A stretch of 64,000 nucleotides of DNA, taken from Colwellia sp. (GTDB lineage Bacteria > Pseudomonadota > Gammaproteobacteria > Enterobacterales > Alteromonadaceae). The stretch spans positions 62,001-126,000 of the forward strand of contig JABSOZ010000008.1 in assembly GCA_013215295.1 (NCBI GenBank). Reading direction: 5' to 3'. The notes below the pieces were generated by a model that did not search any database, had not been told where the DNA came from, and saw only the letters and a list, made by a program, of their open reading frames with translations. Both the position numbers and the translations under genes were made by a program. Numbering within the stretch: position 1 is the first letter of the stretch; the number at the start of each line of letters is the position of its first letter. Of the stretch, positions 1-64,000 are shown in pieces.

Positions 1-14
1 TAAGAGCTTATTCA

Positions 15-350
15 TTATAATTTCTCCTGCTGGTTTATTTTCATGATTTGAGCAGGTGAAGGGGCTGTAGTAATTGTTTTTTCTGTAATTTCTAATGGTG
101 TGGTTGAAAGTGCATTTTCCATTAATTCATTACCTGCTTTTAGTGAAACGCTGCCAATAGCGCCAATAATAATTAATGGCGTAGCAATCACTGCGCTACC
201 TAATTTTGCACTGGCAACACTGCCGTGAGAGGCGGCTAAAGCTGAATGCTTACTTGCTGCACTGGCATTTTGTGACGCTCCGCTGTCGGCAAAAGATTGT
301 AAACTTGTTGTTGTTAATAGAATTAATAAAACCTTGTTTAATGTTTTCAT
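15..350 (-). CDS. Small secreted Ser/Ala-rich protein, function unknown
   Basis: A 111-residue product. The N-terminus is a good Sec signal peptide (MKTLNKVLLILLTTTSLQSFA, cleavage after about residue 21). The mature part opens with a low-complexity Ser/Ala/His stretch (residues about 22-50), followed by a hydrophobic Gly/Ile/Val segment at about 53-70 that could be a membrane or aggregation segment. The start is supported by an AAGGAAG ribosome site just upstream on the minus strand. It is divergent from the XRE-type regulator beginning at 480, with about 130 bp between, so the two may share control. I do not recognise a family; periplasmic or outer-surface location is inferred from the signal peptide. 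Confidence 0.7.
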   Translation of the reverse strand: MKTLNKVLLILLTTTSLQSFADSGASQNASAASKHSALAASHGSVASAKLGSAVIATPLIIIGAIGSVSLKAGNELMENALSTTPLEITEKTITTAPSPAQIMKINQQEKL

Positions 351-479
351 TTTGCTTCCTTATTTTTAATAAAAGTATGTGTGTTAAAAACAAGACTGAT
401 TATGACGATGGAATTGAATAAATAAACCAATTCGAGTAATGTATTAATAGAATGAACTTTTAGTATAGGAAAGTAATAC

Positions 480-1214
480 TTGAGCCAGTTGAGTGAAGTA
501 TGTAGTACGTTAAAAAGTACGTTAAAACAAAAAAACATTACCTATAAAATTCTTGCACAGCGTTTAGCCATGAGTGAAGCGAATGTAAAACGCATGTTTT
601 CTCTTAAGCAATTTTCTTTGGCAAGATTAGAAGAAATTTGCGAAGCTGCAGGCTTAAGTTTATCTGACCTATTTTTATTAGTTGAGAATCAAAGGAAAAA
701 ACTTATTCATTTGACCGCAGAACAAGAGCAAGAGTTAATTGATGCCCCTAAGTTATTTCTTGTTGCTGCATGTTGTCGAGATGGTTGGAGATTTGATGAA
801 ATAATCCATCATTATCAGATTGATCAGTTTGAATGTATTCGGTTGATGGCAAAGTTGGATAGGTTGAAGATTATTCATTTATTACCTGATAACCAATATA
901 AAATGTTAATATCGCAAAACTTCCAATGGTTACCTAATGGGCCGCTAGAGAAGTTTATGGAAAGGAATGGTCTAACAACATTCATGGCTGCAAATTTTGT
1001 TGGAGAGAACAGTTTTAGGTTTTATATTCGAGGCACGTATAGCCAGACCTCTATTGATATAATTGAAAGAAAATTAACGCAATTAAAAAAGGAATTTGCC
1101 CTTTTGAACCAAGAAGACTCTCTGTTACCACTAGACAAACGACAACACATAGGTTTATTACTCGCGATGCGACCTTGGGAATTACCTCAGTTCAAAGCGT
1201 TGCGAAGAGAATAA
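480..1214 (+). CDS. XRE-family transcriptional regulator
   Basis: A 244-residue protein with a Cro/C1-type helix-turn-helix at residues about 15-65 (the ILAQRLAMSEANVKRMFS and LARLEEICEAAGLSLSDLF stretches fit the HTH_3 pattern). A longer C-terminal region without a recognised domain follows and may bind a ligand or mediate dimerisation. The start is TTG at 480, supported by AGGA about 9 nt upstream; no ATG lies near. It is divergent from the small secreted protein gene at 15-350, the usual geometry for a regulator and its target, but the target is inferred only. Confidence 0.8.
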   Translation: MSQLSEVCSTLKSTLKQKNITYKILAQRLAMSEANVKRMFSLKQFSLARLEEICEAAGLSLSDLFLLVENQRKKLIHLTAEQEQELIDAPKLFLVAACCRDGWRFDEIIHHYQIDQFECIRLMAKLDRLKIIHLLPDNQYKMLISQNFQWLPNGPLEKFMERNGLTTFMAANFVGENSFRFYIRGTYSQTSIDIIERKLTQLKKEFALLNQEDSLLPLDKRQHIGLLLAMRPWELPQFKALRRE

Positions 1215-1288
1215 TACCTATTTTGTAAAAGCATTGAATTTTTACTCGCGGCTGTGAAATATATATAAATGAGGGAGATAAAAATAGT

Positions 1289-2827
1289 ATGGAGACTTTA
1301 TCAAACATGAAGCGAATAACATTATGCCTTTTGGTGGTATTTATGACTGCCTGTTCTACAAAAACACCTAGGTTACCAGAAGTGGCTAAAGATTTTTGTT
1401 CTTCAGTTCACTCTGCATCCTCAATAACCTTGTCAGAATATTTATCACCTTTTTATGCACAGATGAAAAATAAGACCGGTGTTTATGTTTTAGAGCAGGG
1501 GACTGAAGCCATGCTTTCACGGGCTTGGTTGAGTGAACATGCGCAAGAAACTATTGATGTTCAATATTTCATTTTTTCTGCAGATAATGTCGGACTCATT
1601 GCAACCGATTATCTAGTCAAAGCCGCTGAACGAGGCGTTAAAATCCGCGTTTTAGTCGATGATATTATGGTTGATGCAAGTGGAGACGAATTACTGAAGT
1701 TAGCCGCGCATGAAAATTTCTCCATCAAAATATATAACCCAAAAGCCAATGTAGGAAAAAACATTGCAGTAAAACTCATTAATCTCACCACTGATTTCCA
1801 TGGCTTAAATCAACGAATGCATAATAAAACCTTTACCGTTGACGGTAAGGTTTCAATAACGGGCGGGAGAAATGTTGCTGATGAATACTTCGGTTATGAT
1901 CACAAATTCAACTTTCGCGACCGAGATGTACTTCTCGTTGGGGGAATTACCCATGAGATTGAACGTTCTTTCAATCAGTTCTGGGATAGTGAATTAAGTG
2001 TTCCAGTTGAACAACTCATAACGAGTAACAAAAAGCATGACACAAATTATGATGCGCTTCATCAATATGCATGTAACCCAACAAATTTTGTGCCTCAAGT
2101 TAGAGATCAAATTAATGACATACCCAAGGCTTTTCTAGAGATAAAGGAAGCGGGTCAATTTCATTGGCTAGAAGGCGTTGAATATATTTCGGATATACCG
2201 GGGAAAAATAATCAGAATAAATTTTTAGGTGGAGGAGGAATATCAACAGACCGTTTAATTTCATTAGTTAAGAATGCTAAAAAATCCCTGATTATTCAAA
2301 CGCCTTATTTGGTTACAACGTCCCTTAGCAGAAATTTATTTAAAGCCTTGGTAGACCGAGGTGTTGAAGTGAAAATCCTCACTAATAGTCTGGCATCAAA
2401 TGACAACCTCGAAGCCTTTAGTGGTTATCAGCGAGATAGAAAAGCACTTTTAGAAACGGGCGTCTTAATTTATGAGTTTAAACCCGATGCGCAAATTAGA
2501 CAAAAAATCATGTCTGATGTTATGCACAAACAATTGAAGATCGTTCCTATATTCGGTTTGCATGCTAAATCTATGGTTATTGATGATGAAATAACGGTTA
2601 TTGGTACATTCAATATAGACCCAAGAAGTGCCAACCTAAATACAGAAAGTATTACTATCATACCTTCCAAAAAAATTGCACTCAGTGTGAAAAAGGGAAT
2701 GTTAGAAGAAATGAAACCTGAAAACGCATGGCAAACTACACTCCATTGGAACCCTGATGGTGAAGTAAGTTACCTGAAACAATTCAGCGTTAAACTAAGA
2801 AGAGTTGTCCCCAAAGGGATTTTATAG
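1289..2827 (+). CDS. Phospholipase D family lipoprotein (cardiolipin synthase C-like)
   Basis: A 512-residue member of the phospholipase D superfamily. Two HKD motifs are visible: H178-x-K180-x4-D (HNKTFTVDG) followed by GGRN, and H425-x-K427-x4-D (HAKSMVIDD) followed by GTFN, so both halves of the active site are intact. The family transfers or hydrolyses phosphatidyl groups; ClsC-type members make cardiolipin from phosphatidylethanolamine and phosphatidylglycerol. The N-terminus is a lipoprotein signal with a lipobox ending at Cys22 (VVFMTAC), suggesting envelope anchoring. ATG at 1289 follows GAGGGAG; an ATG at 1307 (MKRITLCLL) is an equally good start and gives a shorter, more typical lipoprotein signal. 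The exact substrate is not certain. Confidence 0.85.
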   Translation: METLSNMKRITLCLLVVFMTACSTKTPRLPEVAKDFCSSVHSASSITLSEYLSPFYAQMKNKTGVYVLEQGTEAMLSRAWLSEHAQETIDVQYFIFSADNVGLIATDYLVKAAERGVKIRVLVDDIMVDASGDELLKLAAHENFSIKIYNPKANVGKNIAVKLINLTTDFHGLNQRMHNKTFTVDGKVSITGGRNVADEYFGYDHKFNFRDRDVLLVGGITHEIERSFNQFWDSELSVPVEQLITSNKKHDTNYDALHQYACNPTNFVPQVRDQINDIPKAFLEIKEAGQFHWLEGVEYISDIPGKNNQNKFLGGGGISTDRLISLVKNAKKSLIIQTPYLVTTSLSRNLFKALVDRGVEVKILTNSLASNDNLEAFSGYQRDRKALLETGVLIYEFKPDAQIRQKIMSDVMHKQLKIVPIFGLHAKSMVIDDEITVIGTFNIDPRSANLNTESITIIPSKKIALSVKKGMLEEMKPENAWQTTLHWNPDGEVSYLKQFSVKLRRVVPKGIL

Positions 2828-2889
2828 TTTATTTCAAAATGGTTAACCCGTAATAATGAAAGGGTACGATTTATTAATGGAGCGGAGTT

Positions 2890-3705
2890 ATGAATGAAAA
2901 AATAGCAGTACTCAAATCTGAATTGTCGCTTCTTAAAGAACAATTTAGCAAGAAAATAGCGGAAGCGGAAACTCGTTTGAAAAATATGATAGAACAAGAG
3001 CTTAGTGCTATTTCAGATGAAAGTAGTAATAATCAAATATATTCCGATGATTTGTCCGATTATTCACCTGACGCCGAATGTGTGATTCTGCTTCATGGCT
3101 TAGCACGTTCTTCAAGCTCAATGAACGTGATTGAAAAACGCTTACATGCAGAGGGCTATTTTGTTGTTAATATCAATTACCCTTCAAGAGATCATTCCAT
3201 AGAAGAATTAGCCGAAAAATTCATCTCAAAATCTTTGATAAAATGCAAAGACCGTCCTATAAACTTTGTGACTCATTCGATGGGCGGTATTTTAGTTAGG
3301 CAGTATTTAAGCAAACATAAAATAGAAAATCTACACAAAGTCGTGATGCTGGGTCCACCCAATAATGGCAGTGAAGTTGTTGATAAACTTTGTAATACCC
3401 CAGGGTTTAGCTTTATCAATGGTGATGCTGGTATGCAACTGGGTACAGGAGAGTTAAGTATTCCAAGTAAATTGGGTAATGCGAATTTTGATTTAGGCGT
3501 TATTGCAGGTACTCGTAGTGTAAATTTGATTTTATCAACCTTGATCCCCGACAAAGATGATGGAAAAGTTTCCGTAGCGAGTACAAAGCTTGATGGCATG
3601 AATGATCACATTGAAATGGAAACGACACATCCATTTATGATGAGAAATGAAAAAGTTATTGAGCAAGTTATATATTATTTGCAAGAAGGGAAATTTCAAC
3701 ATTAG
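2890..3705 (+). CDS. Alpha/beta hydrolase, lipase-like, with N-terminal coiled coil
   Basis: A 271-residue protein. Residues 1-40 are charged, heptad-like helix (probable coiled coil). From about residue 62 an alpha/beta hydrolase domain begins: VILLHGLARSSSSM carries the HG oxyanion-hole motif, THSMGG holds the nucleophile Ser in a GxSxG-like elbow, and a His near the end (ETTHPFMM) is the likely triad His. The pattern resembles bacterial triacylglycerol lipases and PGAP1-type hydrolases. No signal peptide is seen, so it is probably cytoplasmic. GGAGCGGAG about 5 nt upstream of the ATG supports the start. It sits upstream of lexA, but the lexA SOS boxes lie between the two genes, so they are probably separately controlled. 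Substrate unknown. Confidence 0.75.
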   Translation: MNEKIAVLKSELSLLKEQFSKKIAEAETRLKNMIEQELSAISDESSNNQIYSDDLSDYSPDAECVILLHGLARSSSSMNVIEKRLHAEGYFVVNINYPSRDHSIEELAEKFISKSLIKCKDRPINFVTHSMGGILVRQYLSKHKIENLHKVVMLGPPNNGSEVVDKLCNTPGFSFINGDAGMQLGTGELSIPSKLGNANFDLGVIAGTRSVNLILSTLIPDKDDGKVSVASTKLDGMNDHIEMETTHPFMMRNEKVIEQVIYYLQEGKFQH

Positions 3706-3739
3706 GTCATCAATAATTATACTTGCGTTTATATACAGC

Positions 3740-3755
3740 CTGTATACAATGTCAG
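3740..3755 (+). promoter_or_regulatory. LexA (SOS) box 1
   Basis: The 16-mer ctgtatacaatgtcag fits CTG-N10-CAG, the gammaproteobacterial LexA operator. It lies 31 bp before the lexA start and is the first of two in tandem, as in E. coli lexA, implying autorepression. Confidence 0.8.
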
Positions 3756-3760
3756 TACTG

Positions 3761-3776
3761 CTGAGCAAAAATACAG
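3761..3776 (+). promoter_or_regulatory. LexA (SOS) box 2
   Basis: The 16-mer ctgagcaaaaatacag fits CTG-N10-CAG. It starts 21 bp downstream of the start of box 1, i.e. about two helical turns, so both can be bound on the same DNA face. It ends at the lexA ribosome site. Confidence 0.75.
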
Positions 3777-3786
3777 GTAAATAATT

Positions 3787-4410
3787 GTGACTGAGCTAAA
3801 ACCATTAACACCTCGCCAACAACAAGTGTTTGATTTGATCAAAGAGAACATTTCAGAGACTGGTATGCCACCGACACGTGCTGAAATAGCGACCTTTTTT
3901 GGCTTTAAATCTGCTAATGCGGCTGAAGAACATTTAAAAGCACTCGCAAAAAAAGGTTATATTGAAATGCTTCCGGGTACATCTCGTGGTATTCGTTTAG
4001 CTGAACAGTTTATTGAGCAGGAGGGGTTACCTCTTATAGGTCGTGTAGCTGCTGGCGAACCGATTCTTGCCCAAGAACATGTAGAAGAACACTACAAGGT
4101 GGATGGTAATTTATTTCATCCTGCGGCTGACTATTTACTGAGAGTAAATGGCGAAAGTATGAAAAATATTGGCATACTCGACGGAGATTTATTAGCGGTT
4201 CATCAAACAACGGATGTTCAAAATGGTCAAGTGATTGTGGCCCGTGTTGAAGACGATGTAACAGTTAAGCGCTATAAACGTGAAGGTAATATCGTTTATT
4301 TACATGCTGAAAATGATGATTTCTCACCAATAAAAGTGGATTTAGCCGCCCAAGAATTTAATATCGAAGGTCTTGCTGTTGGAGTAATTCGCGCTGCTGA
4401 CTGGATGTAA
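3787..4410 (+). CDS. lexA: LexA repressor, SOS regulon
   Basis: A 207-residue LexA. The N-terminal winged helix (residues 1-70, [11 protein letters not shown] and [13 protein letters not shown]) binds SOS boxes. The autocleavage bond is A89-G90 (RVAAGEPI). Ser124 (NGESMKN) and Lys161 (VTVKRYK) form the Ser-Lys dyad that cuts it when RecA is activated. The start is GTG at 3787, preceded by AGG about 9 nt upstream. Two SOS boxes overlap the promoter region. No sulA-like gene follows, unlike in many gammaproteobacteria; the next 525 bp hold no recognisable gene. Confidence 0.97.
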
Positions 4411-4508
4411 ATAAATTAGTTTAATACGCAAATTTTATTGCTTAAAACGCACTAAAGTTTGCTTTTCTCTTCATTCGTACGTTTCTCATACAAACCTTTC
4501 TCTTTTAT

Positions 4509-4527
4509 AATAATAATTCTCATTATC
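4509..4527 (+). promoter_or_regulatory. Fur-like box
   Basis: The 19-mer aataataattctcattatc matches 15 of 19 positions of the classical Fur consensus GATAATGATAATCATTATC. It lies about 410 bp before coxB, far for a repressor site, and in very AT-rich DNA where such matches can arise by chance. The target is unclear. Confidence 0.4.
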
Positions 4528-4723
4528 AGCTTATTTAAAGCGACTTTATCTTTTTTTGTTTAAAAATTAACCGTACCTCCAAGTGACAACGAAGCTCTTC
4601 GTTATCAACTGATTGTTTTTAGAACAATGTCTACAGCCCTTTGTTATTAGACCTTTGCATGTATTAGAGTTGATACTCTATTGTTTTTGTTGGTTTTTAT
4701 TTTGAAATAGCATGATTTTTAAA

Positions 4724-4737
4724 TTGACCCAGATCAA
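4724..4737 (+). promoter_or_regulatory. FNR/CRP-type box upstream of coxB
   Basis: The 14-mer ttgacccagatcaa differs from the FNR consensus TTGAT-N4-ATCAA at one position. It is about 200 bp before the coxB start, where an anaerobic regulator could repress or activate an oxidase promoter. Which family member (FNR/EtrA or CRP) binds cannot be told from the site alone. Confidence 0.55.
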
Positions 4738-4935
4738 CTTTTGAGTGATTCTAGTTTGGAAAGTGTACAAATATAATAATAAGGCGATGTTTTCGACGTT
4801 AAATGGTTGGTAACAAAATCGCTGACAAAACAATAAGAATAAAGTAACAAAAGAAAATAATAATAATCGGTACTCAAGGAACTTTTTTGTCCTAGGTATC
4901 AAGTTAAAACTTTTATAGGGTGAAGGAGATGTCGC

Positions 4936-6477
4936 GTGAAAAGACGTAACCTAGGTTGGCTGTCTTTGGGAAGTGTTCTTTCCAGTTCAGCTTGGGCAGA
5001 TATGGAATTAAATCTGACCAAAGGCGTAACTGAAGTAAGTCGAGATGTTTACGATTTACATATGTTAGCTTTGTATATATGTATAGTAATTGGCGTTGTT
5101 GTTTTTGGCGCTATGTTTTGGTCGATGGCTTTTCATCGGAAATCAAAAGGGGCAAAAGCTGCTGATTTTCATGAAAGTACAAAAGTAGAAATTCTCTGGA
5201 CAGCAATTCCCATTGTCATTCTTATCGCCATGGCTGTACCAGCAACAAAAACACTGATTGAGATGGAAAATAACGACGATTCAGACGTTACCATCCAAGT
5301 TACTGGCTCTCAGTGGAAATGGCATTACAAATATTTTGATCAAGATATTGAGTTTTATTCTGTACTCTCAACACCTCGTGAACAATATGAAAATCAAAAT
5401 GGTGAGACAGCTGTAAAAGGTGAGCATTACTTACTTGAAGTTGATAAGAATCTTGTCATCCCCGTTAATAAAAAAGTACGCTTTTTGATCACATCCGATG
5501 ATGTTATTCATGCTTGGTGGGTACCAGCTTTTGCTGTTAAGCAAGATGCTAACCCTGGATTTATCAATGAAGCGTGGACAAAAGTTGACAAACCTGGAAT
5601 TTATCGAGGTCAGTGTGCTGAACTTTGTGGTAAAGACCACGGTTTTATGCCGATTGTTGTTGAAGTACTGTCCGAAGCTGATTATGCAGCTTGGCTAGAC
5701 GAACAACACGCAATAAATGCACAAGCGGCTGAAGCTGAAAAAGCATCACTCACAGCAGAAGTTTCAATGGATGAACTAATGGATCTTGGTGAAACCACTT
5801 ATGTTGCTTATTGTGCTGCATGTCATCAAATCTCGGGTGCTGGTTTACCTCCTGCGTTTCCTGCACTTAAAGGCAGTGCTGTCGCAAAAGGTGACATAGC
5901 CACTCATATTCAAACGGTATTTAATGGTAAAGCGGGTACGGGTATGCAAGGTTATGGCAAGCAATTAAGTATGAAACAAATTGCTGCCGTTGTTACATAC
6001 GAGCGAAATGCTTGGGGTAATAATACCGGAGATGCAGTACAAGCCTCTGATGTTAAAGCTGCTGTTAGCGGATCAGCTAATGATGAAGTTGGCACTACAA
6101 CATCTGAAACAGTTACAGAAGCAGTCGCTGAAGCTCCACCAGAAGATTTATCTAAAACGTATAGTAAAGATGAATTGATGGTAATGGGTGAAAAAGTTTA
6201 TATGAGAGCATGTGTTGCATGTCATCAACCCGCAGGCACAGGTTTACCTCCTGCATTCCCTGCACTCAAAGGCAGTGCAATTGCTTTGGGAGATGTTGCT
6301 GTTCATATAGACATGGTTGTTAACGGTAGTAAGAAAAATCCTGCTATGGCTGCTTTTGGTACCCAGTTAACTAAAACCGAAATAGCCGCAGTTGTTACTT
6401 ATGAGCGTAATGCTTGGGGTAATAATACCGGTGATCTAGTACAACCTGCAGCTGTTGATGCTGCCAGTGCGAAGTAG
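4936..6477 (+). CDS. coxB: Cytochrome c oxidase subunit II with two heme c domains
   Basis: A 513-residue subunit II of an aa3-type oxidase. It has a signal peptide (cleavage near SSAWA), two transmembrane helices (about 45-65 and 90-110), then the periplasmic cupredoxin domain. The CuA ligands are visible in CAELCGKDHGFM (C227, C231, with the His and Met after them). Two tandem cytochrome c domains follow, each with a CxxCH heme site (C293-A-A-C-H and C426-V-A-C-H). The two heme domains resemble each other closely at protein and DNA level, so they arose by internal duplication. Most caa3-type CoxB proteins carry one heme domain or none. The start is GTG, with AAGGAG 7 nt upstream. It is the first gene of the oxidase operon. 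Confidence 0.95.
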   Translation: MKRRNLGWLSLGSVLSSSAWADMELNLTKGVTEVSRDVYDLHMLALYICIVIGVVVFGAMFWSMAFHRKSKGAKAADFHESTKVEILWTAIPIVILIAMAVPATKTLIEMENNDDSDVTIQVTGSQWKWHYKYFDQDIEFYSVLSTPREQYENQNGETAVKGEHYLLEVDKNLVIPVNKKVRFLITSDDVIHAWWVPAFAVKQDANPGFINEAWTKVDKPGIYRGQCAELCGKDHGFMPIVVEVLSEADYAAWLDEQHAINAQAAEAEKASLTAEVSMDELMDLGETTYVAYCAACHQISGAGLPPAFPALKGSAVAKGDIATHIQTVFNGKAGTGMQGYGKQLSMKQIAAVVTYERNAWGNNTGDAVQASDVKAAVSGSANDEVGTTTSETVTEAVAEAPPEDLSKTYSKDELMVMGEKVYMRACVACHQPAGTGLPPAFPALKGSAIALGDVAVHIDMVVNGSKKNPAMAAFGTQLTKTEIAAVVTYERNAWGNNTGDLVQPAAVDAASAK

Positions 6478-6488
6478 GAGGATATAAA

Positions 6489-8084
6489 ATGACTACAGAC
6501 GTTATAGAACAAGATTCGCACGACGAACATCATGGCGATCATAAATTGAAAGGCATTAAACGTTGGTTGTACACTACAAACCATAAAGACATTGGTACAT
6601 TGTACTTATGGTTTGCTTTTATAATGCTTTTAATCGGTGGTGCTTTGGCCATGGTTATTCGAGCAGAGCTATTTCAACCTGGATTACAAATCGTTGATCC
6701 TGACTTTTTTAATCAGCTAACTACTGTGCATGGTTTGATCATGGTATTTGGTGCGATTATGCCAGCATTTACCGGCTTTGCGAATTGGATGATACCGATG
6801 ATGGTCGGTGCTCCTGATATGGCTTTACCGCGGATGAATAACTGGAGCTTTTGGATTTTACCTTTTGCTTTTGCGATTCTTTTATCTACATTTTTTATGG
6901 AGTCAGGTGCGCCAAACTTTGGTTGGACATTCTACGCTCCACTTTCAACGACTTATTCAAATGGCAGCACAGCATTTTTTGTATTTGCTGTTCATATTAT
7001 GGGTATATCATCCATAATGGGCGCGATAAATATCGTCGTTACCATTATGAATATGCGTGCTCCAGGTATGACATACATGAAAATGCCATTGTTTGTGTGG
7101 ACATTTTTCATCACGGCCTATCTATTAATTGCCGTCATGCCCATTCTCGCGGGTGTAGTAACCATGTTGTTAACCGATACTTACTTTGGCACCAGCTTCT
7201 TTGATGCTGCAGGTGGCGGTGACCCAGTATTGTTCCAGCATATTTTCTGGTTCTTTGGTCATCCAGAAGTTTACATCATGATTTTGCCAGCCTTTGGTAT
7301 CGTTTCAACAATCATTCCAGCTTTTGCCCGTAAGCAATTATTCGGCTATAGCTCTATGGTTTATGCAACAGCATCTATAGCGATATTGTCCTTTATCGTT
7401 TGGGCACATCATATGTTTACAACAGGTATGCCATTATTTGGTGAACTGTTCTTTATGTATTGTACGATGTTAATTGCTGTACCGACCGGTGTGAAAGTTT
7501 TTAACTGGGTAGCAACCATGTGGCGTGGTTCAATGAGTTTTGAAACGCCAATGTTGTTTTCTATCGCTTTCGTTATCTTATTTACGATCGGTGGATTCTC
7601 TGGCTTAATGTTGGCATTAACACCTGTTGATTTTCAATACCATGACACGTACTTTGTTGTTGCTCACTTCCATTATGTATTAGTGACGGGTTCATTATTC
7701 TCGATTTATGCTGGAGCCTACTTCTGGTTACCAAAATGGACGGGTCATATGTATAACGAGACGTTAGCTAAATGGCACTTTTGGTGCTCACTTATCTCTG
7801 TGAATCTACTGTTCTTCCCAATGCACTTTTTAGGCTTAGCGGGCATGCCTCGTCGAATTCCTGATTATGCGTTGCAGTTTGCTGACTTCAACAAGTGGGT
7901 GAGTATCGGTGGTTTTGCATTTGGTCTAACGCAATTAATATTCTTAGCGGTAGTAATTAAATGTATTAGAGGTGGTGAAAAAGCGCCAGCTAAACCTTGG
8001 GATGGTGCTGAAGGTCTAGAGTGGACAGTTCCAAGTCCTGCTCCGTACCATACGTTTTCAACACCACCGAAAATTGAAGATTAG
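6489..8084 (+). CDS. coxA: Cytochrome c oxidase subunit I
   Basis: A 531-residue heme-copper oxidase catalytic subunit with 12 predicted membrane helices. Ligand motifs are all present: TVHGLIM (low-spin heme a His), HPEVY (CuB His and the cross-linked Tyr), WAHHMF (two CuB His) and HDTYFVVAHFHYV (heme a3 and heme a His). HPEVY with the Tyr in place marks an A-type oxidase. It reduces O2 to water and pumps protons at the cytoplasmic membrane. It begins 11 bp after coxB, behind AGGAGG, so the two are translated from one transcript. Confidence 0.97.
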   Translation: MTTDVIEQDSHDEHHGDHKLKGIKRWLYTTNHKDIGTLYLWFAFIMLLIGGALAMVIRAELFQPGLQIVDPDFFNQLTTVHGLIMVFGAIMPAFTGFANWMIPMMVGAPDMALPRMNNWSFWILPFAFAILLSTFFMESGAPNFGWTFYAPLSTTYSNGSTAFFVFAVHIMGISSIMGAINIVVTIMNMRAPGMTYMKMPLFVWTFFITAYLLIAVMPILAGVVTMLLTDTYFGTSFFDAAGGGDPVLFQHIFWFFGHPEVYIMILPAFGIVSTIIPAFARKQLFGYSSMVYATASIAILSFIVWAHHMFTTGMPLFGELFFMYCTMLIAVPTGVKVFNWVATMWRGSMSFETPMLFSIAFVILFTIGGFSGLMLALTPVDFQYHDTYFVVAHFHYVLVTGSLFSIYAGAYFWLPKWTGHMYNETLAKWHFWCSLISVNLLFFPMHFLGLAGMPRRIPDYALQFADFNKWVSIGGFAFGLTQLIFLAVVIKCIRGGEKAPAKPWDGAEGLEWTVPSPAPYHTFSTPPKIED

Positions 8085-8095
8085 GTCAATAAATC

Positions 8096-8680
8096 ATGAA
8101 TAAAGGTGACGAATTGCAAAATTCAACTAACACAGATAGCGCTAAGGCTAAGGCTAAGCAGAACAGTAAAGTCGTTAAAAAGCTGATGCTCATTGTCTTT
8201 GGTATGTTTGGTTTTGGTTTTGCGCTAGTCCCTTTATATGATGTTTTTTGTGATATTACTGGTTTGAATGGAAAAACTTCAACGAATGCTGCTGTTTATA
8301 ATGTAGAACAAATTGATACTAAAAGAATTGTAACAGTGCAGTTCATTAGTCGAACGGCTCAAGGGATACCTTGGACGTTCGAGCCGATGGTCCGTGAAAT
8401 AAAAGTTCATCCCGGTGAAATGAAACTTGTAAAATTTTATGCAAAAAATGAATCTACACGCGACATAATTGGCCAAGCAGTACCGTCAGTATCGCCCGGT
8501 TTAGCCGCAGCATATTTTCAAAAAATCGAATGTTTTTGTTTTACGCAACAGCCGTTAAAAGCAAACGAGGAGGTAGAAATGGCGTTACAATTTTATGTTG
8601 ACCCAGAACTACCTGAAAATATTTCAACGCTAACGCTGTCTTACACTTTGTATGACGTAACCGGTAAAGTGAAATCGTAA
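8096..8680 (+). CDS. ctaG: Cytochrome c oxidase copper-assembly protein CtaG/Cox11
   Basis: A 194-residue Cox11 family protein: a basic cytoplasmic N-terminus, one membrane helix (about 28-48) and a periplasmic immunoglobulin-like domain with the copper-binding CFCF motif (IECFCFTQQ). It delivers copper to the CuB site of subunit I. It starts 11 bp after coxA, in the usual operon position before coxC. Confidence 0.93.
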   Translation: MNKGDELQNSTNTDSAKAKAKQNSKVVKKLMLIVFGMFGFGFALVPLYDVFCDITGLNGKTSTNAAVYNVEQIDTKRIVTVQFISRTAQGIPWTFEPMVREIKVHPGEMKLVKFYAKNESTRDIIGQAVPSVSPGLAAAYFQKIECFCFTQQPLKANEEVEMALQFYVDPELPENISTLTLSYTLYDVTGKVKS

Positions 8681-8732
8681 CAATTTATACCGAACATTGT
8701 AGGTGTAACGGTATTTGTTTAGGGGAAGAATA

Positions 8733-9617
8733 ATGACAACAAAAGAATATGAAAGTTATTACGTACCATCGCATAGTCATTGGCCCATTGTGGGTGCAGT
8801 GGCACTGTTTTTAATTGCCGTTGGTGCAGGAAATTATGTCTCGACACTTAATAGCGCAGAAGGCGGTTTTGGCGGTTATATACTACTTGCTGGCGTTTGT
8901 TTAGTTGTATATATGCTTTTTGGCTGGTTCAGTAATGTTATTAATGAATCAATGTCAGGCAAATATAGCCATCAAATGGACAATTCATTTCGTCAAGGAA
9001 TGAGTTGGTTTATTTTTTCTGAAGTGATGTTTTTTGCTGCTTTTTTCGGTGCATTACTTTATGCCCGAACGTTATCCGTACCTTGGTTAGGTGGCGCTGA
9101 CAATAATGCAATGACGGGTGCGGTTTTATGGCCAGAGTTTGTCTCAGTTTGGCCATTGTTGACAACACCAGACGGTACAGAAACAACAAAAATGGGTTGG
9201 TATGGCTTACCGCTAATTAACACTATTTTGCTATTAACTTCTTCTATAACCGCTCACTTAGCGCATTCAGCTTTAGAGAAAGACAATCGGAAAATGCTGA
9301 AAATCTGGTTAGGTTTAACCATTTTATTAGGCATTGTTTTCTTATTCTTACAAGTCGTAGAATACATGCACGGCTATTCTGATGAAATGAAGCTGTATCT
9401 AACGAGTGGTATCTATGGAACCACTTTCTATATGTTAACTGGCTTTCATGGTATGCATGTAACGTTAGGTACTATCATGCTTATTGTGGTGTTCTTAAGG
9501 GTATTAAAAGGGCACTTTACCCCAACTAACGCTTTCGCTTTTGAAGCGGCAAGTTGGTATTGGCATTTTGTTGATGTCGTTTGGGTAATACTGTTTGTAT
9601 TTGTATATATCGTTTAA
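8733..9617 (+). CDS. coxC: Cytochrome c oxidase subunit III
   Basis: A 294-residue subunit III with seven predicted membrane helices. Conserved stretches include FSEVMFFAAFF, HSALEKDNR, TGFHGMHVTLGT and the C-terminal YWHFVDVVWVILF. I place the start at ATG 8733 (MTTKEYESY), which follows AGGGGA at 8721-8726 with ideal spacing; an upstream TTG at 8715 overlaps that ribosome site and is unlikely. It stabilises subunit I and its proton uptake. It ends the first block of the oxidase operon and faces the small gene at 9680-9895. Confidence 0.95.
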   Translation: MTTKEYESYYVPSHSHWPIVGAVALFLIAVGAGNYVSTLNSAEGGFGGYILLAGVCLVVYMLFGWFSNVINESMSGKYSHQMDNSFRQGMSWFIFSEVMFFAAFFGALLYARTLSVPWLGGADNNAMTGAVLWPEFVSVWPLLTTPDGTETTKMGWYGLPLINTILLLTSSITAHLAHSALEKDNRKMLKIWLGLTILLGIVFLFLQVVEYMHGYSDEMKLYLTSGIYGTTFYMLTGFHGMHVTLGTIMLIVVFLRVLKGHFTPTNAFAFEAASWYWHFVDVVWVILFVFVYIV

Positions 9618-9629
9618 ATATCAGTAAAA

Positions 9630-9658
9630 TTGTAGGTGGGAATTGATCTCACCTACAA
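9630..9658. terminator. Hairpin between convergent coxC and the DUF2909-type gene
   Basis: TTGTAGGTG pairs with CACCTACAA (9 bp, loop of 11 nt) in the gap between two convergent stop codons. The T-tracts are weak, so it may be a bidirectional terminator of moderate strength. Confidence 0.5.
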
Positions 9659-9679
9659 CATTTTACTCTATTAACTAGA

Positions 9680-9895
9680 TTAAAAAGGTCGTGGATTCGG
9701 TGTTATGACACCCGTTAAAATAGCGACCAACATAAGAATAATGACAAAGGCTGAAATCATAACTCGTCGGCCAATAAATTTAGACATTGACGGTTTATTT
9801 GGATCATTTTTATTGAGTACTATTAATGCTTGAAACAAGCTGAATACCATAAAGAGTAAACAGCCGACAATTATTATTTTTACCGCAACTACCAT
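9680..9895 (-). CDS. Small twin-helix membrane protein (DUF2909-type)
   Basis: A 71-residue protein with two hydrophobic helices (about 3-25 and 45-65) joined by a charged loop (LNKNDPNKPSMSKFIGRRV). Size, topology and position match the DUF2909 family, found next to cytochrome oxidase genes in Pseudomonas and Alteromonadales, commonly in this inverted orientation between coxC and surf1. Its biochemical role is not known; an assembly or accessory role in the oxidase is inferred from context. It is the only minus-strand gene inside the oxidase locus. Confidence 0.75.
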   Translation of the reverse strand: MVVAVKIIIVGCLLFMVFSLFQALIVLNKNDPNKPSMSKFIGRRVMISAFVIILMLVAILTGVITPNPRPF

Positions 9896-9986
9896 CTAAA
9901 AATTTCCTATGTTGTAATGTTCGTTTTGAACTATACCAAACGGGTTAATATATTACTCCGATTGGTATTATTAAGGAATTAACTGT

Positions 9987-10706
9987 TTGAAAAATTTTAT
10001 ATCAAACATTCGCCTACCTTGGTTGATATTCACCCTACTCGTTTTTTCTGGATTAGTAAAACTCGGATTTTGGCAAAGTGATCGTGCTTTACAAAAAGAG
10101 CAGCGTATCGCAACCATTGCTCAATTAAGCCAAACTCAAGCATTGTCACTTGAACAAGTGCTATCAGAGACAAATGAAATTAATGATTTACCCATAATGA
10201 TGAATGGCGAGTTTGATAATGAAATATTATTTTTATTAGATAACCAAACCAATAAAGGACAATTAGGCTATCGGGTCTATCAAGTTTTTAATAGTGGAAA
10301 TAAAGCTGTTTTAATTAATCTAGGTTGGGTCTTGGGTTCTATCAATCGTAAAGAAATTCCGAATGTTCAAACGATTACCGGAAAATATAAACTTTCAGGA
10401 CATGTACGTAAAATTGAAAAAGGTATCATGTTAATGGAACAAATATTGGTCAAAAATGAGTGGCCATTACGTGTTCAGCAAATAGAGCTAGATAAATTTT
10501 CTACATTAATTTCACGTCAACTCTTGCCCTTTGTCGTTTACTTAGATAAAACAGAGAGTGTTGGCTATGAAAAAAATTGGCAGCCGATTGTTATGCCCCC
10601 CGAAAAACATCGTGCTTACGCATTTCAATGGTTTAGTTTAGCGATTGCATGGATGTCATTGATGATATGGGCATCAATCAAGTTTAGTCAAGATAGTGAA
10701 GAATAG
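9987..10706 (+). CDS. SURF1 family cytochrome oxidase assembly protein
   Basis: A 239-residue SURF1-type protein: an N-terminal membrane helix (about 9-27), a large periplasmic domain with the family signature around LDNQTNKGQLGYRVYQ and INLGWV, and a C-terminal helix ending at WASIKF (about 212-232). SURF1/Shy1 proteins help insert heme a into subunit I. The start is TTG at 9987 with AAGGAA 8 nt upstream. It opens the second oxidase transcription unit, which continues through ctaA and ctaB. Confidence 0.88.
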   Translation: MKNFISNIRLPWLIFTLLVFSGLVKLGFWQSDRALQKEQRIATIAQLSQTQALSLEQVLSETNEINDLPIMMNGEFDNEILFLLDNQTNKGQLGYRVYQVFNSGNKAVLINLGWVLGSINRKEIPNVQTITGKYKLSGHVRKIEKGIMLMEQILVKNEWPLRVQQIELDKFSTLISRQLLPFVVYLDKTESVGYEKNWQPIVMPPEKHRAYAFQWFSLAIAWMSLMIWASIKFSQDSEE

Positions 10707-10744
10707 TAAAACCACTAAATAAAAAAATAATAAGGTGTAGAAGT

Positions 10745-11305
10745 ATGAGTGAAGGGTCACAGAAAAAATCACGTCGAAGTATGCTTATGGTCTTGGGAGC
10801 TTTTATTCTTCCTATCGTGTTAGCAAAATTAGCACTGACTCAGAATTGGCTTGATTATGGCGTAACGAATAAAGGCACTTTAGTTGAAAATGAACTCACT
10901 CTGCAAAAATTAGGTCTTGAGCAAACGTCTTTACAAGAAACATGGTTAGTTATTTATAGCCTTCCAGCACATTGTGATACTCATTGTGAAAAAACACTTT
11001 TAAGTGTTAACAACTCTTATATCGCCTTAGGTAGAGAAAGACCAAGAGTAAAACGTGTGGCACTTTCTCCTAATCCACTATCAGAACAACAAATACAAAG
11101 ATTAACTGAAAATAGCTGGACGATTATCACAACTCCAAACCTTGTTAAAAATATTTTACCACAGCCACAAGTGTTGGTTGTTGATCCTTTAGGAAATGTA
11201 ATTTTATCTCATAAGCCGCCAGCTAATGATGAAGCTCAAGCAATGTTTGGTAAAGAAATTCTTGCGGACATGAAGAAGTTGCTTAAGTATTCAAGGATTG
11301 GCTAA
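10745..11305 (+). CDS. Membrane-anchored thioredoxin-fold oxidase accessory protein
   Basis: A 186-residue protein with a basic N-terminus, one membrane helix (about 13-31) and a periplasmic domain that looks like a degenerate SCO/thioredoxin fold: YSLPAHCDTHCEKTL holds a CxxxC pair in the place of the SCO copper site. Genes of this type lie between surf1 and ctaA in many gammaproteobacteria and are annotated only as oxidase-associated. Whether it binds copper or acts on CoxB thiols is open. The TAA stop is 1 bp before the ATG of ctaA, so the two are translationally coupled. Confidence 0.7.
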   Translation: MSEGSQKKSRRSMLMVLGAFILPIVLAKLALTQNWLDYGVTNKGTLVENELTLQKLGLEQTSLQETWLVIYSLPAHCDTHCEKTLLSVNNSYIALGRERPRVKRVALSPNPLSEQQIQRLTENSWTIITTPNLVKNILPQPQVLVVDPLGNVILSHKPPANDEAQAMFGKEILADMKKLLKYSRIG

Positions 11306-11306
11306 A

Positions 11307-12314
11307 ATGGAAAGTAGTGCTAACAATCGCATTCGTACATTGGTGTTAATCAGCATTTTATTAGCGCTAATTGTTGTGAGTTTAGGTGCATACACTCGCT
11401 TAACTCATGCAGGTTTAGGTTGTCCAGATTGGCCAGGCTGTTATGGGCTAATCGATGTACCAGAAACAGCAGAGCAAATTGTTAAAGCTGAGCAAGCATT
11501 CCCTGAAAGAAAAGTTGAACCGCATAAAGCATGGAATGAAATGATCCATCGTTATTTTGCCGGTGCTTTAGGTTTATTAATTTTAGCCATCGCGTTTTTA
11601 TCATTTAAAGGCCGAGATCAAGGAACGCCATTACGGCTTCCCATGTTAATACTTGTCGTGGTCATTTTCCAAGCTGCTTTAGGCATGTGGACCGTGACAA
11701 TGAAACTAATGCCCATTGTCGTCATGGGGCATTTGCTGGGTGGCTTCACTACCTTGAGTTTACTTTTTTTACTCTATTTACGTTTATCAGATTTTCGGGT
11801 GCGCGGTGGTGATTTTGCCATTAAGAAATATGGTCGATATGGTTTAATAGGTATTGTGTTATTAACCGCACAAATTGGTTTAGGTGGTTGGACATCCTCT
11901 AATTATGCGGCATTGGTTTGTACTGAGTTTCCCCTTTGTCAGTCAGGGTGGCAAGAGCAAATCACCTTTGAAGATTCATTTGATTTAATTCCTCCTGAAA
12001 AAGAGAGTTACGAATTTGGTCATTTATCCCATGCTTCACGTGTAACCATACATGTAGTCCATCGTATTGGTGCTATTGTTACCGGATTATATCTTTTCTG
12101 GTTAGCCTTGATGGTTTTTCGAAAATCTCAGTCAGCCTTTTTTAAAAATGCAGCGAAAAGTTTAGCTTTTATTCTTAGCTGTCAAATATTATTGGGAATT
12201 AGCAATGTATGGTTTTCTCTACCGTTATCAGTCGCGGTGAGCCATAACGTTGTTGCAGCTTGTTTAATGTTGTCGTTGATCACTTTAACGTACAGTTTAC
12301 GACGGAAATTATAG
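11307..12314 (+). CDS. ctaA: Heme A synthase (CtaA/Cox15)
   Basis: A 335-residue, eight-helix membrane protein that oxidises the C8 methyl of heme O to a formyl group, giving heme A. The expected His ligands are in the helices around [30 protein letters not shown] and VSHNVVAA; the N-terminal half carries [12 protein letters not shown] and the second half the matching [11 protein letters not shown] start it at ATG 11307 because AAGGA at 11293-11297 is well placed for it and would touch the upstream TTG at 11298. Operon with ctaB. Confidence 0.93.
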
Positions 12315-12322
12315 GAACACTT

Positions 12323-13261
12323 ATGAGTGAAACAATAACAACAGAAAGTACAGATAAAGAAACATCAACGTTGAATGTAATGGAGAACAAATCAGCGGTT
12401 TGGCGAGACTATTATGAAATAACCAAGCCACGTGTTGTCGCGCTTCTCGTGCTAACGGCTCTAGTAGGTATGTGCCTATCTGTTCCTGGTGCTATTCCGT
12501 GGGAAGTACTTATACCGTCAATGATTGGTATTGGGTTTTTATCTTCAGCAGCAGCGGCCATCAATCACATTGTTGATGAGCGTATAGACAGTATCATGGG
12601 ACGAACGTATAACCGACCACTTGCAACGGGTCGTTTAGATCCTAGAAATGCCACTCTTTTTGCGATGTTTCTAGCGGTAAGTGGTTTTGCAACTTTATAC
12701 AGTTTTGTGAATCCTTTAACAGCATGGCTTACCTTTTCTGGTTTGGTTGGTTACAGTTTTGTATATACCATGTATTTAAAGCGTGCAACGCCGCAAAATA
12801 TAACGATCGGTGGCTTAGCTGGTGCAATTCCTCCACTTTTGGGTTGGACAGCAATGACCAACGAAATACACCCACATGCTTTGTTATTAGTTTTATTGGT
12901 TTTTACATGGACACCGCCACATTTTTGGGCGTTAGCAATTCACCGTAAAGATGAATATGCAAAAGTAAATATTCCAATGCTACCGGTAACCCATGGTGTA
13001 AACTTCACGAAAACGCAAATTTTACTTTATACCGTATTATTGTTTGTTGTTGGTTTATTGCCATATTTAGTGGGTATGAGTAATTGGTTATATTTAATCG
13101 GCGCGGTTACGTTGAATTTAATGTTCTTCGCTTATGCATGGAAACTTAAGTTTAATGCAAATGAAAATACAGCCATGGATACCTTTAAATTTTCAATCAT
13201 TCATTTGATGGCTTTATTTATTATTTTGTTACTCGATCATTACTTACTACCAATAGCTTAG
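12323..13261 (+). CDS. ctaB: Protoheme IX farnesyltransferase (heme O synthase)
   Basis: A 312-residue UbiA-family prenyltransferase with nine predicted membrane helices. It adds a farnesyl group to heme B to make heme O, the substrate of CtaA. The first Asp-rich motif is [15 protein letters not shown], and the second conserved loop is [15 protein letters not shown]. The ATG at 12323 follows AGGA, which overlaps the ctaA stop; the reading frame is open further upstream inside ctaA, but that extension has no ribosome site. The symbol cyoE is also used for this family. Confidence 0.94.
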
Positions 13262-13280
13262 ATAGCGGAAATAATTATTT

Positions 13281-13922
13281 ATGAACAAGTTGTTGTATGT
13301 GATAGTGGCGATTGTTGCTGGGGCGATAGGCTTTTTTGTTTTTCAAAAAGCAACGATATTGCCTCAACCTGAACATGCTTTATATTATAAAGAAGTGCGT
13401 GAGGTTAAGCCTTTTCAGTTAACCGATCATCATAACCAAGCATTTACCAATGAGAACTTAGCAGACAAATGGACGTGGATATTTTTGGGTTATACTTCCT
13501 GTCCTGATGTTTGCCCTACCACGCTGCAAGAATTGAATTTTGTCTATGATGACTTAAAAGCCATTAGTGCAAACACGCAAATTTTACTGGTCTCTGCGGA
13601 TCCTAATCGAGATACGCCTGAAAAATTAGCGCAATATATTGCTTATTTTAATGAAGAGTTTATTGCGTTGACGGCAGGTCATGGTGAGTTATTTCCTTTT
13701 GCACGTAATTTAGGTTTGATGTATGCGATTAATGGACCTGAAGATGATAATGCTGACAAGAACAACTATTTAGTCGATCATAGCGCCTCCTTAGTTTTGG
13801 TCAACCCACAGGGAAATATAGCCGCTATTTTTAAGCCAAGACAAGCACTGGGTGTTTTACCAACGATTGATGGTGAAAAACTGGTGAGTGACTTTGCAAA
13901 AATAGTAAAGTTAGCTGAATAA
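13281..13922 (+). CDS. SCO1/SenC copper chaperone for the CuA site
   Basis: A 213-residue SCO family protein: an N-terminal signal anchor (about 4-22) and a periplasmic thioredoxin fold. The copper site is complete: the two Cys of SCPDVCPTT and the distal His in VDHSASLVLV. It delivers copper to the CuA centre of CoxB. It starts 20 bp after ctaB and is the last gene of the oxidase block, followed by a strong hairpin at 13939-13969. Confidence 0.92.
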   Translation: MNKLLYVIVAIVAGAIGFFVFQKATILPQPEHALYYKEVREVKPFQLTDHHNQAFTNENLADKWTWIFLGYTSCPDVCPTTLQELNFVYDDLKAISANTQILLVSADPNRDTPEKLAQYIAYFNEEFIALTAGHGELFPFARNLGLMYAINGPEDDNADKNNYLVDHSASLVLVNPQGNIAAIFKPRQALGVLPTIDGEKLVSDFAKIVKLAE

Positions 13923-13938
13923 TCTCAATATCACTAAG

Positions 13939-13969
13939 CTTGTCATCCACCGTTAATTAGGATGACAAG
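13939..13969. terminator. Hairpin closing the oxidase locus
   Basis: A perfect 10-bp inverted repeat (CTTGTCATCC / GGATGACAAG, 11-nt loop) between the convergent sco and polysaccharide deacetylase genes. Likely a shared bidirectional terminator, though the flanking T-runs are short. Confidence 0.65.
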
Positions 13970-13993
13970 TTATTAAAGCGAGATGTCGAACGC

Positions 13994-15043
13994 TTAAAGT
14001 GCATACCACTCTTTTCCTTTTTTCAGTACAAACCAAGGTTTTGAATACCAATAATAACGACCTGGCTCACTAATACTGGGTGCAGTACAATTACAGCGAA
14101 CACGACCGATTGGCAGCGGCGCGCTATAATTAATCGTGAAGCTGCTTTCTCCTTGCCATGCTATTTTTTGTCGTCCTAAACCCGAAATATAACAATTCAA
14201 TTGAGCAGGATGAAAGTCATCGACAACTACATCGAAGGTTACTGATTTTGATTGGTTATATTCGACAATAGTTTTGGCATTATCATCACTCAAGGTCATT
14301 GTGAAAGGTAACGATTTCAATTTATCGCGAAGGCTTGATATTTGATCGTAAGGTTTCGATGCAGGAAAACGTGGCACACTGGTTAAGTCTGTTGCTAAAC
14401 CTACTGCGCCAGACTGTTGTGAAAAAGCAATGAAGTCATTCTTTGTTATCCACTCTTGTACTGCGGGTGTGTATTCGCCGTAAGGATAAGCAAAATAACG
14501 CCAACTCTGACCTGTTTTTTCTTTGATAATATTTTCTGCATTTAACAATAACTCGGTATGCTTATTTAACCATTGTTGCTCGGTTAATCCTTCACTGATA
14601 CGTGCCATAGAGTCATGCTCCATGCCGTGATTAGCAATAATAACACCTGCGTCAGCCATCCTTTTAAGTTGTGCCCAAGAAAGGTAGCTTTTAGAACCAC
14701 GTTCAACGATTGCGGGATTGATGAATATAGTGAACGGATAATTAAACTTGTCGAGAATCGGTTTACCGTTGGTTAAAATATCTAGATAAGCATCATCAAA
14801 AGTAATGGCTACAGTTTTGTCGGCAATGGGTTGCTGCTTTTTAATTGAGTTCATTAAATCTGAAAGCGCAATCACCTTAAAGTTATTATCAGCCAAATAT
14901 TGCATATGTATTTCAAATTGTTCAGGTGAAATACTTGTACTCGACGGAGTGGTGTCACTCACATGATGATACTGTAAAATAACAGCTGCAAAGCTAGAAA
15001 AGTGCAAGCAAGACAGTAATAATACGAGGAAAAAAATTTTCAT
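13994..15043 (-). CDS. Polysaccharide deacetylase family protein, exported
   Basis: A 349-residue protein with a signal peptide (MKIFFLVLLLSCLHFSSFA) and a NodB-type deacetylase domain at about 20-240. Catalytic motifs are visible: TFDDAY (general base and metal Asp), NHGMEH (the metal-binding HxxxH) and FAYPYGEY. The C-terminal part (about 250-349) is probably a beta-rich accessory domain. Such enzymes remove acetyl groups from peptidoglycan, chitin or exopolysaccharide; the substrate here cannot be told. I use the second ATG (15043), with AAAGG 8 nt upstream, rather than the first at 15049. Confidence 0.82.
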   Translation of the reverse strand: MKIFFLVLLLSCLHFSSFAAVILQYHHVSDTTPSSTSISPEQFEIHMQYLADNNFKVIALSDLMNSIKKQQPIADKTVAITFDDAYLDILTNGKPILDKFNYPFTIFINPAIVERGSKSYLSWAQLKRMADAGVIIANHGMEHDSMARISEGLTEQQWLNKHTELLLNAENIIKEKTGQSWRYFAYPYGEYTPAVQEWITKNDFIAFSQQSGAVGLATDLTSVPRFPASKPYDQISSLRDKLKSLPFTMTLSDDNAKTIVEYNQSKSVTFDVVVDDFHPAQLNCYISGLGRQKIAWQGESSFTINYSAPLPIGRVRCNCTAPSISEPGRYYWYSKPWFVLKKGKEWYAL

Positions 15044-15138
15044 GAACATGGCCTTTGTTTGATGAGTAACAAACGTAGCGCGTTTTATCTTCTTTTTATA
15101 GTAAATCTTTGTCGTATTGTTTTATATGGAATACTTTT

Positions 15139-16506
15139 TTGAACATTAATAATCTAAATCAACATAAACAACTATTCATCATTGCCCTGCCGATGATATT
15201 TTCGAATATCACCATACCTTTGCTTGGCTTAGTTGATACCGCAGTATTAGGCCATTTAGACCAAGCTTATTATTTAGGTGGCAGCACAGTGGGTGCGATG
15301 ATTATTACTTTTGTTACCTGGTTATGTGGCTTTTTACGTATGTCTACAACAGGGCTCACTGCTCAAGCACTTGGACAACAAGACAATCAAAAAAGTTTAT
15401 TAGTACTGCTTCGTGGCTTGTTAGTGGCAGGAATTGTTGGTGGTACGCTCATTTTATTCCAATCATTCTATCTAGACCTTAGTTTGGGATTAGCAGGTGG
15501 GTCTGAAAAAATACAATTCTATGCAAAACAATATTGCGACATTCGTATTTGGGGACTGCCCGCGGCCTTAGCAAACTTAGTGATCTTAGGCTGGTTACTG
15601 GGTAATCATAAAGCTAAAGCCGTTATGTGGTTATTGATCGCAACTAATTTAATTAATTTGTCGTTAGATCTCTTGTTTGTGCTTGTTTTTAATTGGCAAG
15701 TGCAAGGGGTAGCAGCTGCAACGTTAATCGCAGAGTATTCAGGAGTGATACTTGGTTTAACTTATATTGTTTACGATAAAAATAAAATAAAGCACAGAAC
15801 AGTAAGAATTTTGTTCAATGTAATTTTATCAAAACTTATTTATGTAAAAGAAGAGTTATTCGAAAAATCATCATTAATTCATTACTTTCAACTTAATAGA
15901 GATATTCTCATTCGAACTTTATGTTTAGAAATTTGTTTTGTTTTTATTACTTTTCAAGGGGCAAGATTAGGGGATAACGTAATAGCGACCAACGCCATTT
16001 TAATGAATTTTGTTTTATTAATTTCGTTCGGTTTAGACGGTATTGCGAACGCAACAGAAGTCTTAGTGGGGAAAGCACAGGGACAGAAAAACGTTAAACA
16101 GCGGAATTATGTTGTTAAAATAGCTTTATTTTGGACGGGGATTTTTGCTTTAACTTATAGTTTACTTTTTGCCATAGCAGGAGAGTTTTTTGTTGGTTTA
16201 CTGACAGATATTCCGAAAGTGGTTATATCGACAAAACAATATATTCACTGGATAGTCATTTTACCTATTCTAGGGTGTTGGTGTTATTTATTTGATGGAG
16301 TTTTTGTGGGTTTAATGAAAACGAAGGTTATGCGAAACAGCATGATAGTCGCTACTTTTGGTTGCTTTTTTCCGATGTGGTGGTTATTCCAAGGTTTTGG
16401 AAATCACGGTTTATGGGCAGCATTCAGTGTGTTTTTGTTAGTGCGGGGATTGAGTTTAGCTTGGCACTATTATCGTGTAATAGAAAAACAACCGATTTCA
16501 GAGTAA
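15139..16506 (+). CDS. MATE family efflux transporter (DinF-type)
   Basis: About 455 residues with 12 predicted membrane helices. The start of the domain (IALPMIFSNITIPLLGLVDTAVLGHL) is the typical MATE/DinF opening, with the conserved Pro and Asp. The family exports cationic drugs or metabolites using Na+ or H+ gradients. The frame is open from TTG 15109, but I prefer TTG 15139 (NINNLNQHK), which has TGGA 8 nt upstream; no ATG is available near either. Divergent from the deacetylase gene. Substrate unknown. Confidence 0.8.
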   Translation: MNINNLNQHKQLFIIALPMIFSNITIPLLGLVDTAVLGHLDQAYYLGGSTVGAMIITFVTWLCGFLRMSTTGLTAQALGQQDNQKSLLVLLRGLLVAGIVGGTLILFQSFYLDLSLGLAGGSEKIQFYAKQYCDIRIWGLPAALANLVILGWLLGNHKAKAVMWLLIATNLINLSLDLLFVLVFNWQVQGVAAATLIAEYSGVILGLTYIVYDKNKIKHRTVRILFNVILSKLIYVKEELFEKSSLIHYFQLNRDILIRTLCLEICFVFITFQGARLGDNVIATNAILMNFVLLISFGLDGIANATEVLVGKAQGQKNVKQRNYVVKIALFWTGIFALTYSLLFAIAGEFFVGLLTDIPKVVISTKQYIHWIVILPILGCWCYLFDGVFVGLMKTKVMRNSMIVATFGCFFPMWWLFQGFGNHGLWAAFSVFLLVRGLSLAWHYYRVIEKQPISE

Positions 16507-16510
16507 ATGT

Positions 16511-16756
16511 TTAGTCGGATTTATTGGAGCGGCGGTCAAAAATATTCAGTAAACGATTCGCAAAAATTCCGCAGTAACCCCATATTGAAAATATAATGCC
16601 AAAAGCTAAAAAAGCGATGCCGATGACTTGCCAAAAATAATGGTAATAATAACCAATAAATATCAAGCAAGCACCAATAGCAAAAAGACCAAGTCCACGT
16701 AAGAATAGCGTTAAGCTACGTTGTGGGTCTTGGCCAATTTTGTCGAGTATACTCAT
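16511..16756 (-). CDS. Small membrane protein, unknown function
   Basis: An 81-residue protein with two hydrophobic helices (about 19-37 and 41-60) and a charged C-terminal tail (RLLNIFDRRSNKSD). Its stop lies 5 bp from that of the convergent MATE gene. It follows nfuA by 21 bp on the same strand and is probably co-transcribed with it. I do not recognise the family. Confidence 0.6.
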   Translation of the reverse strand: MSILDKIGQDPQRSLTLFLRGLGLFAIGACLIFIGYYYHYFWQVIGIAFLAFGIIFSIWGYCGIFANRLLNIFDRRSNKSD

Positions 16757-16777
16757 TACTTAAAGAGAATGAACAAC

Positions 16778-17356
16778 TTAATAGTAAGAGTGGTCGCCAC
16801 GTTCATGTTCTGTCATATCTCGAACACCTTTTATTTCGCCACCCATGGTTTCAAGCAGTTGCTTTTCGATACCATCTTTTACTGTTACATCAATTTGACT
16901 ACAGCCATTACAGCCACCACCAAATTGTAAAATAGCGAAACCATCTTCGGTAATTTCCATCAATGTACACTCACCACCGTGGCCAGCTAATTGCGGATTA
17001 ACTTCAGCTTTTAAGAAGTAGTCAACACGTTCAAATAAAGGTGCATCGTCTGTTACTTTTCTTAATTTAGCATTTGGCGCTTTTAAGGTTAACTGTGAAC
17101 CCATTTGATCTGTTGTGAAATCAATTTCAGCATCTACAAGGAAAAGCTTGCTGTCACCATCAATGTAAGCAGAAAAATGTTCAAACTTTAATTCAATATC
17201 TTCAGGCTCTATAGCGTCAGCTGGGCAGTAAGACACGCCACATTCGGCACTTGCTGTGCCTGGGTTAACAACAAACACACGAATACTTGTGCCTTCAGCT
17301 TGTTGTTCTAATAATTTAGCGAAATGCGATTGTGCTGTTTCGGAAATATTGATCAT
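16778..17356 (-). CDS. nfuA: Fe-S cluster carrier protein NfuA
   Basis: A 192-residue NfuA: an N-terminal degenerate A-type domain (about 1-95; [19 protein letters not shown]) and a C-terminal Nfu domain with the cluster-binding CNGC motif ([11 protein letters not shown]). It carries 4Fe-4S clusters to target enzymes, especially under oxidative stress or iron limitation. ATG at 17356 lines up with the E. coli start; a GTG immediately upstream (17359) is slightly closer to the GAGAG ribosome site. In E. coli nfuA neighbours bioH and gntX/comF; the same trio is found here, split by an M14 peptidase. Confidence 0.94.
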
Positions 17357-17599
17357 CACGGTTATTACTCTCTACGCTTGTTGCCAAAATTTCTCTAAAG
17401 TTTCAGAGGGACTTTAGAAAATTGAAATATTAATACCTGACTAATTTAGTCAAGTATGAGTATTTTACGCTGCTATGTAATTATACGCTAGTGAAATTAC
17501 ATTAAATTAAACTAACAATGTGACAAAAATACACGGTTATTCTGGAGTGTTTCCATAGATTTTGGTATTTTATTGCTATTGAATTCAAGGATATCTCTT

Positions 17600-20176
17600 A
17601 TGTTACAACGATTGTTTTTAGCCATTTTGTTCTGTTTTTTTACTTTGTCGTCATTTAGTTATGCGGCTAAAGTTAATGAATACTTGCCAATTGATCACAA
17701 ATACAATCAAGCAATTCCGACACCAGAGAGTTCGTTAGGATTTGAAGTAGGCGAACGTCATATTCGTCATGACCAACTTCTGAGTTATATTAAAGTGTTA
17801 GCGAGCAGTTCAGATCGCATAAAACTAACCAATATCGGAAAAACTCAAGAATTACGTCAGCAAGTCTTATTAACCATTTCTTCTAAAGAAAATATAGCTA
17901 ATTTAAATGAAATTTTAGCGAACAAATCAAAAGATATCCAAGGTGTAGATTCATCATTACCTCTTGTTATTTGGCTTGGATACAGTGTGCATGGTGATGA
18001 AATAAGTGGCGCCAATGCAGCTATGGTGGTGGCGTATCATTTAGCGGCCAGTGACAATACTGAAATCAAAAAAATGCTAGAAAATACTTTGATTGTTCTT
18101 GAACCCAGTATTAATCCTGACGGCATGGACAAATTTGTGCAATGGGCGAATATGCATCGTGGTAGCACACCCAATGCCGATCCAAACCATATTGAACATC
18201 ACCAAGGTTGGTTAACGGGTCGTACTAACCATTTCGGTTTTGACCTGAACCGAGACTGGTTACTGTTAGCACAAAAAGAAAGTCAAAATAGATTAGCGTA
18301 TTTTCATCAATATCAACCACATGTCTTAGGCGATTTTCATGAAATGAGCGCAAATGGCAGTTATTTTTTTCAACCGGGGATCCCATCACGCACTCACCCA
18401 TTAACGCCTAGTGCCAATACGGAATTGACCCAACTGTTAGCGACTTTTCATGCCGCGGCTTTAGATAAAGATGAGCGACTATATTTCAGCCAAGAGAATT
18501 TCGATGATTTTTATTACGGTAAAGGCTCAACTTACCCCGATATCAATGGTGGAATTGGTATTCTGTTTGAGCAAGCCAGCAGTCGAGGAATGCAGCAAAA
18601 CAGTGATAATGGTTTATTAACGTTTGAATTTGGTATTCAAAATCATGTTTTAACATCACTTTCTACCATTGAGGGGGCTTGGCAGAATAAAAATAAATTA
18701 TTGAGCTACCAGAGAAATTTCTATAAAGAATCAGCAAAGCTTGCAGACAAAGAGAATTTTAGTGGTTATTTATTACATGAAACTCATGATGAATACCGTT
18801 TAAACGCATTGCTTGATAAATTAAAGCAACATCAAATTGACGTATTTCCTCTTACTGACGACTTTCGCTTAGACGGTGTTTTATATGAAAAAGAACATAG
18901 CTTCTATGTACCGCTAGAGCAGCGTCAGTATCGTGTGATTAAAGCGTTGTTCTCTAAACAGACTCAATTTCAAGATAATACTTTTTATGATGTGTCAGGT
19001 TGGACAATGCCGTTGGCAATGGATATAGATTTTTATCGAGTAGGCCGCACATGGGGATTGAAACTATCCGAAAATGCATGGGAAGAACCAAAGAAAATTT
19101 CTGTTGATTCTAACATCGAACAAAAAGCATATACTTACGCGTTTGAATGGCATCATTATTTAGCGCCGAAATTACTGAATGAATTACTCAATAAAGGCAT
19201 TAAAGCTAAAGTAGCGACAAAATCATTTTCTTCTTTATTAAATAGTCATGGGAAAGTAGTGAGTAAAGATTTCGCCCGCGGCAGTATTATTATTCCAGCA
19301 GGCATACAAACAAAAAAAGATTGGCGTGAAATTGTAATTAAGAGTAGTCAAAGCGTTGATATACCTTTAAACAGTTTCAACACTGGTTTAACAGTGAAAG
19401 GTATTGATATAGGGAGCGGCTCTTTCCGGTTATTAAATCCTGTAAAAGTTTTAATGATAGGCGGTAAAGGCGTATCACAATATGAAAGTGCAGAGATCTT
19501 GTTCTATCTTGATGATACCTTGTCAATTCCAGTGAGTGTTGTTGAACAGCAGCGCTTATCGAAAATTGATTTGAGTGCCTATAGTCATATTATTATGGTG
19601 GATGGGAAATATGATGCCTTAAGAAAAAGCAGTGTAGATAAAATAAGTGCGTGGATAAAAAGCGGTGGTGTAATTTATTCGCAAAAGCGCGGTGCAAAAT
19701 TTTTGTCAAAAAATGAATTACTCTCAGTAAATTTTGTGACCAAAGACGAAATTAATCAGTTGTTTGATACGGATAATTTACAGTATCAAGATAAAGAAAA
19801 GTTAGCGGCACGTAAACGTATTGCCGGCGCTATTTTCGAATCGACACTCGATATATCTCATCCATTAGCTTATGGTTATACAGATAATCGTTTACCATTA
19901 TTTCGCAATAGCACACTGATAATGCAACATATTTCAAAACCCTTCATGTCCGTGGCTCATTATAGTCCACGACCATTAATGAGCGGTTATGCAGATAAAA
20001 ATATGGTAAATCGCGTAGCGAATACTGCTGTAGTTGTCGCGCATAATTATGGTGAGGGACGAGTTATTGCGAGTACTGATAACTTAGCGTTTCGAGGTTA
20101 TTGGTTAGGTAGTTCAAAGCTAATAGCGAACAGTTTATTTTTTGCTAAAGCATTTAGTACACCGGTTTCAAATTAA
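17600..20176 (+). CDS. Secreted M14 family zinc metallocarboxypeptidase
   Basis: An 858-residue exported protein: signal peptide (cleavage near FSYAA), then an M14 peptidase domain at about 40-370. Zinc ligands fit HGDE (H-x-x-E) and the His of LGDFHEMSANGSYF; FDLNRDW matches the substrate-binding Asn-Arg region, and GILFEQASSRG likely holds the catalytic Glu. The remaining C-terminal half (about 380-858) is of the kind found in large bacterial M14 proteins, with a possible glutamine-amidotransferase-like fold near VLMIGGKG and MVDGKYD. ATG 17600 follows AAGG with good spacing; the open frame begins 27 bp earlier at a TTG. Its stop overlaps the convergent comF stop by 4 bp. Confidence 0.85.
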   Translation: MLQRLFLAILFCFFTLSSFSYAAKVNEYLPIDHKYNQAIPTPESSLGFEVGERHIRHDQLLSYIKVLASSSDRIKLTNIGKTQELRQQVLLTISSKENIANLNEILANKSKDIQGVDSSLPLVIWLGYSVHGDEISGANAAMVVAYHLAASDNTEIKKMLENTLIVLEPSINPDGMDKFVQWANMHRGSTPNADPNHIEHHQGWLTGRTNHFGFDLNRDWLLLAQKESQNRLAYFHQYQPHVLGDFHEMSANGSYFFQPGIPSRTHPLTPSANTELTQLLATFHAAALDKDERLYFSQENFDDFYYGKGSTYPDINGGIGILFEQASSRGMQQNSDNGLLTFEFGIQNHVLTSLSTIEGAWQNKNKLLSYQRNFYKESAKLADKENFSGYLLHETHDEYRLNALLDKLKQHQIDVFPLTDDFRLDGVLYEKEHSFYVPLEQRQYRVIKALFSKQTQFQDNTFYDVSGWTMPLAMDIDFYRVGRTWGLKLSENAWEEPKKISVDSNIEQKAYTYAFEWHHYLAPKLLNELLNKGIKAKVATKSFSSLLNSHGKVVSKDFARGSIIIPAGIQTKKDWREIVIKSSQSVDIPLNSFNTGLTVKGIDIGSGSFRLLNPVKVLMIGGKGVSQYESAEILFYLDDTLSIPVSVVEQQRLSKIDLSAYSHIIMVDGKYDALRKSSVDKISAWIKSGGVIYSQKRGAKFLSKNELLSVNFVTKDEINQLFDTDNLQYQDKEKLAARKRIAGAIFESTLDISHPLAYGYTDNRLPLFRNSTLIMQHISKPFMSVAHYSPRPLMSGYADKNMVNRVANTAVVVAHNYGEGRVIASTDNLAFRGYWLGSSKLIANSLFFAKAFSTPVSN

Positions 20177-20979
20177 TTAGCCTTATTCTCGGGTAATGAT
20201 AAACAAAGACTTATTACGGTGACTTTTTTGACGCCATTAGCTTTAAGTAAGCGACAAATTTCATTACATGTAGAGCCGGTTGTTACAACATCATCAAGTA
20301 ACATAACGTGTTCTGGTAGCTGAGATTTTTGATTGTTTTTATCAGTTGAAAAATCAGGAGAAAGCTCAAAAGCATAGCGTAAGTTCTTACGTCTTGAAAC
20401 ACCCGTTTGGCCAGCTTGACTTATATTGTTATGTGTACGTGTTAATGCATTGGGGAAGTATGGGATTTCAACCTTATCAGCAAAATTTTTTGCCAGTAAA
20501 TGTGCTTGATTAAAACCGCGATTTTGCCACTTTTTTAGGTGTATCGGTACTGATAATAATAAATGCGGAGGGCTGAAATCTTTAGGTGATTCAGTTTCAT
20601 GTTGCACGACATCTTTCCATTGTTGAAATAACAAAAAACTCAGTAATTCAATTAATTCAAAACGTCCATGGTACTTCAGTTGCCTCACCCATGAATCAAT
20701 AGGCCATTGATAAGGTGAAACAGAGATTAATTGATCAAACATCCTTTTTGGTAATAGGGTATTTACGGCAGGCCAGGTGAGTAAATTTCCATGCAATGCA
20801 TTCAGATCAAAAAGAGGTAAATCAGCTAAGCAAAAATCACAAATAATGGTTTGGCTATGACAACCATTGCCGCATAAGTCACAACAACTCAATTGTGCTT
20901 TATACGATAATAAATCCTCAATAAAACAAAGTGATTTTTGTTTTAAATCGTGAAAAAAAGTTACTCTGTTGAATTCCAT
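20173..20979 (-). CDS. comF: ComF/GntX family phosphoribosyltransferase-like protein
   Basis: A 268-residue ComF family protein. A zinc-finger-like region near residues 32-52 (CCDLCGNGCHSQ and CDFC) precedes the phosphoribosyltransferase domain, whose PRPP motif is VMLLDDVVTTGST near residue 228. ComF is needed for DNA uptake in competent bacteria (helicase ComFA partner); in non-competent species it also supports use of DNA as nutrient. It is divergent from bioH with 69 bp between, the same gene pair as in E. coli. Confidence 0.88.
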   Translation of the reverse strand: MEFNRVTFFHDLKQKSLCFIEDLLSYKAQLSCCDLCGNGCHSQTIICDFCLADLPLFDLNALHGNLLTWPAVNTLLPKRMFDQLISVSPYQWPIDSWVRQLKYHGRFELIELLSFLLFQQWKDVVQHETESPKDFSPPHLLLSVPIHLKKWQNRGFNQAHLLAKNFADKVEIPYFPNALTRTHNNISQAGQTGVSRRKNLRYAFELSPDFSTDKNNQKSQLPEHVMLLDDVVTTGSTCNEICRLLKANGVKKVTVISLCLSLPENKAN

Positions 20980-21048
20980 TTATTACATTCCTTGGGTAAA
21001 CTGTCGCTAACTTTCGTTTCTTAAAAATTAGCGGTAAATCCATTTACT

Positions 21049-21837
21049 ATGAGCATGGCAGAAACTTTAAAAATATCGAGTCAAGGGAGTGGAATTCCAC
21101 TCGTTTTTATACATGGTTGGGGATTAAACTCAGCAGTTTGGCAGCCTAGTATTGAAGTATTAAAAGAAAAATTCGAAGTGATCACCGTTGATTTACCGGG
21201 TTTTGGATCTAATGTAGAGCATTCATTATCGCCGTATACTTTAGCTAAAGTTGTAACCTTGGTACAGCAAGCCGTAGCTAAACCTGCTGTTTATATCGGT
21301 TGGTCGTTAGGAGGTTTAGTTGCCTGTGAAATAGCGCTGAATTATCCGGGAAAAGTTAGGGCGCTGGTGACGGTTGCCAGCTCACCTTGTTTTGTTGAAA
21401 GAGAAAGTTGGTTCGGCATTAAACCTGACGTTTTAGCCTTATTCCATCGACAACTCGCGGAAGATACAGCGAAAACGATTAATAATTTTTTAAAAATTCA
21501 AGCGATGGGCAGTCCTCATTTACGTCACGATATTAAGTTGTTACGAGAACTTGTTATGCAATTTCAAATACCAACTAAAGCTACATTAGAGGATTCATTG
21601 CAGTTACTTGAAACAGTAGATCATCGTGAAAATCTGATTGAACTATCAATGCCCTTTCTGCGTATGTACGGTAAACTTGATGGATTAGTTCCACGAAAGG
21701 CGATAGAAGCCATTAACCTATTATCACCTGAAAGTGATGTTGTCATTCTTGACAAAGCTTCACATGCTCCTTTTATTTCACACCCTGAAGAGTTTCATCA
21801 AGTGTTAATCGCTTGGCTCTCACCGCTATTTGAATGA
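21049..21837 (+). CDS. bioH: Pimeloyl-ACP methyl ester carboxylesterase BioH
   Basis: A 262-residue alpha/beta hydrolase of the biotin pathway: it removes the methyl ester from pimeloyl-ACP to end fatty-acid-like pimelate synthesis. FIHGWGLNSAVW (oxyanion region), the nucleophile Ser86 in GWSLGG, Asp in YGKLDGLVP and His in DKASHAPF complete the triad. The length equals that of E. coli BioH. Two close ATGs (21049, 21055) are possible; I keep the first. Divergent from comF. Confidence 0.92.
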   Translation: MSMAETLKISSQGSGIPLVFIHGWGLNSAVWQPSIEVLKEKFEVITVDLPGFGSNVEHSLSPYTLAKVVTLVQQAVAKPAVYIGWSLGGLVACEIALNYPGKVRALVTVASSPCFVERESWFGIKPDVLALFHRQLAEDTAKTINNFLKIQAMGSPHLRHDIKLLRELVMQFQIPTKATLEDSLQLLETVDHRENLIELSMPFLRMYGKLDGLVPRKAIEAINLLSPESDVVILDKASHAPFISHPEEFHQVLIAWLSPLFE

Positions 21838-21963
21838 TTTTACCAGTGAAATGCTACCTTTACTTTTTGGTCTTTTTGTATAATAATTGAGCATATGAAT
21901 GTCAACATTTATCAGTGTGAATTAGTTGTTCATATTCTGTGAATGGATATAGAGGAGTCTATT

Positions 21964-22260
21964 ATGGATATACAATCAGCAACAGCAAGTGGTTTACAGG
22001 GTCTGCAAAAAGCGCAAGGTGATGCTACACAAGCCGCTGCAGATATTGCGGCTAATTTAACAGTCAGCCCAGAAGAATTTGGTATCGGCCAAGAAAATAA
22101 CACTGATACCGCTGATAAAAATGCCGATTCAACCAAGTTACCCAACCTTTCTGAAGCAGTCGTCGACTTAAAAGTTGCAGAGTTTCAAGCTAAAGCATCT
22201 GTAAATGTTATTCAAACAGCCGATGAAACCCTTGGTACTTTATTGGATGTAAGAGCATAA
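21964..22260 (+). CDS. Small alanine-rich helical protein, unknown function
   Basis: About 98 residues, no signal peptide, mostly helix. The N-terminus (MDIQSATASGLQGLQKAQGD) and the C-terminal amphipathic helix (LKVAEFQAKASVNVIQTADE) recall the terminal helices of flagellar rod and hook proteins, but I cannot assign it. GAGGAG at 21952-21957 gives ATG 21964 as start; the ATG at 21943 has no ribosome site. It ends 4 bp before the SprA-type gene, so the two form a tight operon and may work together. Confidence 0.65.
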   Translation: MDIQSATASGLQGLQKAQGDATQAAADIAANLTVSPEEFGIGQENNTDTADKNADSTKLPNLSEAVVDLKVAEFQAKASVNVIQTADETLGTLLDVRA

Positions 22261-22264
22261 TTTT

Positions 22265-23248
22265 ATGAACATTACGCCGCAAGCACCTACATTATCTATT
22301 CCTACTGCGGTTAATCTACCGACGGATAGTTTGCGTCGTGAAAATAATATTCGAGAAGTTATTACTAAAACCGCAGCTGCAAGCCAATCCGCAGCAGATA
22401 AAAGTGCAACTTCTGAAAAAGAAAAAGGCAAAACATCAGCACAAAATAGTGAAAAAATTGATTTTGAGAACATCAGTAAACAAGCTGAATTAGAAGCAAA
22501 AACCATCAACGGTGAAAGTGACCGTAAAAATGACTCATCTGATGAAAACTCGAGTGCTGAGGATTTTCTAGAAAAAAAAGCAACAGAGAAAACTGAGGCA
22601 GAGGAAGAAGAAGCATTAGAAACAGCGCCTGACGGCTCTCTTGACCCAGACAGTCAAAAAGAATTTGCTGACCAAAAAATTATTACTGAACTGAAACTAC
22701 GAGATCAAGAAGTTCGTACTCATGAATTAGCTCATGCTTCTGTTGGTGGACCTACTACAGGTGCTCCGTCCTATACTTTTGAGGTAGGTCCTGACGGTAA
22801 TAAATATGCTGTCGGTGGTGAAGTATCAGTAGATCTTTCTAAAGTTGATGGCAATCCAAGAGCAACTATTGCGAAAATGCAAAAGGTACATGCTGCGGCA
22901 TTAGCGCCAGCTAATCCCTCAATTCAAGATACCCGTGTTGCCGCTGCTGCAGCAAGATCGATTCTCCAAGCACAATCAGAACTTGCAGCGATTAACTTAG
23001 ACGATCCTAGCAAGGCAAAAGACTTACACATTCAGATCAAATCTAATGATGTTTTCACTAAAAAGGGCAGTGAACAATCAGAAGATTTCGATACGCTGGT
23101 TAATCGAACTTTGGACTCTCAAGAACAAATAGCGCCCACTCGTGATATTTCTGTTGATGAGCGAGCGTTGAGAATAGAAAGTTTTTATTCAGGTATTAAT
23201 CAAGCTTATGAAAAAAATGCAAGTTCTCATTTTCAACTAACCGCATAA
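22265..23248 (+). CDS. SprA-type putative metalloprotease (CJM1_0395 family)
   Basis: A 327-residue protein. Residues 1-135 are low-complexity and strongly charged (Glu/Lys/Ser-rich), probably disordered. Residues about 140-250 match the SprA-related family: an HExxH zinc motif in RTHELAHASVGG, then APSYTFEVGPDGNKYAVGGEVSVD and an Ala-rich helix. HELAH suggests a zinc peptidase, though activity for this family is only predicted. No signal peptide. It follows the small helical protein by 4 bp and ends before a strong terminator at 23347-23382. Confidence 0.75.
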   Translation: MNITPQAPTLSIPTAVNLPTDSLRRENNIREVITKTAAASQSAADKSATSEKEKGKTSAQNSEKIDFENISKQAELEAKTINGESDRKNDSSDENSSAEDFLEKKATEKTEAEEEEALETAPDGSLDPDSQKEFADQKIITELKLRDQEVRTHELAHASVGGPTTGAPSYTFEVGPDGNKYAVGGEVSVDLSKVDGNPRATIAKMQKVHAAALAPANPSIQDTRVAAAAARSILQAQSELAAINLDDPSKAKDLHIQIKSNDVFTKKGSEQSEDFDTLVNRTLDSQEQIAPTRDISVDERALRIESFYSGINQAYEKNASSHFQLTA

Positions 23249-23346
23249 TTTCATCTAACCACATCATTTCAAAAAACGTCAAAAGTCATTTGATTGACGT
23301 CGAGTGTGAAAAAATAAACTACGTTAAACTGAATGCAATTAACATA

Positions 23347-23382
23347 AAAACGCCTCATTATTATAAAATAATGAGGCGTTTT
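23347..23382. terminator. Bidirectional rho-independent terminator
   Basis: A perfect 16-bp stem (AAAACGCCTCATTATT / AATAATGAGGCGTTTT) with a 4-nt loop, flanked by T-runs on both strands. It sits between the convergent SprA-type gene and pyrE and serves both. Confidence 0.9.
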
Positions 23383-23449
23383 TTATTTATCTTTTAACAG
23401 AAGTTCAACTGTTATCATGAATAGATTTATTACTCGATGTCGGATAAAT

Positions 23450-24103
23450 CTAAATACCGTAACTCTCACGGTACTTGTTAATGCTCGCTAAGCTTGTGGT
23501 CAGTTCTGGCTGTGAAGAAACTTTCTCTTCAAGGTAAGTTACAACATCAGCTAACGTTACTATCGCAATGACTTGTGTACCAAAGTCACGCTCAACTTCT
23601 TGGATAGCAGACAACTCACCTTGGCCTTTCTCTTGACGATCTAGTGCAATTAACACACCTGATAATTCAGCACCATGGGCTTTAATGATTTCCATCGATT
23701 CACGAATAGCTGTACCCGCAGTAATAACATCGTCAACTAACATTATTTTACCTTCTAACGGTGAACCCACTAAACTACCACCTTCACCGTGAGTTTTAGC
23801 TTCTTTACGGTTAAAGCAATAAGGTATGTCCCTGTCATGATGATCAGCCAATGCAACCGCTGTGGTTGTTGCAATTGGAATACCTTTATAAGCAGGGCCA
23901 AAAAGCAAATCAAATTCAATATTGGAATCAGCTAATGCTTGTGCATAAAAGCGGCCTAAGCGAGCCAAGTCTCTACCGGTATTAAACAAACCCGCATTGA
24001 AAAAATAAGGGCTGGTACGACCCGATTTTAAAGTGAACTCACCAAAACGTAATACTTGTTTCGCTAGAGCAAATTCAATAAATTCACGTTGATAATCTTT
24101 CAT
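23450..24103 (-). CDS. pyrE: Orotate phosphoribosyltransferase
   Basis: A 217-residue PyrE that converts orotate plus PRPP to orotidine 5'-phosphate in pyrimidine synthesis. Motifs: [39 protein letters not shown] (catalytic Lys loop) and the PRPP motif [15 protein letters not shown] 24103 (MKDYQREF) follows GGGA at 6 nt; a GTG 12 nt upstream overlaps that ribosome site. It follows rph on the same strand, the conserved rph-pyrE arrangement. Confidence 0.96.
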
Positions 24104-24130
24104 CTTTATTCCCACATATAATAATAGTGT

Positions 24131-24844
24131 TTAGTTAAGCGCTGTTTTTTGAATGTCAAATAACTCATTAATGCTGTCTTTTGCTAAGGCAAGCATATTA
24201 TTCATTTCATCGAAGCTAAACGGTGCTTCTTCAGCAGTACCTTGAATCTCGATAAGTTTTCCGGTGTCTGTCATCACGACATTCATATCTGTATCAGCAA
24301 CAGAGTCTTCAGGATAATCAAGGTCAGAAACCGCTTCACCTTTATAAATGCCAACAGAAACAGCAGCTATCATGTGCTTTAATGGGTTTGTTTTAATAAT
24401 GTCTTTAGCACGCATGTAATTTAAAGCGTCAACTAGCGCAACACAAGCGCCAGTAATTGACGCTGTACGTGTGCCACCATCGGCTTGAATCACATCACAA
24501 TCAACACTTATCGTATTTTCACCTAGGGCTTTCAAATCAACAGCTGCGCGCAATGCACGAGCAATTAAACGTGAAATTTCCAATGTACGACCACTTTGTT
24601 TTCCGCTTGCTGCTTCTCTGCGCATACGTGTGTGAGTAGAGCGAGGTAACATTCCGTATTCTGCGGTGATCCAACCTTTACCTTGTCCTTTTAAAAAGCG
24701 TGGAACACCAACTTCTACTGACGCAGTACAAATAACTTTCGTATCACCAAATTCAATTAATACTGAACCTTCAGCGTGAGTAGTAAATTGACGAGTAATG
24801 GTTACAGGTCGTATTTGACCTGGAGTTCTGCCGCTTGGACGCAT
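24131..24844 (-). CDS. rph: Ribonuclease PH
   Basis: A 237-residue RNase PH, the phosphate-dependent 3'-5' exonuclease that trims tRNA precursors. The N-terminal [13 protein letters not shown] and the conserved [32 protein letters not shown] and [15 protein letters not shown] blocks are all present. ATG 24844 is chosen because it matches the family start and has AGGT 8 nt upstream; the frame is open 63 bp further. The length matches the family. Confidence 0.96.
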
Positions 24845-24998
24845 ATTGATATACCTATGGTGAAATAATTGTTGCGCATTATAATCGTTCAGCACTGAAT
24901 TTAACATAATGACGTGAAAACTATTTGAAATATAGTTAATCTACGTAAGGTCTAATTGAGGGTACTTAACAATATCCTACTTTTTATTGAGTCTATTT

Positions 24999-25496
24999 AT
25001 GAAATATTTTTCTTTTTTAATGATTACTGTATTCGCCTCAGTCATTCTGATAACACATGCCTTAGCCGTTAACGCGGACCATTTACCTAAATACAGTAAA
25101 GTATATGATGAAAAGAGTGATCCCTTTAAGGATGCGAATGCTGCGATAAAGTTAGCCCAAGAAACCCAGCGTAATGTCTTGATTGAAATTGGCGGAAACT
25201 GGTGTAGCTGGTGTAAAAAAATGGATGTATTTTTAGCGAAAAATCCAGAAGTTTATCAAAAACTTCATGATGAATTTGTACTATTAAAAGTCAGTGTCAG
25301 TGATAGCAATGAAAATGAAGCGTTTATGAAATCTCTACCACCTGTTTTAGGCTATCCTCATATGTATGTTTCAACAAGCAGTGGGAAAATGATCTTATCA
25401 AAAGATACCGCAGAGTTATTAAGCGGAGAACAGTATTCTAAAAAACAATGGTTAGCATTTCTTAATAAATGGCAAAGTAGTGCGGTACAAGGATAG
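24999..25496 (+). CDS. Exported thioredoxin-like protein
   Basis: A 165-residue protein with a signal peptide (cleavage near THALA) and a thioredoxin fold. The active-site-like motif is WCSWCKK (CxxC), followed by the cis-Pro loop (LGYPHMYV). It resembles thiol-disulfide proteins of the thioredoxin_7/DsbD-C type. The first gene of a three-gene operon with the gluconate-dehydrogenase-subunit-3-like and GMC oxidoreductase genes, so it may keep the oxidoreductase thiols reduced in the periplasm. I use ATG 24999; the ribosome site is weak. Confidence 0.8.
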   Translation: MKYFSFLMITVFASVILITHALAVNADHLPKYSKVYDEKSDPFKDANAAIKLAQETQRNVLIEIGGNWCSWCKKMDVFLAKNPEVYQKLHDEFVLLKVSVSDSNENEAFMKSLPPVLGYPHMYVSTSSGKMILSKDTAELLSGEQYSKKQWLAFLNKWQSSAVQG

Positions 25497-25500
25497 ATTA

Positions 25501-26220
25501 ATGTCAGCGTCAGCAATAAATAAAATCAGCAGTTTTTTCGATAAGAACTATCAGACACCTTCATGGTTATCACATAAACTTTCTCGCCGTAAATTATTGA
25601 AATCAGCGGCTGGAGCAACGGCAATAACAGCATTACCTGTTTTAGCCTTCAGTAAAAATGAAAAAGATGAATTGTCTAAGGCCTTTACTTCAGATCCTTG
25701 GTTAACACTTAATGCTGTACTTGACCATTTGCTGCCGGAATCTAACAGTGGGCCAAGCGCAAAAGAATTACATGTGGCCATATATTTATACAATGTCGTT
25801 TATCAGCAACCGACCGAAAAAAACGAAATAGAATTTATCTATAAAGGTGTGGGTTGGTTGAATGGCTTTACGAAAAACCAATTACAAAAAAACTTTATCG
25901 AATTAACCACCGCAGAAAAAGAAAGCATGTTACGTGGGATCAGTGGCTCTACCGCGGGAGAAAATTGGTTGAATAATTTGCTGGGTTATATTTTTGAGGC
26001 AATGCTCTCTCCGCCTATTTATGGGGGGAATCCGCAAGGAAAGGGATGGGAATGGTTAGAACACCAAGCGGGCTTCCCATTACCTAAAGCCGGTCAACGC
26101 TATTTTGAATTACCTAAACGCTCTGTGGTTAGTCATAAAAGTGCGGGCAACATTATTCAATCAAAAGACTTGTTAGCCAATAAAAAGTTCCAGAAAATGA
26201 AGGGAAGTAACAAAGCATGA
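25501..26220 (+). CDS. Tat-exported gluconate 2-dehydrogenase subunit 3-like protein
   Basis: A 239-residue protein. Near the N-terminus, SRRKLLKSAAGATAITALP is a twin-arginine signal, so it is exported folded. The rest matches the gluconate 2-dehydrogenase subunit 3 family (partner of GMC-type flavoproteins), including TLNAVLDHLLPE and GGNPQGKGWEWL. In membrane gluconate dehydrogenases this subunit carries the GMC subunit through the Tat pathway. ATG 25501 follows AAGGA at 7 nt. The stop overlaps the start of the GMC gene by 4 bp. Confidence 0.85.
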   Translation: MSASAINKISSFFDKNYQTPSWLSHKLSRRKLLKSAAGATAITALPVLAFSKNEKDELSKAFTSDPWLTLNAVLDHLLPESNSGPSAKELHVAIYLYNVVYQQPTEKNEIEFIYKGVGWLNGFTKNQLQKNFIELTTAEKESMLRGISGSTAGENWLNNLLGYIFEAMLSPPIYGGNPQGKGWEWLEHQAGFPLPKAGQRYFELPKRSVVSHKSAGNIIQSKDLLANKKFQKMKGSNKA

Positions 26221-27926
26221 GTTTTGATATTTGCATAGTTGGTAGTGGTGCAGGAGCTTCACCGGTCGCTTATACGTTAGCGAAAGCGGGTGCTAAAGTA
26301 TTGATATTGGAAAAAGGCCCGTGGTTAACGGAAAAAGAATTTTTTAAAGACGAATTAGCCATCAGTTTACATGACGCTTACAACCCCAAACTTGCCGACG
26401 AACAGCATGTTATTGAGGAAGAGTACGAAACGGATGAAGGCGAAAGTTACTGGCAAGGCGAATCAACCAGTGATTCGGGCTGGAGCTTTTGGAATGGCAA
26501 TGTTGTCGGTGGTTCGTCTAACTTTATGAGTGGTTATTTTCATCGTTTAAAACCGGTTGATTTCAAACTAAAATCGACCTTTGGTGCAATTGAAGGTGCT
26601 AACATTGTCGATTGGCCAATCAGTTACGATGACCTCGAACCTTTTTATGCGCAAGTAGAGCGAGAAGTGGGCGTTTCAGGTCGAACAGTTTCACACCCGC
26701 ATCAAGAGCCACGCTCAACGGACTTTCCATATCCGCCATTAGTTGATCATCAAGTGTCACATTGGATAGATAAAGCCGCAAAAAATATTGGCTATCATTC
26801 GATGCCAGTGCCACGTGCCATCTTATCAACTCCTGCGATGGGACGAAGTAGTTGTGAATATTCAGGGTATTGCAGCAGTTATGGCTGCTCCTCGGGGGCA
26901 AAAGGTAGTGGACGAGCTGCTTTGTTAAATCATGCTGTGTCGACAGGAAACTTGACGATAAAAGCGAATGCGAAGGTTTATCATATAGCGAGTGATGACG
27001 AAGGTGAAATTTCAGCTATTCATTATTATGACTCACAAGGTCGAGAACAAAAAGCGACGGCAAAAATTTATGTGGTTGCTTGCCAAGCGGTGGAAACATC
27101 ACGTTTATTGCTTGCTTCAAAAGGCAAAAAGTTCCCACAGGGTTTAGCAAATAATAGCGGGCAAGTGGGTAAAAACTTAGTTTTTAGTGGTGGTGGTACA
27201 GGGCAGGGAGACTTTTTGTTTTCAGAGTTATCTATTGAAAAGCAAGCACAACTAAAACAAGTCGGGCCTTTTATAAATCGCGCCTTACAAGATTGGTATC
27301 AAATTGACGATAAAAACTTCTCTGGTGTGAACCAAAAAGGTCAAGCGAAAGGCGGCACTATTGATTTTCTATTCTATCAAAACCCTATTTCCCGCGCACA
27401 AGGCCAACAATTTAATGACGACAGTGAATTGGTGTGGGGCGAGCAATTACAGAAAAACTTAAAACAAGAGTTTACCACCTATAAAACGTTACGCTTTGAA
27501 GTGTTTAATGACTGGTTACCCACCGATAATTGTTTTGTTAGTTTAGATAAGGAAGTCACCGACAAATGGGGACAAGCGGTTGCCAAAGTTCGAATTGGCG
27601 CGCATCAACACGATCTTGTTGTTGGAGAATACTTAGCAGAGAAAGGAGAAAAATTACTAGAGAGTATGGGAGCGAAAAATATCACCAGCTCAGTAAGTAG
27701 TTCTCCGCCAACTAATTTAATGGCAGGTGGTTGTCGATTTGGCAATGATCCAAGAACATCGGTATTAAATAAATACTGCCAAGCCCATGAAGTTGATAAC
27801 TTATATGTTACTGATGGTTCCTTTATGCCAACAGGCGGAAGTGTGCCTTATACCTTTACTATTTACGCCAATGCATTTCGAGTCGCGGAGCATATTAAAC
27901 AACGCTGGCAAAAATCGATAACTTAG
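26217..27926 (+). CDS. GMC family FAD-dependent oxidoreductase
   Basis: A 569-residue GMC oxidoreductase. The FAD dinucleotide-binding motif is CIVGSGAGASPVAYTLAKAG at the very N-terminus; GGSSNFMSGYFHR is the second FAD motif. The C-terminal block (MAGGCRFGNDPRTSV, DGSFMPTGGSVPYTFTIYAN) has the catalytic-region Asn. Having no signal of its own, it probably rides on the Tat signal of the subunit 3 partner, to which its start is fused by a 4-bp overlap. It oxidises an alcohol, sugar or sugar acid in the periplasm; the substrate cannot be read from the sequence. A cytochrome partner is not encoded nearby. Confidence 0.88.
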   Translation: MSFDICIVGSGAGASPVAYTLAKAGAKVLILEKGPWLTEKEFFKDELAISLHDAYNPKLADEQHVIEEEYETDEGESYWQGESTSDSGWSFWNGNVVGGSSNFMSGYFHRLKPVDFKLKSTFGAIEGANIVDWPISYDDLEPFYAQVEREVGVSGRTVSHPHQEPRSTDFPYPPLVDHQVSHWIDKAAKNIGYHSMPVPRAILSTPAMGRSSCEYSGYCSSYGCSSGAKGSGRAALLNHAVSTGNLTIKANAKVYHIASDDEGEISAIHYYDSQGREQKATAKIYVVACQAVETSRLLLASKGKKFPQGLANNSGQVGKNLVFSGGGTGQGDFLFSELSIEKQAQLKQVGPFINRALQDWYQIDDKNFSGVNQKGQAKGGTIDFLFYQNPISRAQGQQFNDDSELVWGEQLQKNLKQEFTTYKTLRFEVFNDWLPTDNCFVSLDKEVTDKWGQAVAKVRIGAHQHDLVVGEYLAEKGEKLLESMGAKNITSSVSSSPPTNLMAGGCRFGNDPRTSVLNKYCQAHEVDNLYVTDGSFMPTGGSVPYTFTIYANAFRVAEHIKQRWQKSIT

Positions 27927-28031
27927 TTATTTCTGTGACTGAATCGTATTTAATTGTGATACTTCTGTGATGAATAGTCTTACATACTCTGTAAAACTGG
28001 GTTAAGTAATTAAATAAATAAGGACTTTAAG

Positions 28032-28964
28032 ATGTTACGTATTAATCTGGTAACTGTATTCATTGCTTTTTGCACTATTTCTTGTGGAGGAGGAGGTTCA
28101 ACACCTAGTTCTCAGGAGATCCCAACGCCTGTTGTGATCGCAGAACCTGCCGTTTTTACTGGAGTATTTTTAGATTCTGCCGTTGAAGGGCTTAGTTATA
28201 CAACAACAACGAATAGCGGTGTAACAAATGTGCTTGGCGAGTTTAGTTATCAAGCTAATGAAGAAGTAACTTTCTCAATAGGTGATATTTTATTGCCAGC
28301 TGTCGCAGCTAAGAGTGTACTTACCCCTTTGGATGTTATGGAAACTGATAATATTAATCATCCATCAGTGGTAAATATATTGCGATTATTACAAAGTTTG
28401 GATGAGGATGGGATTGCTGATAATGGCATTAAAATTCCAGCAGCAGCACTTGAATTAGCAATAGGCTTAACGGTAGATTTTGCTTCGCCAGACTTTGAAA
28501 GCCAAGTGGCTGATTTAGTTCAAATGAGTGGCGGCGTACATCAGCAACTTATCTCAACAGAAGATGCTATTTATCATTTTCAAGTGACTATAGCGGCTTT
28601 AATGGACCAAATTATAAGTAATTGTCCTAAAACACATAACAAGGTTGGTTATTATGGTTTCTTTGAAACCATAGAGCATAATGTATCAGGTAGAGCAGAA
28701 TTTCTTGATGATTGTACCATTAGAATTACCGATTTTAATTATGATGGAGAAGGCCCTGACGTCTATTTTTATGGGGCGAAAGATCATAACTATAGTGGCG
28801 TTAATGCGTTTGCCATAGGTCAAAAAATTAATGGTGTCGTTTATAACAATACTGAAATAATTCTCAGAATTCCTGACAATAAAACACTTGATGACATTAC
28901 CGGCATTAGTGTGTGGTGCGTTGATTTTGATGCTAACTTTGGGCAAGTTACCTTTACGCCTTAA
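28032..28964 (+). CDS. DM13-domain lipoprotein
   Basis: A 310-residue lipoprotein: the signal ends in FCTISC, followed by a GGGGSTPSS linker. The middle part (about 45-190) starts with FLDSAVEGLSYTT and resembles repeated beta-rich domains of marine bacterial lipoproteins. The C-terminal 90 residues look like a DM13 domain: GRAEFLDDCTIRITDFNYDG, GPDVYFYGA, and ISVWCVDFDANFGQ with the conserved Cys. DM13 was proposed to take part in redox or electron transfer through that Cys. Position after the GMC operon is suggestive of a link, but there is 105 bp between and no overlap. Confidence 0.75.
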   Translation: MLRINLVTVFIAFCTISCGGGGSTPSSQEIPTPVVIAEPAVFTGVFLDSAVEGLSYTTTTNSGVTNVLGEFSYQANEEVTFSIGDILLPAVAAKSVLTPLDVMETDNINHPSVVNILRLLQSLDEDGIADNGIKIPAAALELAIGLTVDFASPDFESQVADLVQMSGGVHQQLISTEDAIYHFQVTIAALMDQIISNCPKTHNKVGYYGFFETIEHNVSGRAEFLDDCTIRITDFNYDGEGPDVYFYGAKDHNYSGVNAFAIGQKINGVVYNNTEIILRIPDNKTLDDITGISVWCVDFDANFGQVTFTP

Positions 28965-28972
28965 ACTACAAA

Positions 28973-28998
28973 CAGAGCAACTTAAATAAGTTGCTCTG
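28973..28998. terminator. Hairpin between convergent DM13 and esterase genes
   Basis: CAGAGCAACTTA pairs with TAAGTTGCTCTG in the 42-bp gap between two convergent stops. A likely terminator, with weak T-tracts. Confidence 0.6.
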
Positions 28999-29006
28999 TG
29001 ATTTAC

Positions 29007-30290
29007 CTACAATTCATCTAAATCTTTTTGGTATTCAATGAGTTTTTCATCTTTAGACTTTTCAGCCAAATTAACGGCCTTTTGATAATGAATTTTAGCG
29101 CTTTGTTGGTTATTCATCGAAAGATAAATATTGCCCAGTTCATGCTGAATTCTAGCGTTGTCAGGCTTCGCTACTGCCATAATTTCATACACTTCAATGG
29201 CTTTATCCTTTTGTTTATATTGCAGGTAATATTGCGCAATTAAATTTGAATTACCTAAACTTATTTTAGCAATCAGATCTGATGATTTGAATTCATTCAT
29301 AAACAATGAAAATTGCTGCAAGTTATCTGCCCTTATAGCATTTCGAACTATGGTGAACATCGACCAAGTTTCTGGTTTTTCAGTAAAACCAAAGCGTTGT
29401 GTACGCTTTTTATTATAGGTATAAAAATTGTTCAGCCCGCCAGCTTGCTGAAATTGTTTAAGACCCTCAATATGAAATACTTGATAGCCGTAGAAGTAGT
29501 TTTTTAATCCTTGAAATAGGCTGGCATGAGCAGTCGATAAGTGTTCTTCGTCAGGAATCACACGATAAGTCCAGCGTAGTGAATCGGGTGCTTTTTCTTT
29601 TAATAGTGTATTTAATTTTTCGGTCCCTACAAGAACAGATCCATCTCTTTCACTAACAGAAACATATAGATGTGAATCTAAATCATTTTTAAACAGACTG
29701 TCTAGTTGCATAAGTCTGCTTTTTTCGTCAAACCATGTTTCGTCAATCGGGTAAGGACTTGCAGCTATATGACCAGCGAATAAAGTTGGTTTGCTAATTA
29801 GCGATTCTATTGCATAAGCTCCAGCAAATTCCCAACCAAACAGAATGCGCTCTTCAGTGGTACAATAATTTTTATCAACCGTGCTGATCAGTTCTTGTTC
29901 AATAAAGTCTAAAAACTCTGTTTTTGTAAAGTTATCAAATCTATCAGGGTATTTATTATTAATGCCGACAACAATAAATTCTGGACTCATTTTTACGGTG
30001 CTTCTAAATGATTGTGAAAGACTGACCCCTAAGGTAAATAAACGCTGTCCGTCTAAAATATATAACACCGGATAGCGTTGCTGAGTTGAATGATAACTTT
30101 CAGGTAAGAATATTTGAATATCTCTATCTTCAGTTAAAATTTTAGATGAAAGGGTAAATTTTTTACCAATAATGTTATCCCTTTCGTTTGAATGAAACGC
30201 TTGAGAATCAATGCTCTGTGAATAACCTACGGGTGAAACAGTTATCAGCAGTAGGAAGATAGAAATTGTCTTTTTAATCATTAAATTCAT
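29007..30290 (-). CDS. Esterase-like/TPR protein, nucleophile Ser replaced by Glu
   Basis: A 427-residue exported protein (signal near TVSPVGYS). Residues about 40-270 are a putative esterase (PF00756-type, as in esterase D and enterobactin esterases): FLPESYHSTQQRYPVLYILDG is typical. The nucleophile elbow reads GWEFAG with Glu154 where family members have Ser (GxSxG). The codon is GAA, a real change in the DNA. The His of EEHLSTAH remains. It looks catalytically dead or changed. The C-terminal 90 residues form TPR-like helices (AKPDNARIQHELGNIYLSMN). A paralogue with an intact Ser lies just upstream, 93 bp away on the same strand. Confidence 0.82.
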   Translation of the reverse strand: MNLMIKKTISIFLLLITVSPVGYSQSIDSQAFHSNERDNIIGKKFTLSSKILTEDRDIQIFLPESYHSTQQRYPVLYILDGQRLFTLGVSLSQSFRSTVKMSPEFIVVGINNKYPDRFDNFTKTEFLDFIEQELISTVDKNYCTTEERILFGWEFAGAYAIESLISKPTLFAGHIAASPYPIDETWFDEKSRLMQLDSLFKNDLDSHLYVSVSERDGSVLVGTEKLNTLLKEKAPDSLRWTYRVIPDEEHLSTAHASLFQGLKNYFYGYQVFHIEGLKQFQQAGGLNNFYTYNKKRTQRFGFTEKPETWSMFTIVRNAIRADNLQQFSLFMNEFKSSDLIAKISLGNSNLIAQYYLQYKQKDKAIEVYEIMAVAKPDNARIQHELGNIYLSMNNQQSAKIHYQKAVNLAEKSKDEKLIEYQKDLDEL

Positions 30291-30383
30291 TAAAAATAGC
30301 CTATTAGTAACTTAAATTAAATAGGAGAAGACATAGCAAAAAATTTTAATATGTATCTCAGAATATCGGTCTAGCCAGAACTG

Positions 30384-31955
30384 CTAATGTTTATCAATAC
30401 TTTTTAGCCGACTCAATCTTTGAAGGAAAGACGTGTTACTGACATCACCTTTGTGATTAGCCAAAAGAATTGTTTTTTCTAGTGCTTTAATCGCTTCAGG
30501 ACGATTGTTTATGCGTTCGTAAGCATCAGACAAACTATCAAAGGCATTTATTGAATCAGGCTGCGCTAGCGTAATGCGTTTAAATATCGCTATCGCTTCT
30601 TGATTTCTTTCTTCGTTCAGTAAGTTATAGCCATATCTATTCAAATTATCCTCTTGTTTTGGTGACATGGGTTTGCTGAGAATTTCTTTTAACAGTTGTT
30701 GTACTGTTAAGCGATACTTTGCGGCTAGTTCAGGTTGTTGCTCTTGCTGATAAAGTGTTGCTAAACGGTCAACGGCTCTAACAGAGGTTGGCATAGCTAT
30801 GGTTAAATGCTGTAAAAGTGAAATAGCCGAAGCGCGATCGTTATTACGCAGGAAACCATTGATTATGATATTGGCATTGTACATTTTGTATTGTGATTTC
30901 CAGATTGGCCATAAGGTAAAGGCCTGTTTAAATTTTTTGACCTTCAGTTGGTTATTAATGGTGTCATAGACAGCAGATTGAAAGTCTCTTTCAGTGGTTT
31001 CTACTTGGTATTTTGAAGCTCTCCTATCAAAATAATTTAGCAAGGATTGGTGAGTAAAGTTCTCAGACAATATTTGCGCTTTAGTGGGTTTTCTAAAGTC
31101 CTTAAAATGTTTTCTCAGCCCACTATTAAGGGCTGGATAATAGACAGAGCCATGAGTTTCTTTAGGATAAAACTCAAGACTAACGTTAACGAAATTTCCT
31201 GCTGAATTGGCTATTTGTGTTTTTAGCTCCTCGGCCTCGTTGATAAAAGTTTCTCCTCCCATGATTATTTGTAAATCGCTATTATTCATGGACATGTTTT
31301 CATAACTTTTAATCGCTCTTTCTAATTCACCACTGGCTAAAATAGGCTCTATTGCAACATAGCTGTTAAAAGTGTCGTTGCTCTTGGGCAAAGTATGAAG
31401 AACAAACAAAGCAGAATAAGATTGGCCAATGAGAATATTATTGTTAGCCGTTCGATAATTATCATCAATATAGTTTGTTAATTCATTAGTTAAATAGCTT
31501 CTGAACGGCTTGGCATTATTAACAACATTACTGAACCATTGGTCACGGTTAAAAGGTATGCCGACAATAATACTTTCAGGAATATCACCCTGTTGCATTA
31601 AGCGGTTAATTTGAGTAACTGAATGAAAATAGAGATCTTTCATATAAGTTAAGGTTTCGTTATTCGCATCAAGTAAATAGATCACCGGATAATCGCGCTT
31701 CGTTTCTTGATACCCTTCAGGTAAACGAATGAAAAAGTCTCGTTGTTCTTTTAGACTGTCAGAATAAAAAGTAATTTTTTCGCCTAAATCCATTTGTATT
31801 TTGGGGACTTTACTGCGACTAATGTCGTTAGCTGATGTGATTTGACTGATCAACAATAGTGGTAATAGGAAAAAAATGGATATTAATCGAGTCAGAGTTT
31901 TAACGCTTACATAAATTGGTTTTGTTAAAAGTGATTGGGTAAATAGTGTGTTCAC
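30384..31955 (-). CDS. Exported putative esterase with C-terminal TPR repeats
   Basis: A 523-residue exported protein. The signal peptide is long (cleavage near SQITSA), and the start is GTG 31955 with GAGAG upstream; no ATG is near. The putative esterase domain covers about 50-300: FIRLPEGYQETKRDYPVIYL, the nucleophile Ser179 in GQSYSA, and the His of KETHGSVYYP. The C-terminal half has three or four TPR repeats (about 370-515), consistent with protein-protein contacts. It resembles the neighbour at 29007-30290 but retains the Ser. The regulator at 32224 is divergent from it, 268 bp away, and is the likely controller. Confidence 0.85.
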   Translation of the reverse strand: MNTLFTQSLLTKPIYVSVKTLTRLISIFFLLPLLLISQITSANDISRSKVPKIQMDLGEKITFYSDSLKEQRDFFIRLPEGYQETKRDYPVIYLLDANNETLTYMKDLYFHSVTQINRLMQQGDIPESIIVGIPFNRDQWFSNVVNNAKPFRSYLTNELTNYIDDNYRTANNNILIGQSYSALFVLHTLPKSNDTFNSYVAIEPILASGELERAIKSYENMSMNNSDLQIIMGGETFINEAEELKTQIANSAGNFVNVSLEFYPKETHGSVYYPALNSGLRKHFKDFRKPTKAQILSENFTHQSLLNYFDRRASKYQVETTERDFQSAVYDTINNQLKVKKFKQAFTLWPIWKSQYKMYNANIIINGFLRNNDRASAISLLQHLTIAMPTSVRAVDRLATLYQQEQQPELAAKYRLTVQQLLKEILSKPMSPKQEDNLNRYGYNLLNEERNQEAIAIFKRITLAQPDSINAFDSLSDAYERINNRPEAIKALEKTILLANHKGDVSNTSFLQRLSRLKSIDKH

Positions 31956-32223
31956 ATTATTCTCTCATTTAATGGGGGCGTATTACTTCAATTCATTATT
32001 GATGAAATTTTCATACGTTTAATTTTGTTGTACTCCTATTGTGCCTAGTAGGGAAAAAAAAACGCTACAGATTAACTGATAAAAAACTGATGGTTTACTG
32101 ATGGTTTTGCAAACGTGCCGAATAACAGCTGTTTGCGAGAATAAATCGCTGAAAGTAGCAGTCATTGTAGATATACTGTTTTGACTTCATATTAGTCTTA
32201 AATAGACACGGATAAGAAAATTA

Positions 32224-34359
32224 ATGAGTGATTTTTGGGTTGGCAACTTTAGGGTTGATGTATCGCGTGCACAAATTATTGTCAAAGACGATATTGTTTC
32301 GCTTGAACCTAGAGTGTTAAAAGTATTATTAACACTTGCCAAAACTCCTGGGGAAGTTGTTACTCATGAAACCTTGCTTGAAAGTGTTTGGCCAAATGTT
32401 GTCGTTGCTCCTAATGCAGTACAACGATGTATCGGACAACTTAGAAAAGCATTAGGAGATGACGCTAAACAGCAAAAGATGATAGCGACTCATCCAAAAG
32501 TTGGTTACAGCCTAATCGCGAAAGTTCAATGGCCAGAAATTGCCCCATCTGTTGAAACACCACCAGTAAATAGTCGTCAAATCACACGGAATCAAAAGCA
32601 GTGGTCACTGGTTATTATATCTATGTGTGTGTGTTTATTAACACTGATGTTATATTTTTTACCCGTTGAAAAATCGTCGTTACCCATCAGTCGTATTACT
32701 CCAATAACCAGCACCGATGAAAAGGAATATTATCCTAACTTTTCACCCGATGGTCGATATTTGGTATTCAATCGTTATGTCGGTGTTTGTGAGAATGAGC
32801 TTTGGGCAAAAGATTTACTTGAAAATCGTGAGTTTAGACTGACGAAAAATTCCGGCTTTTATGGCCCCGCAGATTGGTCGCCAGATGGTAATCAACTTGC
32901 TTTCTCAAGTGTGAGTGGTTGTGACAGCGATCCTCAAACAAAGCAATGCAGTAACATTAGCGCGTTATCGTTTTTACTGGCTAAAACCAAGCCTCAAGTT
33001 CCTCGAGAAATACTTGCTTGTGACCAGCATAATTATGGGGCTATTAATTGGTTAGCTAACAATCATATTGCTTATATTGATTCTTATGATAGAAAAGGAA
33101 TCGTAAAATCATTAGACATTAATAGTGGTGAAATAACATTGCTTTATACTGATCAGAAATATATTGCTCAAGCATTAATCTATTCTGATCGGAATAAAAA
33201 ACTGGCCATCACTGTTCATGATCAAATGCAAAATACATCGTTAATAATATTTAACACCGAAACGAATACTAAAGAGCTCGTGGAATTAAATGTGCCAGTC
33301 AAATATAGTGATTTTCTATGGTGGGATCCAACTTGGCACCCTTTAAAAGACACACTACTGGCTTCTGCTGAAAATAGTTTATTTGAAATCGACATGGCTG
33401 GAGAGTTTGTTGAGTATCCTGTAACGAGTGTTAAAGACATTTATAATGCGGTCTATCATCCAGACGGTAATAAAATTGTTGCCGTTATGGGCGGAGTCGA
33501 CTATGACATTGAAGAATACAACCTCCAGTTAAATGATGCAGTAGATGGGGACACTTCGCCATTGTTAGCTGGAATAGCGCCTGAAATATCTATTAAAAAA
33601 CATCAAACCATTCATCACTCAACAGTCATGGATTACCAAGCTAAATATCAACCACATACTGCTAATATAAGTTTTGTTTCTGACAGAAGTGGCGAGCAAC
33701 AAATATGGTTTACCCAAAATGAGCAACTCAAACAATTGAGTCATTTTGAGACTAATACCCATATCAATTCCTACGTTTGGTCATTAGACGGGCAGTCGTT
33801 GGCATTAACGATAAAAGGGAAATTGCAACTGTTAACGTTAGACGGACAAGCACAATTAATAACCACGTCGTTTAAAATATTAGATGTGTATCAATGGGTT
33901 GATAATCAAGAAGTATTATTATCTATTATCGAACAAGCCTCCGATGATAATCAAAATCAGCAAAGAAAAACTGTATTATTTAATATCAATACCGGTGAGC
34001 ATGAGGTGATTTTCCAAGGCTTTAGTCATTGGGCACAACTTGATAATGACAAATCCTTGTATTATACCGACTGGGATAAAGCACTTCATTTATATAAAGA
34101 TAATAAGTCGACTATTTTTAAACCGACAGCAGATACCGTATTTTCATCAGGTTTTATGTTTAAAGATGATAAGTTAGTCTTACTCGGGCAAGGTAAAGTA
34201 TGGCGTTATCAATTTGAACAAAAAGTACTTACCAGCATCGAAATATTATCGAAAGCTAAACGTATTGCAAGTTTAAGTGATATAGATTATGCCAATAAGC
34301 GGGTACTTTTTTCTGTATTCAAGAATGCCAGAAAAGACTTGGTTATGTTCCAACGATGA
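32224..34359 (+). CDS. Membrane-anchored winged-helix regulator with TolB-like propeller
   Basis: A 711-residue ToxR/CadC-like protein. Residues 1-100 are a Trans_reg_C winged helix (VSLEPRVLKVLLTLAKTPGEVV and NAVQRCIGQLRKALGDD). A single membrane helix follows at about 128-148 (WSLVIISMCVCLLTLMLYFL). The periplasmic part, about 155-711, carries PD40/TolB-like repeats (YYPNFSPDGRYLVF, GPADWSPDGNQLAFSS). The design suggests that a periplasmic signal is sensed by the propeller and relayed to DNA. It is divergent from the esterase pair and precedes the protease/phosphatase genes, so either side may be the target. Paralogue of the gene at 41477-43603. Confidence 0.88.
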   Translation: MSDFWVGNFRVDVSRAQIIVKDDIVSLEPRVLKVLLTLAKTPGEVVTHETLLESVWPNVVVAPNAVQRCIGQLRKALGDDAKQQKMIATHPKVGYSLIAKVQWPEIAPSVETPPVNSRQITRNQKQWSLVIISMCVCLLTLMLYFLPVEKSSLPISRITPITSTDEKEYYPNFSPDGRYLVFNRYVGVCENELWAKDLLENREFRLTKNSGFYGPADWSPDGNQLAFSSVSGCDSDPQTKQCSNISALSFLLAKTKPQVPREILACDQHNYGAINWLANNHIAYIDSYDRKGIVKSLDINSGEITLLYTDQKYIAQALIYSDRNKKLAITVHDQMQNTSLIIFNTETNTKELVELNVPVKYSDFLWWDPTWHPLKDTLLASAENSLFEIDMAGEFVEYPVTSVKDIYNAVYHPDGNKIVAVMGGVDYDIEEYNLQLNDAVDGDTSPLLAGIAPEISIKKHQTIHHSTVMDYQAKYQPHTANISFVSDRSGEQQIWFTQNEQLKQLSHFETNTHINSYVWSLDGQSLALTIKGKLQLLTLDGQAQLITTSFKILDVYQWVDNQEVLLSIIEQASDDNQNQQRKTVLFNINTGEHEVIFQGFSHWAQLDNDKSLYYTDWDKALHLYKDNKSTIFKPTADTVFSSGFMFKDDKLVLLGQGKVWRYQFEQKVLTSIEILSKAKRIASLSDIDYANKRVLFSVFKNARKDLVMFQR

Positions 34360-34365
34360 AAAAAA

Positions 34366-34389
34366 AAGCCACTATAAAAGTAGTGGCTT
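34366..34389 (+). terminator. Terminator after the winged-helix regulator
   Basis: AAGCCACTA pairs with TAGTGGCTT (9 bp, 6-nt loop) just after the stop codon. The T-run is weak (attgagctt), so efficiency is uncertain. Confidence 0.6.
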
Positions 34390-34683
34390 ATTGAGCTTAT
34401 CAAGCAGAGTGAAACAGTTAAGCTCTCATGCGATACTCTGTTCGCAAATATCAATGACAACGTCAATTCTCTCTACCAAAAATTCAACCATCACCTTAGC
34501 TTAATTGGTTTCAATAAAACTCAAACTAAGCTAAAACCTTATATGAGTTAAATAAATAACCTACGGCGAAAACATATGGTTTGCTGACTATCATGCTGAC
34601 AATTAATTTCAATTCTACTTAGAAATAACTGAACCTGCTCATGTTAACTCTAAGTAGAACATCTCTTGAAACTCATTTATTTA

Positions 34684-34728
34684 TCTGTTCTTAATTATGC
34701 CATATACAGGCTAATTTTCACTTGTTAG
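34684..34728 (+). promoter_or_regulatory. Shared upstream element, copy 1
   Basis: TCTGTTCTT followed 15 bp from its start by GCCATATACAG, then a partly conserved stretch ending in TTGTTAG. The same two blocks with identical spacing lie at 37148-37192, upstream of the second protease gene. It is either a shared operator or residue of the gene duplication. Confidence 0.45.
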
Positions 34729-34879
34729 CTTGGTTGATAACTATGTTTATCACTTAAAGGTTAACTCGATTACCCAATTGAATTTTTGGCCAATTATAGC
34801 AAACAGAGTCATTTATTGATCATCATCAAATGATCTAAACACTCATAATACCTCACGCTTAAAAGAAGAAAATCACTGT

Positions 34880-36904
34880 ATGAATACTTTTGAAAATATA
34901 AAAATCAAGATGTTAATCGTTGTCGCAATTATAACAATGAGTTTCGCAGCGACAGCTTTAGAAAGGATCCCTGTGCATTTCATTGTTGCTGCCGAGCACC
35001 AAAACGGTACAGGAATGCAGGCCTCATTGGCTGATTTAGATAACGGCATTGCGCAATTGAACAACTTTTTCAATGAATTAGGCATCGAGTTTTACCGCGA
35101 CGATGTCGTATACATCACTAATAATGATGTTGAAGGTATCAACAATCCTCGCTGGAGTACCGACAATGAAGAACAAATAAGCCCTTGGTTTTCATATGGA
35201 AAAATGAATATTGTGGTTGCTGATCTTGAAGACGTCGCGGGCCATGCTTATTGGCACTATGAACAACGCGATGTGATTGAAATTGAAGCTGAACGATTGG
35301 ATAGTTCTACCATTGCTCATGAAGTTGGTCACAATTTTAGCTTGAAGCATACTTATCAAAATTCAACAGATGAATCTATTGCAGTTATGGAGAGTGATAA
35401 TGGCTACAAATATGGGGATACGGTAATAGATACGCCTGTTGATCCAGGCGAAAGAGACTATTTTGATGATTGCCACTGGTTCGAAGGAAGTGCCTTTGAT
35501 ATCGAGGGCGTAGAGTATGCCCCCGATGGTTACAATGTCATGGGGAAAGGTCAACACACGTGCCGTAACAGGTTTAGCGACGAGCAAAAACAGCGCATGG
35601 TTCGTATTATCCAAACTTACAAATTTCATTTATTTGATAAATACGGTTCAAATCAAAACCCCAGTTGTGCAAATTCAGCTAAAGTCACCCATTTCCCTAG
35701 TGACGAAAGTTTTGATTACGAAAAAATAGTTAACAACCTGCCTTGGGTGCAAGACGTATTTAATGACAATGATTTCAATTGGAAAATTGATGTTAAGACC
35801 AGTTCTTCAAGCACAGGTGCAAGTTCATCTCAGGCAGGTCATAATTTTATTCACATTGACGCAGGTCATGAATTCTTAAGTGCCGGCGATCAAGTCAATT
35901 TATTAAGTCCCTGTTATGACTTATCAAGCCAAAATATGGCAGAGATTGACTTTTATTATCACATGTATGGCGTCGACATAGGTAAACTCAGTTTAGAGGT
36001 TTCCACTGATAATGGTGCTTCTTGGTTTGAGCTATGGAGCAAAGAGCATCAACAGCATAACGCTGGTGAAACGTGGAGCAGAGCTACCGTTAGTTTGGCT
36101 AATTATCTAAATAAATCTATTCAACTAAAACTCAAAGGTCAAGTTATTGGTGGCAGTAAAGGAGATATCTCACTCGATACTATCACTTTGCGAACAAGTC
36201 CTGTCGGCGAAAAACCAGTAATTACCGGACAACAAGCCTTATCAACGAATGAAGACCAAAGTTTAACATTAACAGTTGCAGACCTTACTTATGCCAACGA
36301 GGGTAACGTTGATGATTTAATCATAGCTCCGGGTGAAAACTATCAAATGAACGAAAAAACAATCACCCCTGACAGAAATTTTAATGGCAGGTTATTTGTT
36401 GCTGTGAGTGCAATAAATAACGGTACACAAAGCGCGCCATATATCACCACTATTGATGTTATTCCGGTAAATGATGAGCCGACAGCAGTGGATGATAATA
36501 TTGTCGTTTTACAAGACTCAATGGATAATATAATCGATGTACTGGGTAATGATACCGATGTCGACCAAGATATATTAACGTTGAGTCAGGTGAATTATGA
36601 TGGTAGCGGAAACTTTACGCTAAGTGATAATAAGATTATGTTCACGCCACCTAACGGCATTATTGGTACCGAAAATTTAACTTATATCGTTAATGATAGT
36701 AAAGGCGGTACCGCAACAGGTAAGCTTATTATCACCATAACTGCGGCAACATTTGAGAATAGTGGTAATTCTGCTAACCCTAAACAATCTTCAGGTGGCA
36801 GCCTTTATTCGCTAGTTATATTTTTACTTCTACTTTTAATAAACAGCCTAAAACCATTCTTTACTAGCGCTATAACTGATACCCGTTTACAGAAATCAGC
36901 ATGA
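34880..36904 (+). CDS. Secreted zinc metalloprotease, MAM and cadherin-like domains, GlyGly-CTERM
   Basis: A 674-residue exported protein. Order: signal peptide (cleavage near SFAATA); zinc protease domain (about 30-255) with the metzincin-like motif HEVGHNFSLKH (H147, E148, H151, H157) and a possible Met-turn YNVMGKGQ; a MAM-like domain (about 285-430; DFNWKIDVKT, LSPCYDLSS, GDISLDTITL); two cadherin-like repeats (about 440-640; VNDEPTAVDDN); and SSGGSLYSLVIFLLLLLI plus basic residues at the end, which fits a GlyGly-CTERM sorting tail for type II secretion and rhombosortase. In the zinc motif Ser154 stands where metzincins usually have Gly. Paralogue of 37326-39227. Confidence 0.87.
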   Translation: MNTFENIKIKMLIVVAIITMSFAATALERIPVHFIVAAEHQNGTGMQASLADLDNGIAQLNNFFNELGIEFYRDDVVYITNNDVEGINNPRWSTDNEEQISPWFSYGKMNIVVADLEDVAGHAYWHYEQRDVIEIEAERLDSSTIAHEVGHNFSLKHTYQNSTDESIAVMESDNGYKYGDTVIDTPVDPGERDYFDDCHWFEGSAFDIEGVEYAPDGYNVMGKGQHTCRNRFSDEQKQRMVRIIQTYKFHLFDKYGSNQNPSCANSAKVTHFPSDESFDYEKIVNNLPWVQDVFNDNDFNWKIDVKTSSSSTGASSSQAGHNFIHIDAGHEFLSAGDQVNLLSPCYDLSSQNMAEIDFYYHMYGVDIGKLSLEVSTDNGASWFELWSKEHQQHNAGETWSRATVSLANYLNKSIQLKLKGQVIGGSKGDISLDTITLRTSPVGEKPVITGQQALSTNEDQSLTLTVADLTYANEGNVDDLIIAPGENYQMNEKTITPDRNFNGRLFVAVSAINNGTQSAPYITTIDVIPVNDEPTAVDDNIVVLQDSMDNIIDVLGNDTDVDQDILTLSQVNYDGSGNFTLSDNKIMFTPPNGIIGTENLTYIVNDSKGGTATGKLIITITAATFENSGNSANPKQSSGGSLYSLVIFLLLLLINSLKPFFTSAITDTRLQKSA

Positions 36905-36982
36905 GTGATAAATCCGCTAAATGTTGTTTGATCAGAGTAATAAACGAAATCGAATAACAGTTTTTTTTATTCATCTTTAAAA

Positions 36983-37021
36983 TGACTTACTTGCAGGTAG
37001 CTGCTTTATCTGCAAGTAAGT
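36983..37021 (+). terminator. Hairpin after the first protease gene
   Basis: GACTTACTTGCAG and CTGCAAGTAAGTC form a long inverted repeat (13 bp) with a loop of about 13 nt. No good T-run follows, so termination is likely but not certain. Confidence 0.5.
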
Positions 37022-37147
37022 CAGCCATTCATCTGCAACATGATAAATTTCTGCTAGATCCGATTTGTCTTGTCGCTCAAAGGACAAACAACAGCTATTT
37101 CAAAATCGATTGATATTTAAGCATATCTTTTAAATGTCATTTAAAGG

Positions 37148-37192
37148 TCTGTTCTTTCTTAAGCCATATACAGCTTGATTTCCTGCTGTTAG
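37148..37192 (+). promoter_or_regulatory. Shared upstream element, copy 2
   Basis: TCTGTTCTT and GCCATATACAG with the same 15-bp offset as at 34684-34728, then a diverged stretch ending CTGTTAG. It lies about 130-180 bp before the second protease start, a position like that of copy 1 relative to its gene. Confidence 0.45.
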
Positions 37193-37271
37193 TTTTATAA
37201 TCAACTAGTCAAATATTACTAATAATTTGATGGAGTAGAGATTAGTGAAATCTACTAGTTACACACTATAA

Positions 37272-37303
37272 AAATAATTAAATAATTAAATAATTAAATA
37301 ATT
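37272..37303. repeat. Four tandem copies of AAATAATT
   Basis: Four exact head-to-tail copies of the octamer aaataatt directly before the second protease ribosome site (GAAGGAA). Copy number of such repeats can change by slippage, which could alter spacing in the 5' untranslated region. Confidence 0.75.
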
Positions 37304-37325
37304 TAATAAGCGAAGGAATTAGTAT

Positions 37326-39227
37326 ATGAATAATTTCAAAAAAAATAAGATAACGGCCTTCATTGGCGTTGCCGCACTAGCAACAAGTTTAGCCGCCACA
37401 GCCTTGGACAGGGTTCCGGTAAAATTTATTGTTGCTGCCAGTAGTAATAGCGGTACAGAGGCGCACGCCTCAACTTCTGAATTGGATGCCGGTATCGATC
37501 AATTAAACCTTTACTACAATGAACTCGGGTTAGAGTTTTATCGCGATGACATCGAATATATCACCAATAGTGATGTTGACGACATTGAGGAAGACTGGGA
37601 CAAGGATAATGAAGAGGATGTCGCCCCTTGGTTTGAATACGGCTCGATGAATATTATTGTTACTGCACAAATGGATGGCGTGGCTGGTCATGCTTATTGG
37701 CATTATGAACAACGTGATGTTATTGAGATTGAAGCTGAGCGATTAGGTACTTCAACCATTGCCCATGAAGTCGGTCACAATTTTAGCTTAAAGCATACTT
37801 ATCAAAGTGCGGACGATTATACTATTGCTGAGGCAGAAGGTGCTACCGGCTATAATTTTGGTGACAGTGTTCTAGACACCCCCGTTGATCCAGGTGAAAG
37901 AGACTATTATGAAAATTGTGTCTGGATAGAGGGCAGTGCCGAAGATACCGAGGGTGAAGAGTACAATCCTGATGGTTTCAATATTATGGGTAAAGGTGAA
38001 TACGAATGCCGTGACAATTTTACCCCGGGTCAAAAGAAACGTATGGATCGCGTTATTCAAACCTATAAATTTCATTTGTTTGATAAATATGGCTCAGGTC
38101 AAAATCCAAGCTGTGCAAATTCCACTAAAGTTACCAGCTACCCTAGCACAGAACAGTTTAACCAAGAAGAGACGGTTAGCAGCACGCCTTGGGTACAAGA
38201 CGTCTTTAATGATGATTTCAACTGGAGAATAGATCCGAAAACGAGCGATTCAGACACAGGCGCACCTTCAGCCTATGAGGGAGAAACATTTGCGCATATT
38301 GATGCTGATGGTGAATTTGTCAGCGAGGACTCTACCGCGGCAATGTTAAGCCCTTGTTATGATATTACCGATAAAGCGGAAGCGGAAGTAAGATTCAGAT
38401 ATTTTATGTATGGTGCTGATATTGCTGAAGTGACGTTAGAAGTAACAGACGACAACGGCTCAAACTGGGATGAAGTATGGAGTGAGTCTGGCGAACAACA
38501 CAGCGAAAGCAGCGGTTGGAGTACCGCAACTATTTCTCTTGATCAATATGTCGGTGCAACTATTCAGTTGAGATTTACCGGGGAAGTTGGCGATGGTGAC
38601 AAAGGTGATATCTCTATCGATGATATCCAGTTTGATGCCAGTAATACCGGCTCTGGCGGCGATAGTCAAACCACTCACACGCAAACTTTTGAGATTCAAC
38701 ATTATAAAGATGATGCCGAAGAAGATCTTGATAGTGGCGAAGTGGATCGTTCAAGCTCTGACTTAGAGTTAACCGAAGACGGCTCTGATCAACAGTTAAT
38801 TGGTATACGTTTTAGAGAGGTTAGCCTACCTCAAGGTGCGAAAATTGAAAGTGCTAAAATTCAATTTACCGCCAAAAAAGATGACTCTGGCAGTGTTGGT
38901 CTAATGTTCCATGGCCATGATGAAGGTGATTCTGACCGTTTTAGCTCTAGTGACGACGACGATATATCAGATCGTGATACGACGAGTAAATCGGTACTGT
39001 GGACACCAAAAGATTGGGATGAAGGTGATGCTGGCAGTGCTCAACTAACGCCTCAATTAAAGAAAATTGTCCAACAGTTAGTGAATAGATCTGATTGGAA
39101 TGACGATAGTGCGATTACTTTTATTATTACCAACGATAGTGGCAGTGGTGAACGAGTGGCCTATTCTTATGATGAAGAAGACAGCGGTGACATAGCACCT
39201 AAGTTAATCATAACGTGGAGTGAATAA
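37326..39227 (+). CDS. Secreted zinc metalloprotease with MAM domain and C-terminal beta module
   Basis: A 633-residue exported protein, paralogous to the gene before it across the signal peptide, protease domain and MAM-like domain. The signal ends near SLAATA. The zinc motif HEVGHNFSLKH is at exactly the same residues (H147, E148, H151, H157), again with Ser in the Gly place; the Met-turn is FNIMGKGE. The MAM-like domain spans about 285-440 (GDISIDDIQF). In place of cadherin repeats it ends in a 185-residue acidic beta-rich module (FEIQHYKDDAEED to APKLIITWSE), nearly the same as in the next gene. There is no GlyGly-CTERM tail. GAAGGAA lies upstream of the ATG. Confidence 0.87.
   Translation: MNNFKKNKITAFIGVAALATSLAATALDRVPVKFIVAASSNSGTEAHASTSELDAGIDQLNLYYNELGLEFYRDDIEYITNSDVDDIEEDWDKDNEEDVAPWFEYGSMNIIVTAQMDGVAGHAYWHYEQRDVIEIEAERLGTSTIAHEVGHNFSLKHTYQSADDYTIAEAEGATGYNFGDSVLDTPVDPGERDYYENCVWIEGSAEDTEGEEYNPDGFNIMGKGEYECRDNFTPGQKKRMDRVIQTYKFHLFDKYGSGQNPSCANSTKVTSYPSTEQFNQEETVSSTPWVQDVFNDDFNWRIDPKTSDSDTGAPSAYEGETFAHIDADGEFVSEDSTAAMLSPCYDITDKAEAEVRFRYFMYGADIAEVTLEVTDDNGSNWDEVWSESGEQHSESSGWSTATISLDQYVGATIQLRFTGEVGDGDKGDISIDDIQFDASNTGSGGDSQTTHTQTFEIQHYKDDAEEDLDSGEVDRSSSDLELTEDGSDQQLIGIRFREVSLPQGAKIESAKIQFTAKKDDSGSVGLMFHGHDEGDSDRFSSSDDDDISDRDTTSKSVLWTPKDWDEGDAGSAQLTPQLKKIVQQLVNRSDWNDDSAITFIITNDSGSGERVAYSYDEEDSGDIAPKLIITWSE
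38671..39227 (+). repeat. Duplicated C-terminal module, copy 1
   Basis: About 557 bp encoding the C-terminal module of the second protease. It matches 40744-41299 at DNA level, with long near-identical stretches (for example around tataaagatgatgccgaaga and atagatctgattggaat). It probably moved by recombination between neighbouring genes. Confidence 0.8.
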
Positions 39228-39285
39228 TCGTTAATAATACTGCGCGATAAATTCAGTGCAACAATCCTTTTTTATAACGTTTGAA

Positions 39286-39323
39286 ACGGCCTTAGAGTCA
39301 AATTCTAATTGATTTAAGGCCGT
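39286..39323 (+). terminator. Hairpin after the second protease gene
   Basis: ACGGCCTTA and TAAGGCCGT form a 9-bp stem with a 20-nt loop, about 60 bp after the stop. A terminator is likely; the T-run is weak. Confidence 0.5.
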
Positions 39324-39448
39324 CGTTATTATCTAAATTTAAATTAAAAAATTCAACTTACTCTATTGGTTTGCTACCTGTCGGCAAGGTGTTTGACATC
39401 GTCGTAATGCCAATAGAATATATGATCAATAAAACAGTGATAGAACAT

Positions 39449-41299
39449 ATGAATCAACCAATTAAGAAAAAGTCAGTGCTGCATAAACTCTCTACCATCA
39501 GCATAGCCATGGCACTCACCACCAGCTTAACTGCTGTTGCGTCATACGATTATGGGCCCTATTTACAAAGTGGTAGCGATACCCGTATAGCCGTTTCTTG
39601 GCGAACAAAAAACGCTACTAACTCTAAAGTGTGTTATGGCACGAGCCAAAGCCTAGGTAACTGTATTGACGAAGACAATGATACGGATGATCATACAGTT
39701 ACCCTCGACGGATTAACCCCTAATACCAAATATTATTATTCAATTAACGGTGATGATGGTGAGATCACCAACTCGAAGTTTAACTTCGTTACTTCGCCTA
39801 CTGTAGGTACATCAACTCCGGTGCGAGTATGGGTCATTGGTGATTCAGGTATAGAGGGTTCCGCCGGTGAAAACGTGCGAGATGCATACCTTGCCGACAG
39901 CTCAGCTCACACCGACATAATGTTAATGCTTGGCGATAACGCCTATCAAAAAGGTAAAGAAAACGATTACCAAGACGCAATGTTCGATCAATACGCTGAC
40001 GTACTTAGCCAAACAGTGGTTTGGCCCGTATTAGGTAATCACGACGAAGATTTAGCTCTGTATAAAGATATGTTTCATTTACCTAAAAATGCAGAAGCAG
40101 GTGGTGTAGCGTCAAATAGCGAACAGTATTACTCATTTAATTACGCCAATATCCACTTCATTGCTTTAGACTCAGAACATGCTTCACGCTTGACCAGTGG
40201 TGATATGTTCGAATGGCTTAAAGATGATCTGGAGCAAGTAACGGCTGATTGGACGATTGCTTACTGGCATCACTCGGTTTATAGCAAAGGTAAACATGAC
40301 TCGGATGACTCTAGTGGTGGACAAGCAGAAGATATGCGCGAGCGCGCACTGCCCATTCTTGAAGGGGCGGGTGTCGATCTTGTGCTTAATGGCCATGATC
40401 ATACTTATCAACGTAGCTATCTTATTGATGGTCATTACGATGATGCCAATACTTTTGATCAAAGCGATCACTTAATTGATGGTGGCAGTGGCCAATCAGG
40501 TTATCACAAGCCAACTTTGGGTCCTGCCCCCCATGAAGGCACCGTATATATTGTTACGGGTACGGCGAGTAAATTCAGTGACGGCCCTTATGATTTTGAC
40601 CATCCTGTGCATTACAAAAATATTGACGAAGTATTGGGCTCAGTGGTAATTGAAATAGATGGCTCGACTATGGAGGTGAAATTCATTGATGATGATGGCG
40701 ATACCCAAGATTATTTCAGCATTATTAAAGGGAGTGCTGGTGGTGATAAAACAACGCAATTCTTTGAAATTAAACACTATAAAGATGATGCCGAAGAAAA
40801 TATTAACAATGGCTATATGGTTTTCTCAAGCTCTGACTTAGAAATGAGCAAAGACAGCTCTACTCAACAGTTAGTGGGTGTACGTTTTAGAGAGGTTAAC
40901 CTACCTAAAGACGCAACTATTGAGAGTGCAACCATTCAATTTACTGCCGATGAAGCGGACTCTGGGAATATTGACCTCATAATCCATGGTCATGATAAAG
41001 GTGACTCTGACTCCTTTAGTTCCAGTATTGACGGCGATATATCAGATCGTAGCAAGACGTCGGCATCAGTGCTTTGGTCACCAGAAGATTGGGACTTAGC
41101 AGGGCGCAGTGGTATTGCTGAACAAACACCGGATTTAAAAGGTATTGTTCAAGAATTAGTCAATAGATCTGATTGGAATAATGACAGTGCGATAACGTTT
41201 ATTATTAGTCGCAAGGGCGGTGATAGTACCAGAGTGGCAGAGTCTTTTAATGGCGAACCTTCTAAAGCACCTAAGTTAACCATCACCTGGAGTGATTAG
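39449..41299 (+). CDS. Secreted purple-acid-phosphatase-like metallophosphoesterase
   Basis: About 616 residues: signal peptide (cleavage near TSLTAVA), an N-terminal fibronectin-like PAP domain (about 35-120; YGPYLQSG, LDGLTPNTKYYYS), then a calcineurin-like phosphoesterase (about 125-400). Metal ligands are all visible: GDSG, GDNAY, GNHDED, WHHSVY and GHDHTYQR. The C-terminal 185 residues are the acidic beta module shared with the second protease. Purple acid phosphatases release phosphate from esters, including phosphoproteins. The frame opens at TTG 39371; I prefer ATG 39449 because it gives a normal signal peptide, but the ribosome site is weak. Confidence 0.87.
   Translation: MNQPIKKKSVLHKLSTISIAMALTTSLTAVASYDYGPYLQSGSDTRIAVSWRTKNATNSKVCYGTSQSLGNCIDEDNDTDDHTVTLDGLTPNTKYYYSINGDDGEITNSKFNFVTSPTVGTSTPVRVWVIGDSGIEGSAGENVRDAYLADSSAHTDIMLMLGDNAYQKGKENDYQDAMFDQYADVLSQTVVWPVLGNHDEDLALYKDMFHLPKNAEAGGVASNSEQYYSFNYANIHFIALDSEHASRLTSGDMFEWLKDDLEQVTADWTIAYWHHSVYSKGKHDSDDSSGGQAEDMRERALPILEGAGVDLVLNGHDHTYQRSYLIDGHYDDANTFDQSDHLIDGGSGQSGYHKPTLGPAPHEGTVYIVTGTASKFSDGPYDFDHPVHYKNIDEVLGSVVIEIDGSTMEVKFIDDDGDTQDYFSIIKGSAGGDKTTQFFEIKHYKDDAEENINNGYMVFSSSDLEMSKDSSTQQLVGVRFREVNLPKDATIESATIQFTADEADSGNIDLIIHGHDKGDSDSFSSSIDGDISDRSKTSASVLWSPEDWDLAGRSGIAEQTPDLKGIVQELVNRSDWNNDSAITFIISRKGGDSTRVAESFNGEPSKAPKLTITWSD
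40744..41299 (+). repeat. Duplicated C-terminal module, copy 2
   Basis: About 556 bp, the second copy of the module at 38671-39227. Both copies end at the stop codon of their gene and both begin after an interdomain linker, consistent with a transferable domain. Confidence 0.8.
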
Positions 41300-41351
41300 T
41301 CGTTAACCCTACCTAGTCATTCATTACTAAGGTATTGGTATTCATAAAAAT

Positions 41352-41380
41352 AAAGGGACTCTGAGATAGAGTCCTTTTTT
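41352..41380 (+). terminator. Rho-independent terminator after the phosphatase gene
   Basis: GGACTCT pairs with AGAGTCC (5-nt loop), followed by TTTTTT. A clear terminator for the phosphatase transcript. Confidence 0.85.
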
Positions 41381-41476
41381 AGCTATCTATTTTGTCTGCT
41401 ATTTAAAATAGTTAATATACCTTGCTCACTTCATATATAATATTTAATAATCATACGCTTATCAATTAATCACCGT

Positions 41477-43603
41477 TCAATTGAATAAGGTGTGTCGTAA
41501 TTTCTTTATATCTGATTGGCCATATTCTGTAACAGCAAATATTAATTTATTTTCATCTGGCACCAAATTTAACGGGCTGCTATACGAAAAAGTATTCACT
41601 GGAAATTTTGCTAATGGGGTAATTTTCTTTGATGAATAATCAAAAAAACTAATTTGTTCACCACGCTTAATATCTTCTCTAAAATAAATTCCTCGCTTGG
41701 TATTAGTCCAAAAATACCGTTCTTTAAGAAATTCACGCGCAATAATCATCGTCGAGGCTTTTTGTAAAGTTTCATCTGAAATATCTTTTCGCCATAATCC
41801 CCCTTTCTTTCGCGCATAAAGTAATTGATTGTTTTCTGTCATAACGCCAAACCTTCCGCCGTCAAAAGTGATTCTTTTCACAGGCTCTGAATATAAGCTT
41901 ATTAGAAATAGATCCATTATTCCGTCAGTATCAATGGCTGAAATAATGGCATCATCGTTAAAACTCCACGTAGGATGTTCGTGATCATCATAAGGAGTCT
42001 TTAACATCGAAACCTGTTTAGTCGCTACATTTATAGTATACAACTTCAAACCAGGGGTATTTTTAATAGGTGCGAGAAAGGCCAGTTTTTTACCGTCATG
42101 AGACCAACGAGGAAAGCTAATATTTACGCCCATATTAGTCAATTGTATTCGTTCTTTACCATCTTTATTGGCAAGCCAAATTTCATTAACACCCGTTTCA
42201 TTTGATATAAAAGCAATTTGTTGCGAGCTGTGTGAATAGTTAGGCTGCCTTTGGCTAAAGCCAGACAATAATATTGGTTCGGGACTGGAGGGAATTGATT
42301 GATCTAGACTCAAAGATTTTATCTGGTACTTGCCTAACCTTTGCTGGTAAAACAGCGAGTTATCAACTTTATTAAATGCGGGATAACTAAACCCTTCAAC
42401 ATTCAAGGATTGTTTTACTTTGGTATTGGTATTAAGCCAATAACCAGTGCGGATCCCAGACTTTCGTTCGCCAAAAACTATATGCAAATTATCTGAATGC
42501 CAACTTAAGCCACGCACATCTTCAACGTCTGTTGTAATACGCTGAGATTTTCCGGAGGCAATATCAACAATAAAAATATCTTCACTATTACTATGAAACC
42601 TCCGCGTTAATGCCAAACGTTTACCATCAGGCGAAAAAGCCATATCTCTGTCTTTGTAATTGCAGTCTTTAGCACATGAATAGCGCACAGGTTTGGCATT
42701 TTTCTGAGTTAAATCGAGAAAATAAATTCCTTTTTCATCAGCATCATTGTCTTCGCCAATAAAAGCCAGCAGTTTGTCGTCGGGGGATATATCCAGATAA
42801 TAATATTTTCCGTCTGTCGGGCATTTAGCGATTTTTCTTTCAAACTGATTAAAAATATCTAGCTGAATATAGTCACAAAATTTCTTTTTCTTATCTCGAC
42901 GTGCATAAAACAAATATTTGCCATCGTTACTCCAGACAGAAAGTCGTTCAATCGCCTTATCAAAGGTCAATTGTTTAGCGGGTAAATCAGGTTGTTGAAG
43001 GTCTTTCAAATATAAATTAACGACTTCATCTTGATTAGTCATTTGGTAAACAATAAATCTGCCATTAGGAGATAAAGAAACAAACAATTCTTCACCCGGA
43101 TCTGATGTCACTGTTTCTATAGTGGCCAGCTCGACATTCGGTTTATTATTAGCATAAAACCAAAAAAAGGTCATCAATAAAAAACATAAGCTTAAGGTCA
43201 TTAGAATAAGGTTTCTGTTTTTTATAATACTGGATTCATTAGCGTTATTGCCAGCTATTGAGTTTTCTTCTAGTTCGATAGTTATGGGGGCGACGAATAG
43301 CCGATAACCTGCTTTTCTAATCGTCTCGATAATTTCCTGAGTTTCATCTTCTTTTTTGAAACTGTTTCTTAAGTTCCAAATTACATTTGTTAACGATTTT
43401 TCGCCAACATAACTATTACCATCCCAAATTTTTTCGATCAATTCTTCTCGGGGAATAATGCGGGGATGATTTTCAACGAGGTAATTTAAGACTTCTATCC
43501 ATTTAGGTTGTAAAGACTGCTTTTCACAGTTGTCAAACTGAATAGCAAATTCATGAGGATATACAATGCAACTGCCAAGCTTATACGTTTGTTCAATCTT
43601 CAT
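41477..43603 (-). CDS. Membrane-anchored winged-helix regulator with TolB-like propeller
   Basis: A 708-residue paralogue of the regulator at 32224-34359. The winged helix is at about 1-108 (LQPKWIEVLNYLVENHPRII and SLTNVIWNLRNSFKKED), the membrane helix at about 134-152 (NLILMTLSLCFLLMTFFWFY), and the rest is PD40/TolB-like propeller repeats (LFVSLSPNGRFIVYQ, RLSVWSNDGKYLFYARR, FPRWSHDGKKLAFL). It is divergent from the TonB-dependent receptor at 44133 with about 530 bp between, so that receptor is its likely target. The two regulators bracket the protease/phosphatase block. Confidence 0.88.
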   Translation of the reverse strand: MKIEQTYKLGSCIVYPHEFAIQFDNCEKQSLQPKWIEVLNYLVENHPRIIPREELIEKIWDGNSYVGEKSLTNVIWNLRNSFKKEDETQEIIETIRKAGYRLFVAPITIELEENSIAGNNANESSIIKNRNLILMTLSLCFLLMTFFWFYANNKPNVELATIETVTSDPGEELFVSLSPNGRFIVYQMTNQDEVVNLYLKDLQQPDLPAKQLTFDKAIERLSVWSNDGKYLFYARRDKKKKFCDYIQLDIFNQFERKIAKCPTDGKYYYLDISPDDKLLAFIGEDNDADEKGIYFLDLTQKNAKPVRYSCAKDCNYKDRDMAFSPDGKRLALTRRFHSNSEDIFIVDIASGKSQRITTDVEDVRGLSWHSDNLHIVFGERKSGIRTGYWLNTNTKVKQSLNVEGFSYPAFNKVDNSLFYQQRLGKYQIKSLSLDQSIPSSPEPILLSGFSQRQPNYSHSSQQIAFISNETGVNEIWLANKDGKERIQLTNMGVNISFPRWSHDGKKLAFLAPIKNTPGLKLYTINVATKQVSMLKTPYDDHEHPTWSFNDDAIISAIDTDGIMDLFLISLYSEPVKRITFDGGRFGVMTENNQLLYARKKGGLWRKDISDETLQKASTMIIAREFLKERYFWTNTKRGIYFREDIKRGEQISFFDYSSKKITPLAKFPVNTFSYSSPLNLVPDENKLIFAVTEYGQSDIKKLRHTLFN

Positions 43604-44132
43604 TTAATTGCCTATCAAAAAGCGCCATTCCCTGCTCTATTTAAATTATACGAAATTGCATAACCTTCAGGAATCATATCATAACCAACAGAATATTTTG
43701 AATGGACCACTAAATTAAACTGATTGTTATTAAAGTCGACTACTTTTCTCCTTCATAACGGAAAAATAGTCTCCATCATTAATATTTAATACAATTTCAA
43801 AAACGATTACAGCATAATTCAATCAGTTATAATAAGAATTACTGCTAATTACTATCACCTTTTAAAATCAGTAACAGTATGATAAATAAGTATTGCTTGC
43901 ATAAAAGAGGTAAAAAAGATGTATAAATGAATTACCGGAGATTGTTTTTGTGCGATATAAATCGTAAAAAAGTGACAGAGATTAATGAAGAGAGATTCAA
44001 TCTCTAAAATGTTCAATTTAGCTGCGTAAAAAATACTAGACTTAAATAGAGTTTAATTTTATGTCGGTCAGCTAAGTTAGCAAAGAGTCATACTTATGAT
44101 AAGCAACACATAAAAAAATTCGGGAATGAATC
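43604..44132 (+). other. Intergenic region between regulator and TonB-dependent receptor
   Basis: About 530 bp of AT-rich DNA between divergent genes. No gene, tRNA or clear operator was recognised. It must hold both promoters. Confidence 0.45.
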
Positions 44133-47100
44133 ATGAATAAAAATATAATAACACTCGCTGTTCAGATCGCTATATGGGGTAGCCTGTCGGCTATAACAGG
44201 ACAGGCTTATGCTGTTCAAGACCAAGATATTGAAAGACAAACTATCAATCAAACTGAAATAGCAGAGCAGAAACGGCAAGAAGAAAAAATTGAAAAAATC
44301 ACCGTTACGGGATCTCGTCTTCGTCGTGATAGTTTCAGTGTTTCCACCCCGTTAGTCACCATAGATCGCGAAGATATTCAAAGTGCTGGTATCGGTTCAT
44401 TATCCGAGATACTACTTGAAGAAATGCCAATACTGGCTGAAGAGGACAGTAACACTAATACCCAAAGCCAAGTTCATGGTAGTGGCTTATCAACCATTGA
44501 TTTACGTAATTTAGGCTCTAGCCGAACTTTAACGCTTATTGATGGCAGACGTACCGTTTCTAATAGTTATAGCTCCAATAAAGTGAGCTTATCAACCATA
44601 CCATCTGGTATGGTGCAAAAAGTTGAAGTAATTACCGGTGGTGCTTCAGCCGCTTATGGCTCTGACGCTATCGCCGGGGTCGTGAATATCATTACCCAAC
44701 AATATAAAGAAGGTTTAGAAATATCGGCCAAAGGCAGTGAAAGCGCTGAAGGTGGGGCTAAGGAGTTTTCAGTATCACTTGATTATGGTACTGACTTTGC
44801 CGATGGTAAAGGTTACATGTACTTTAGCTCAAATTATGAAAAAGAGTATGGCTTAGGTTTTGCGGATCGTAAGCGTGCTCAGCTACAAATAGACGACGGA
44901 TACGACGAAGATTTAATGTGTAATACCATACGCACAGCAGACGGTGAAGTCTGTATGAGAGATACTACGCAGGATCAATGGCGTAGTCTCAGCGATGGTC
45001 TATTTGGCGGTGTATTCCTTGAAAAAAGTGACAATGATACTCAGTTTTGGTACGACGAAAATGGTTTAAATAATGACTGGGCCGACAACGAAGAAGTATA
45101 TGGCATCAACTCAAATCAATTTCGCCAACTAAAAACTCCCGAAGATTCAACTTCTGTTGCCTTAAAAGTCGATTATGAACTCACCGATGATCTAGAAGCG
45201 TATTTTCAAATACAATATAGTAACAATAATTCGATAAATTATAAGTCACCTGAAGATGCGAGTGAGGCATCTAACCTTCGAACCACTTATGACGCTGCAA
45301 CCGATACCTATGGCTTTATATCACTTGACTATATTCCCATTGATAACCCATACGTCCCCCAAGAGCTTATAGATGCAGACCCTTATAAAGACCGTATATA
45401 CTGGGATCGCCGTTTCAACGAAGTAGGTCAGATAACCACAGATAATACCCGTGATACTGTTCGTCTCTGGGGAGGATTACAAGGTACTGCATTTGACGGC
45501 GACTGGGAATGGGATCTATCAGTTGGCTATGGCAAATTTACCCAAAGACAAACGCGGTATAACGAACTTTATGTGCAAAAATGGCTCGATGCTGTAGTTG
45601 ATGTTGAGCAATTGGACGACGGGACTATTCAATGTTCTAGTGAAGAAGCTCGCGCCAATGGTTGTGTGCCACTTAACATGTTTGGGGAAGGTTCAATTAC
45701 CGATGAAGCGGCCAATTATATTCGTGCTAACCCAACGGTAAACACCGATATCGAACAAGTTAACGTATTAGGTTATATGGCAGGCGACTTATTTGAACTG
45801 CCAGCCGGCACTGTCGCTTCAGTATTTGGTTTTGAATATCGCAAAGACAAACAATCGGTTAGCACAAATGTACCGGAAGGTGGCATTACTTTTAATTATG
45901 TACCCAGCTTTTCTGGTGCCGTTGACGTAGCCGAAGTTTTTGCTGAAGTGTCTTTGCCGTTACTAAAAGATGTCACCGCGGTTAAAAGCTTAAATCTTGA
46001 ACTGTCCGGACGCCTTGCTGATTATAGCTCAGAAAATGTAGATTTGATCAAAAGTTATAACGTCGGATTAATTTGGCAAATCGTAGACGGCTACGGTGTT
46101 CGTGCAAACTATTCCAGAGCACAACGTGCGCCAAGTATTACTGAGTTAGGCTCACCAGCACGTGGAGATTATGATGGTTATGACGACATATGTGAGGAAC
46201 TCACTGCAACCTCTGACGATGCAGGCCATGATAGTTGTCGTTTAGACCCAATGCTTGCCGCACTATTAGCCGAAGATCCAGACTTTGAATTTGAAGATGA
46301 CAACGCGGGTTATTCACCAGCGGAAGGTAATTCAGAATTGTTTGAAGAAACTGGCGAGACATACACTTTTGGCATAACAATGGCACCTGATTTTCTTGAT
46401 GGCTTGCAGTTGGCCATTGATTATTACGATATTAAAATATCAGACGTAATATCTGAATATGAAAACGAAGATATACTTGCAGCTTGTTATGACGGAACAA
46501 TCGATTATGGAGATAACAATACCTTTTGTAATGATATAACCCGTGATGGAGAGGGCCAAATCACTCAAGTAACTCAAAGGGCTTACAACCTTAATGAAAG
46601 GCGTACTAGAGGTTATGATATTGCTGCGGAGTATCGTTATGACATGGATGAGTATGGTAGTTTGAAATTTAAACTTTCTACGACCCATGTTATCGAATGG
46701 ACTGAAACTGCCGATATTAATGGAGAGTTAACAACAACTAATCATGTTGGCGATATAGACCTTGCCAGTATTTTCAGAGATAAAGCTTCAGCATCACTAA
46801 AATGGAAAAAGGATGATTGGAGTGTTAAATGGAGCACAAGTTATAAAAGTAGTACTGTTGACGACAAAAAACGAGGGCTCGATTGGCAAGAAGCTGTCGC
46901 AGATAATGACGAACGATGTGCTGCAGCACCCGACGGTAATGATTGTATAGCAAGCCCTGAAAATCTCGCTTTTTATGAGATCGGTTCTTACATCAAACAT
47001 AACTTGTCAGTGAAATACAGCATGGAACTCGCTGGGGACACTGAGATCGACTTCCGTGTAGGTATCAAAAATATCTTTGATAATAACGGCGCAATCAACG

Positions 47101-47180
47101 CAGGTAGCAGTCATTATTACAGCACCTACGGCGGTGGTGTGGGTCGTCGTTATACCGCAGGTATATCAGTTAAATTCTAG
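44133..47180 (+). CDS. TonB-dependent outer membrane receptor
   Basis: A 1015-residue receptor. Signal peptide cleaved near GQAYA; a Gln/Glu-rich linker; then a plug domain (about 55-190) with a TonB-box-like ITVTGSR, SRTLTLIDGRRTV and GGASAAYGSDAIAGVVN; then the 22-strand beta barrel ending in YTAGISVKF, with the final Phe for BAM recognition. This class imports large substrates such as peptides or oligosaccharides rather than siderophores alone. Divergent from a winged-helix regulator and followed by a phosphatase and L-serine dehydratase, so a peptide or phosphopeptide substrate is inferred. Confidence 0.93.
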   Translation: MNKNIITLAVQIAIWGSLSAITGQAYAVQDQDIERQTINQTEIAEQKRQEEKIEKITVTGSRLRRDSFSVSTPLVTIDREDIQSAGIGSLSEILLEEMPILAEEDSNTNTQSQVHGSGLSTIDLRNLGSSRTLTLIDGRRTVSNSYSSNKVSLSTIPSGMVQKVEVITGGASAAYGSDAIAGVVNIITQQYKEGLEISAKGSESAEGGAKEFSVSLDYGTDFADGKGYMYFSSNYEKEYGLGFADRKRAQLQIDDGYDEDLMCNTIRTADGEVCMRDTTQDQWRSLSDGLFGGVFLEKSDNDTQFWYDENGLNNDWADNEEVYGINSNQFRQLKTPEDSTSVALKVDYELTDDLEAYFQIQYSNNNSINYKSPEDASEASNLRTTYDAATDTYGFISLDYIPIDNPYVPQELIDADPYKDRIYWDRRFNEVGQITTDNTRDTVRLWGGLQGTAFDGDWEWDLSVGYGKFTQRQTRYNELYVQKWLDAVVDVEQLDDGTIQCSSEEARANGCVPLNMFGEGSITDEAANYIRANPTVNTDIEQVNVLGYMAGDLFELPAGTVASVFGFEYRKDKQSVSTNVPEGGITFNYVPSFSGAVDVAEVFAEVSLPLLKDVTAVKSLNLELSGRLADYSSENVDLIKSYNVGLIWQIVDGYGVRANYSRAQRAPSITELGSPARGDYDGYDDICEELTATSDDAGHDSCRLDPMLAALLAEDPDFEFEDDNAGYSPAEGNSELFEETGETYTFGITMAPDFLDGLQLAIDYYDIKISDVISEYENEDILAACYDGTIDYGDNNTFCNDITRDGEGQITQVTQRAYNLNERRTRGYDIAAEYRYDMDEYGSLKFKLSTTHVIEWTETADINGELTTTNHVGDIDLASIFRDKASASLKWKKDDWSVKWSTSYKSSTVDDKKRGLDWQEAVADNDERCAAAPDGNDCIASPENLAFYEIGSYIKHNLSVKYSMELAGDTEIDFRVGIKNIFDNNGAINAGSSHYYSTYGGGVGRRYTAGISVKF

Positions 47181-47191
47181 TTTGGTCTTTG

Positions 47192-47209
47192 GCTCACATG
47201 GATGTGAGC
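47192..47209 (+). terminator. Hairpin after the TonB receptor gene
   Basis: GCTCACAT and ATGTGAGC form a perfect 8-bp stem with a 2-nt gap, 12 bp after the stop codon. There is no T-run, so it may shield or attenuate the transcript and not end it. Confidence 0.4.
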
Positions 47210-47279
47210 ATTCATAAAAAATCTAATAATAGTTGATAAAGACGTGAGTTTTATTCAACCCTCAAATGAACTCAATATT

Positions 47280-48449
47280 ATGACAATAAATAAAAAACTC
47301 CTTATATTACTATTGATTACTTCAATAGTAATAATACTCTCCGCCTTCAATGTATTTAATATTAATGTCACCAAAACTCAAATTTCATCAAAAAATAGTA
47401 TTCAAAACGAAGTGTCGGCTGCTTTTATAGAGAATGATGGCCCATATCTATTTGTTAATAAAAATGAATTAACGGCAACGGGTTACTGGGTATGTAAAGG
47501 TGAAGTGAAAAAAGATATTTTTCCACTGAAAAGCTTTCCGAAAACCCTAAATTACTGTGGTTTATCTGCTGAGATTGTTTCAGCCGATGTTAAAGAAAAT
47601 AACACAATTGAATACTCAGGCGATTTTAAAATTGCCGCAGTGAGTGATTTTCATGGTCAATATAGCTTAATGAAATCATTATTACAGAATAACAAAATAA
47701 TCGACCAACAAGGAAACTGGTCTTTTGCTGACGGCCATTTTGTTATCACGGGTGATGTTTTTGATCGGGGAGACAAAGTCACTGAGATATTATGGTTCTT
47801 GTATAAATTAGAACACCAAGCTTTACAAGCAGGAGGTCAGTTACATTTATTATTGGGTAATCACGAAGTGATGATACTTAATGGTGATTTACGTTATCTA
47901 AACCCGAAATACACAGAAGTGGCTAAAAGGTTAAATATGCCTTTTGAACAGTTATTCTCAAAAAACAGCATTCTAGGTAACTGGCTACGCAGTAAGCCCG
48001 TATTAGTTAAACTGAATAATAATTTATTTGCTCATGGTGGTTTTCATCCTAGCCTTGCAAAAGACAATCATAGCCTTGAAGCAGTAAACAGCACTTTTAA
48101 AGCTAACTTAATTAAAGCTGAATTAGATAGCCCCCGTAAAGGTTGGGGCAAATTCTTACATAAAAGTAATGGCCCTATTTGGTATCGAGGATATTTTAAA
48201 GCGGGGGACGAAGGTGCTAGCTCCGAAGAAATTGATTTATTGTTAAAACACTTTGACATTAACCATATAATCGTTGGTCATACCTCACAAAAACAAATTG
48301 AAACCCGTTATCAAGGTCGCGTAATTGCTATAGATTCAAGCATAAAAAAAGGCGAATATGGTGAGATACTCTTTATCGAAAGTGCCAAAAACAAAGACGA
48401 TGTGATGTGGAGAGGCTCTTTAGACGGTAAAAAATTGAGTTTGAATTAA
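47280..48449 (+). CDS. PPP-family-like metallophosphatase, membrane-anchored
   Basis: About 389 residues: an N-terminal signal anchor (ITSIVIILSAFNVF), about 100 residues of unassigned sequence, then a calcineurin-like phosphoesterase. Motifs are of the PPP type: SDFHGQYS, GDVFDRGDK, GNHEVM, HGGFHPSL and GHTSQK, as in the bacterial Shewanella-like protein phosphatases. Family members dephosphorylate phosphoproteins, including phosphotyrosine. The periplasmic side is likely for this one. The start is uncertain: ATG 47280 is used, but GTG 47244 is also open, and neither has a clear ribosome site. It lies between the TonB receptor and sdaA. Confidence 0.8.
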   Translation: MTINKKLLILLLITSIVIILSAFNVFNINVTKTQISSKNSIQNEVSAAFIENDGPYLFVNKNELTATGYWVCKGEVKKDIFPLKSFPKTLNYCGLSAEIVSADVKENNTIEYSGDFKIAAVSDFHGQYSLMKSLLQNNKIIDQQGNWSFADGHFVITGDVFDRGDKVTEILWFLYKLEHQALQAGGQLHLLLGNHEVMILNGDLRYLNPKYTEVAKRLNMPFEQLFSKNSILGNWLRSKPVLVKLNNNLFAHGGFHPSLAKDNHSLEAVNSTFKANLIKAELDSPRKGWGKFLHKSNGPIWYRGYFKAGDEGASSEEIDLLLKHFDINHIIVGHTSQKQIETRYQGRVIAIDSSIKKGEYGEILFIESAKNKDDVMWRGSLDGKKLSLN

Positions 48450-48618
48450 ACGTTATATCTACCTCAAAAAATAAACTCATCAAAAGATGAGCTTAAAGCA
48501 ATATTACCCTACAAAACTATCCAATCGCCATCCGTGTTAAATATTAAATAATACGGGGTCTTTAGTGCAGATACGTTTTACAAAAAAGGTTATTAAAAAC
48601 TAAGAGAGACTCATTAAA

Positions 48619-49980
48619 ATGGTACACAGTATTTTCGATTTATTTAAAATTGGCATCGGCCCTTCTAGCTCACATACTGTTGGACCTATGGTCGCAGGAA
48701 ATCGCTTTGTTGCAAGTTTAAAACAGCTAGACCAGATAACGCACACCACAAGAGTTCGTATCGATTTATACGGTTCTTTGGCGTTAACAGGCAGAGGTCA
48801 CGCCACTGATACGGCTTGCATCTTAGGTTTAATGGCACAAACACCTAGCGAGGTCGATCCTGACAATATCCAGCTTTATATTGACCGGGTAAAAAGCAAT
48901 AACGAACTCATCTTAGCAGGCGAACACTGCATCAACTTTGATATAAGTGATGACTTATGTTTCAACTTTACAGAATCATTAAAGCAACACCCCAATGGTA
49001 TGAAAATTTGTGCTTATGATAAACAAAATAATGTTCTGCTTAGTCGTCGTTATTTCTCTATCGGTGGTGGTTTTGTGGTGGCGGAGTCTGAATTTAATCA
49101 ACAGGCAAATGAACAAGTTAGTCTGCCTTACTTTTATAACTCTGCACGAGAATTACTTGCTATTTGTCAAAAGGAAAACAAGTCTATTGCTGAAGTTATG
49201 TTAGCCAACGAAAAACATTTGGGCGAAGATAAAATCAATAGCAGAATATTAAAGATATGGCGAGTGATGGATGCCTGTATTAAACGCGGCATAAAAACAC
49301 CTGGGGTGTTACCTGGCAGTTTAAAATTAAAACGCCGGGCTTATCAAATGCACCAAAAGTTAATCGATAATAATAGCACTGACAGTATCGATTCCTTGGA
49401 TTGGTTAAACCTATTCGCCATGGCCACTAATGAAGAAAATGCTGCGGGAGGGCGTGTAGTTACTGCACCAACTAATGGGGCGGCTGGAGTCATTCCTGCC
49501 GTTCTTGCATGGTATTTGAAGTTCCACAGTAAAGATGATGAAAAAGCAATTATCGAGTTTTTGGCCACTTCAGCGGCCATTGGCTTATTATATCATCGCA
49601 ATGCTTCTATTTCTGCCGCAGAAGTGGGTTGTCAGGGTGAAATTGGCGTCGCGTGTTCAATGGCAGCTGCAGGTTTAGCCGCTGTAATGGGAGGTACACC
49701 AATGCAAGTAGAAAATGCCGCCGAGATTGGTATGGAACATAACCTAGGTTTAACCTGCGATCCTATCGATGGCTTAGTGCAAGTACCCTGTATTGAACGT
49801 AACACTATGGGTGCCGTCAAGGCAATCAACGCGAGTAAACTAGCGCTGCAAAATGATGGCCGTCATCTTGTACATTTAGACGATGTTATCGCCACTATGC
49901 ATCAAACAGGTTTAGATATGATGAGTAAGTATAAGGAAACTTCATTAGGTGGTTTAGCCATTAATGTCGTGGCCTGTTAA
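48619..49980 (+). CDS. sdaA: L-serine dehydratase (L-serine ammonia-lyase), Fe-S type
   Basis: A 453-residue single-chain L-serine dehydratase, which converts L-serine to pyruvate and ammonia using an oxygen-sensitive 4Fe-4S cluster. The beta-type N-terminal domain begins with FDLFKIGIGPSSSHTVGPM; the catalytic alpha domain carries APTNGAAGVIPAVL and the cluster Cys in GCQGEIGVACSMAAAG and LTCDPIDGLVQVPC. Length is as for E. coli SdaA. It allows serine to be used for carbon and energy. Position downstream of the TonB receptor and phosphatase suggests use of imported serine. AAGAGAG lies upstream of the ATG. Confidence 0.93.
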   Translation: MVHSIFDLFKIGIGPSSSHTVGPMVAGNRFVASLKQLDQITHTTRVRIDLYGSLALTGRGHATDTACILGLMAQTPSEVDPDNIQLYIDRVKSNNELILAGEHCINFDISDDLCFNFTESLKQHPNGMKICAYDKQNNVLLSRRYFSIGGGFVVAESEFNQQANEQVSLPYFYNSARELLAICQKENKSIAEVMLANEKHLGEDKINSRILKIWRVMDACIKRGIKTPGVLPGSLKLKRRAYQMHQKLIDNNSTDSIDSLDWLNLFAMATNEENAAGGRVVTAPTNGAAGVIPAVLAWYLKFHSKDDEKAIIEFLATSAAIGLLYHRNASISAAEVGCQGEIGVACSMAAAGLAAVMGGTPMQVENAAEIGMEHNLGLTCDPIDGLVQVPCIERNTMGAVKAINASKLALQNDGRHLVHLDDVIATMHQTGLDMMSKYKETSLGGLAINVVAC

Positions 49981-50036
49981 ATTTAAATTAGGCCTATTTG
50001 ATAAAAACTTAACGCATGACAGTTAAAATCAAAAAT

Positions 50037-50066
50037 CTATGGCACATCTGCCCCAAAGTGCCATAG
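50037..50066 (-). terminator. Possible terminator hairpin
   Basis: A 9-bp stem (CTATGGCAC / GTGCCATAG) with a 12-nt loop; read on the minus strand it is followed by ATTTTTGATTTT. It is about 300 bp from the yceH stop, so the assignment is weak. Confidence 0.35.
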
Positions 50067-50269
50067 GAAACTATCTAGCTACCCTCATGATACGGTGTAA
50101 AAGTTAACTTTAACCACTCGTTTAAAAGTATTACTTATGGTCTCTCTATATTGATAAGGTAATTAGCTAAGAATTAAATTATTGATAAGTTACCTTAGTA
50201 CTAAGAATAATGAGTACGCTATTACATTAAGGATATATAGTAGCGTACTGCCTGACTGTTTTTTTAATC

Positions 50270-50291
50270 AGGAAAGTATCAATACTTTCCT
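50270..50291. repeat. Perfect 10-bp inverted repeat
   Basis: AGGAAAGTAT, 2 nt, ATACTTTCCT. No T-run follows on either strand. It could be an operator or an RNA hairpin; no function can be assigned. Confidence 0.4.
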
Positions 50292-50369
50292 ACAAACTTA
50301 AGCTCTTAAAATTTAAAAGCCACAATAGTAAATTTTATTCACTGGATCTGACCACGCATTAAATCAATA

Positions 50370-51035
50370 TTATCTGTCAACTAATAGGTCACTTAAACAG
50401 GATACCTGTTCGCTCAATTCAGCCACTTGCTTCTCTAACTCTGATACTCTCTCAACTAATTGAGGCTGAGTTTCAGATAAAACATCGTTAGCTTGAATAG
50501 TGTGAGAATCAGTTAAGTTAAACTCACTGGCATCTGAAAGCAAATGAATGTAACGAGAATCGCGCTTACCGGGTTCTCGTGCTAGTTTTTTGACTAATGT
50601 TTTGCCGTTTAAATCTTTCAATTGGTTCAAAGCCACTTCGACTTCACTCACATCGTTAAAGTCAGCCAAGCGATTGGTTCGCGTTCTTAATTCTCCTGGG
50701 GTTTGAGGCCCTCTTAAAAATAACACGCAAATAATAGCTTTTTGCTGTGATGTAAATTTTAAATTGCCAAATTCAGTATCACAAAACCGATGGAAATACT
50801 TATTCACCCTTACAGAAGCTTTACGGTCAACCATTAATTGATTCATTTCTACCAGTTCATCTATTAAGTTTTGTACATCACTTTCAGAAAAACAGGTTAC
50901 GGGTTCACGGTTACTTTTTTGATTACAGCCTATGGTTATAGCATTTAAAGAGAGTGGATATTGCTCAGGCGTTGTAGTTTCTTTTTCAAGCATTACGCCA
51001 ATAATGCGGCATTGGTCGGCAGATAGTGTGATCAT
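50370..51035 (-). CDS. yceH: YceH family protein (UPF0502/DUF480)
   Basis: A 221-residue YceH. The conserved N-terminus (RIIGVMLEKETTTPEQYPLS and CNQKSNREPV) matches E. coli YceH closely. Structures of the family show two winged-helix domains, here about 1-90 and 95-170, followed by a C-terminal coiled coil (VERVSELEKQVAELSEQV). Its function is unresolved; a DNA-binding role is inferred from the fold. Confidence 0.9.
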   Translation of the reverse strand: MITLSADQCRIIGVMLEKETTTPEQYPLSLNAITIGCNQKSNREPVTCFSESDVQNLIDELVEMNQLMVDRKASVRVNKYFHRFCDTEFGNLKFTSQQKAIICVLFLRGPQTPGELRTRTNRLADFNDVSEVEVALNQLKDLNGKTLVKKLAREPGKRDSRYIHLLSDASEFNLTDSHTIQANDVLSETQPQLVERVSELEKQVAELSEQVSCLSDLLVDR

Positions 51036-51122
51036 TTCAAAGCTTCCTTGTATAATTTTCTAGTGATGTTATACCAAGCAAACTCTATATTTACTATATT
51101 AAGAGGATAATTACTCATAAAA

Positions 51123-51144
51123 AAGCCATAGATTACTATGGCTT
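51123..51144 (-). terminator. Terminator after yicC
   Basis: AAGCCATAG / CTATGGCTT stem with a 4-nt loop. On the minus strand it is followed by TTTTTT, just after the yicC stop. Confidence 0.85.
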
Positions 51145-51169
51145 GGAAATAAAAATATTCACTTAAATC

Positions 51170-52033
51170 TTATTCTATATTCGCGATCTGCTCACGCATT
51201 TGCTCGATGAGTACTTTAAGTTCTACTGCTGCTTTAGTAATGTCGGCATTAATTGATTTAGACCCTAAAGTGTTAGCCTCACGGTTAAATTCTTGCATCA
51301 TAAAGTCTAAACGTCGCCCTTGAGCACCGCCTTTTTTTAGGATACTTTTTGTTTCTTTTACATGGCTAAATAAGCGGTCAATTTCTTCATCAACATCCAT
51401 TTTTTGCGCAAGTAATACAAGCTCTTGCTCAACTCTACTTGAATCAAGTTCAATTTTTGCATCGGTAAATTTATCTGTAATTCGCTTACGTTGCCAAGCA
51501 ATGACTTCTGGCATAAGAACTTTTACTTTTTCAGACTGTTCAATGATACCCTCAAGACGTTGTTCAATTAGCACTTTTAAGTTTTCTCCCTCACTTGCGC
51601 GAGCTTCGATAAAGTCTTCTAGCGCTTGCTCAAATCCAACTAATATTTCTTTTTGGATAGTGGTCATGTCAGCTTCTTCAGCTTCCATAACGCCTGGCCA
51701 ACGCATTATTTCTAATGGATTTACTTGGCTGTTCAGTGTTTGTTCGTTGATCCAATTTGCGTGTTGGAGAAGCTGTTCAGCTAAGCCTTTATTAAGTGAT
51801 AGGTTACTTTTTTCTGCTGCATTAGCATTGAAACGTAGACTACATTCTACTTTTCCACGGTTTAACTGTTTGCGAAAGCGTTCGCGTAGCACCGGCTCGA
51901 TACTACGAAATTGTTCTGGTAAACGAAAGTAAGTTTCTAAAAATCGTTGATTTACAGAACGAATTTCCCAAACTGCATTACCCCAATCACCTTTTACTTC
52001 AAAGCGTGAAAAAGCCGTCATACTATGGATCAT
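51170..52033 (-). CDS. yicC: YicC family endoribonuclease-like protein
   Basis: A 287-residue YicC. It starts with MIHSMTAFSR, the family signature, and has EIRSVNQRFLETYFRLP and the C-terminal RRLDFMMQEFNREANTLGSK. YicC proteins are endoribonucleases that affect small-RNA stability in E. coli. In E. coli yicC adjoins rph; here the two are 26 kb apart. Length and motifs are complete. Confidence 0.93.
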   Translation of the reverse strand: MIHSMTAFSRFEVKGDWGNAVWEIRSVNQRFLETYFRLPEQFRSIEPVLRERFRKQLNRGKVECSLRFNANAAEKSNLSLNKGLAEQLLQHANWINEQTLNSQVNPLEIMRWPGVMEAEEADMTTIQKEILVGFEQALEDFIEARASEGENLKVLIEQRLEGIIEQSEKVKVLMPEVIAWQRKRITDKFTDAKIELDSSRVEQELVLLAQKMDVDEEIDRLFSHVKETKSILKKGGAQGRRLDFMMQEFNREANTLGSKSINADITKAAVELKVLIEQMREQIANIE

Positions 52034-52199
52034 ATTATTGTCCGTTTACTGAGTGTTATGAATTAAGATGATTATGCCAAACGCGTAATCAGGTAGCTAC
52101 ATTATTTTTGATGGTGATAAAGAAAGCAGGCTAATTTATATTATTTTAACCAGATGTTGCTGTTTACTCTCAAACTTGAACTCAATATTGCAAATGAAA

Positions 52200-52958
52200 T
52201 TAATATAACTTCCATTTTTCTTTAATTTTTTCAAGCTGACCGTTGGTCAATAATTCTTGAAATGCAGCTTGGTATTTTTTTACTAAAGCAGGTGACGAGT
52301 TCAAACTAAAAGCGATACTGAGTGTGTTATTTAAAGCAGAAACTTCGTTTAACCTTTGCAACTCGTTGAAGTCATAGCCGAGACTTTTGGCTCTGGTTTC
52401 TATGGTGATTTGTGTGGCGAGTATCAGGTCAACTCTATCAATAAACAACATGTTCATATTTAGTCGTTCGTTTGCTAATTGGTATATATTTGAAAATTGT
52501 TGATCGATTAAATATTGTGCTGAATTTGAGCTTCTTGAGACGGCTATTTTAAAGTTTTTTAATGCTGAAACTTCATAGTCGTTTTTAGCGTAATGTTTTT
52601 TTAATCCCCAAAAATATAAACGCTCTTCTTTAATATCGCCTATCCAATGAAACTTTTTATCTCTCGCTTTAGTATGAGCAATAGAATAAATTAAAATATT
52701 TGGTTTATGAAGGGCAATTTCGTATGCTCTGGCCCAAGGCATTACATGAATCTCAGGACGATCTTGAGTTATTTGAAATAAAGCGTGCACAACTTCCGTA
52801 GAAAAACCACCTAGACTACCATCAGAGTTTTCAATTTGATAAGGCTCTAAAAGCTCGGTAACAACTTTGATCTCTTTAGATTGAGCAGAGAAAGATATCC
52901 ATAAAAGAAAAACACTTACTGTAAAAGTGGCTAAGTAGCTTTTATATATCTGGCTCAT
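52200..52958 (-). CDS. Periplasmic solute-binding-like protein (SBP_bac_3)
   Basis: A 252-residue exported protein (signal near ISFSAQS) of the family 3 solute-binding fold: VVTELLEPYQIENSDGSLGGFSTEVV at the N-terminus and TNGQLEKIKEKWKLY at the C-terminus are typical. Many such stand-alone proteins in Alteromonadales have no transporter genes beside them, as here, so they may sense or store the ligand. The ligand is unknown; members often bind amino acids. Confidence 0.82.
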   Translation of the reverse strand: MSQIYKSYLATFTVSVFLLWISFSAQSKEIKVVTELLEPYQIENSDGSLGGFSTEVVHALFQITQDRPEIHVMPWARAYEIALHKPNILIYSIAHTKARDKKFHWIGDIKEERLYFWGLKKHYAKNDYEVSALKNFKIAVSRSSNSAQYLIDQQFSNIYQLANERLNMNMLFIDRVDLILATQITIETRAKSLGYDFNELQRLNEVSALNNTLSIAFSLNSSPALVKKYQAAFQELLTNGQLEKIKEKWKLY

Positions 52959-53198
52959 ATGTGACTTTTTAGCATGAATAACTTATGCATTAACAATATT
53001 CCATTTTTGTTGTTTATGTAAAATATCAGATAATTGAATTTTTTTGAAGTGTTCGTTGAAACACAATAGTTAACAGGGTATCAGAAGGAAATTATTAATC
53101 CTTTATCAATGTTGTTCAATGTATGATTTATTTTATGTTTAAATAATCCAGCTCACTTTATCATAATTAGTGAATGCATTGTTTAATGGTGGGGATCA

Positions 53199-53222
53199 AA
53201 AAAGCAGCCGAAGCTGCTTTTT
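53199..53222 (-). terminator. Terminator of the gltBD operon, UUCG loop
   Basis: On the minus strand the stem AAAAAGCAGC/GCTGCTTTTT is closed by a stable UUCG tetraloop and followed by a T-run, 21 bp after the gltD stop. Confidence 0.92.
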
Positions 53223-53242
53223 ATAGGAAATTGCTTGGTACG

Positions 53243-54670
<1,428 letters not shown>

Positions 54671-54687
54671 TTAATTCGCATTCACGA

Positions 54688-57600
54688 TTACTGTGCTTGA
54701 ACGCGAAGTTCAGCAGAAGAACGACTACGATGACCTAATAAGGTTTTAACATCGGTTGCCGTAGGTTTAACTAATTTAAATTTCGGTGCGTACGCAGCAA
54801 AATTACTTAAAATGTCTTGTGCTCTCGCACTACCTGTTTCATCAAAATGTTGATTGATAATGCCACGTAAATGTTCTTGGTGAATAGTAAGGTCGCCAAT
54901 GGGTAATAATTCGATGGATTCACTGTTTAAGCGAACATCTAAGTCATCAGCTTCATCTAATACATAAGCAAAACCGCCGGTCATACCCGCACCGAAATTC
55001 ACACCTACTTGTCCAATAATTGTAACTATTCCGCCGGTCATATATTCACAAGCGTGATCGCCTGTACCCTCAATAACTGCTTGGGCACCTGAGTTACGTA
55101 CCGCAAAGCGTTCACCTGCACGGCCACAGCCGTATAGTTTTCCACCGGTTGCACCATATAAACAAGTATTACCCATGATCATAGTTTCATGACTTAAATA
55201 CTCAACACCCTTTGGAGGCTTAATGGTTAGCTTACCGCCCGCCATACCTTTACCCACGTAGTCATTAGCATCACCTGTCAGTGTCATTTCTAGACCACCC
55301 GCATTCCACACACCAAAACTTTGTCCAGCGGTTCCAATAAGATGGATGTGAATAGGGGACGACGCCATACCCTGATCGCCATGGTGACGAGCAATTTCAC
55401 CTGATAAAGATGCGCCAACAGATCGATCTGTGTTTCGTATGCTAAAACGGAATTCACCGCCTTTGCTATGAGAAACTGCATCAGTACAAGTTGCTAGTAT
55501 TTCTTTATTCAATATGCCTTTATCAAAAGGGTTGTTTTCTTCTTTGTGATACAGTGCCGTATCTTTACCTGCAACAACAGGCGCAATAATAGGTGATAAA
55601 TCAAGTTTTTGTTGCTTGGCTGTGATGCCTGTCAGTTGCACTAATAAGTCAGTTCGTCCAATAATAGCTGTTAAGCTTTCAACGCCTAACCTCGCTAAAA
55701 TTTCACGTACATCTTGAGCAATAAACTTAAAATAGCTCATGACTTGTTCTGGTAAACCTTTAAAGTACTTTTCACGCAATACATCGTCTTGCGTTGCTAC
55801 ACCTGTAGCACAGTTGTTTAAATGACAAATACGGAGGAATTTACAACCTAGTGTCACCATAGGAGCCGTACCAAAACCAAAGCTCTCAGCACCTAAAATT
55901 GCGGCTTTAACAATATCGATACCGGTTTTCAAACCACCATCAACTTGCAAACGCACTTTATGACGTAAGCCGTTAGTGACGAGTGACTGATGTGCTTCAG
56001 CTAAACCTAATTCCCAAGGACAGCCTGCATATTTCACCGATGTTAAAGGGCTTGCTGCAGTGCCACCATCGTAGCCGGAAATGGTAATAAAATCGGCGTA
56101 TGCCTTTGCAACGCCTGACGCTATTGTACCAACACCGGGGCCTGATACGAGTTTCACCGAAATAACCGCTCTAGGGTTCACTTGCTTTAAATCAAAAATA
56201 AGTTGGGCTAAATCTTCAATTGAATAAATGTCGTGATGGGGTGGTGGAGAAATTAATGTCACACCAGGTACTGAAAATCGTAATTTTGCGATTAACGGTG
56301 AAACTTTATCACCAGGTAGTTGACCACCTTCGCCAGGTTTTGCACCCTGAGCGACTTTAATTTGCAGTACGTCAGCATTAACTAAGTAATGTGGCGTAAC
56401 ACCAAAGCGACCAGAAGCAATTTGTTTAATTCGAGAATTTTTAACGGTGCCAAAACGACGCTCGTCTTCGCCACCTTCGCCTGAATTTGAATAACCACCT
56501 AAGCGGTTCATGGCAATAGCTAATGCTTCATGCGCTTCTGGGCTTAGTGCACCTATTGACATTGCCGCACTGTCGAACCGTTTAAACATTTCAGTTTCAG
56601 GTTCAACTTTACTGATATCAATAGATTGAGTATTTTCTTTAAAGCCTAATAAATCACGTAATGTCGCTGCAGGACGATTATTTACTTCATCAGCAAATTG
56701 ACGATAGTCCGCATAATCACCAGTCTGTACAGCTTTTTGTAAGTAGGTCACAACATCTGGGTTGTAGGCGTGATATTCACCACCATGCACGTATTTGAGT
56801 AATCCGCCGTGGTTTACTTTTTGATGCGCTAGAAAGGCTTTACGAGCTAGATTTATATTATCTTGTTCTATATCTGAAAAGTCAGCTCCTTGAATTCGAC
56901 TCGGTAAATCAGGGAAACATAACTGCATGATGTTTTGGTGTAAACCGATGATTTCAAATAAGCCAGCACAACGATAACTCGCTATTGTTGATATGCCCAT
57001 TTTTGATAATATTTTCAACAGACCTTTATTGATACCATCGCGATAATTCATCACCGCTTGGCGAGCTGTTAAATCAATTTGTCCTTGGTCGACTAATTGT
57101 TCAATGGTTTCAAAAGCAAGATATGGGTAAACTGCTGTTGCACCTAAGCCAAGTAATACAGCAAAGTGATGAGAGTCACGTGCTGATGCTGTTTCAACAA
57201 TAATGTTAGAGTCACAACGTAATTGCTTTACAACTAAACGTTGTTGTACGGCACCTACTGCCATCGCTGCCGGTATAGGTAACATCCCTTTATGAATTTG
57301 ACGATCTGAAAGTACTAGAATAACCGTATTTTTGTCACGAACTAATGTTTCAGCTTCATCACACAAACGGATGATTGCTGCTTCTAAACCTTCATCAGTG
57401 TCGTAATTTAATGTTAGGGTATCACTGCGATAATGCTCAGGATCAAGCTCTCTAAGTTGCTTTAATCCGGTATACATTAATATTGGCGTCGCAAATAAAA
57501 TACGATCCGCATGCCCAGTTGTTTCGTTGAACACGTTATGTTCGCGGCCAATACAGGTACCTAAAGACATAACGTATCGTTCACGTAATGGGTCAATAGG

Positions 57601-59145
57601 TGGATTTGTTACTTGCGCAAATTGCTGGCGAAAATAATCAAAAATTGTACGAGGCTGGCTTGAAAGTACGGCCATTGGGGTATCGTCACCCATAGAACCT
57701 GTAGCTTCTATACCATTTTCAGCTAATGTTTTAACGATTTGTTGAATTTCTTCATAGCTGTAGTTAAACATTTTGTGATATTGCGACATCGTTCTGTCGT
57801 CAAATACACGCTTGCCTATAAGTTCAGCATCGAGTTTGTGAAAGGGTACTAATCGGCGAATATTTTTATCTAACCATTCACGATATGGGTGGCGAACTTT
57901 TAGCTCTTCATCGATATCGGTAGAGGTAAATATTTTACCTGTGTAAGTGTCGATAGCAAGCATTTCACCCGGTCCAACGCGGCCTTTTTCAATCACCTCG
58001 TCTTCGCCGTAATCCCAAATTCCTACTTCTGACGCTAGTGTGATAAAACCATCGCGAGTGATAACGTAACGAGCCGGACGTAAACCATTTCGATCTAAAT
58101 TACAGGCAACATGTCGGCCATTGGTAACAACAACACCTGCAGGTCCGTCCCATGGTTCCATATGCATAGAATTAAATTCATAAAATGCTTTTAAGTCATC
58201 ATCCATTAATGGACTGTTTTGCCAAGCTGGTGGCATTAGCAAACGCATACCTCGGAATAGATCCATACCGCCAGCGAGGAATAATTCGAGCATATTATCT
58301 AAAGATGATGAGTCAGAACCACTTTCATTAACAAAGGGTGCTGCATCTTGTAGATCAGGTAATAAAGGTGACTTGAATTTGTGTGTACGAGCACGACTCC
58401 ACTGGCGATTACCCTTAATCGTATTAATTTCACCATTATGAGCTAAGTATCGGAAAGGTTGAGCTAAATGCCATAGGGGAGAAGTATTGGTTGAGAAGCG
58501 TTGATGGAAAACACAAATTGCTGTTTGCATTCGAATATCAGCAAGATCTAAATAAAAGTTAGGTAAATCTACCGGCATCATTAAGCCCTTGTAGATAGTG
58601 ACTAGACACGACAAGCTCGCAACATAAAAAACGCTATCTTGAATTCGCTTCTCTGCACGACGACGTGCCATGTATAAACGGCGTTCTAAATCACGATTTC
58701 TCCAGCCGGGAGGAGCATCAACAAAAACTTGCTCTATTTGTGGCATGTTATTCGTTGCCGTTTCACCTAACATTGAAGCATCAGTCGGAACGATGCGCCA
58801 GCCAATCAGTGTGAGGGTTTCATTTGCCAATTCTTCTTCAAGAATTTTTTTACTTACTGAGGCTTGAATAGGATCAGGATTGAGGAAAACCATGCCGACT
58901 GCATATTTTCTGCCAAGCTTCCAATTGTTTTCTTCAGCAATAGCTCGGAAAAAAGTATCAGGTTTTTGCATTAACAAGCCACAGCCGTCGCCAGTTTTAC
59001 CGTCGGCGGCAATGCCACCGCGATGTTGCATACGGTCAAGGGCATGTATCGCCGTTTTAACAAGCTTATGACTTGCTTTACCGTGTTGGTGAGCAATTAA
59101 ACCAAACCCGCAGTTGTCTTTTTGAACGCTGTGATCGTAAAGCAT
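54688..59145 (-). CDS. gltB: Glutamate synthase [NADPH] large subunit
   Basis: A 1485-residue GltB. An 11-residue propeptide precedes the catalytic Cys12 of the type II glutamine amidotransferase domain (NCGFGLIAH). The central domain, the FMN-binding synthase domain (KPGEGGQLPGDKVSP, SGYDGGTAASPLTS), the 3Fe-4S Cys motif (GCKFLRICHLNNCATG) and the C-terminal beta-helix glutamate synthase domain (GGKLYGCGRAGERFAVRNSG) all appear in order. Length is as for E. coli GltB. It is the first gene of the gltBD operon. Confidence 0.97.
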   Translation of the reverse strand: MLYDHSVQKDNCGFGLIAHQHGKASHKLVKTAIHALDRMQHRGGIAADGKTGDGCGLLMQKPDTFFRAIAEENNWKLGRKYAVGMVFLNPDPIQASVSKKILEEELANETLTLIGWRIVPTDASMLGETATNNMPQIEQVFVDAPPGWRNRDLERRLYMARRRAEKRIQDSVFYVASLSCLVTIYKGLMMPVDLPNFYLDLADIRMQTAICVFHQRFSTNTSPLWHLAQPFRYLAHNGEINTIKGNRQWSRARTHKFKSPLLPDLQDAAPFVNESGSDSSSLDNMLELFLAGGMDLFRGMRLLMPPAWQNSPLMDDDLKAFYEFNSMHMEPWDGPAGVVVTNGRHVACNLDRNGLRPARYVITRDGFITLASEVGIWDYGEDEVIEKGRVGPGEMLAIDTYTGKIFTSTDIDEELKVRHPYREWLDKNIRRLVPFHKLDAELIGKRVFDDRTMSQYHKMFNYSYEEIQQIVKTLAENGIEATGSMGDDTPMAVLSSQPRTIFDYFRQQFAQVTNPPIDPLRERYVMSLGTCIGREHNVFNETTGHADRILFATPILMYTGLKQLRELDPEHYRSDTLTLNYDTDEGLEAAIIRLCDEAETLVRDKNTVILVLSDRQIHKGMLPIPAAMAVGAVQQRLVVKQLRCDSNIIVETASARDSHHFAVLLGLGATAVYPYLAFETIEQLVDQGQIDLTARQAVMNYRDGINKGLLKILSKMGISTIASYRCAGLFEIIGLHQNIMQLCFPDLPSRIQGADFSDIEQDNINLARKAFLAHQKVNHGGLLKYVHGGEYHAYNPDVVTYLQKAVQTGDYADYRQFADEVNNRPAATLRDLLGFKENTQSIDISKVEPETEMFKRFDSAAMSIGALSPEAHEALAIAMNRLGGYSNSGEGGEDERRFGTVKNSRIKQIASGRFGVTPHYLVNADVLQIKVAQGAKPGEGGQLPGDKVSPLIAKLRFSVPGVTLISPPPHHDIYSIEDLAQLIFDLKQVNPRAVISVKLVSGPGVGTIASGVAKAYADFITISGYDGGTAASPLTSVKYAGCPWELGLAEAHQSLVTNGLRHKVRLQVDGGLKTGIDIVKAAILGAESFGFGTAPMVTLGCKFLRICHLNNCATGVATQDDVLREKYFKGLPEQVMSYFKFIAQDVREILARLGVESLTAIIGRTDLLVQLTGITAKQQKLDLSPIIAPVVAGKDTALYHKEENNPFDKGILNKEILATCTDAVSHSKGGEFRFSIRNTDRSVGASLSGEIARHHGDQGMASSPIHIHLIGTAGQSFGVWNAGGLEMTLTGDANDYVGKGMAGGKLTIKPPKGVEYLSHETMIMGNTCLYGATGGKLYGCGRAGERFAVRNSGAQAVIEGTGDHACEYMTGGIVTIIGQVGVNFGAGMTGGFAYVLDEADDLDVRLNSESIELLPIGDLTIHQEHLRGIINQHFDETGSARAQDILSNFAAYAPKFKLVKPTATDVKTLLGHRSRSSAELRVQAQ

Positions 59146-59635
59146 ATTGTTATATTTTCCTCAATAAATAACCACTTAAGAACATAGAATATGATGAAAG
59201 AATAAAATTATACAAAAGCTGCATAAATACTCTGTTTTCACTCAAGTGGAACCTTTAACAATAAACACTTATAGAGAAAAGGTCAATAAAAATAGAGTAT
59301 TTGCTCGTAGTTTTTTTACATTTTTACAAGGTATTGTTTTGCAAGGTTTTTTGCGTGGTTGGTATGCATTATCTTATTATATTTAGGTTGTTATATGATA
59401 TTAGTTGCTGTTTTTAGCCAACTAACAATCACTTTTGTTTGCTTTGTTGTAATTTAATTACATTTTAAATTGTGTTAGTGAAAGTTAAAGAAAGAATTCA
59501 CTTAAGTTGTTATTCATTTTTTATTCAGTGATGTATATACAAGGTATTGGGGAAGGCTCTGAGGGGGAGTCATAAAAAAAGCCAGTAATAATTACTGGCT
59601 TTTAAAATACATTTGAATGTCTAAAAGGTATTGTC
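59146..59635 (-). other. Intergenic region between folE2 and gltB
   Basis: About 490 bp. It holds the folE2 terminator (59579-59606) and the promoter region of gltB; no gene or RNA was recognised. AT-rich throughout. Confidence 0.5.
59579..59606 (-). terminator. Terminator after folE2
   Basis: AAGCCAGTAAT pairs with ATTACTGGCTT. On the minus strand it is followed by a run of Ts, about 30 bp after the folE2 stop. Confidence 0.85.
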
Positions 59636-60559
59636 TTAAGGTTGGTATCCGCCTTCAATGCCTTTTGTGGTAATACTTACAGCATCATGGGCATGTAAAG
59701 ATTCAAGATGATTGATACGAAGCCAAAAGTCGTCGTATTCAGCGGCTTGGTTCATGGCATGCTGTAAGCGACGTGCTGCATCTTCACAAAACATTAAGTT
59801 TTGTCCATTAAGGCGTGCGAACTCTTGTTCATCTTCACGTTTAACGGCTGCTTGAACAGGTGTTTTTAAACAGCCTTCAATGATATCTACTACAGCAGTA
59901 ATGGGGAATTCGCTGGTATTGGCATTGAGTTTAACTTTTAATTCAGCGACTGACCGCTGACTATGCGGCGTGGCAACTATACCATCTGTCGTTCCAAGCC
60001 ACTCGTGGATAGAATCTAAATTGGCTTGTTGCTCATTAAACTTTTCTTTAAAAGCTTTTTGGATTAATTGTCTAGCAAGTGCAGCAGAACAAGGGCAAGT
60101 AGATGAATATTTAACATCAACAGATAGCTCAATATCAAGTTTTCCTTTATTTAAGCGGCCAGTTAAGGTTACTGGATATGCTTTCCAGCCTTGTTTGCCA
60201 CTGACTAATGATTTTCTTCTTAGATGATAGTCGAAGCGAAATTGTACTTTCGCGTTATCACTCAGGTCATGATGGCTACTGATGAAGCCGTCAAGTAAAG
60301 TGACTAAGCTTTGAAAGTCTAATGTGTTACTGGTAGAAAGTTCGTCAAGCAGCAAATATAGGCGAGACATATGAATGCCTTTCGCTTGTGGCTCTTTTAA
60401 GTTTACATACGCGTCAACAAAAGCAGAAACCATTCGCTCATTTTCACCTTTAGAAGCAACCATTATAGGCATTTCGATATTACTCATACCAACCCAGTCG
60501 AGGGTACCTTCGGTTTGAGCTGTAGTGTGATTGGCGATATCGGGCATTAATGTTGACAT
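59636..60559 (-). CDS. folE2: GTP cyclohydrolase FolE2 (type IB)
   Basis: A 307-residue FolE2, the metal-flexible GTP cyclohydrolase that starts folate synthesis. [12 protein letters not shown] at the start, [13 protein letters not shown] (metal-binding Cys region) and [12 protein letters not shown] are family markers. GGAG upstream of ATG 60559 supports the start. FolE2 can replace zinc-dependent FolE under zinc limitation. I see no clear Zur box before it. Confidence 0.93.
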
Positions 60560-60854
60560 TTCTACTCCAGTATTTCTAACGCGTTATGTAAAGGGCTTTT
60601 TGAAACTTCAGTACACAACATACTTATTAAGGGCGCATATTCTAACGCATATTTACTTGTAGATATAGGCACAGTTATTTTTTAAGTATTTTAAGGTGGT
60701 AATTTGACGAAAGTCTAGGTGTTCATGAGGTTTTAGTGTTTTAGAAGATTGAAAATTGATAAAAATGAAAGACATTTGTTTAATGACATCAGTATATATC
60801 TTGTTACAATAAACAAAATATTCACCACTATAAATATAATAAAAGGTAGAATTT
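60560..60854. other. Intergenic region between folE2 and the HPt gene
   Basis: About 295 bp between divergent genes, AT-rich. Nothing recognised apart from the presumed promoters. Confidence 0.4.
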
Positions 60855-61202
60855 GTGGATTATATTGAACAGTTAGATGTTAATTTATTAGACGGGTATT
60901 TAGAGAGTCTGGGTGTAGAGATTGTTGAGCAAATGTTGGAATTATATATCCAGCAATCAATTACCTATCTTGACGATATGTCAGACTCGCTTGAGAAAAA
61001 GTCACAAGAATTGTGGGAAGAGCGATGCCATAAAATGAAAGGCGCTACAGGTAGCGTGGGTTTGTTAACTGCTCATGCAAAATTAGTTGCAATAGAGAAA
61101 ATCTCAGGTCAATGGGCTGAAAAATCAACATATATGTCAGAGTTAATTGAAATAAATAGCAAAGCGATTGCAGCCTTTAAAGCATGGTTGGCATCAAAGT
61201 AA
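60855..61202 (+). CDS. Stand-alone histidine phosphotransfer (HPt) protein, HptA-like
   Basis: A 115-residue, all-helical HPt domain with no other part. The phosphorylated residue is His59 in RCHKMKGATGSVGL, the typical HxxKG pattern. Start is GTG 60855 with AAGG upstream. HPt proteins pass phosphate from a hybrid kinase to a response regulator. It is convergent with arcA, 80 bp away; in Shewanella a separate HptA serves the ArcS kinase and ArcA. A role in the Arc relay is therefore likely here, but is inferred from location and size. Confidence 0.85.
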   Translation: MDYIEQLDVNLLDGYLESLGVEIVEQMLELYIQQSITYLDDMSDSLEKKSQELWEERCHKMKGATGSVGLLTAHAKLVAIEKISGQWAEKSTYMSELIEINSKAIAAFKAWLASK

Positions 61203-61222
61203 ATTAATTAAATTCTTAAAAT

Positions 61223-61255
61223 AAAAAGGGGAAGCAACTTTTGCTTCCCCTTTTT
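61223..61255. terminator. Bidirectional terminator between the HPt gene and arcA
   Basis: AAAAAGGGGAAGCAA / TTGCTTCCCCTTTTT: a 15-bp stem with a 3-nt loop and T-runs on both strands, placed between convergent stops. Confidence 0.92.
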
Positions 61256-61282
61256 AATTATTTATTTCTATTGGCGAAACGT

Positions 61283-61984
61283 TTAATCAACACTGCCAAT
61301 AAAACGATAACCTTCACCATGAATGGTATTAATTAATTCAGGAGCATCTGGTACAGATTCGAAGTGTTTACGTAAGCGTCTTATCGTTACATCAACGGTG
61401 CGATCGTTTGAACGAAGATCTCTTCCCGTCATTTCTTTTATAAGTTGCTGTCGAGTTACAATTTGACCAGTATTTTCAATCAATAATCGTAAAGCACGAT
61501 ATTCACCACGAGGAATAGCCAGTATTTGTCCGTCAGGTGCTGTCATTTTTCTGGAATTTCCGTCAAGTGACCATCCATTGAAAGTTATGACAGCTTTCTC
61601 AGTTTCATTCTTAGTTTGACCAATTCGGTTAAGAATATTACGCGCTCTAATCGTCAATTCACGAGGATTGAACGGTTTTGTCAAATAGTCATCAGCGCCT
61701 ATTTCTAGACCAAGAATTTTATCGATGTCGCTATCACGACCGGTAAGGAATATTAATCCCATGTCATTGTTGCTCGTTAATTCTCTCGCTAATAATAAAC
61801 CATTTTTACCCGGAAGGTTGATATCCATAATGACTAAATTAATAGTATTTTTCTTTAATTGGCTATCCATGCTCTCACCGTCGGTAGACTCTGATACTTG
61901 ATAGCCTTCAGCTTCAAATAAGTTACGTAGGTTAAAGCGTGTGACATCTTCGTCTTCTACGATGAGTATGTGAGGTTTTTGCAT
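61283..61984 (-). CDS. arcA: Aerobic respiration control response regulator ArcA
   Basis: A 233-residue OmpR/PhoB-type response regulator closely resembling E. coli ArcA. The N-terminus is [20 protein letters not shown], the phospho-acceptor is Asp54 in [12 protein letters not shown], and the conserved [12 protein letters not shown] links to a winged-helix DNA-binding domain (about 135-233; [17 protein letters not shown]). It controls aerobic and anaerobic respiratory genes, including oxidases such as the cox operon in this window (possible target). No arcB is visible; the stand-alone HPt gene is convergent with it, and a sensor kinase gene lies upstream on the same strand, 220 bp away. Confidence 0.96.
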
Positions 61985-62204
61985 CTTATTATTTCCATTC
62001 TCTATGTATTTAGCAATAATGTTTACTATATGTTAGTTATAGCTGAAAAATATATTAACGCTATGTTGCAAATACGGATTGTGTTAATTATTTATACAAT
62101 TAATTGTATGGTATAGAACCACTAACTAAAAAACAATCATGTTTGTTGACTTTATTATTTATCAACAAGAATTTATCAGCTTAACGTTAATTTTATTCAA
62201 TGGC

Positions 62205-63818
62205 TTAGGTTGGAATACTAATTTTGAAATGCACCCCAGTTTCAATTTCCCTACTGAATGATATTTTACCACCTAAAGCTTGTGTGACAAGATTGTAAAC
62301 AAGGTGCAAACCTAGACCACTACCGCCAGAACCTCGTTTAGTTGTTGTAAAAGGCTCAAAAATTTTATTCATAATAGAAGGCTCAATGCCCCTACCGTCA
62401 TCTTGATAGTCAATCGTTAGCATGTCGCTAGCAATACTCACTTGTATTGTTATAACACCATGATCCCTTTCATCAAAGCCATGAGTAATTGAGTTGAGAA
62501 TTAAGTTAATAATAATTTGGTTTATCGGACCAGGTTTGCTGGTAATACTTAGTTCGCTTTGACAATCTATATTAATAATATATGGCAAAGGATTCATTTG
62601 TGGCGCTAAAGTTAATAGTACTTCATCGAGCAAGTCTTTGATGTTAAACGTGCACGCCTTTTCACTTGTTTGATCTACGGCAACTTTTTTGAAGCTAGTA
62701 ATTAATTCTGCAGCACGTTTTAAATTACGATAAATAATGGCTGTATTTTCTTCCCCTTCAATGAGGAATTTTTTTAAATGGCTGGACTTTAAGGTTTTAT
62801 TGTCAAAAGCTTGTTTGATTTCTAATAAACGATCTGACAATAATGTAGAAGCTGTAACGCCTAAGCCTATCGGTGTATTTACTTCATGTGCTACCCCCGC
62901 AACCATATCGCCTAATGAAGCCATTTTTTCACTTTCAACCAGTTGTCCCTGAAACTGGTGAAGCTTTTCCAGTGTTGAAAGTAATTCATTGTTTGAATCT
63001 TTTAATGCCTGTGTGCGTGTATTTATTTTATCTTCGAGATCTTGATTTTGTTGGAAAGTGAGTTGCTTATCCTCTGATAATTTAGTGAGTTGTGTTTCAG
63101 CTCTATTAAGTAAAATATTGATGTTACGTACAAGAATATCAAGTTCTTTGAAAGGCATTGGATCAATGCGCAAGTTGAATTTTTTATGCTTAGAAATTTC
63201 TTGTATTTTATTTGATACTTCAGACATTGGACCGGTGATAAATCGATTGAGTGAGATTACCACTAACAGAGACGTTAAAATCAGAATAATAATTATGATA
63301 CTGAGTCGAAAGTACATATTACGTGTTACTTTCTGAATGTTTTCAGTATTTGTTTGTATGTAAACATAGCCCACAGTTTTCTCAAGATGAGTAATAGGCA
63401 CCATAAGTTCTATAGTCTGCGTCTGAGTTTGAAGATTGAATGTTGGTGAAGATAATTCTGAAAATTTGTCACTTTGGTTGAGTATACGAGCATTTATAGT
63501 GTTTTTGTTATAACTCGGAAATTTTTCTTTATTTTCAGGTTCGAGATGTATCTTATAAATATGAACATGATGAATATAAGGAACATACTCCAGCATTGAT
63601 AAATATTCATCAATCGAGTTAGTTTCATCATTAATAATATTGGCATTTGCTATAAGTTCTCCCCAATATACTGTGTTATTTATTGACTGCTTCTTAGCAT
63701 CTTCGATAAATAAATTACCGACGATAAAATAAGAAAGAATGACAAATAAAACAATGAAACCGATGATCATAATCACCAGTTTTCTTTTTAATGAGTGAAT
63801 GTTTTTCATTTTTTCCAT
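62205..63818 (-). CDS. Membrane sensor histidine kinase
   Basis: A 537-residue kinase: membrane helix (about 14-33), a periplasmic sensor region (about 34-175), second helix (about 178-198), HAMP (about 195-245), a coiled coil (about 245-310) and the kinase core. The phosphorylated His is in VAGVAHEVNTPIG. The ATPase domain has NLILNSITHG (N box), DDGRGI (G1), GGSGLGLHLV (G2). No receiver or HPt domain, so it is not an ArcB or ArcS type. It lies upstream of arcA on the same strand with 220 bp between, so pairing is uncertain. Confidence 0.88.
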   Translation of the reverse strand: MEKMKNIHSLKRKLVIMIIGFIVLFVILSYFIVGNLFIEDAKKQSINNTVYWGELIANANIINDETNSIDEYLSMLEYVPYIHHVHIYKIHLEPENKEKFPSYNKNTINARILNQSDKFSELSSPTFNLQTQTQTIELMVPITHLEKTVGYVYIQTNTENIQKVTRNMYFRLSIIIIILILTSLLVVISLNRFITGPMSEVSNKIQEISKHKKFNLRIDPMPFKELDILVRNINILLNRAETQLTKLSEDKQLTFQQNQDLEDKINTRTQALKDSNNELLSTLEKLHQFQGQLVESEKMASLGDMVAGVAHEVNTPIGLGVTASTLLSDRLLEIKQAFDNKTLKSSHLKKFLIEGEENTAIIYRNLKRAAELITSFKKVAVDQTSEKACTFNIKDLLDEVLLTLAPQMNPLPYIINIDCQSELSITSKPGPINQIIINLILNSITHGFDERDHGVITIQVSIASDMLTIDYQDDGRGIEPSIMNKIFEPFTTTKRGSGGSGLGLHLVYNLVTQALGGKISFSREIETGVHFKISIPT

Positions 63819-63852
63819 GCTTTTATAGTAACTTAAATTTTATATTGAGCAA

Positions 63853-64000
63853 TTAAATAGCACAATAATAAAGCGAGAAGCCTTTTTTCTTCGCTAAAAC
63901 TTGGGTGCGACCAATTTCTTTTTCCATTATTGGTTGATAACGCAAAAAGCTATTAGCGACAACTATTACATGCCCTTTCGGCTTTAAGTAAGGTTTTATT
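63853..64000 (-). CDS. rsmC: RsmC-like 16S rRNA methyltransferase, C-terminal fragment
   Basis: An incomplete gene cut by the window edge: the last 49 codons and stop. The translation (LKPKGHVIVVANSFLRYQP, then EIGRTQVLAKKKGFSLYYCAI in two parts) matches the C-terminus of RsmC/RlmG-type ribosomal RNA guanine-N2 methyltransferases, in which a hydrophobic strand after the catalytic region ends in an FxLYxA-like motif. The stop is 35 bp before the start of the sensor kinase gene. The symbol is tentative; RlmG is the main alternative. Confidence 0.65.
   Translation of the reverse strand, partial: IKPYLKPKGHVIVVANSFLRYQPIMEKEIGRTQVLAKKKGFSLYYCAI

Follow-up and report, generated by a model that had tools for sequence, protein, structure and literature searches.

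What would a bacterium do with two secreted proteases, two phosphatases of different families, a TonB-dependent receptor and an L-serine dehydratase encoded side by side? The question is raised by a block of genes at 32224-49980 of a 64,000-nt stretch of Colwellia sp. DNA (assembly GCA_013215295.1, contig JABSOZ010000008.1, positions 62,001-126,000, forward strand), the whole of which we refer to as the window. The eight genes named in a preliminary description of this DNA are all present as open reading frames at the coordinates listed below, and its domain assignments were confirmed with Pfam and NCBIfam and in some cases sharpened.

32224..34359, + strand: reg1, a membrane regulator with a Trans_reg_C winged helix, one hydrophobic segment (by eye) and a C-terminal PD40 propeller (Pfam/NCBIfam)
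34880..36904, + strand: prot1, a secreted metalloprotease, probably of M43/pappalysin type, with MAM and cadherin-like/Big_9 domains and a hydrophobic C-terminus (Pfam, profile search)
37326..39227, + strand: prot2, a secreted metalloprotease, probably of M43/pappalysin type, with MAM and a C-terminal domain in common with PAP (Pfam, profile search)
39371..41299, + strand: PAP, a secreted purple acid phosphatase with the C-terminal domain found in prot2 (Pfam, PDB matches)
41477..43603, - strand: reg2, a membrane propeller regulator divergent from the receptor, core gene (Pfam, neighbourhoods)
44133..47180, + strand: TonB-dependent receptor of 1015 aa, core gene (Pfam, neighbourhoods)
47244..48449, + strand: Shelph (Shewanella-like PPP phosphatase) with an N-terminal hydrophobic signal or anchor (by eye), core gene (PDB match, neighbourhoods)
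48619..49980, + strand: accessory L-serine dehydratase of SdaA type (NCBIfam, second copy besides G000:C5)

Because reg2 lies on the minus strand, the eight genes do not form one operon. Both regulators join Trans_reg_C to a PD40/DPPIV_N propeller (Pfam, NCBIfam), and the receptor consists of a TonB plug and barrel (Pfam/NCBIfam). The regulators resemble CadC/ToxR-like membrane regulators in their N-terminal winged helix, hydrophobic segment and presumed extracytoplasmic sensor, and differ from them in that the sensor is a TolB/DPPIV-type propeller. Sus-type loci likewise place secreted degradative enzymes and a regulator near a TonB importer of the outer membrane; unlike the Sus-type polysaccharide and peptide loci of Bacteroidota, however, the window has two phosphatase families and a serine dehydratase and is without SusD, no SusD-type match having been obtained among the eight block genes or the flanking proteins scanned, which sets the block apart from a Sus-type PUL defined by SusC/SusD.

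The two secreted metalloproteases are 60% identical across 442 residues and singly give MAM and weak metzincin/M43 matches (Pfam/NCBIfam). A profile of seven sequences, used in place of a poor predicted structure for prot2 (mean pLDDT 47.7), matches pappalysin-1/2, ulilysin and mirolysin and narrows the earlier assignment to probable pappalysin-type M43 enzymes with MAM; Pfam M43 is found in all seven family members (E up to 0.01, best 1.1e-5). The usual zinc motif of M43 proteases is HEXXHXXGXXH, and in the seven sequences its three His and Met221 are invariant. The proteases are like the pappalysins (ulilysin, mirolysin, PAPP-A) in the zinc-motif His, the Met-turn region and the profile match, and unlike them in having Ser for the usual Gly and an attached MAM domain. 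Purple acid phosphatases have five metal motifs, GDXXY among them, all of which can be read by eye in the translation of PAP (GDSG, GDNAY, GNHD, HHS, GHDH) and identify it as a member; it shares with these enzymes the PAP N-domain and Metallophos (Pfam) and matches PDB purple acid phosphatases at E 6.5e-19. What distinguishes it is an extra C-terminal domain, 62% identical to that of the neighbouring protease prot2. This domain was considered as a hallmark of the locus and discarded, since many relatives carry similar stretches, frequently in two copies, within open frames of ~1360-1400 aa. One such frame resembles PilY1 by eye.

The gene first described as a PPP-type phosphatase is indeed one by its Metallophos match (Pfam), and belongs more narrowly to the Shelphs by relatedness: residues 62-382 align with Shewanella psychrophilic phosphatase I (PDB 1v73, 2z72, 2zbm) at E ~1e-84 (8e-85 to 5e-84), the next PDB match standing at 3e-4. 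The two enzymes have the PPP metal-site motifs in common, as these are defined in PMC535813; in the window they read SDFHG, GDVFDRG and GNHE, the S of SDFHG taking the place of the first G in the Shewanella enzyme too. At the C-terminal (I/L/V)D(S/T)G motif, S replaces G in both, with IDSS in the window and VDSS in the Shewanella enzyme. Signal peptides or lipoboxes can be seen by eye in several Shelph orthologues. The founding Shewanella Shelph is described as a strict tyrosine phosphatase (PMC5658161); the Shelph of the window differs from it in being tied to a TonB receptor and a regulator.

The conserved core of the locus consists of three genes: the propeller regulator (reg2), the TonB receptor and Shelph. 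Across 118 genomes, that of the window included, Shelph adjoins 17 of the 19 receptors of at least 48% identity, and a receptor adjoins 17 of the 18 Shelphs of at least 49% identity (17 of 19 if this line is lowered to 48%). Among 80 non-redundant Shelph loci, labelled by BLAST with genes of the window and of some of the loci themselves as references, so that unlike phosphoesterases and peptidases are missed, a receptor lies within four genes in 34 and a regulator in 37, in variable order. This count leaves out L061, L076, L139, L140 and L146 of 90 loci, in which a simple ORF caller found no Shelph; the short flank loci L077-L106 also lie outside it, having been assessed on their own. L139 and L140 are phosphatase loci, and L061 has receptor matches upstream. 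The core is absent from three of the five other genomes of the same genus. The co-travel of receptor, regulator and phosphatase in many relatives suggests a job for the bacterial enzyme family. One such job might be signalling, with Shelph acting in the periplasm on the receptor, the regulator or tyrosine-phosphorylated proteins of the cell surface and not on food; we hold this to be very unlikely, even though the tyrosine specificity of the founding enzyme (PMC5658161) speaks for it, as does the fact that Shelph is constantly paired with one receptor and one membrane regulator. A scan of ten proteins from the block and its flanks detected no kinase domain, which counts against such a role. 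ATP, moreover, is not expected in the periplasm.

Of the seven gene types whose joint conservation in relatives had been put forward as a check, reg2, receptor and Shelph are strongly conserved together, and the full set is not. Among the loci read, most of the set occurs in the window's order only in the nearest relative, L033, which has a protease, a phosphatase, a regulator, a receptor, Shelph and a serine dehydratase; no reg1 or prot1 was detected next to the L033 set, and reg1 was not seen adjoining the protease in L033/L184. The outer gene types (phosphoesterase, M43-MAM protease, serine dehydratase) are rare, yet recur with the core. Each occurs in four of the 80 Shelph loci, window and sister included, and most core units are without them; the four loci with a serine dehydratase all fall within the five that have a protease or phosphoesterase nearby, as judged with references taken partly from these loci. 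In L034 the order is protease, regulator, receptor, Shelph, serine dehydratase and AbgT. In G107/L107 it is metallophosphoesterase, regulator, receptor, Shelph, serine dehydratase and a five-subunit ABC importer of Dpp/Sap type, of whose scored subunits only one exceeds its curated cut-off. Purple acid phosphatases are marked by a tyrosine-ligand motif, and by eye the G107 phosphoesterase is without this tyrosine; it has a C-terminal DNRLRE/CBM96-type domain. L107/G107 is placed far away by the Shelph tree only, on a distant branch, with L107 marked as unusual in letter composition. The Bacteroidota offer a SusC/SusD version of the Shelph locus in Fulvivirga L053/L186, where sigma, FecR, SusC, SusD (the last two assigned by similarity to those of L055), two proteins with PAP-type C-terminal domains, a metallophosphoesterase, an M43-MAM protease and Shelph lie on one strand. 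SusC-SusD-Shelph also occurs in three of four loci of Carboxylicivirga. Six Shelph genomes were found among 395 of Bacteroidota, with a protease or SusC/SusD nearby in Fulvivirga only, and the protease relatives in G858 and G914 are without Shelph. Among 394 genomes of the order, the protease occurs in the genome of the window only.

The window's serine dehydratase, identified as sda_mono by TIGR00720 (684.8 bits against a curated cut-off of 345.1), is an extra copy besides G000:C5 and sits on a long branch. Separate recruitment in the window and L034 was considered and dropped, since a single clade of window, L033 and L034 survives the AU test (p 0.389), as does one that also takes in G107 (p 0.14). 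Because the G107 enzyme is the sole copy in its genome, its position could be due to chance, the likelihood of which we put, over all loci, at roughly 0.01 to 0.2 depending on how strictly the position is defined.

Might the three-gene core alone be the unit, and the proteases, PAP and serine dehydratase chance neighbours? The patchiness of the outer genes fits this account. So does the comparison of upstream regions, in which no convincing promoter element common to protease and receptor genes was found: seven 12-mers occur in all of these regions, against 0-4 in six crude shuffles, and because the seven fall in only three AT-rich stretches we take them as neither a convincing signal nor a disproof. 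Promoter- and terminator-like sites were about as frequent as expected by chance, and the protease genes of the window, L033 and L034 have an element of ~60 bases in common. We nevertheless hold the account of chance neighbours to be highly improbable: the same extra types recur in two or three distinct lineages, one of them in a different phylum, where they lie on one strand with SusC/SusD.

We give about an even chance to the reading that this is a TonB-dependent phosphopeptide-scavenging locus built on the receptor-Shelph core. The secreted M43 proteases would cut phosphoprotein outside the cell, and the secreted PAP, perhaps tethered to the same material as prot2 by the common C-terminal domain, would strip accessible phosphate. 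The phosphopeptides left over would be imported by the receptor and dephosphorylated by a periplasmic or membrane-held Shelph, becoming usable by peptide transporters and peptidases; released serine would be converted to pyruvate and ammonia by the extra serine dehydratase. A periplasmic product may be sensed by reg2, which would switch on the receptor-Shelph-dehydratase run. A joint pathway of cutting, dephosphorylation, import and serine deamination had been proposed before, and it gains support because the outer gene types recur beside the core in G107, L034 and Fulvivirga L053, which does not prove the substrate; the tyrosine specificity of the founding Shelph, the patchy outer genes and the want of a convincing common promoter element count against the scavenging reading.

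The same genes could serve general protein and peptide utilisation, the receptor taking ordinary peptides, the recovery of phosphate by Shelph and PAP being incidental and the dehydratase belonging to general amino-acid catabolism. S9, M61, M13, M4 or M1 peptidases lie within four genes of Shelph in 13 of the 80 loci, a figure biased upwards by same-locus references (by gene, 15 of 602 within four positions and 3 of 512 at positions 5-12, an enrichment that we do not treat as a test, the reference peptidases having been drawn from these neighbourhoods); the importer in G107 belongs to the Dpp/Sap type, and in L197 and L198 M43-type proteases adjoin SusC/SusD with no Shelph there. We think this rather unlikely: one would not expect unphosphorylated peptides to call for a phosphatase that adjoins the receptor in 17 of 18 genomes, and two phosphatases of different families occur together in the window, L033, L053 and L107. 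Phosphatases are a constant theme that would also suit organic-phosphate acquisition, in which a sugar phosphate, phospholipid head group, nucleotide or phosphoglycan is imported and its phosphate freed by Shelph in the periplasm; purple acid phosphatases are broad phosphomonoesterases, and the family of the DNRLRE/CBM96-type domain in G107 takes its name from carbohydrate binding. This is unlikely: it has no need for proteases, a peptide-type importer or a serine dehydratase, and both CadC-like propeller regulators score far below the PhoB cut-offs.

If phosphopeptides are scavenged, which ones? The serine dehydratase is the one pointer to the phosphoserine-rich peptides proposed earlier as the food, and the tyrosine specificity described for the Shewanella Shelph (PMC5658161) does not point to phosphoserine. 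A tentative proposal, to which we give less than an even chance, is that the bacterial Shelphs of this clade dephosphorylate phosphopeptides outside the cytoplasm as part of a TonB-dependent system dedicated to phosphoprotein utilisation, one that was assembled separately in Alteromonadales and in Bacteroidota and is fed by phosphoserine-rich proteins such as those of egg yolk or biominerals.

The bacterial Shelphs have been in the background of the literature surveyed, which treats mostly plant and parasite members of the family. Neither a TonB receptor-Shelph pair nor a phosphopeptide uptake locus was found among the matches listed from the open-access literature, in the portions of text that these offer. 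An article by Kutuzov and Andreeva (2012; 10.1007/s10142-011-0254-z) reportedly predicts Shelph functions, and the receptor link may already be there. If the scavenging reading is true, the bacterial Shelph family would gain a physiological role, and phosphorylated protein would be one more substrate with its own dedicated route of uptake across the outer membrane.

Open reading frames in the window place eight genes at 32224-49980, arranged as follows:

Within 32224-49980, strand +, in this order: membrane propeller regulator (reg1), secreted metalloprotease (prot1), secreted metalloprotease (prot2), purple acid phosphatase (PAP)
Within 32224-49980, between PAP and the TonB receptor, strand -: second membrane propeller regulator (reg2)
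Within 32224-49980, after reg2, strand +, in this order: TonB receptor, PPP phosphatase, L-serine dehydratase

The window corresponds to G000:C51:62001-126000 of the organism's own 5.77 Mb assembly. Upstream, the block's neighbours are two TPR esterases (29007-31955; putative esterase plus TPR repeats), which are weakly similar to each other, lie on the opposite strand and adjoin reg1; at 25480-27926 a Gluconate 2-dehydrogenase subunit 3-like protein is paired with a GMC oxidoreductase. Downstream, on the other strand, are DUF480, YicC, a solute-binding protein and glutamate synthase.

Residues 62-382 of the PPP phosphatase align with the Shewanella protein-tyrosine-phosphatase, or psychrophilic phosphatase I, at E about 1e-84, and the next PDB match after the Shewanella enzyme reaches only 3e-4. 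On the strength of this best match it is a Shewanella-like phosphatase (Shelph), a group defined in PMC535813, whose founding member is reported in PMC5658161 and PMC535813 to be strictly tyrosine-specific. The tandem paralogues prot1 and prot2 (60% over 442 residues) are pappalysin-like: a profile built from seven relatives matches pappalysins, ulilysin and mirolysin, and three histidines, the glutamate and one methionine of the Met-turn region are all invariant in the alignment of the seven. An upstream element of ~60-76 bases is repeated before prot1 (34656-34731) and prot2 (37120-37195) and, by eye, is kept before the protease in L033, the window's nearest relative, and in locus L034; comparison of upstream regions revealed no convincing promoter element common to the protease and receptor genes. 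PAP matches solved purple acid phosphatases in the PDB, and its C-terminal domain shares 62% identity with the end of prot2.

The core of the block, consisting of reg2, the receptor and Shelph, is very probably a unit. Among named genomes, Shelph relatives were located at 44 loci; when these were queried with the window proteins, the order reg2 (divergent), receptor, Shelph recurred in Colwellia, Thalassotalea, Thalassomonas, Litorilituus, Pseudoalteromonas, Alteromonas and Bowmanella, among which the outer flanks are of several types. Receptors of at least 48% identity occur in 19 of 118 genomes (own included), 17 of them with Shelph adjoining, and Shelphs of at least 49% in 18 of the 118 (own included), 17 with the receptor adjoining and G060 as the exception; both identity lines were set after the lists had been seen, and a Shelph line of 48% adds G085 and gives 17 of 19. 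The receptors that lack an adjacent Shelph belong to G020, which has no Shelph match, and G085, where the two genes lie on separate contigs. Both receptor and Shelph are absent from three of five other genomes of the genus.

In the order, 35 of the 394 genomes searched contain a Shelph-like match at E 1e-20 or better. From all sources, 90 loci were passed through one script, of which 85 held Shelph and 80 were non-redundant; these were mostly found via Shelph, and their counts are informative only for receptors and proteases that accompany it, those without it being covered by separate receptor and protease searches. Within four genes of Shelph lie a receptor (34/80) and a propeller regulator (37/80), and a receptor or SusC/SusD is directly adjacent in 36/80. 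Among the 40 loci with Shelph of at least 44% identity, the receptor is adjacent in 31 and SusD in two more; the remaining seven comprise contig ends (L048, L142), a receptor fragment (L051), loci that keep the regulator without an adjoining receptor (L043, L113) and loci with neither (L122, L131). Many more distant Shelphs adjoin unrelated genes, so the receptor-Shelph pairing is a property of certain clades. In L109 (9323-18141) and L110 the core is rearranged, with an S9-type peptidase inside it (Shelph, receptor, peptidase, regulator), and in L113 (7642-10753) Shelph is divergent from the regulator, with an M61 glycyl aminopeptidase next, in the receptor's expected place. A second, distant Shelph of the own genome (G000:C16:18444-19241; L126) adjoins an M1-type peptidase and an ABC ATPase.

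The outer genes are far less constant, and the seven gene types whose joint conservation the preliminary description proposed to check are not conserved as one set. The serine dehydratase (window, L033, L034, L107), a metallophosphoesterase (window, L033, L107, L053) and an M43-MAM protease (window, L033, L034, L053) each lie near Shelph in just 4/80 loci, which amount to two or three lineages rather than four because L033 is closely related to the window. In the genome of L033 (L184 10345-18534, G442), the place of reg1 and prot1, immediately ahead of the protease, is taken by a DUF3450-ExbB-ExbB-ExbD-TPR cluster together with a winged-helix/TPR regulator. In locus L034 the protease stands before the core (regulator, receptor, Shelph), and serine dehydratase and an AbgT transporter come after it. 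G107 belongs to a different family of the order, and its Shelph is remote from that of the window in the tree. On one strand this genome carries a PAP-type phosphoesterase, the receptor and Shelph, then serine dehydratase and an importer of five subunits (one substrate-binding protein, a pair of permeases and a pair of ATPases), its divergent regulator lying between phosphoesterase and receptor. By eye, neither the PAP tyrosine nor the last histidine motif is present in this phosphoesterase, which is therefore PAP-related rather than a canonical PAP. The nearest NCBIfam models for the four importer subunits scanned are dipeptide (Dpp) and Sap models; the ligand is likely, not proven, to be peptide, since a single ATPase among them exceeds the curated cut-off. 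In Fulvivirga (Bacteroidota; L053, L186), sigma factor, FecR, SusC, SusD, two proteins with PAP-type C-terminal domains, a TIG-phosphoesterase, M43-MAM protease and Shelph follow in the same direction, SusC/SusD being assigned through their resemblance to the L055 pair, which was checked against Pfam.

Proteases and PAPs also occur away from the core. At E 1e-8 the own genome alone has the protease region among the order's 394 genomes, and it is again the only one among the 118, where three others match just the MAM part. In the Fulvivirga family, 33 of 148 genomes give a hit at E 1e-10, in many cases confined to the MAM part; among eight regions read, G858 and G914 have near-full-length proteases but the 20 kb covered there holds no Shelph, and in G876 and G917 protease-type genes adjoin SusC/SusD without Shelph. 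Six of 395 genomes of that phylum have Shelph at E 1e-25, and of these only Fulvivirga has a protease or SusC/SusD near it. Relatives of the first 450 residues of PAP, at 41-42%, occur in two of 117 other genomes (G033, G052), with weaker matches in more; no Shelph lies near these two in the stretches read, and one (L139) adjoins a propeller-type regulator of weak similarity. Elsewhere in the own genome (G000:C15:14401-18812), three more PAP-like matches, weak at about 30% identity, lie in tandem.

Of the own genome's two serine dehydratases, one clusters in the tree with copies from the genus and the block's shares a long branch with that of L033, which identifies the block's gene as an extra copy; in G107 the copy beside the core is the sole one found.

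The pathway first proposed for the block, in which extracellular phosphorylated protein or peptide would be cut, dephosphorylated, imported, dephosphorylated again and its serine deaminated, is thus partly supported: it gained further fitting loci (G107, L053, L034), but failed as a single conserved seven-gene system. Counted against it are the rarity of the protease, Shelph-free proteases and PAPs, coreless genomes within the genus, the promoter null and the tyrosine specificity of the founding Shelph. That the core handles peptides is likely, judging from the proteases, the serine dehydratase and the importer of peptide type. Because a phosphatase is its constant partner, the best reading, held with roughly even confidence, is that these peptides would be phosphorylated; that phosphoserine would be the main food is a weaker and more tentative suggestion.
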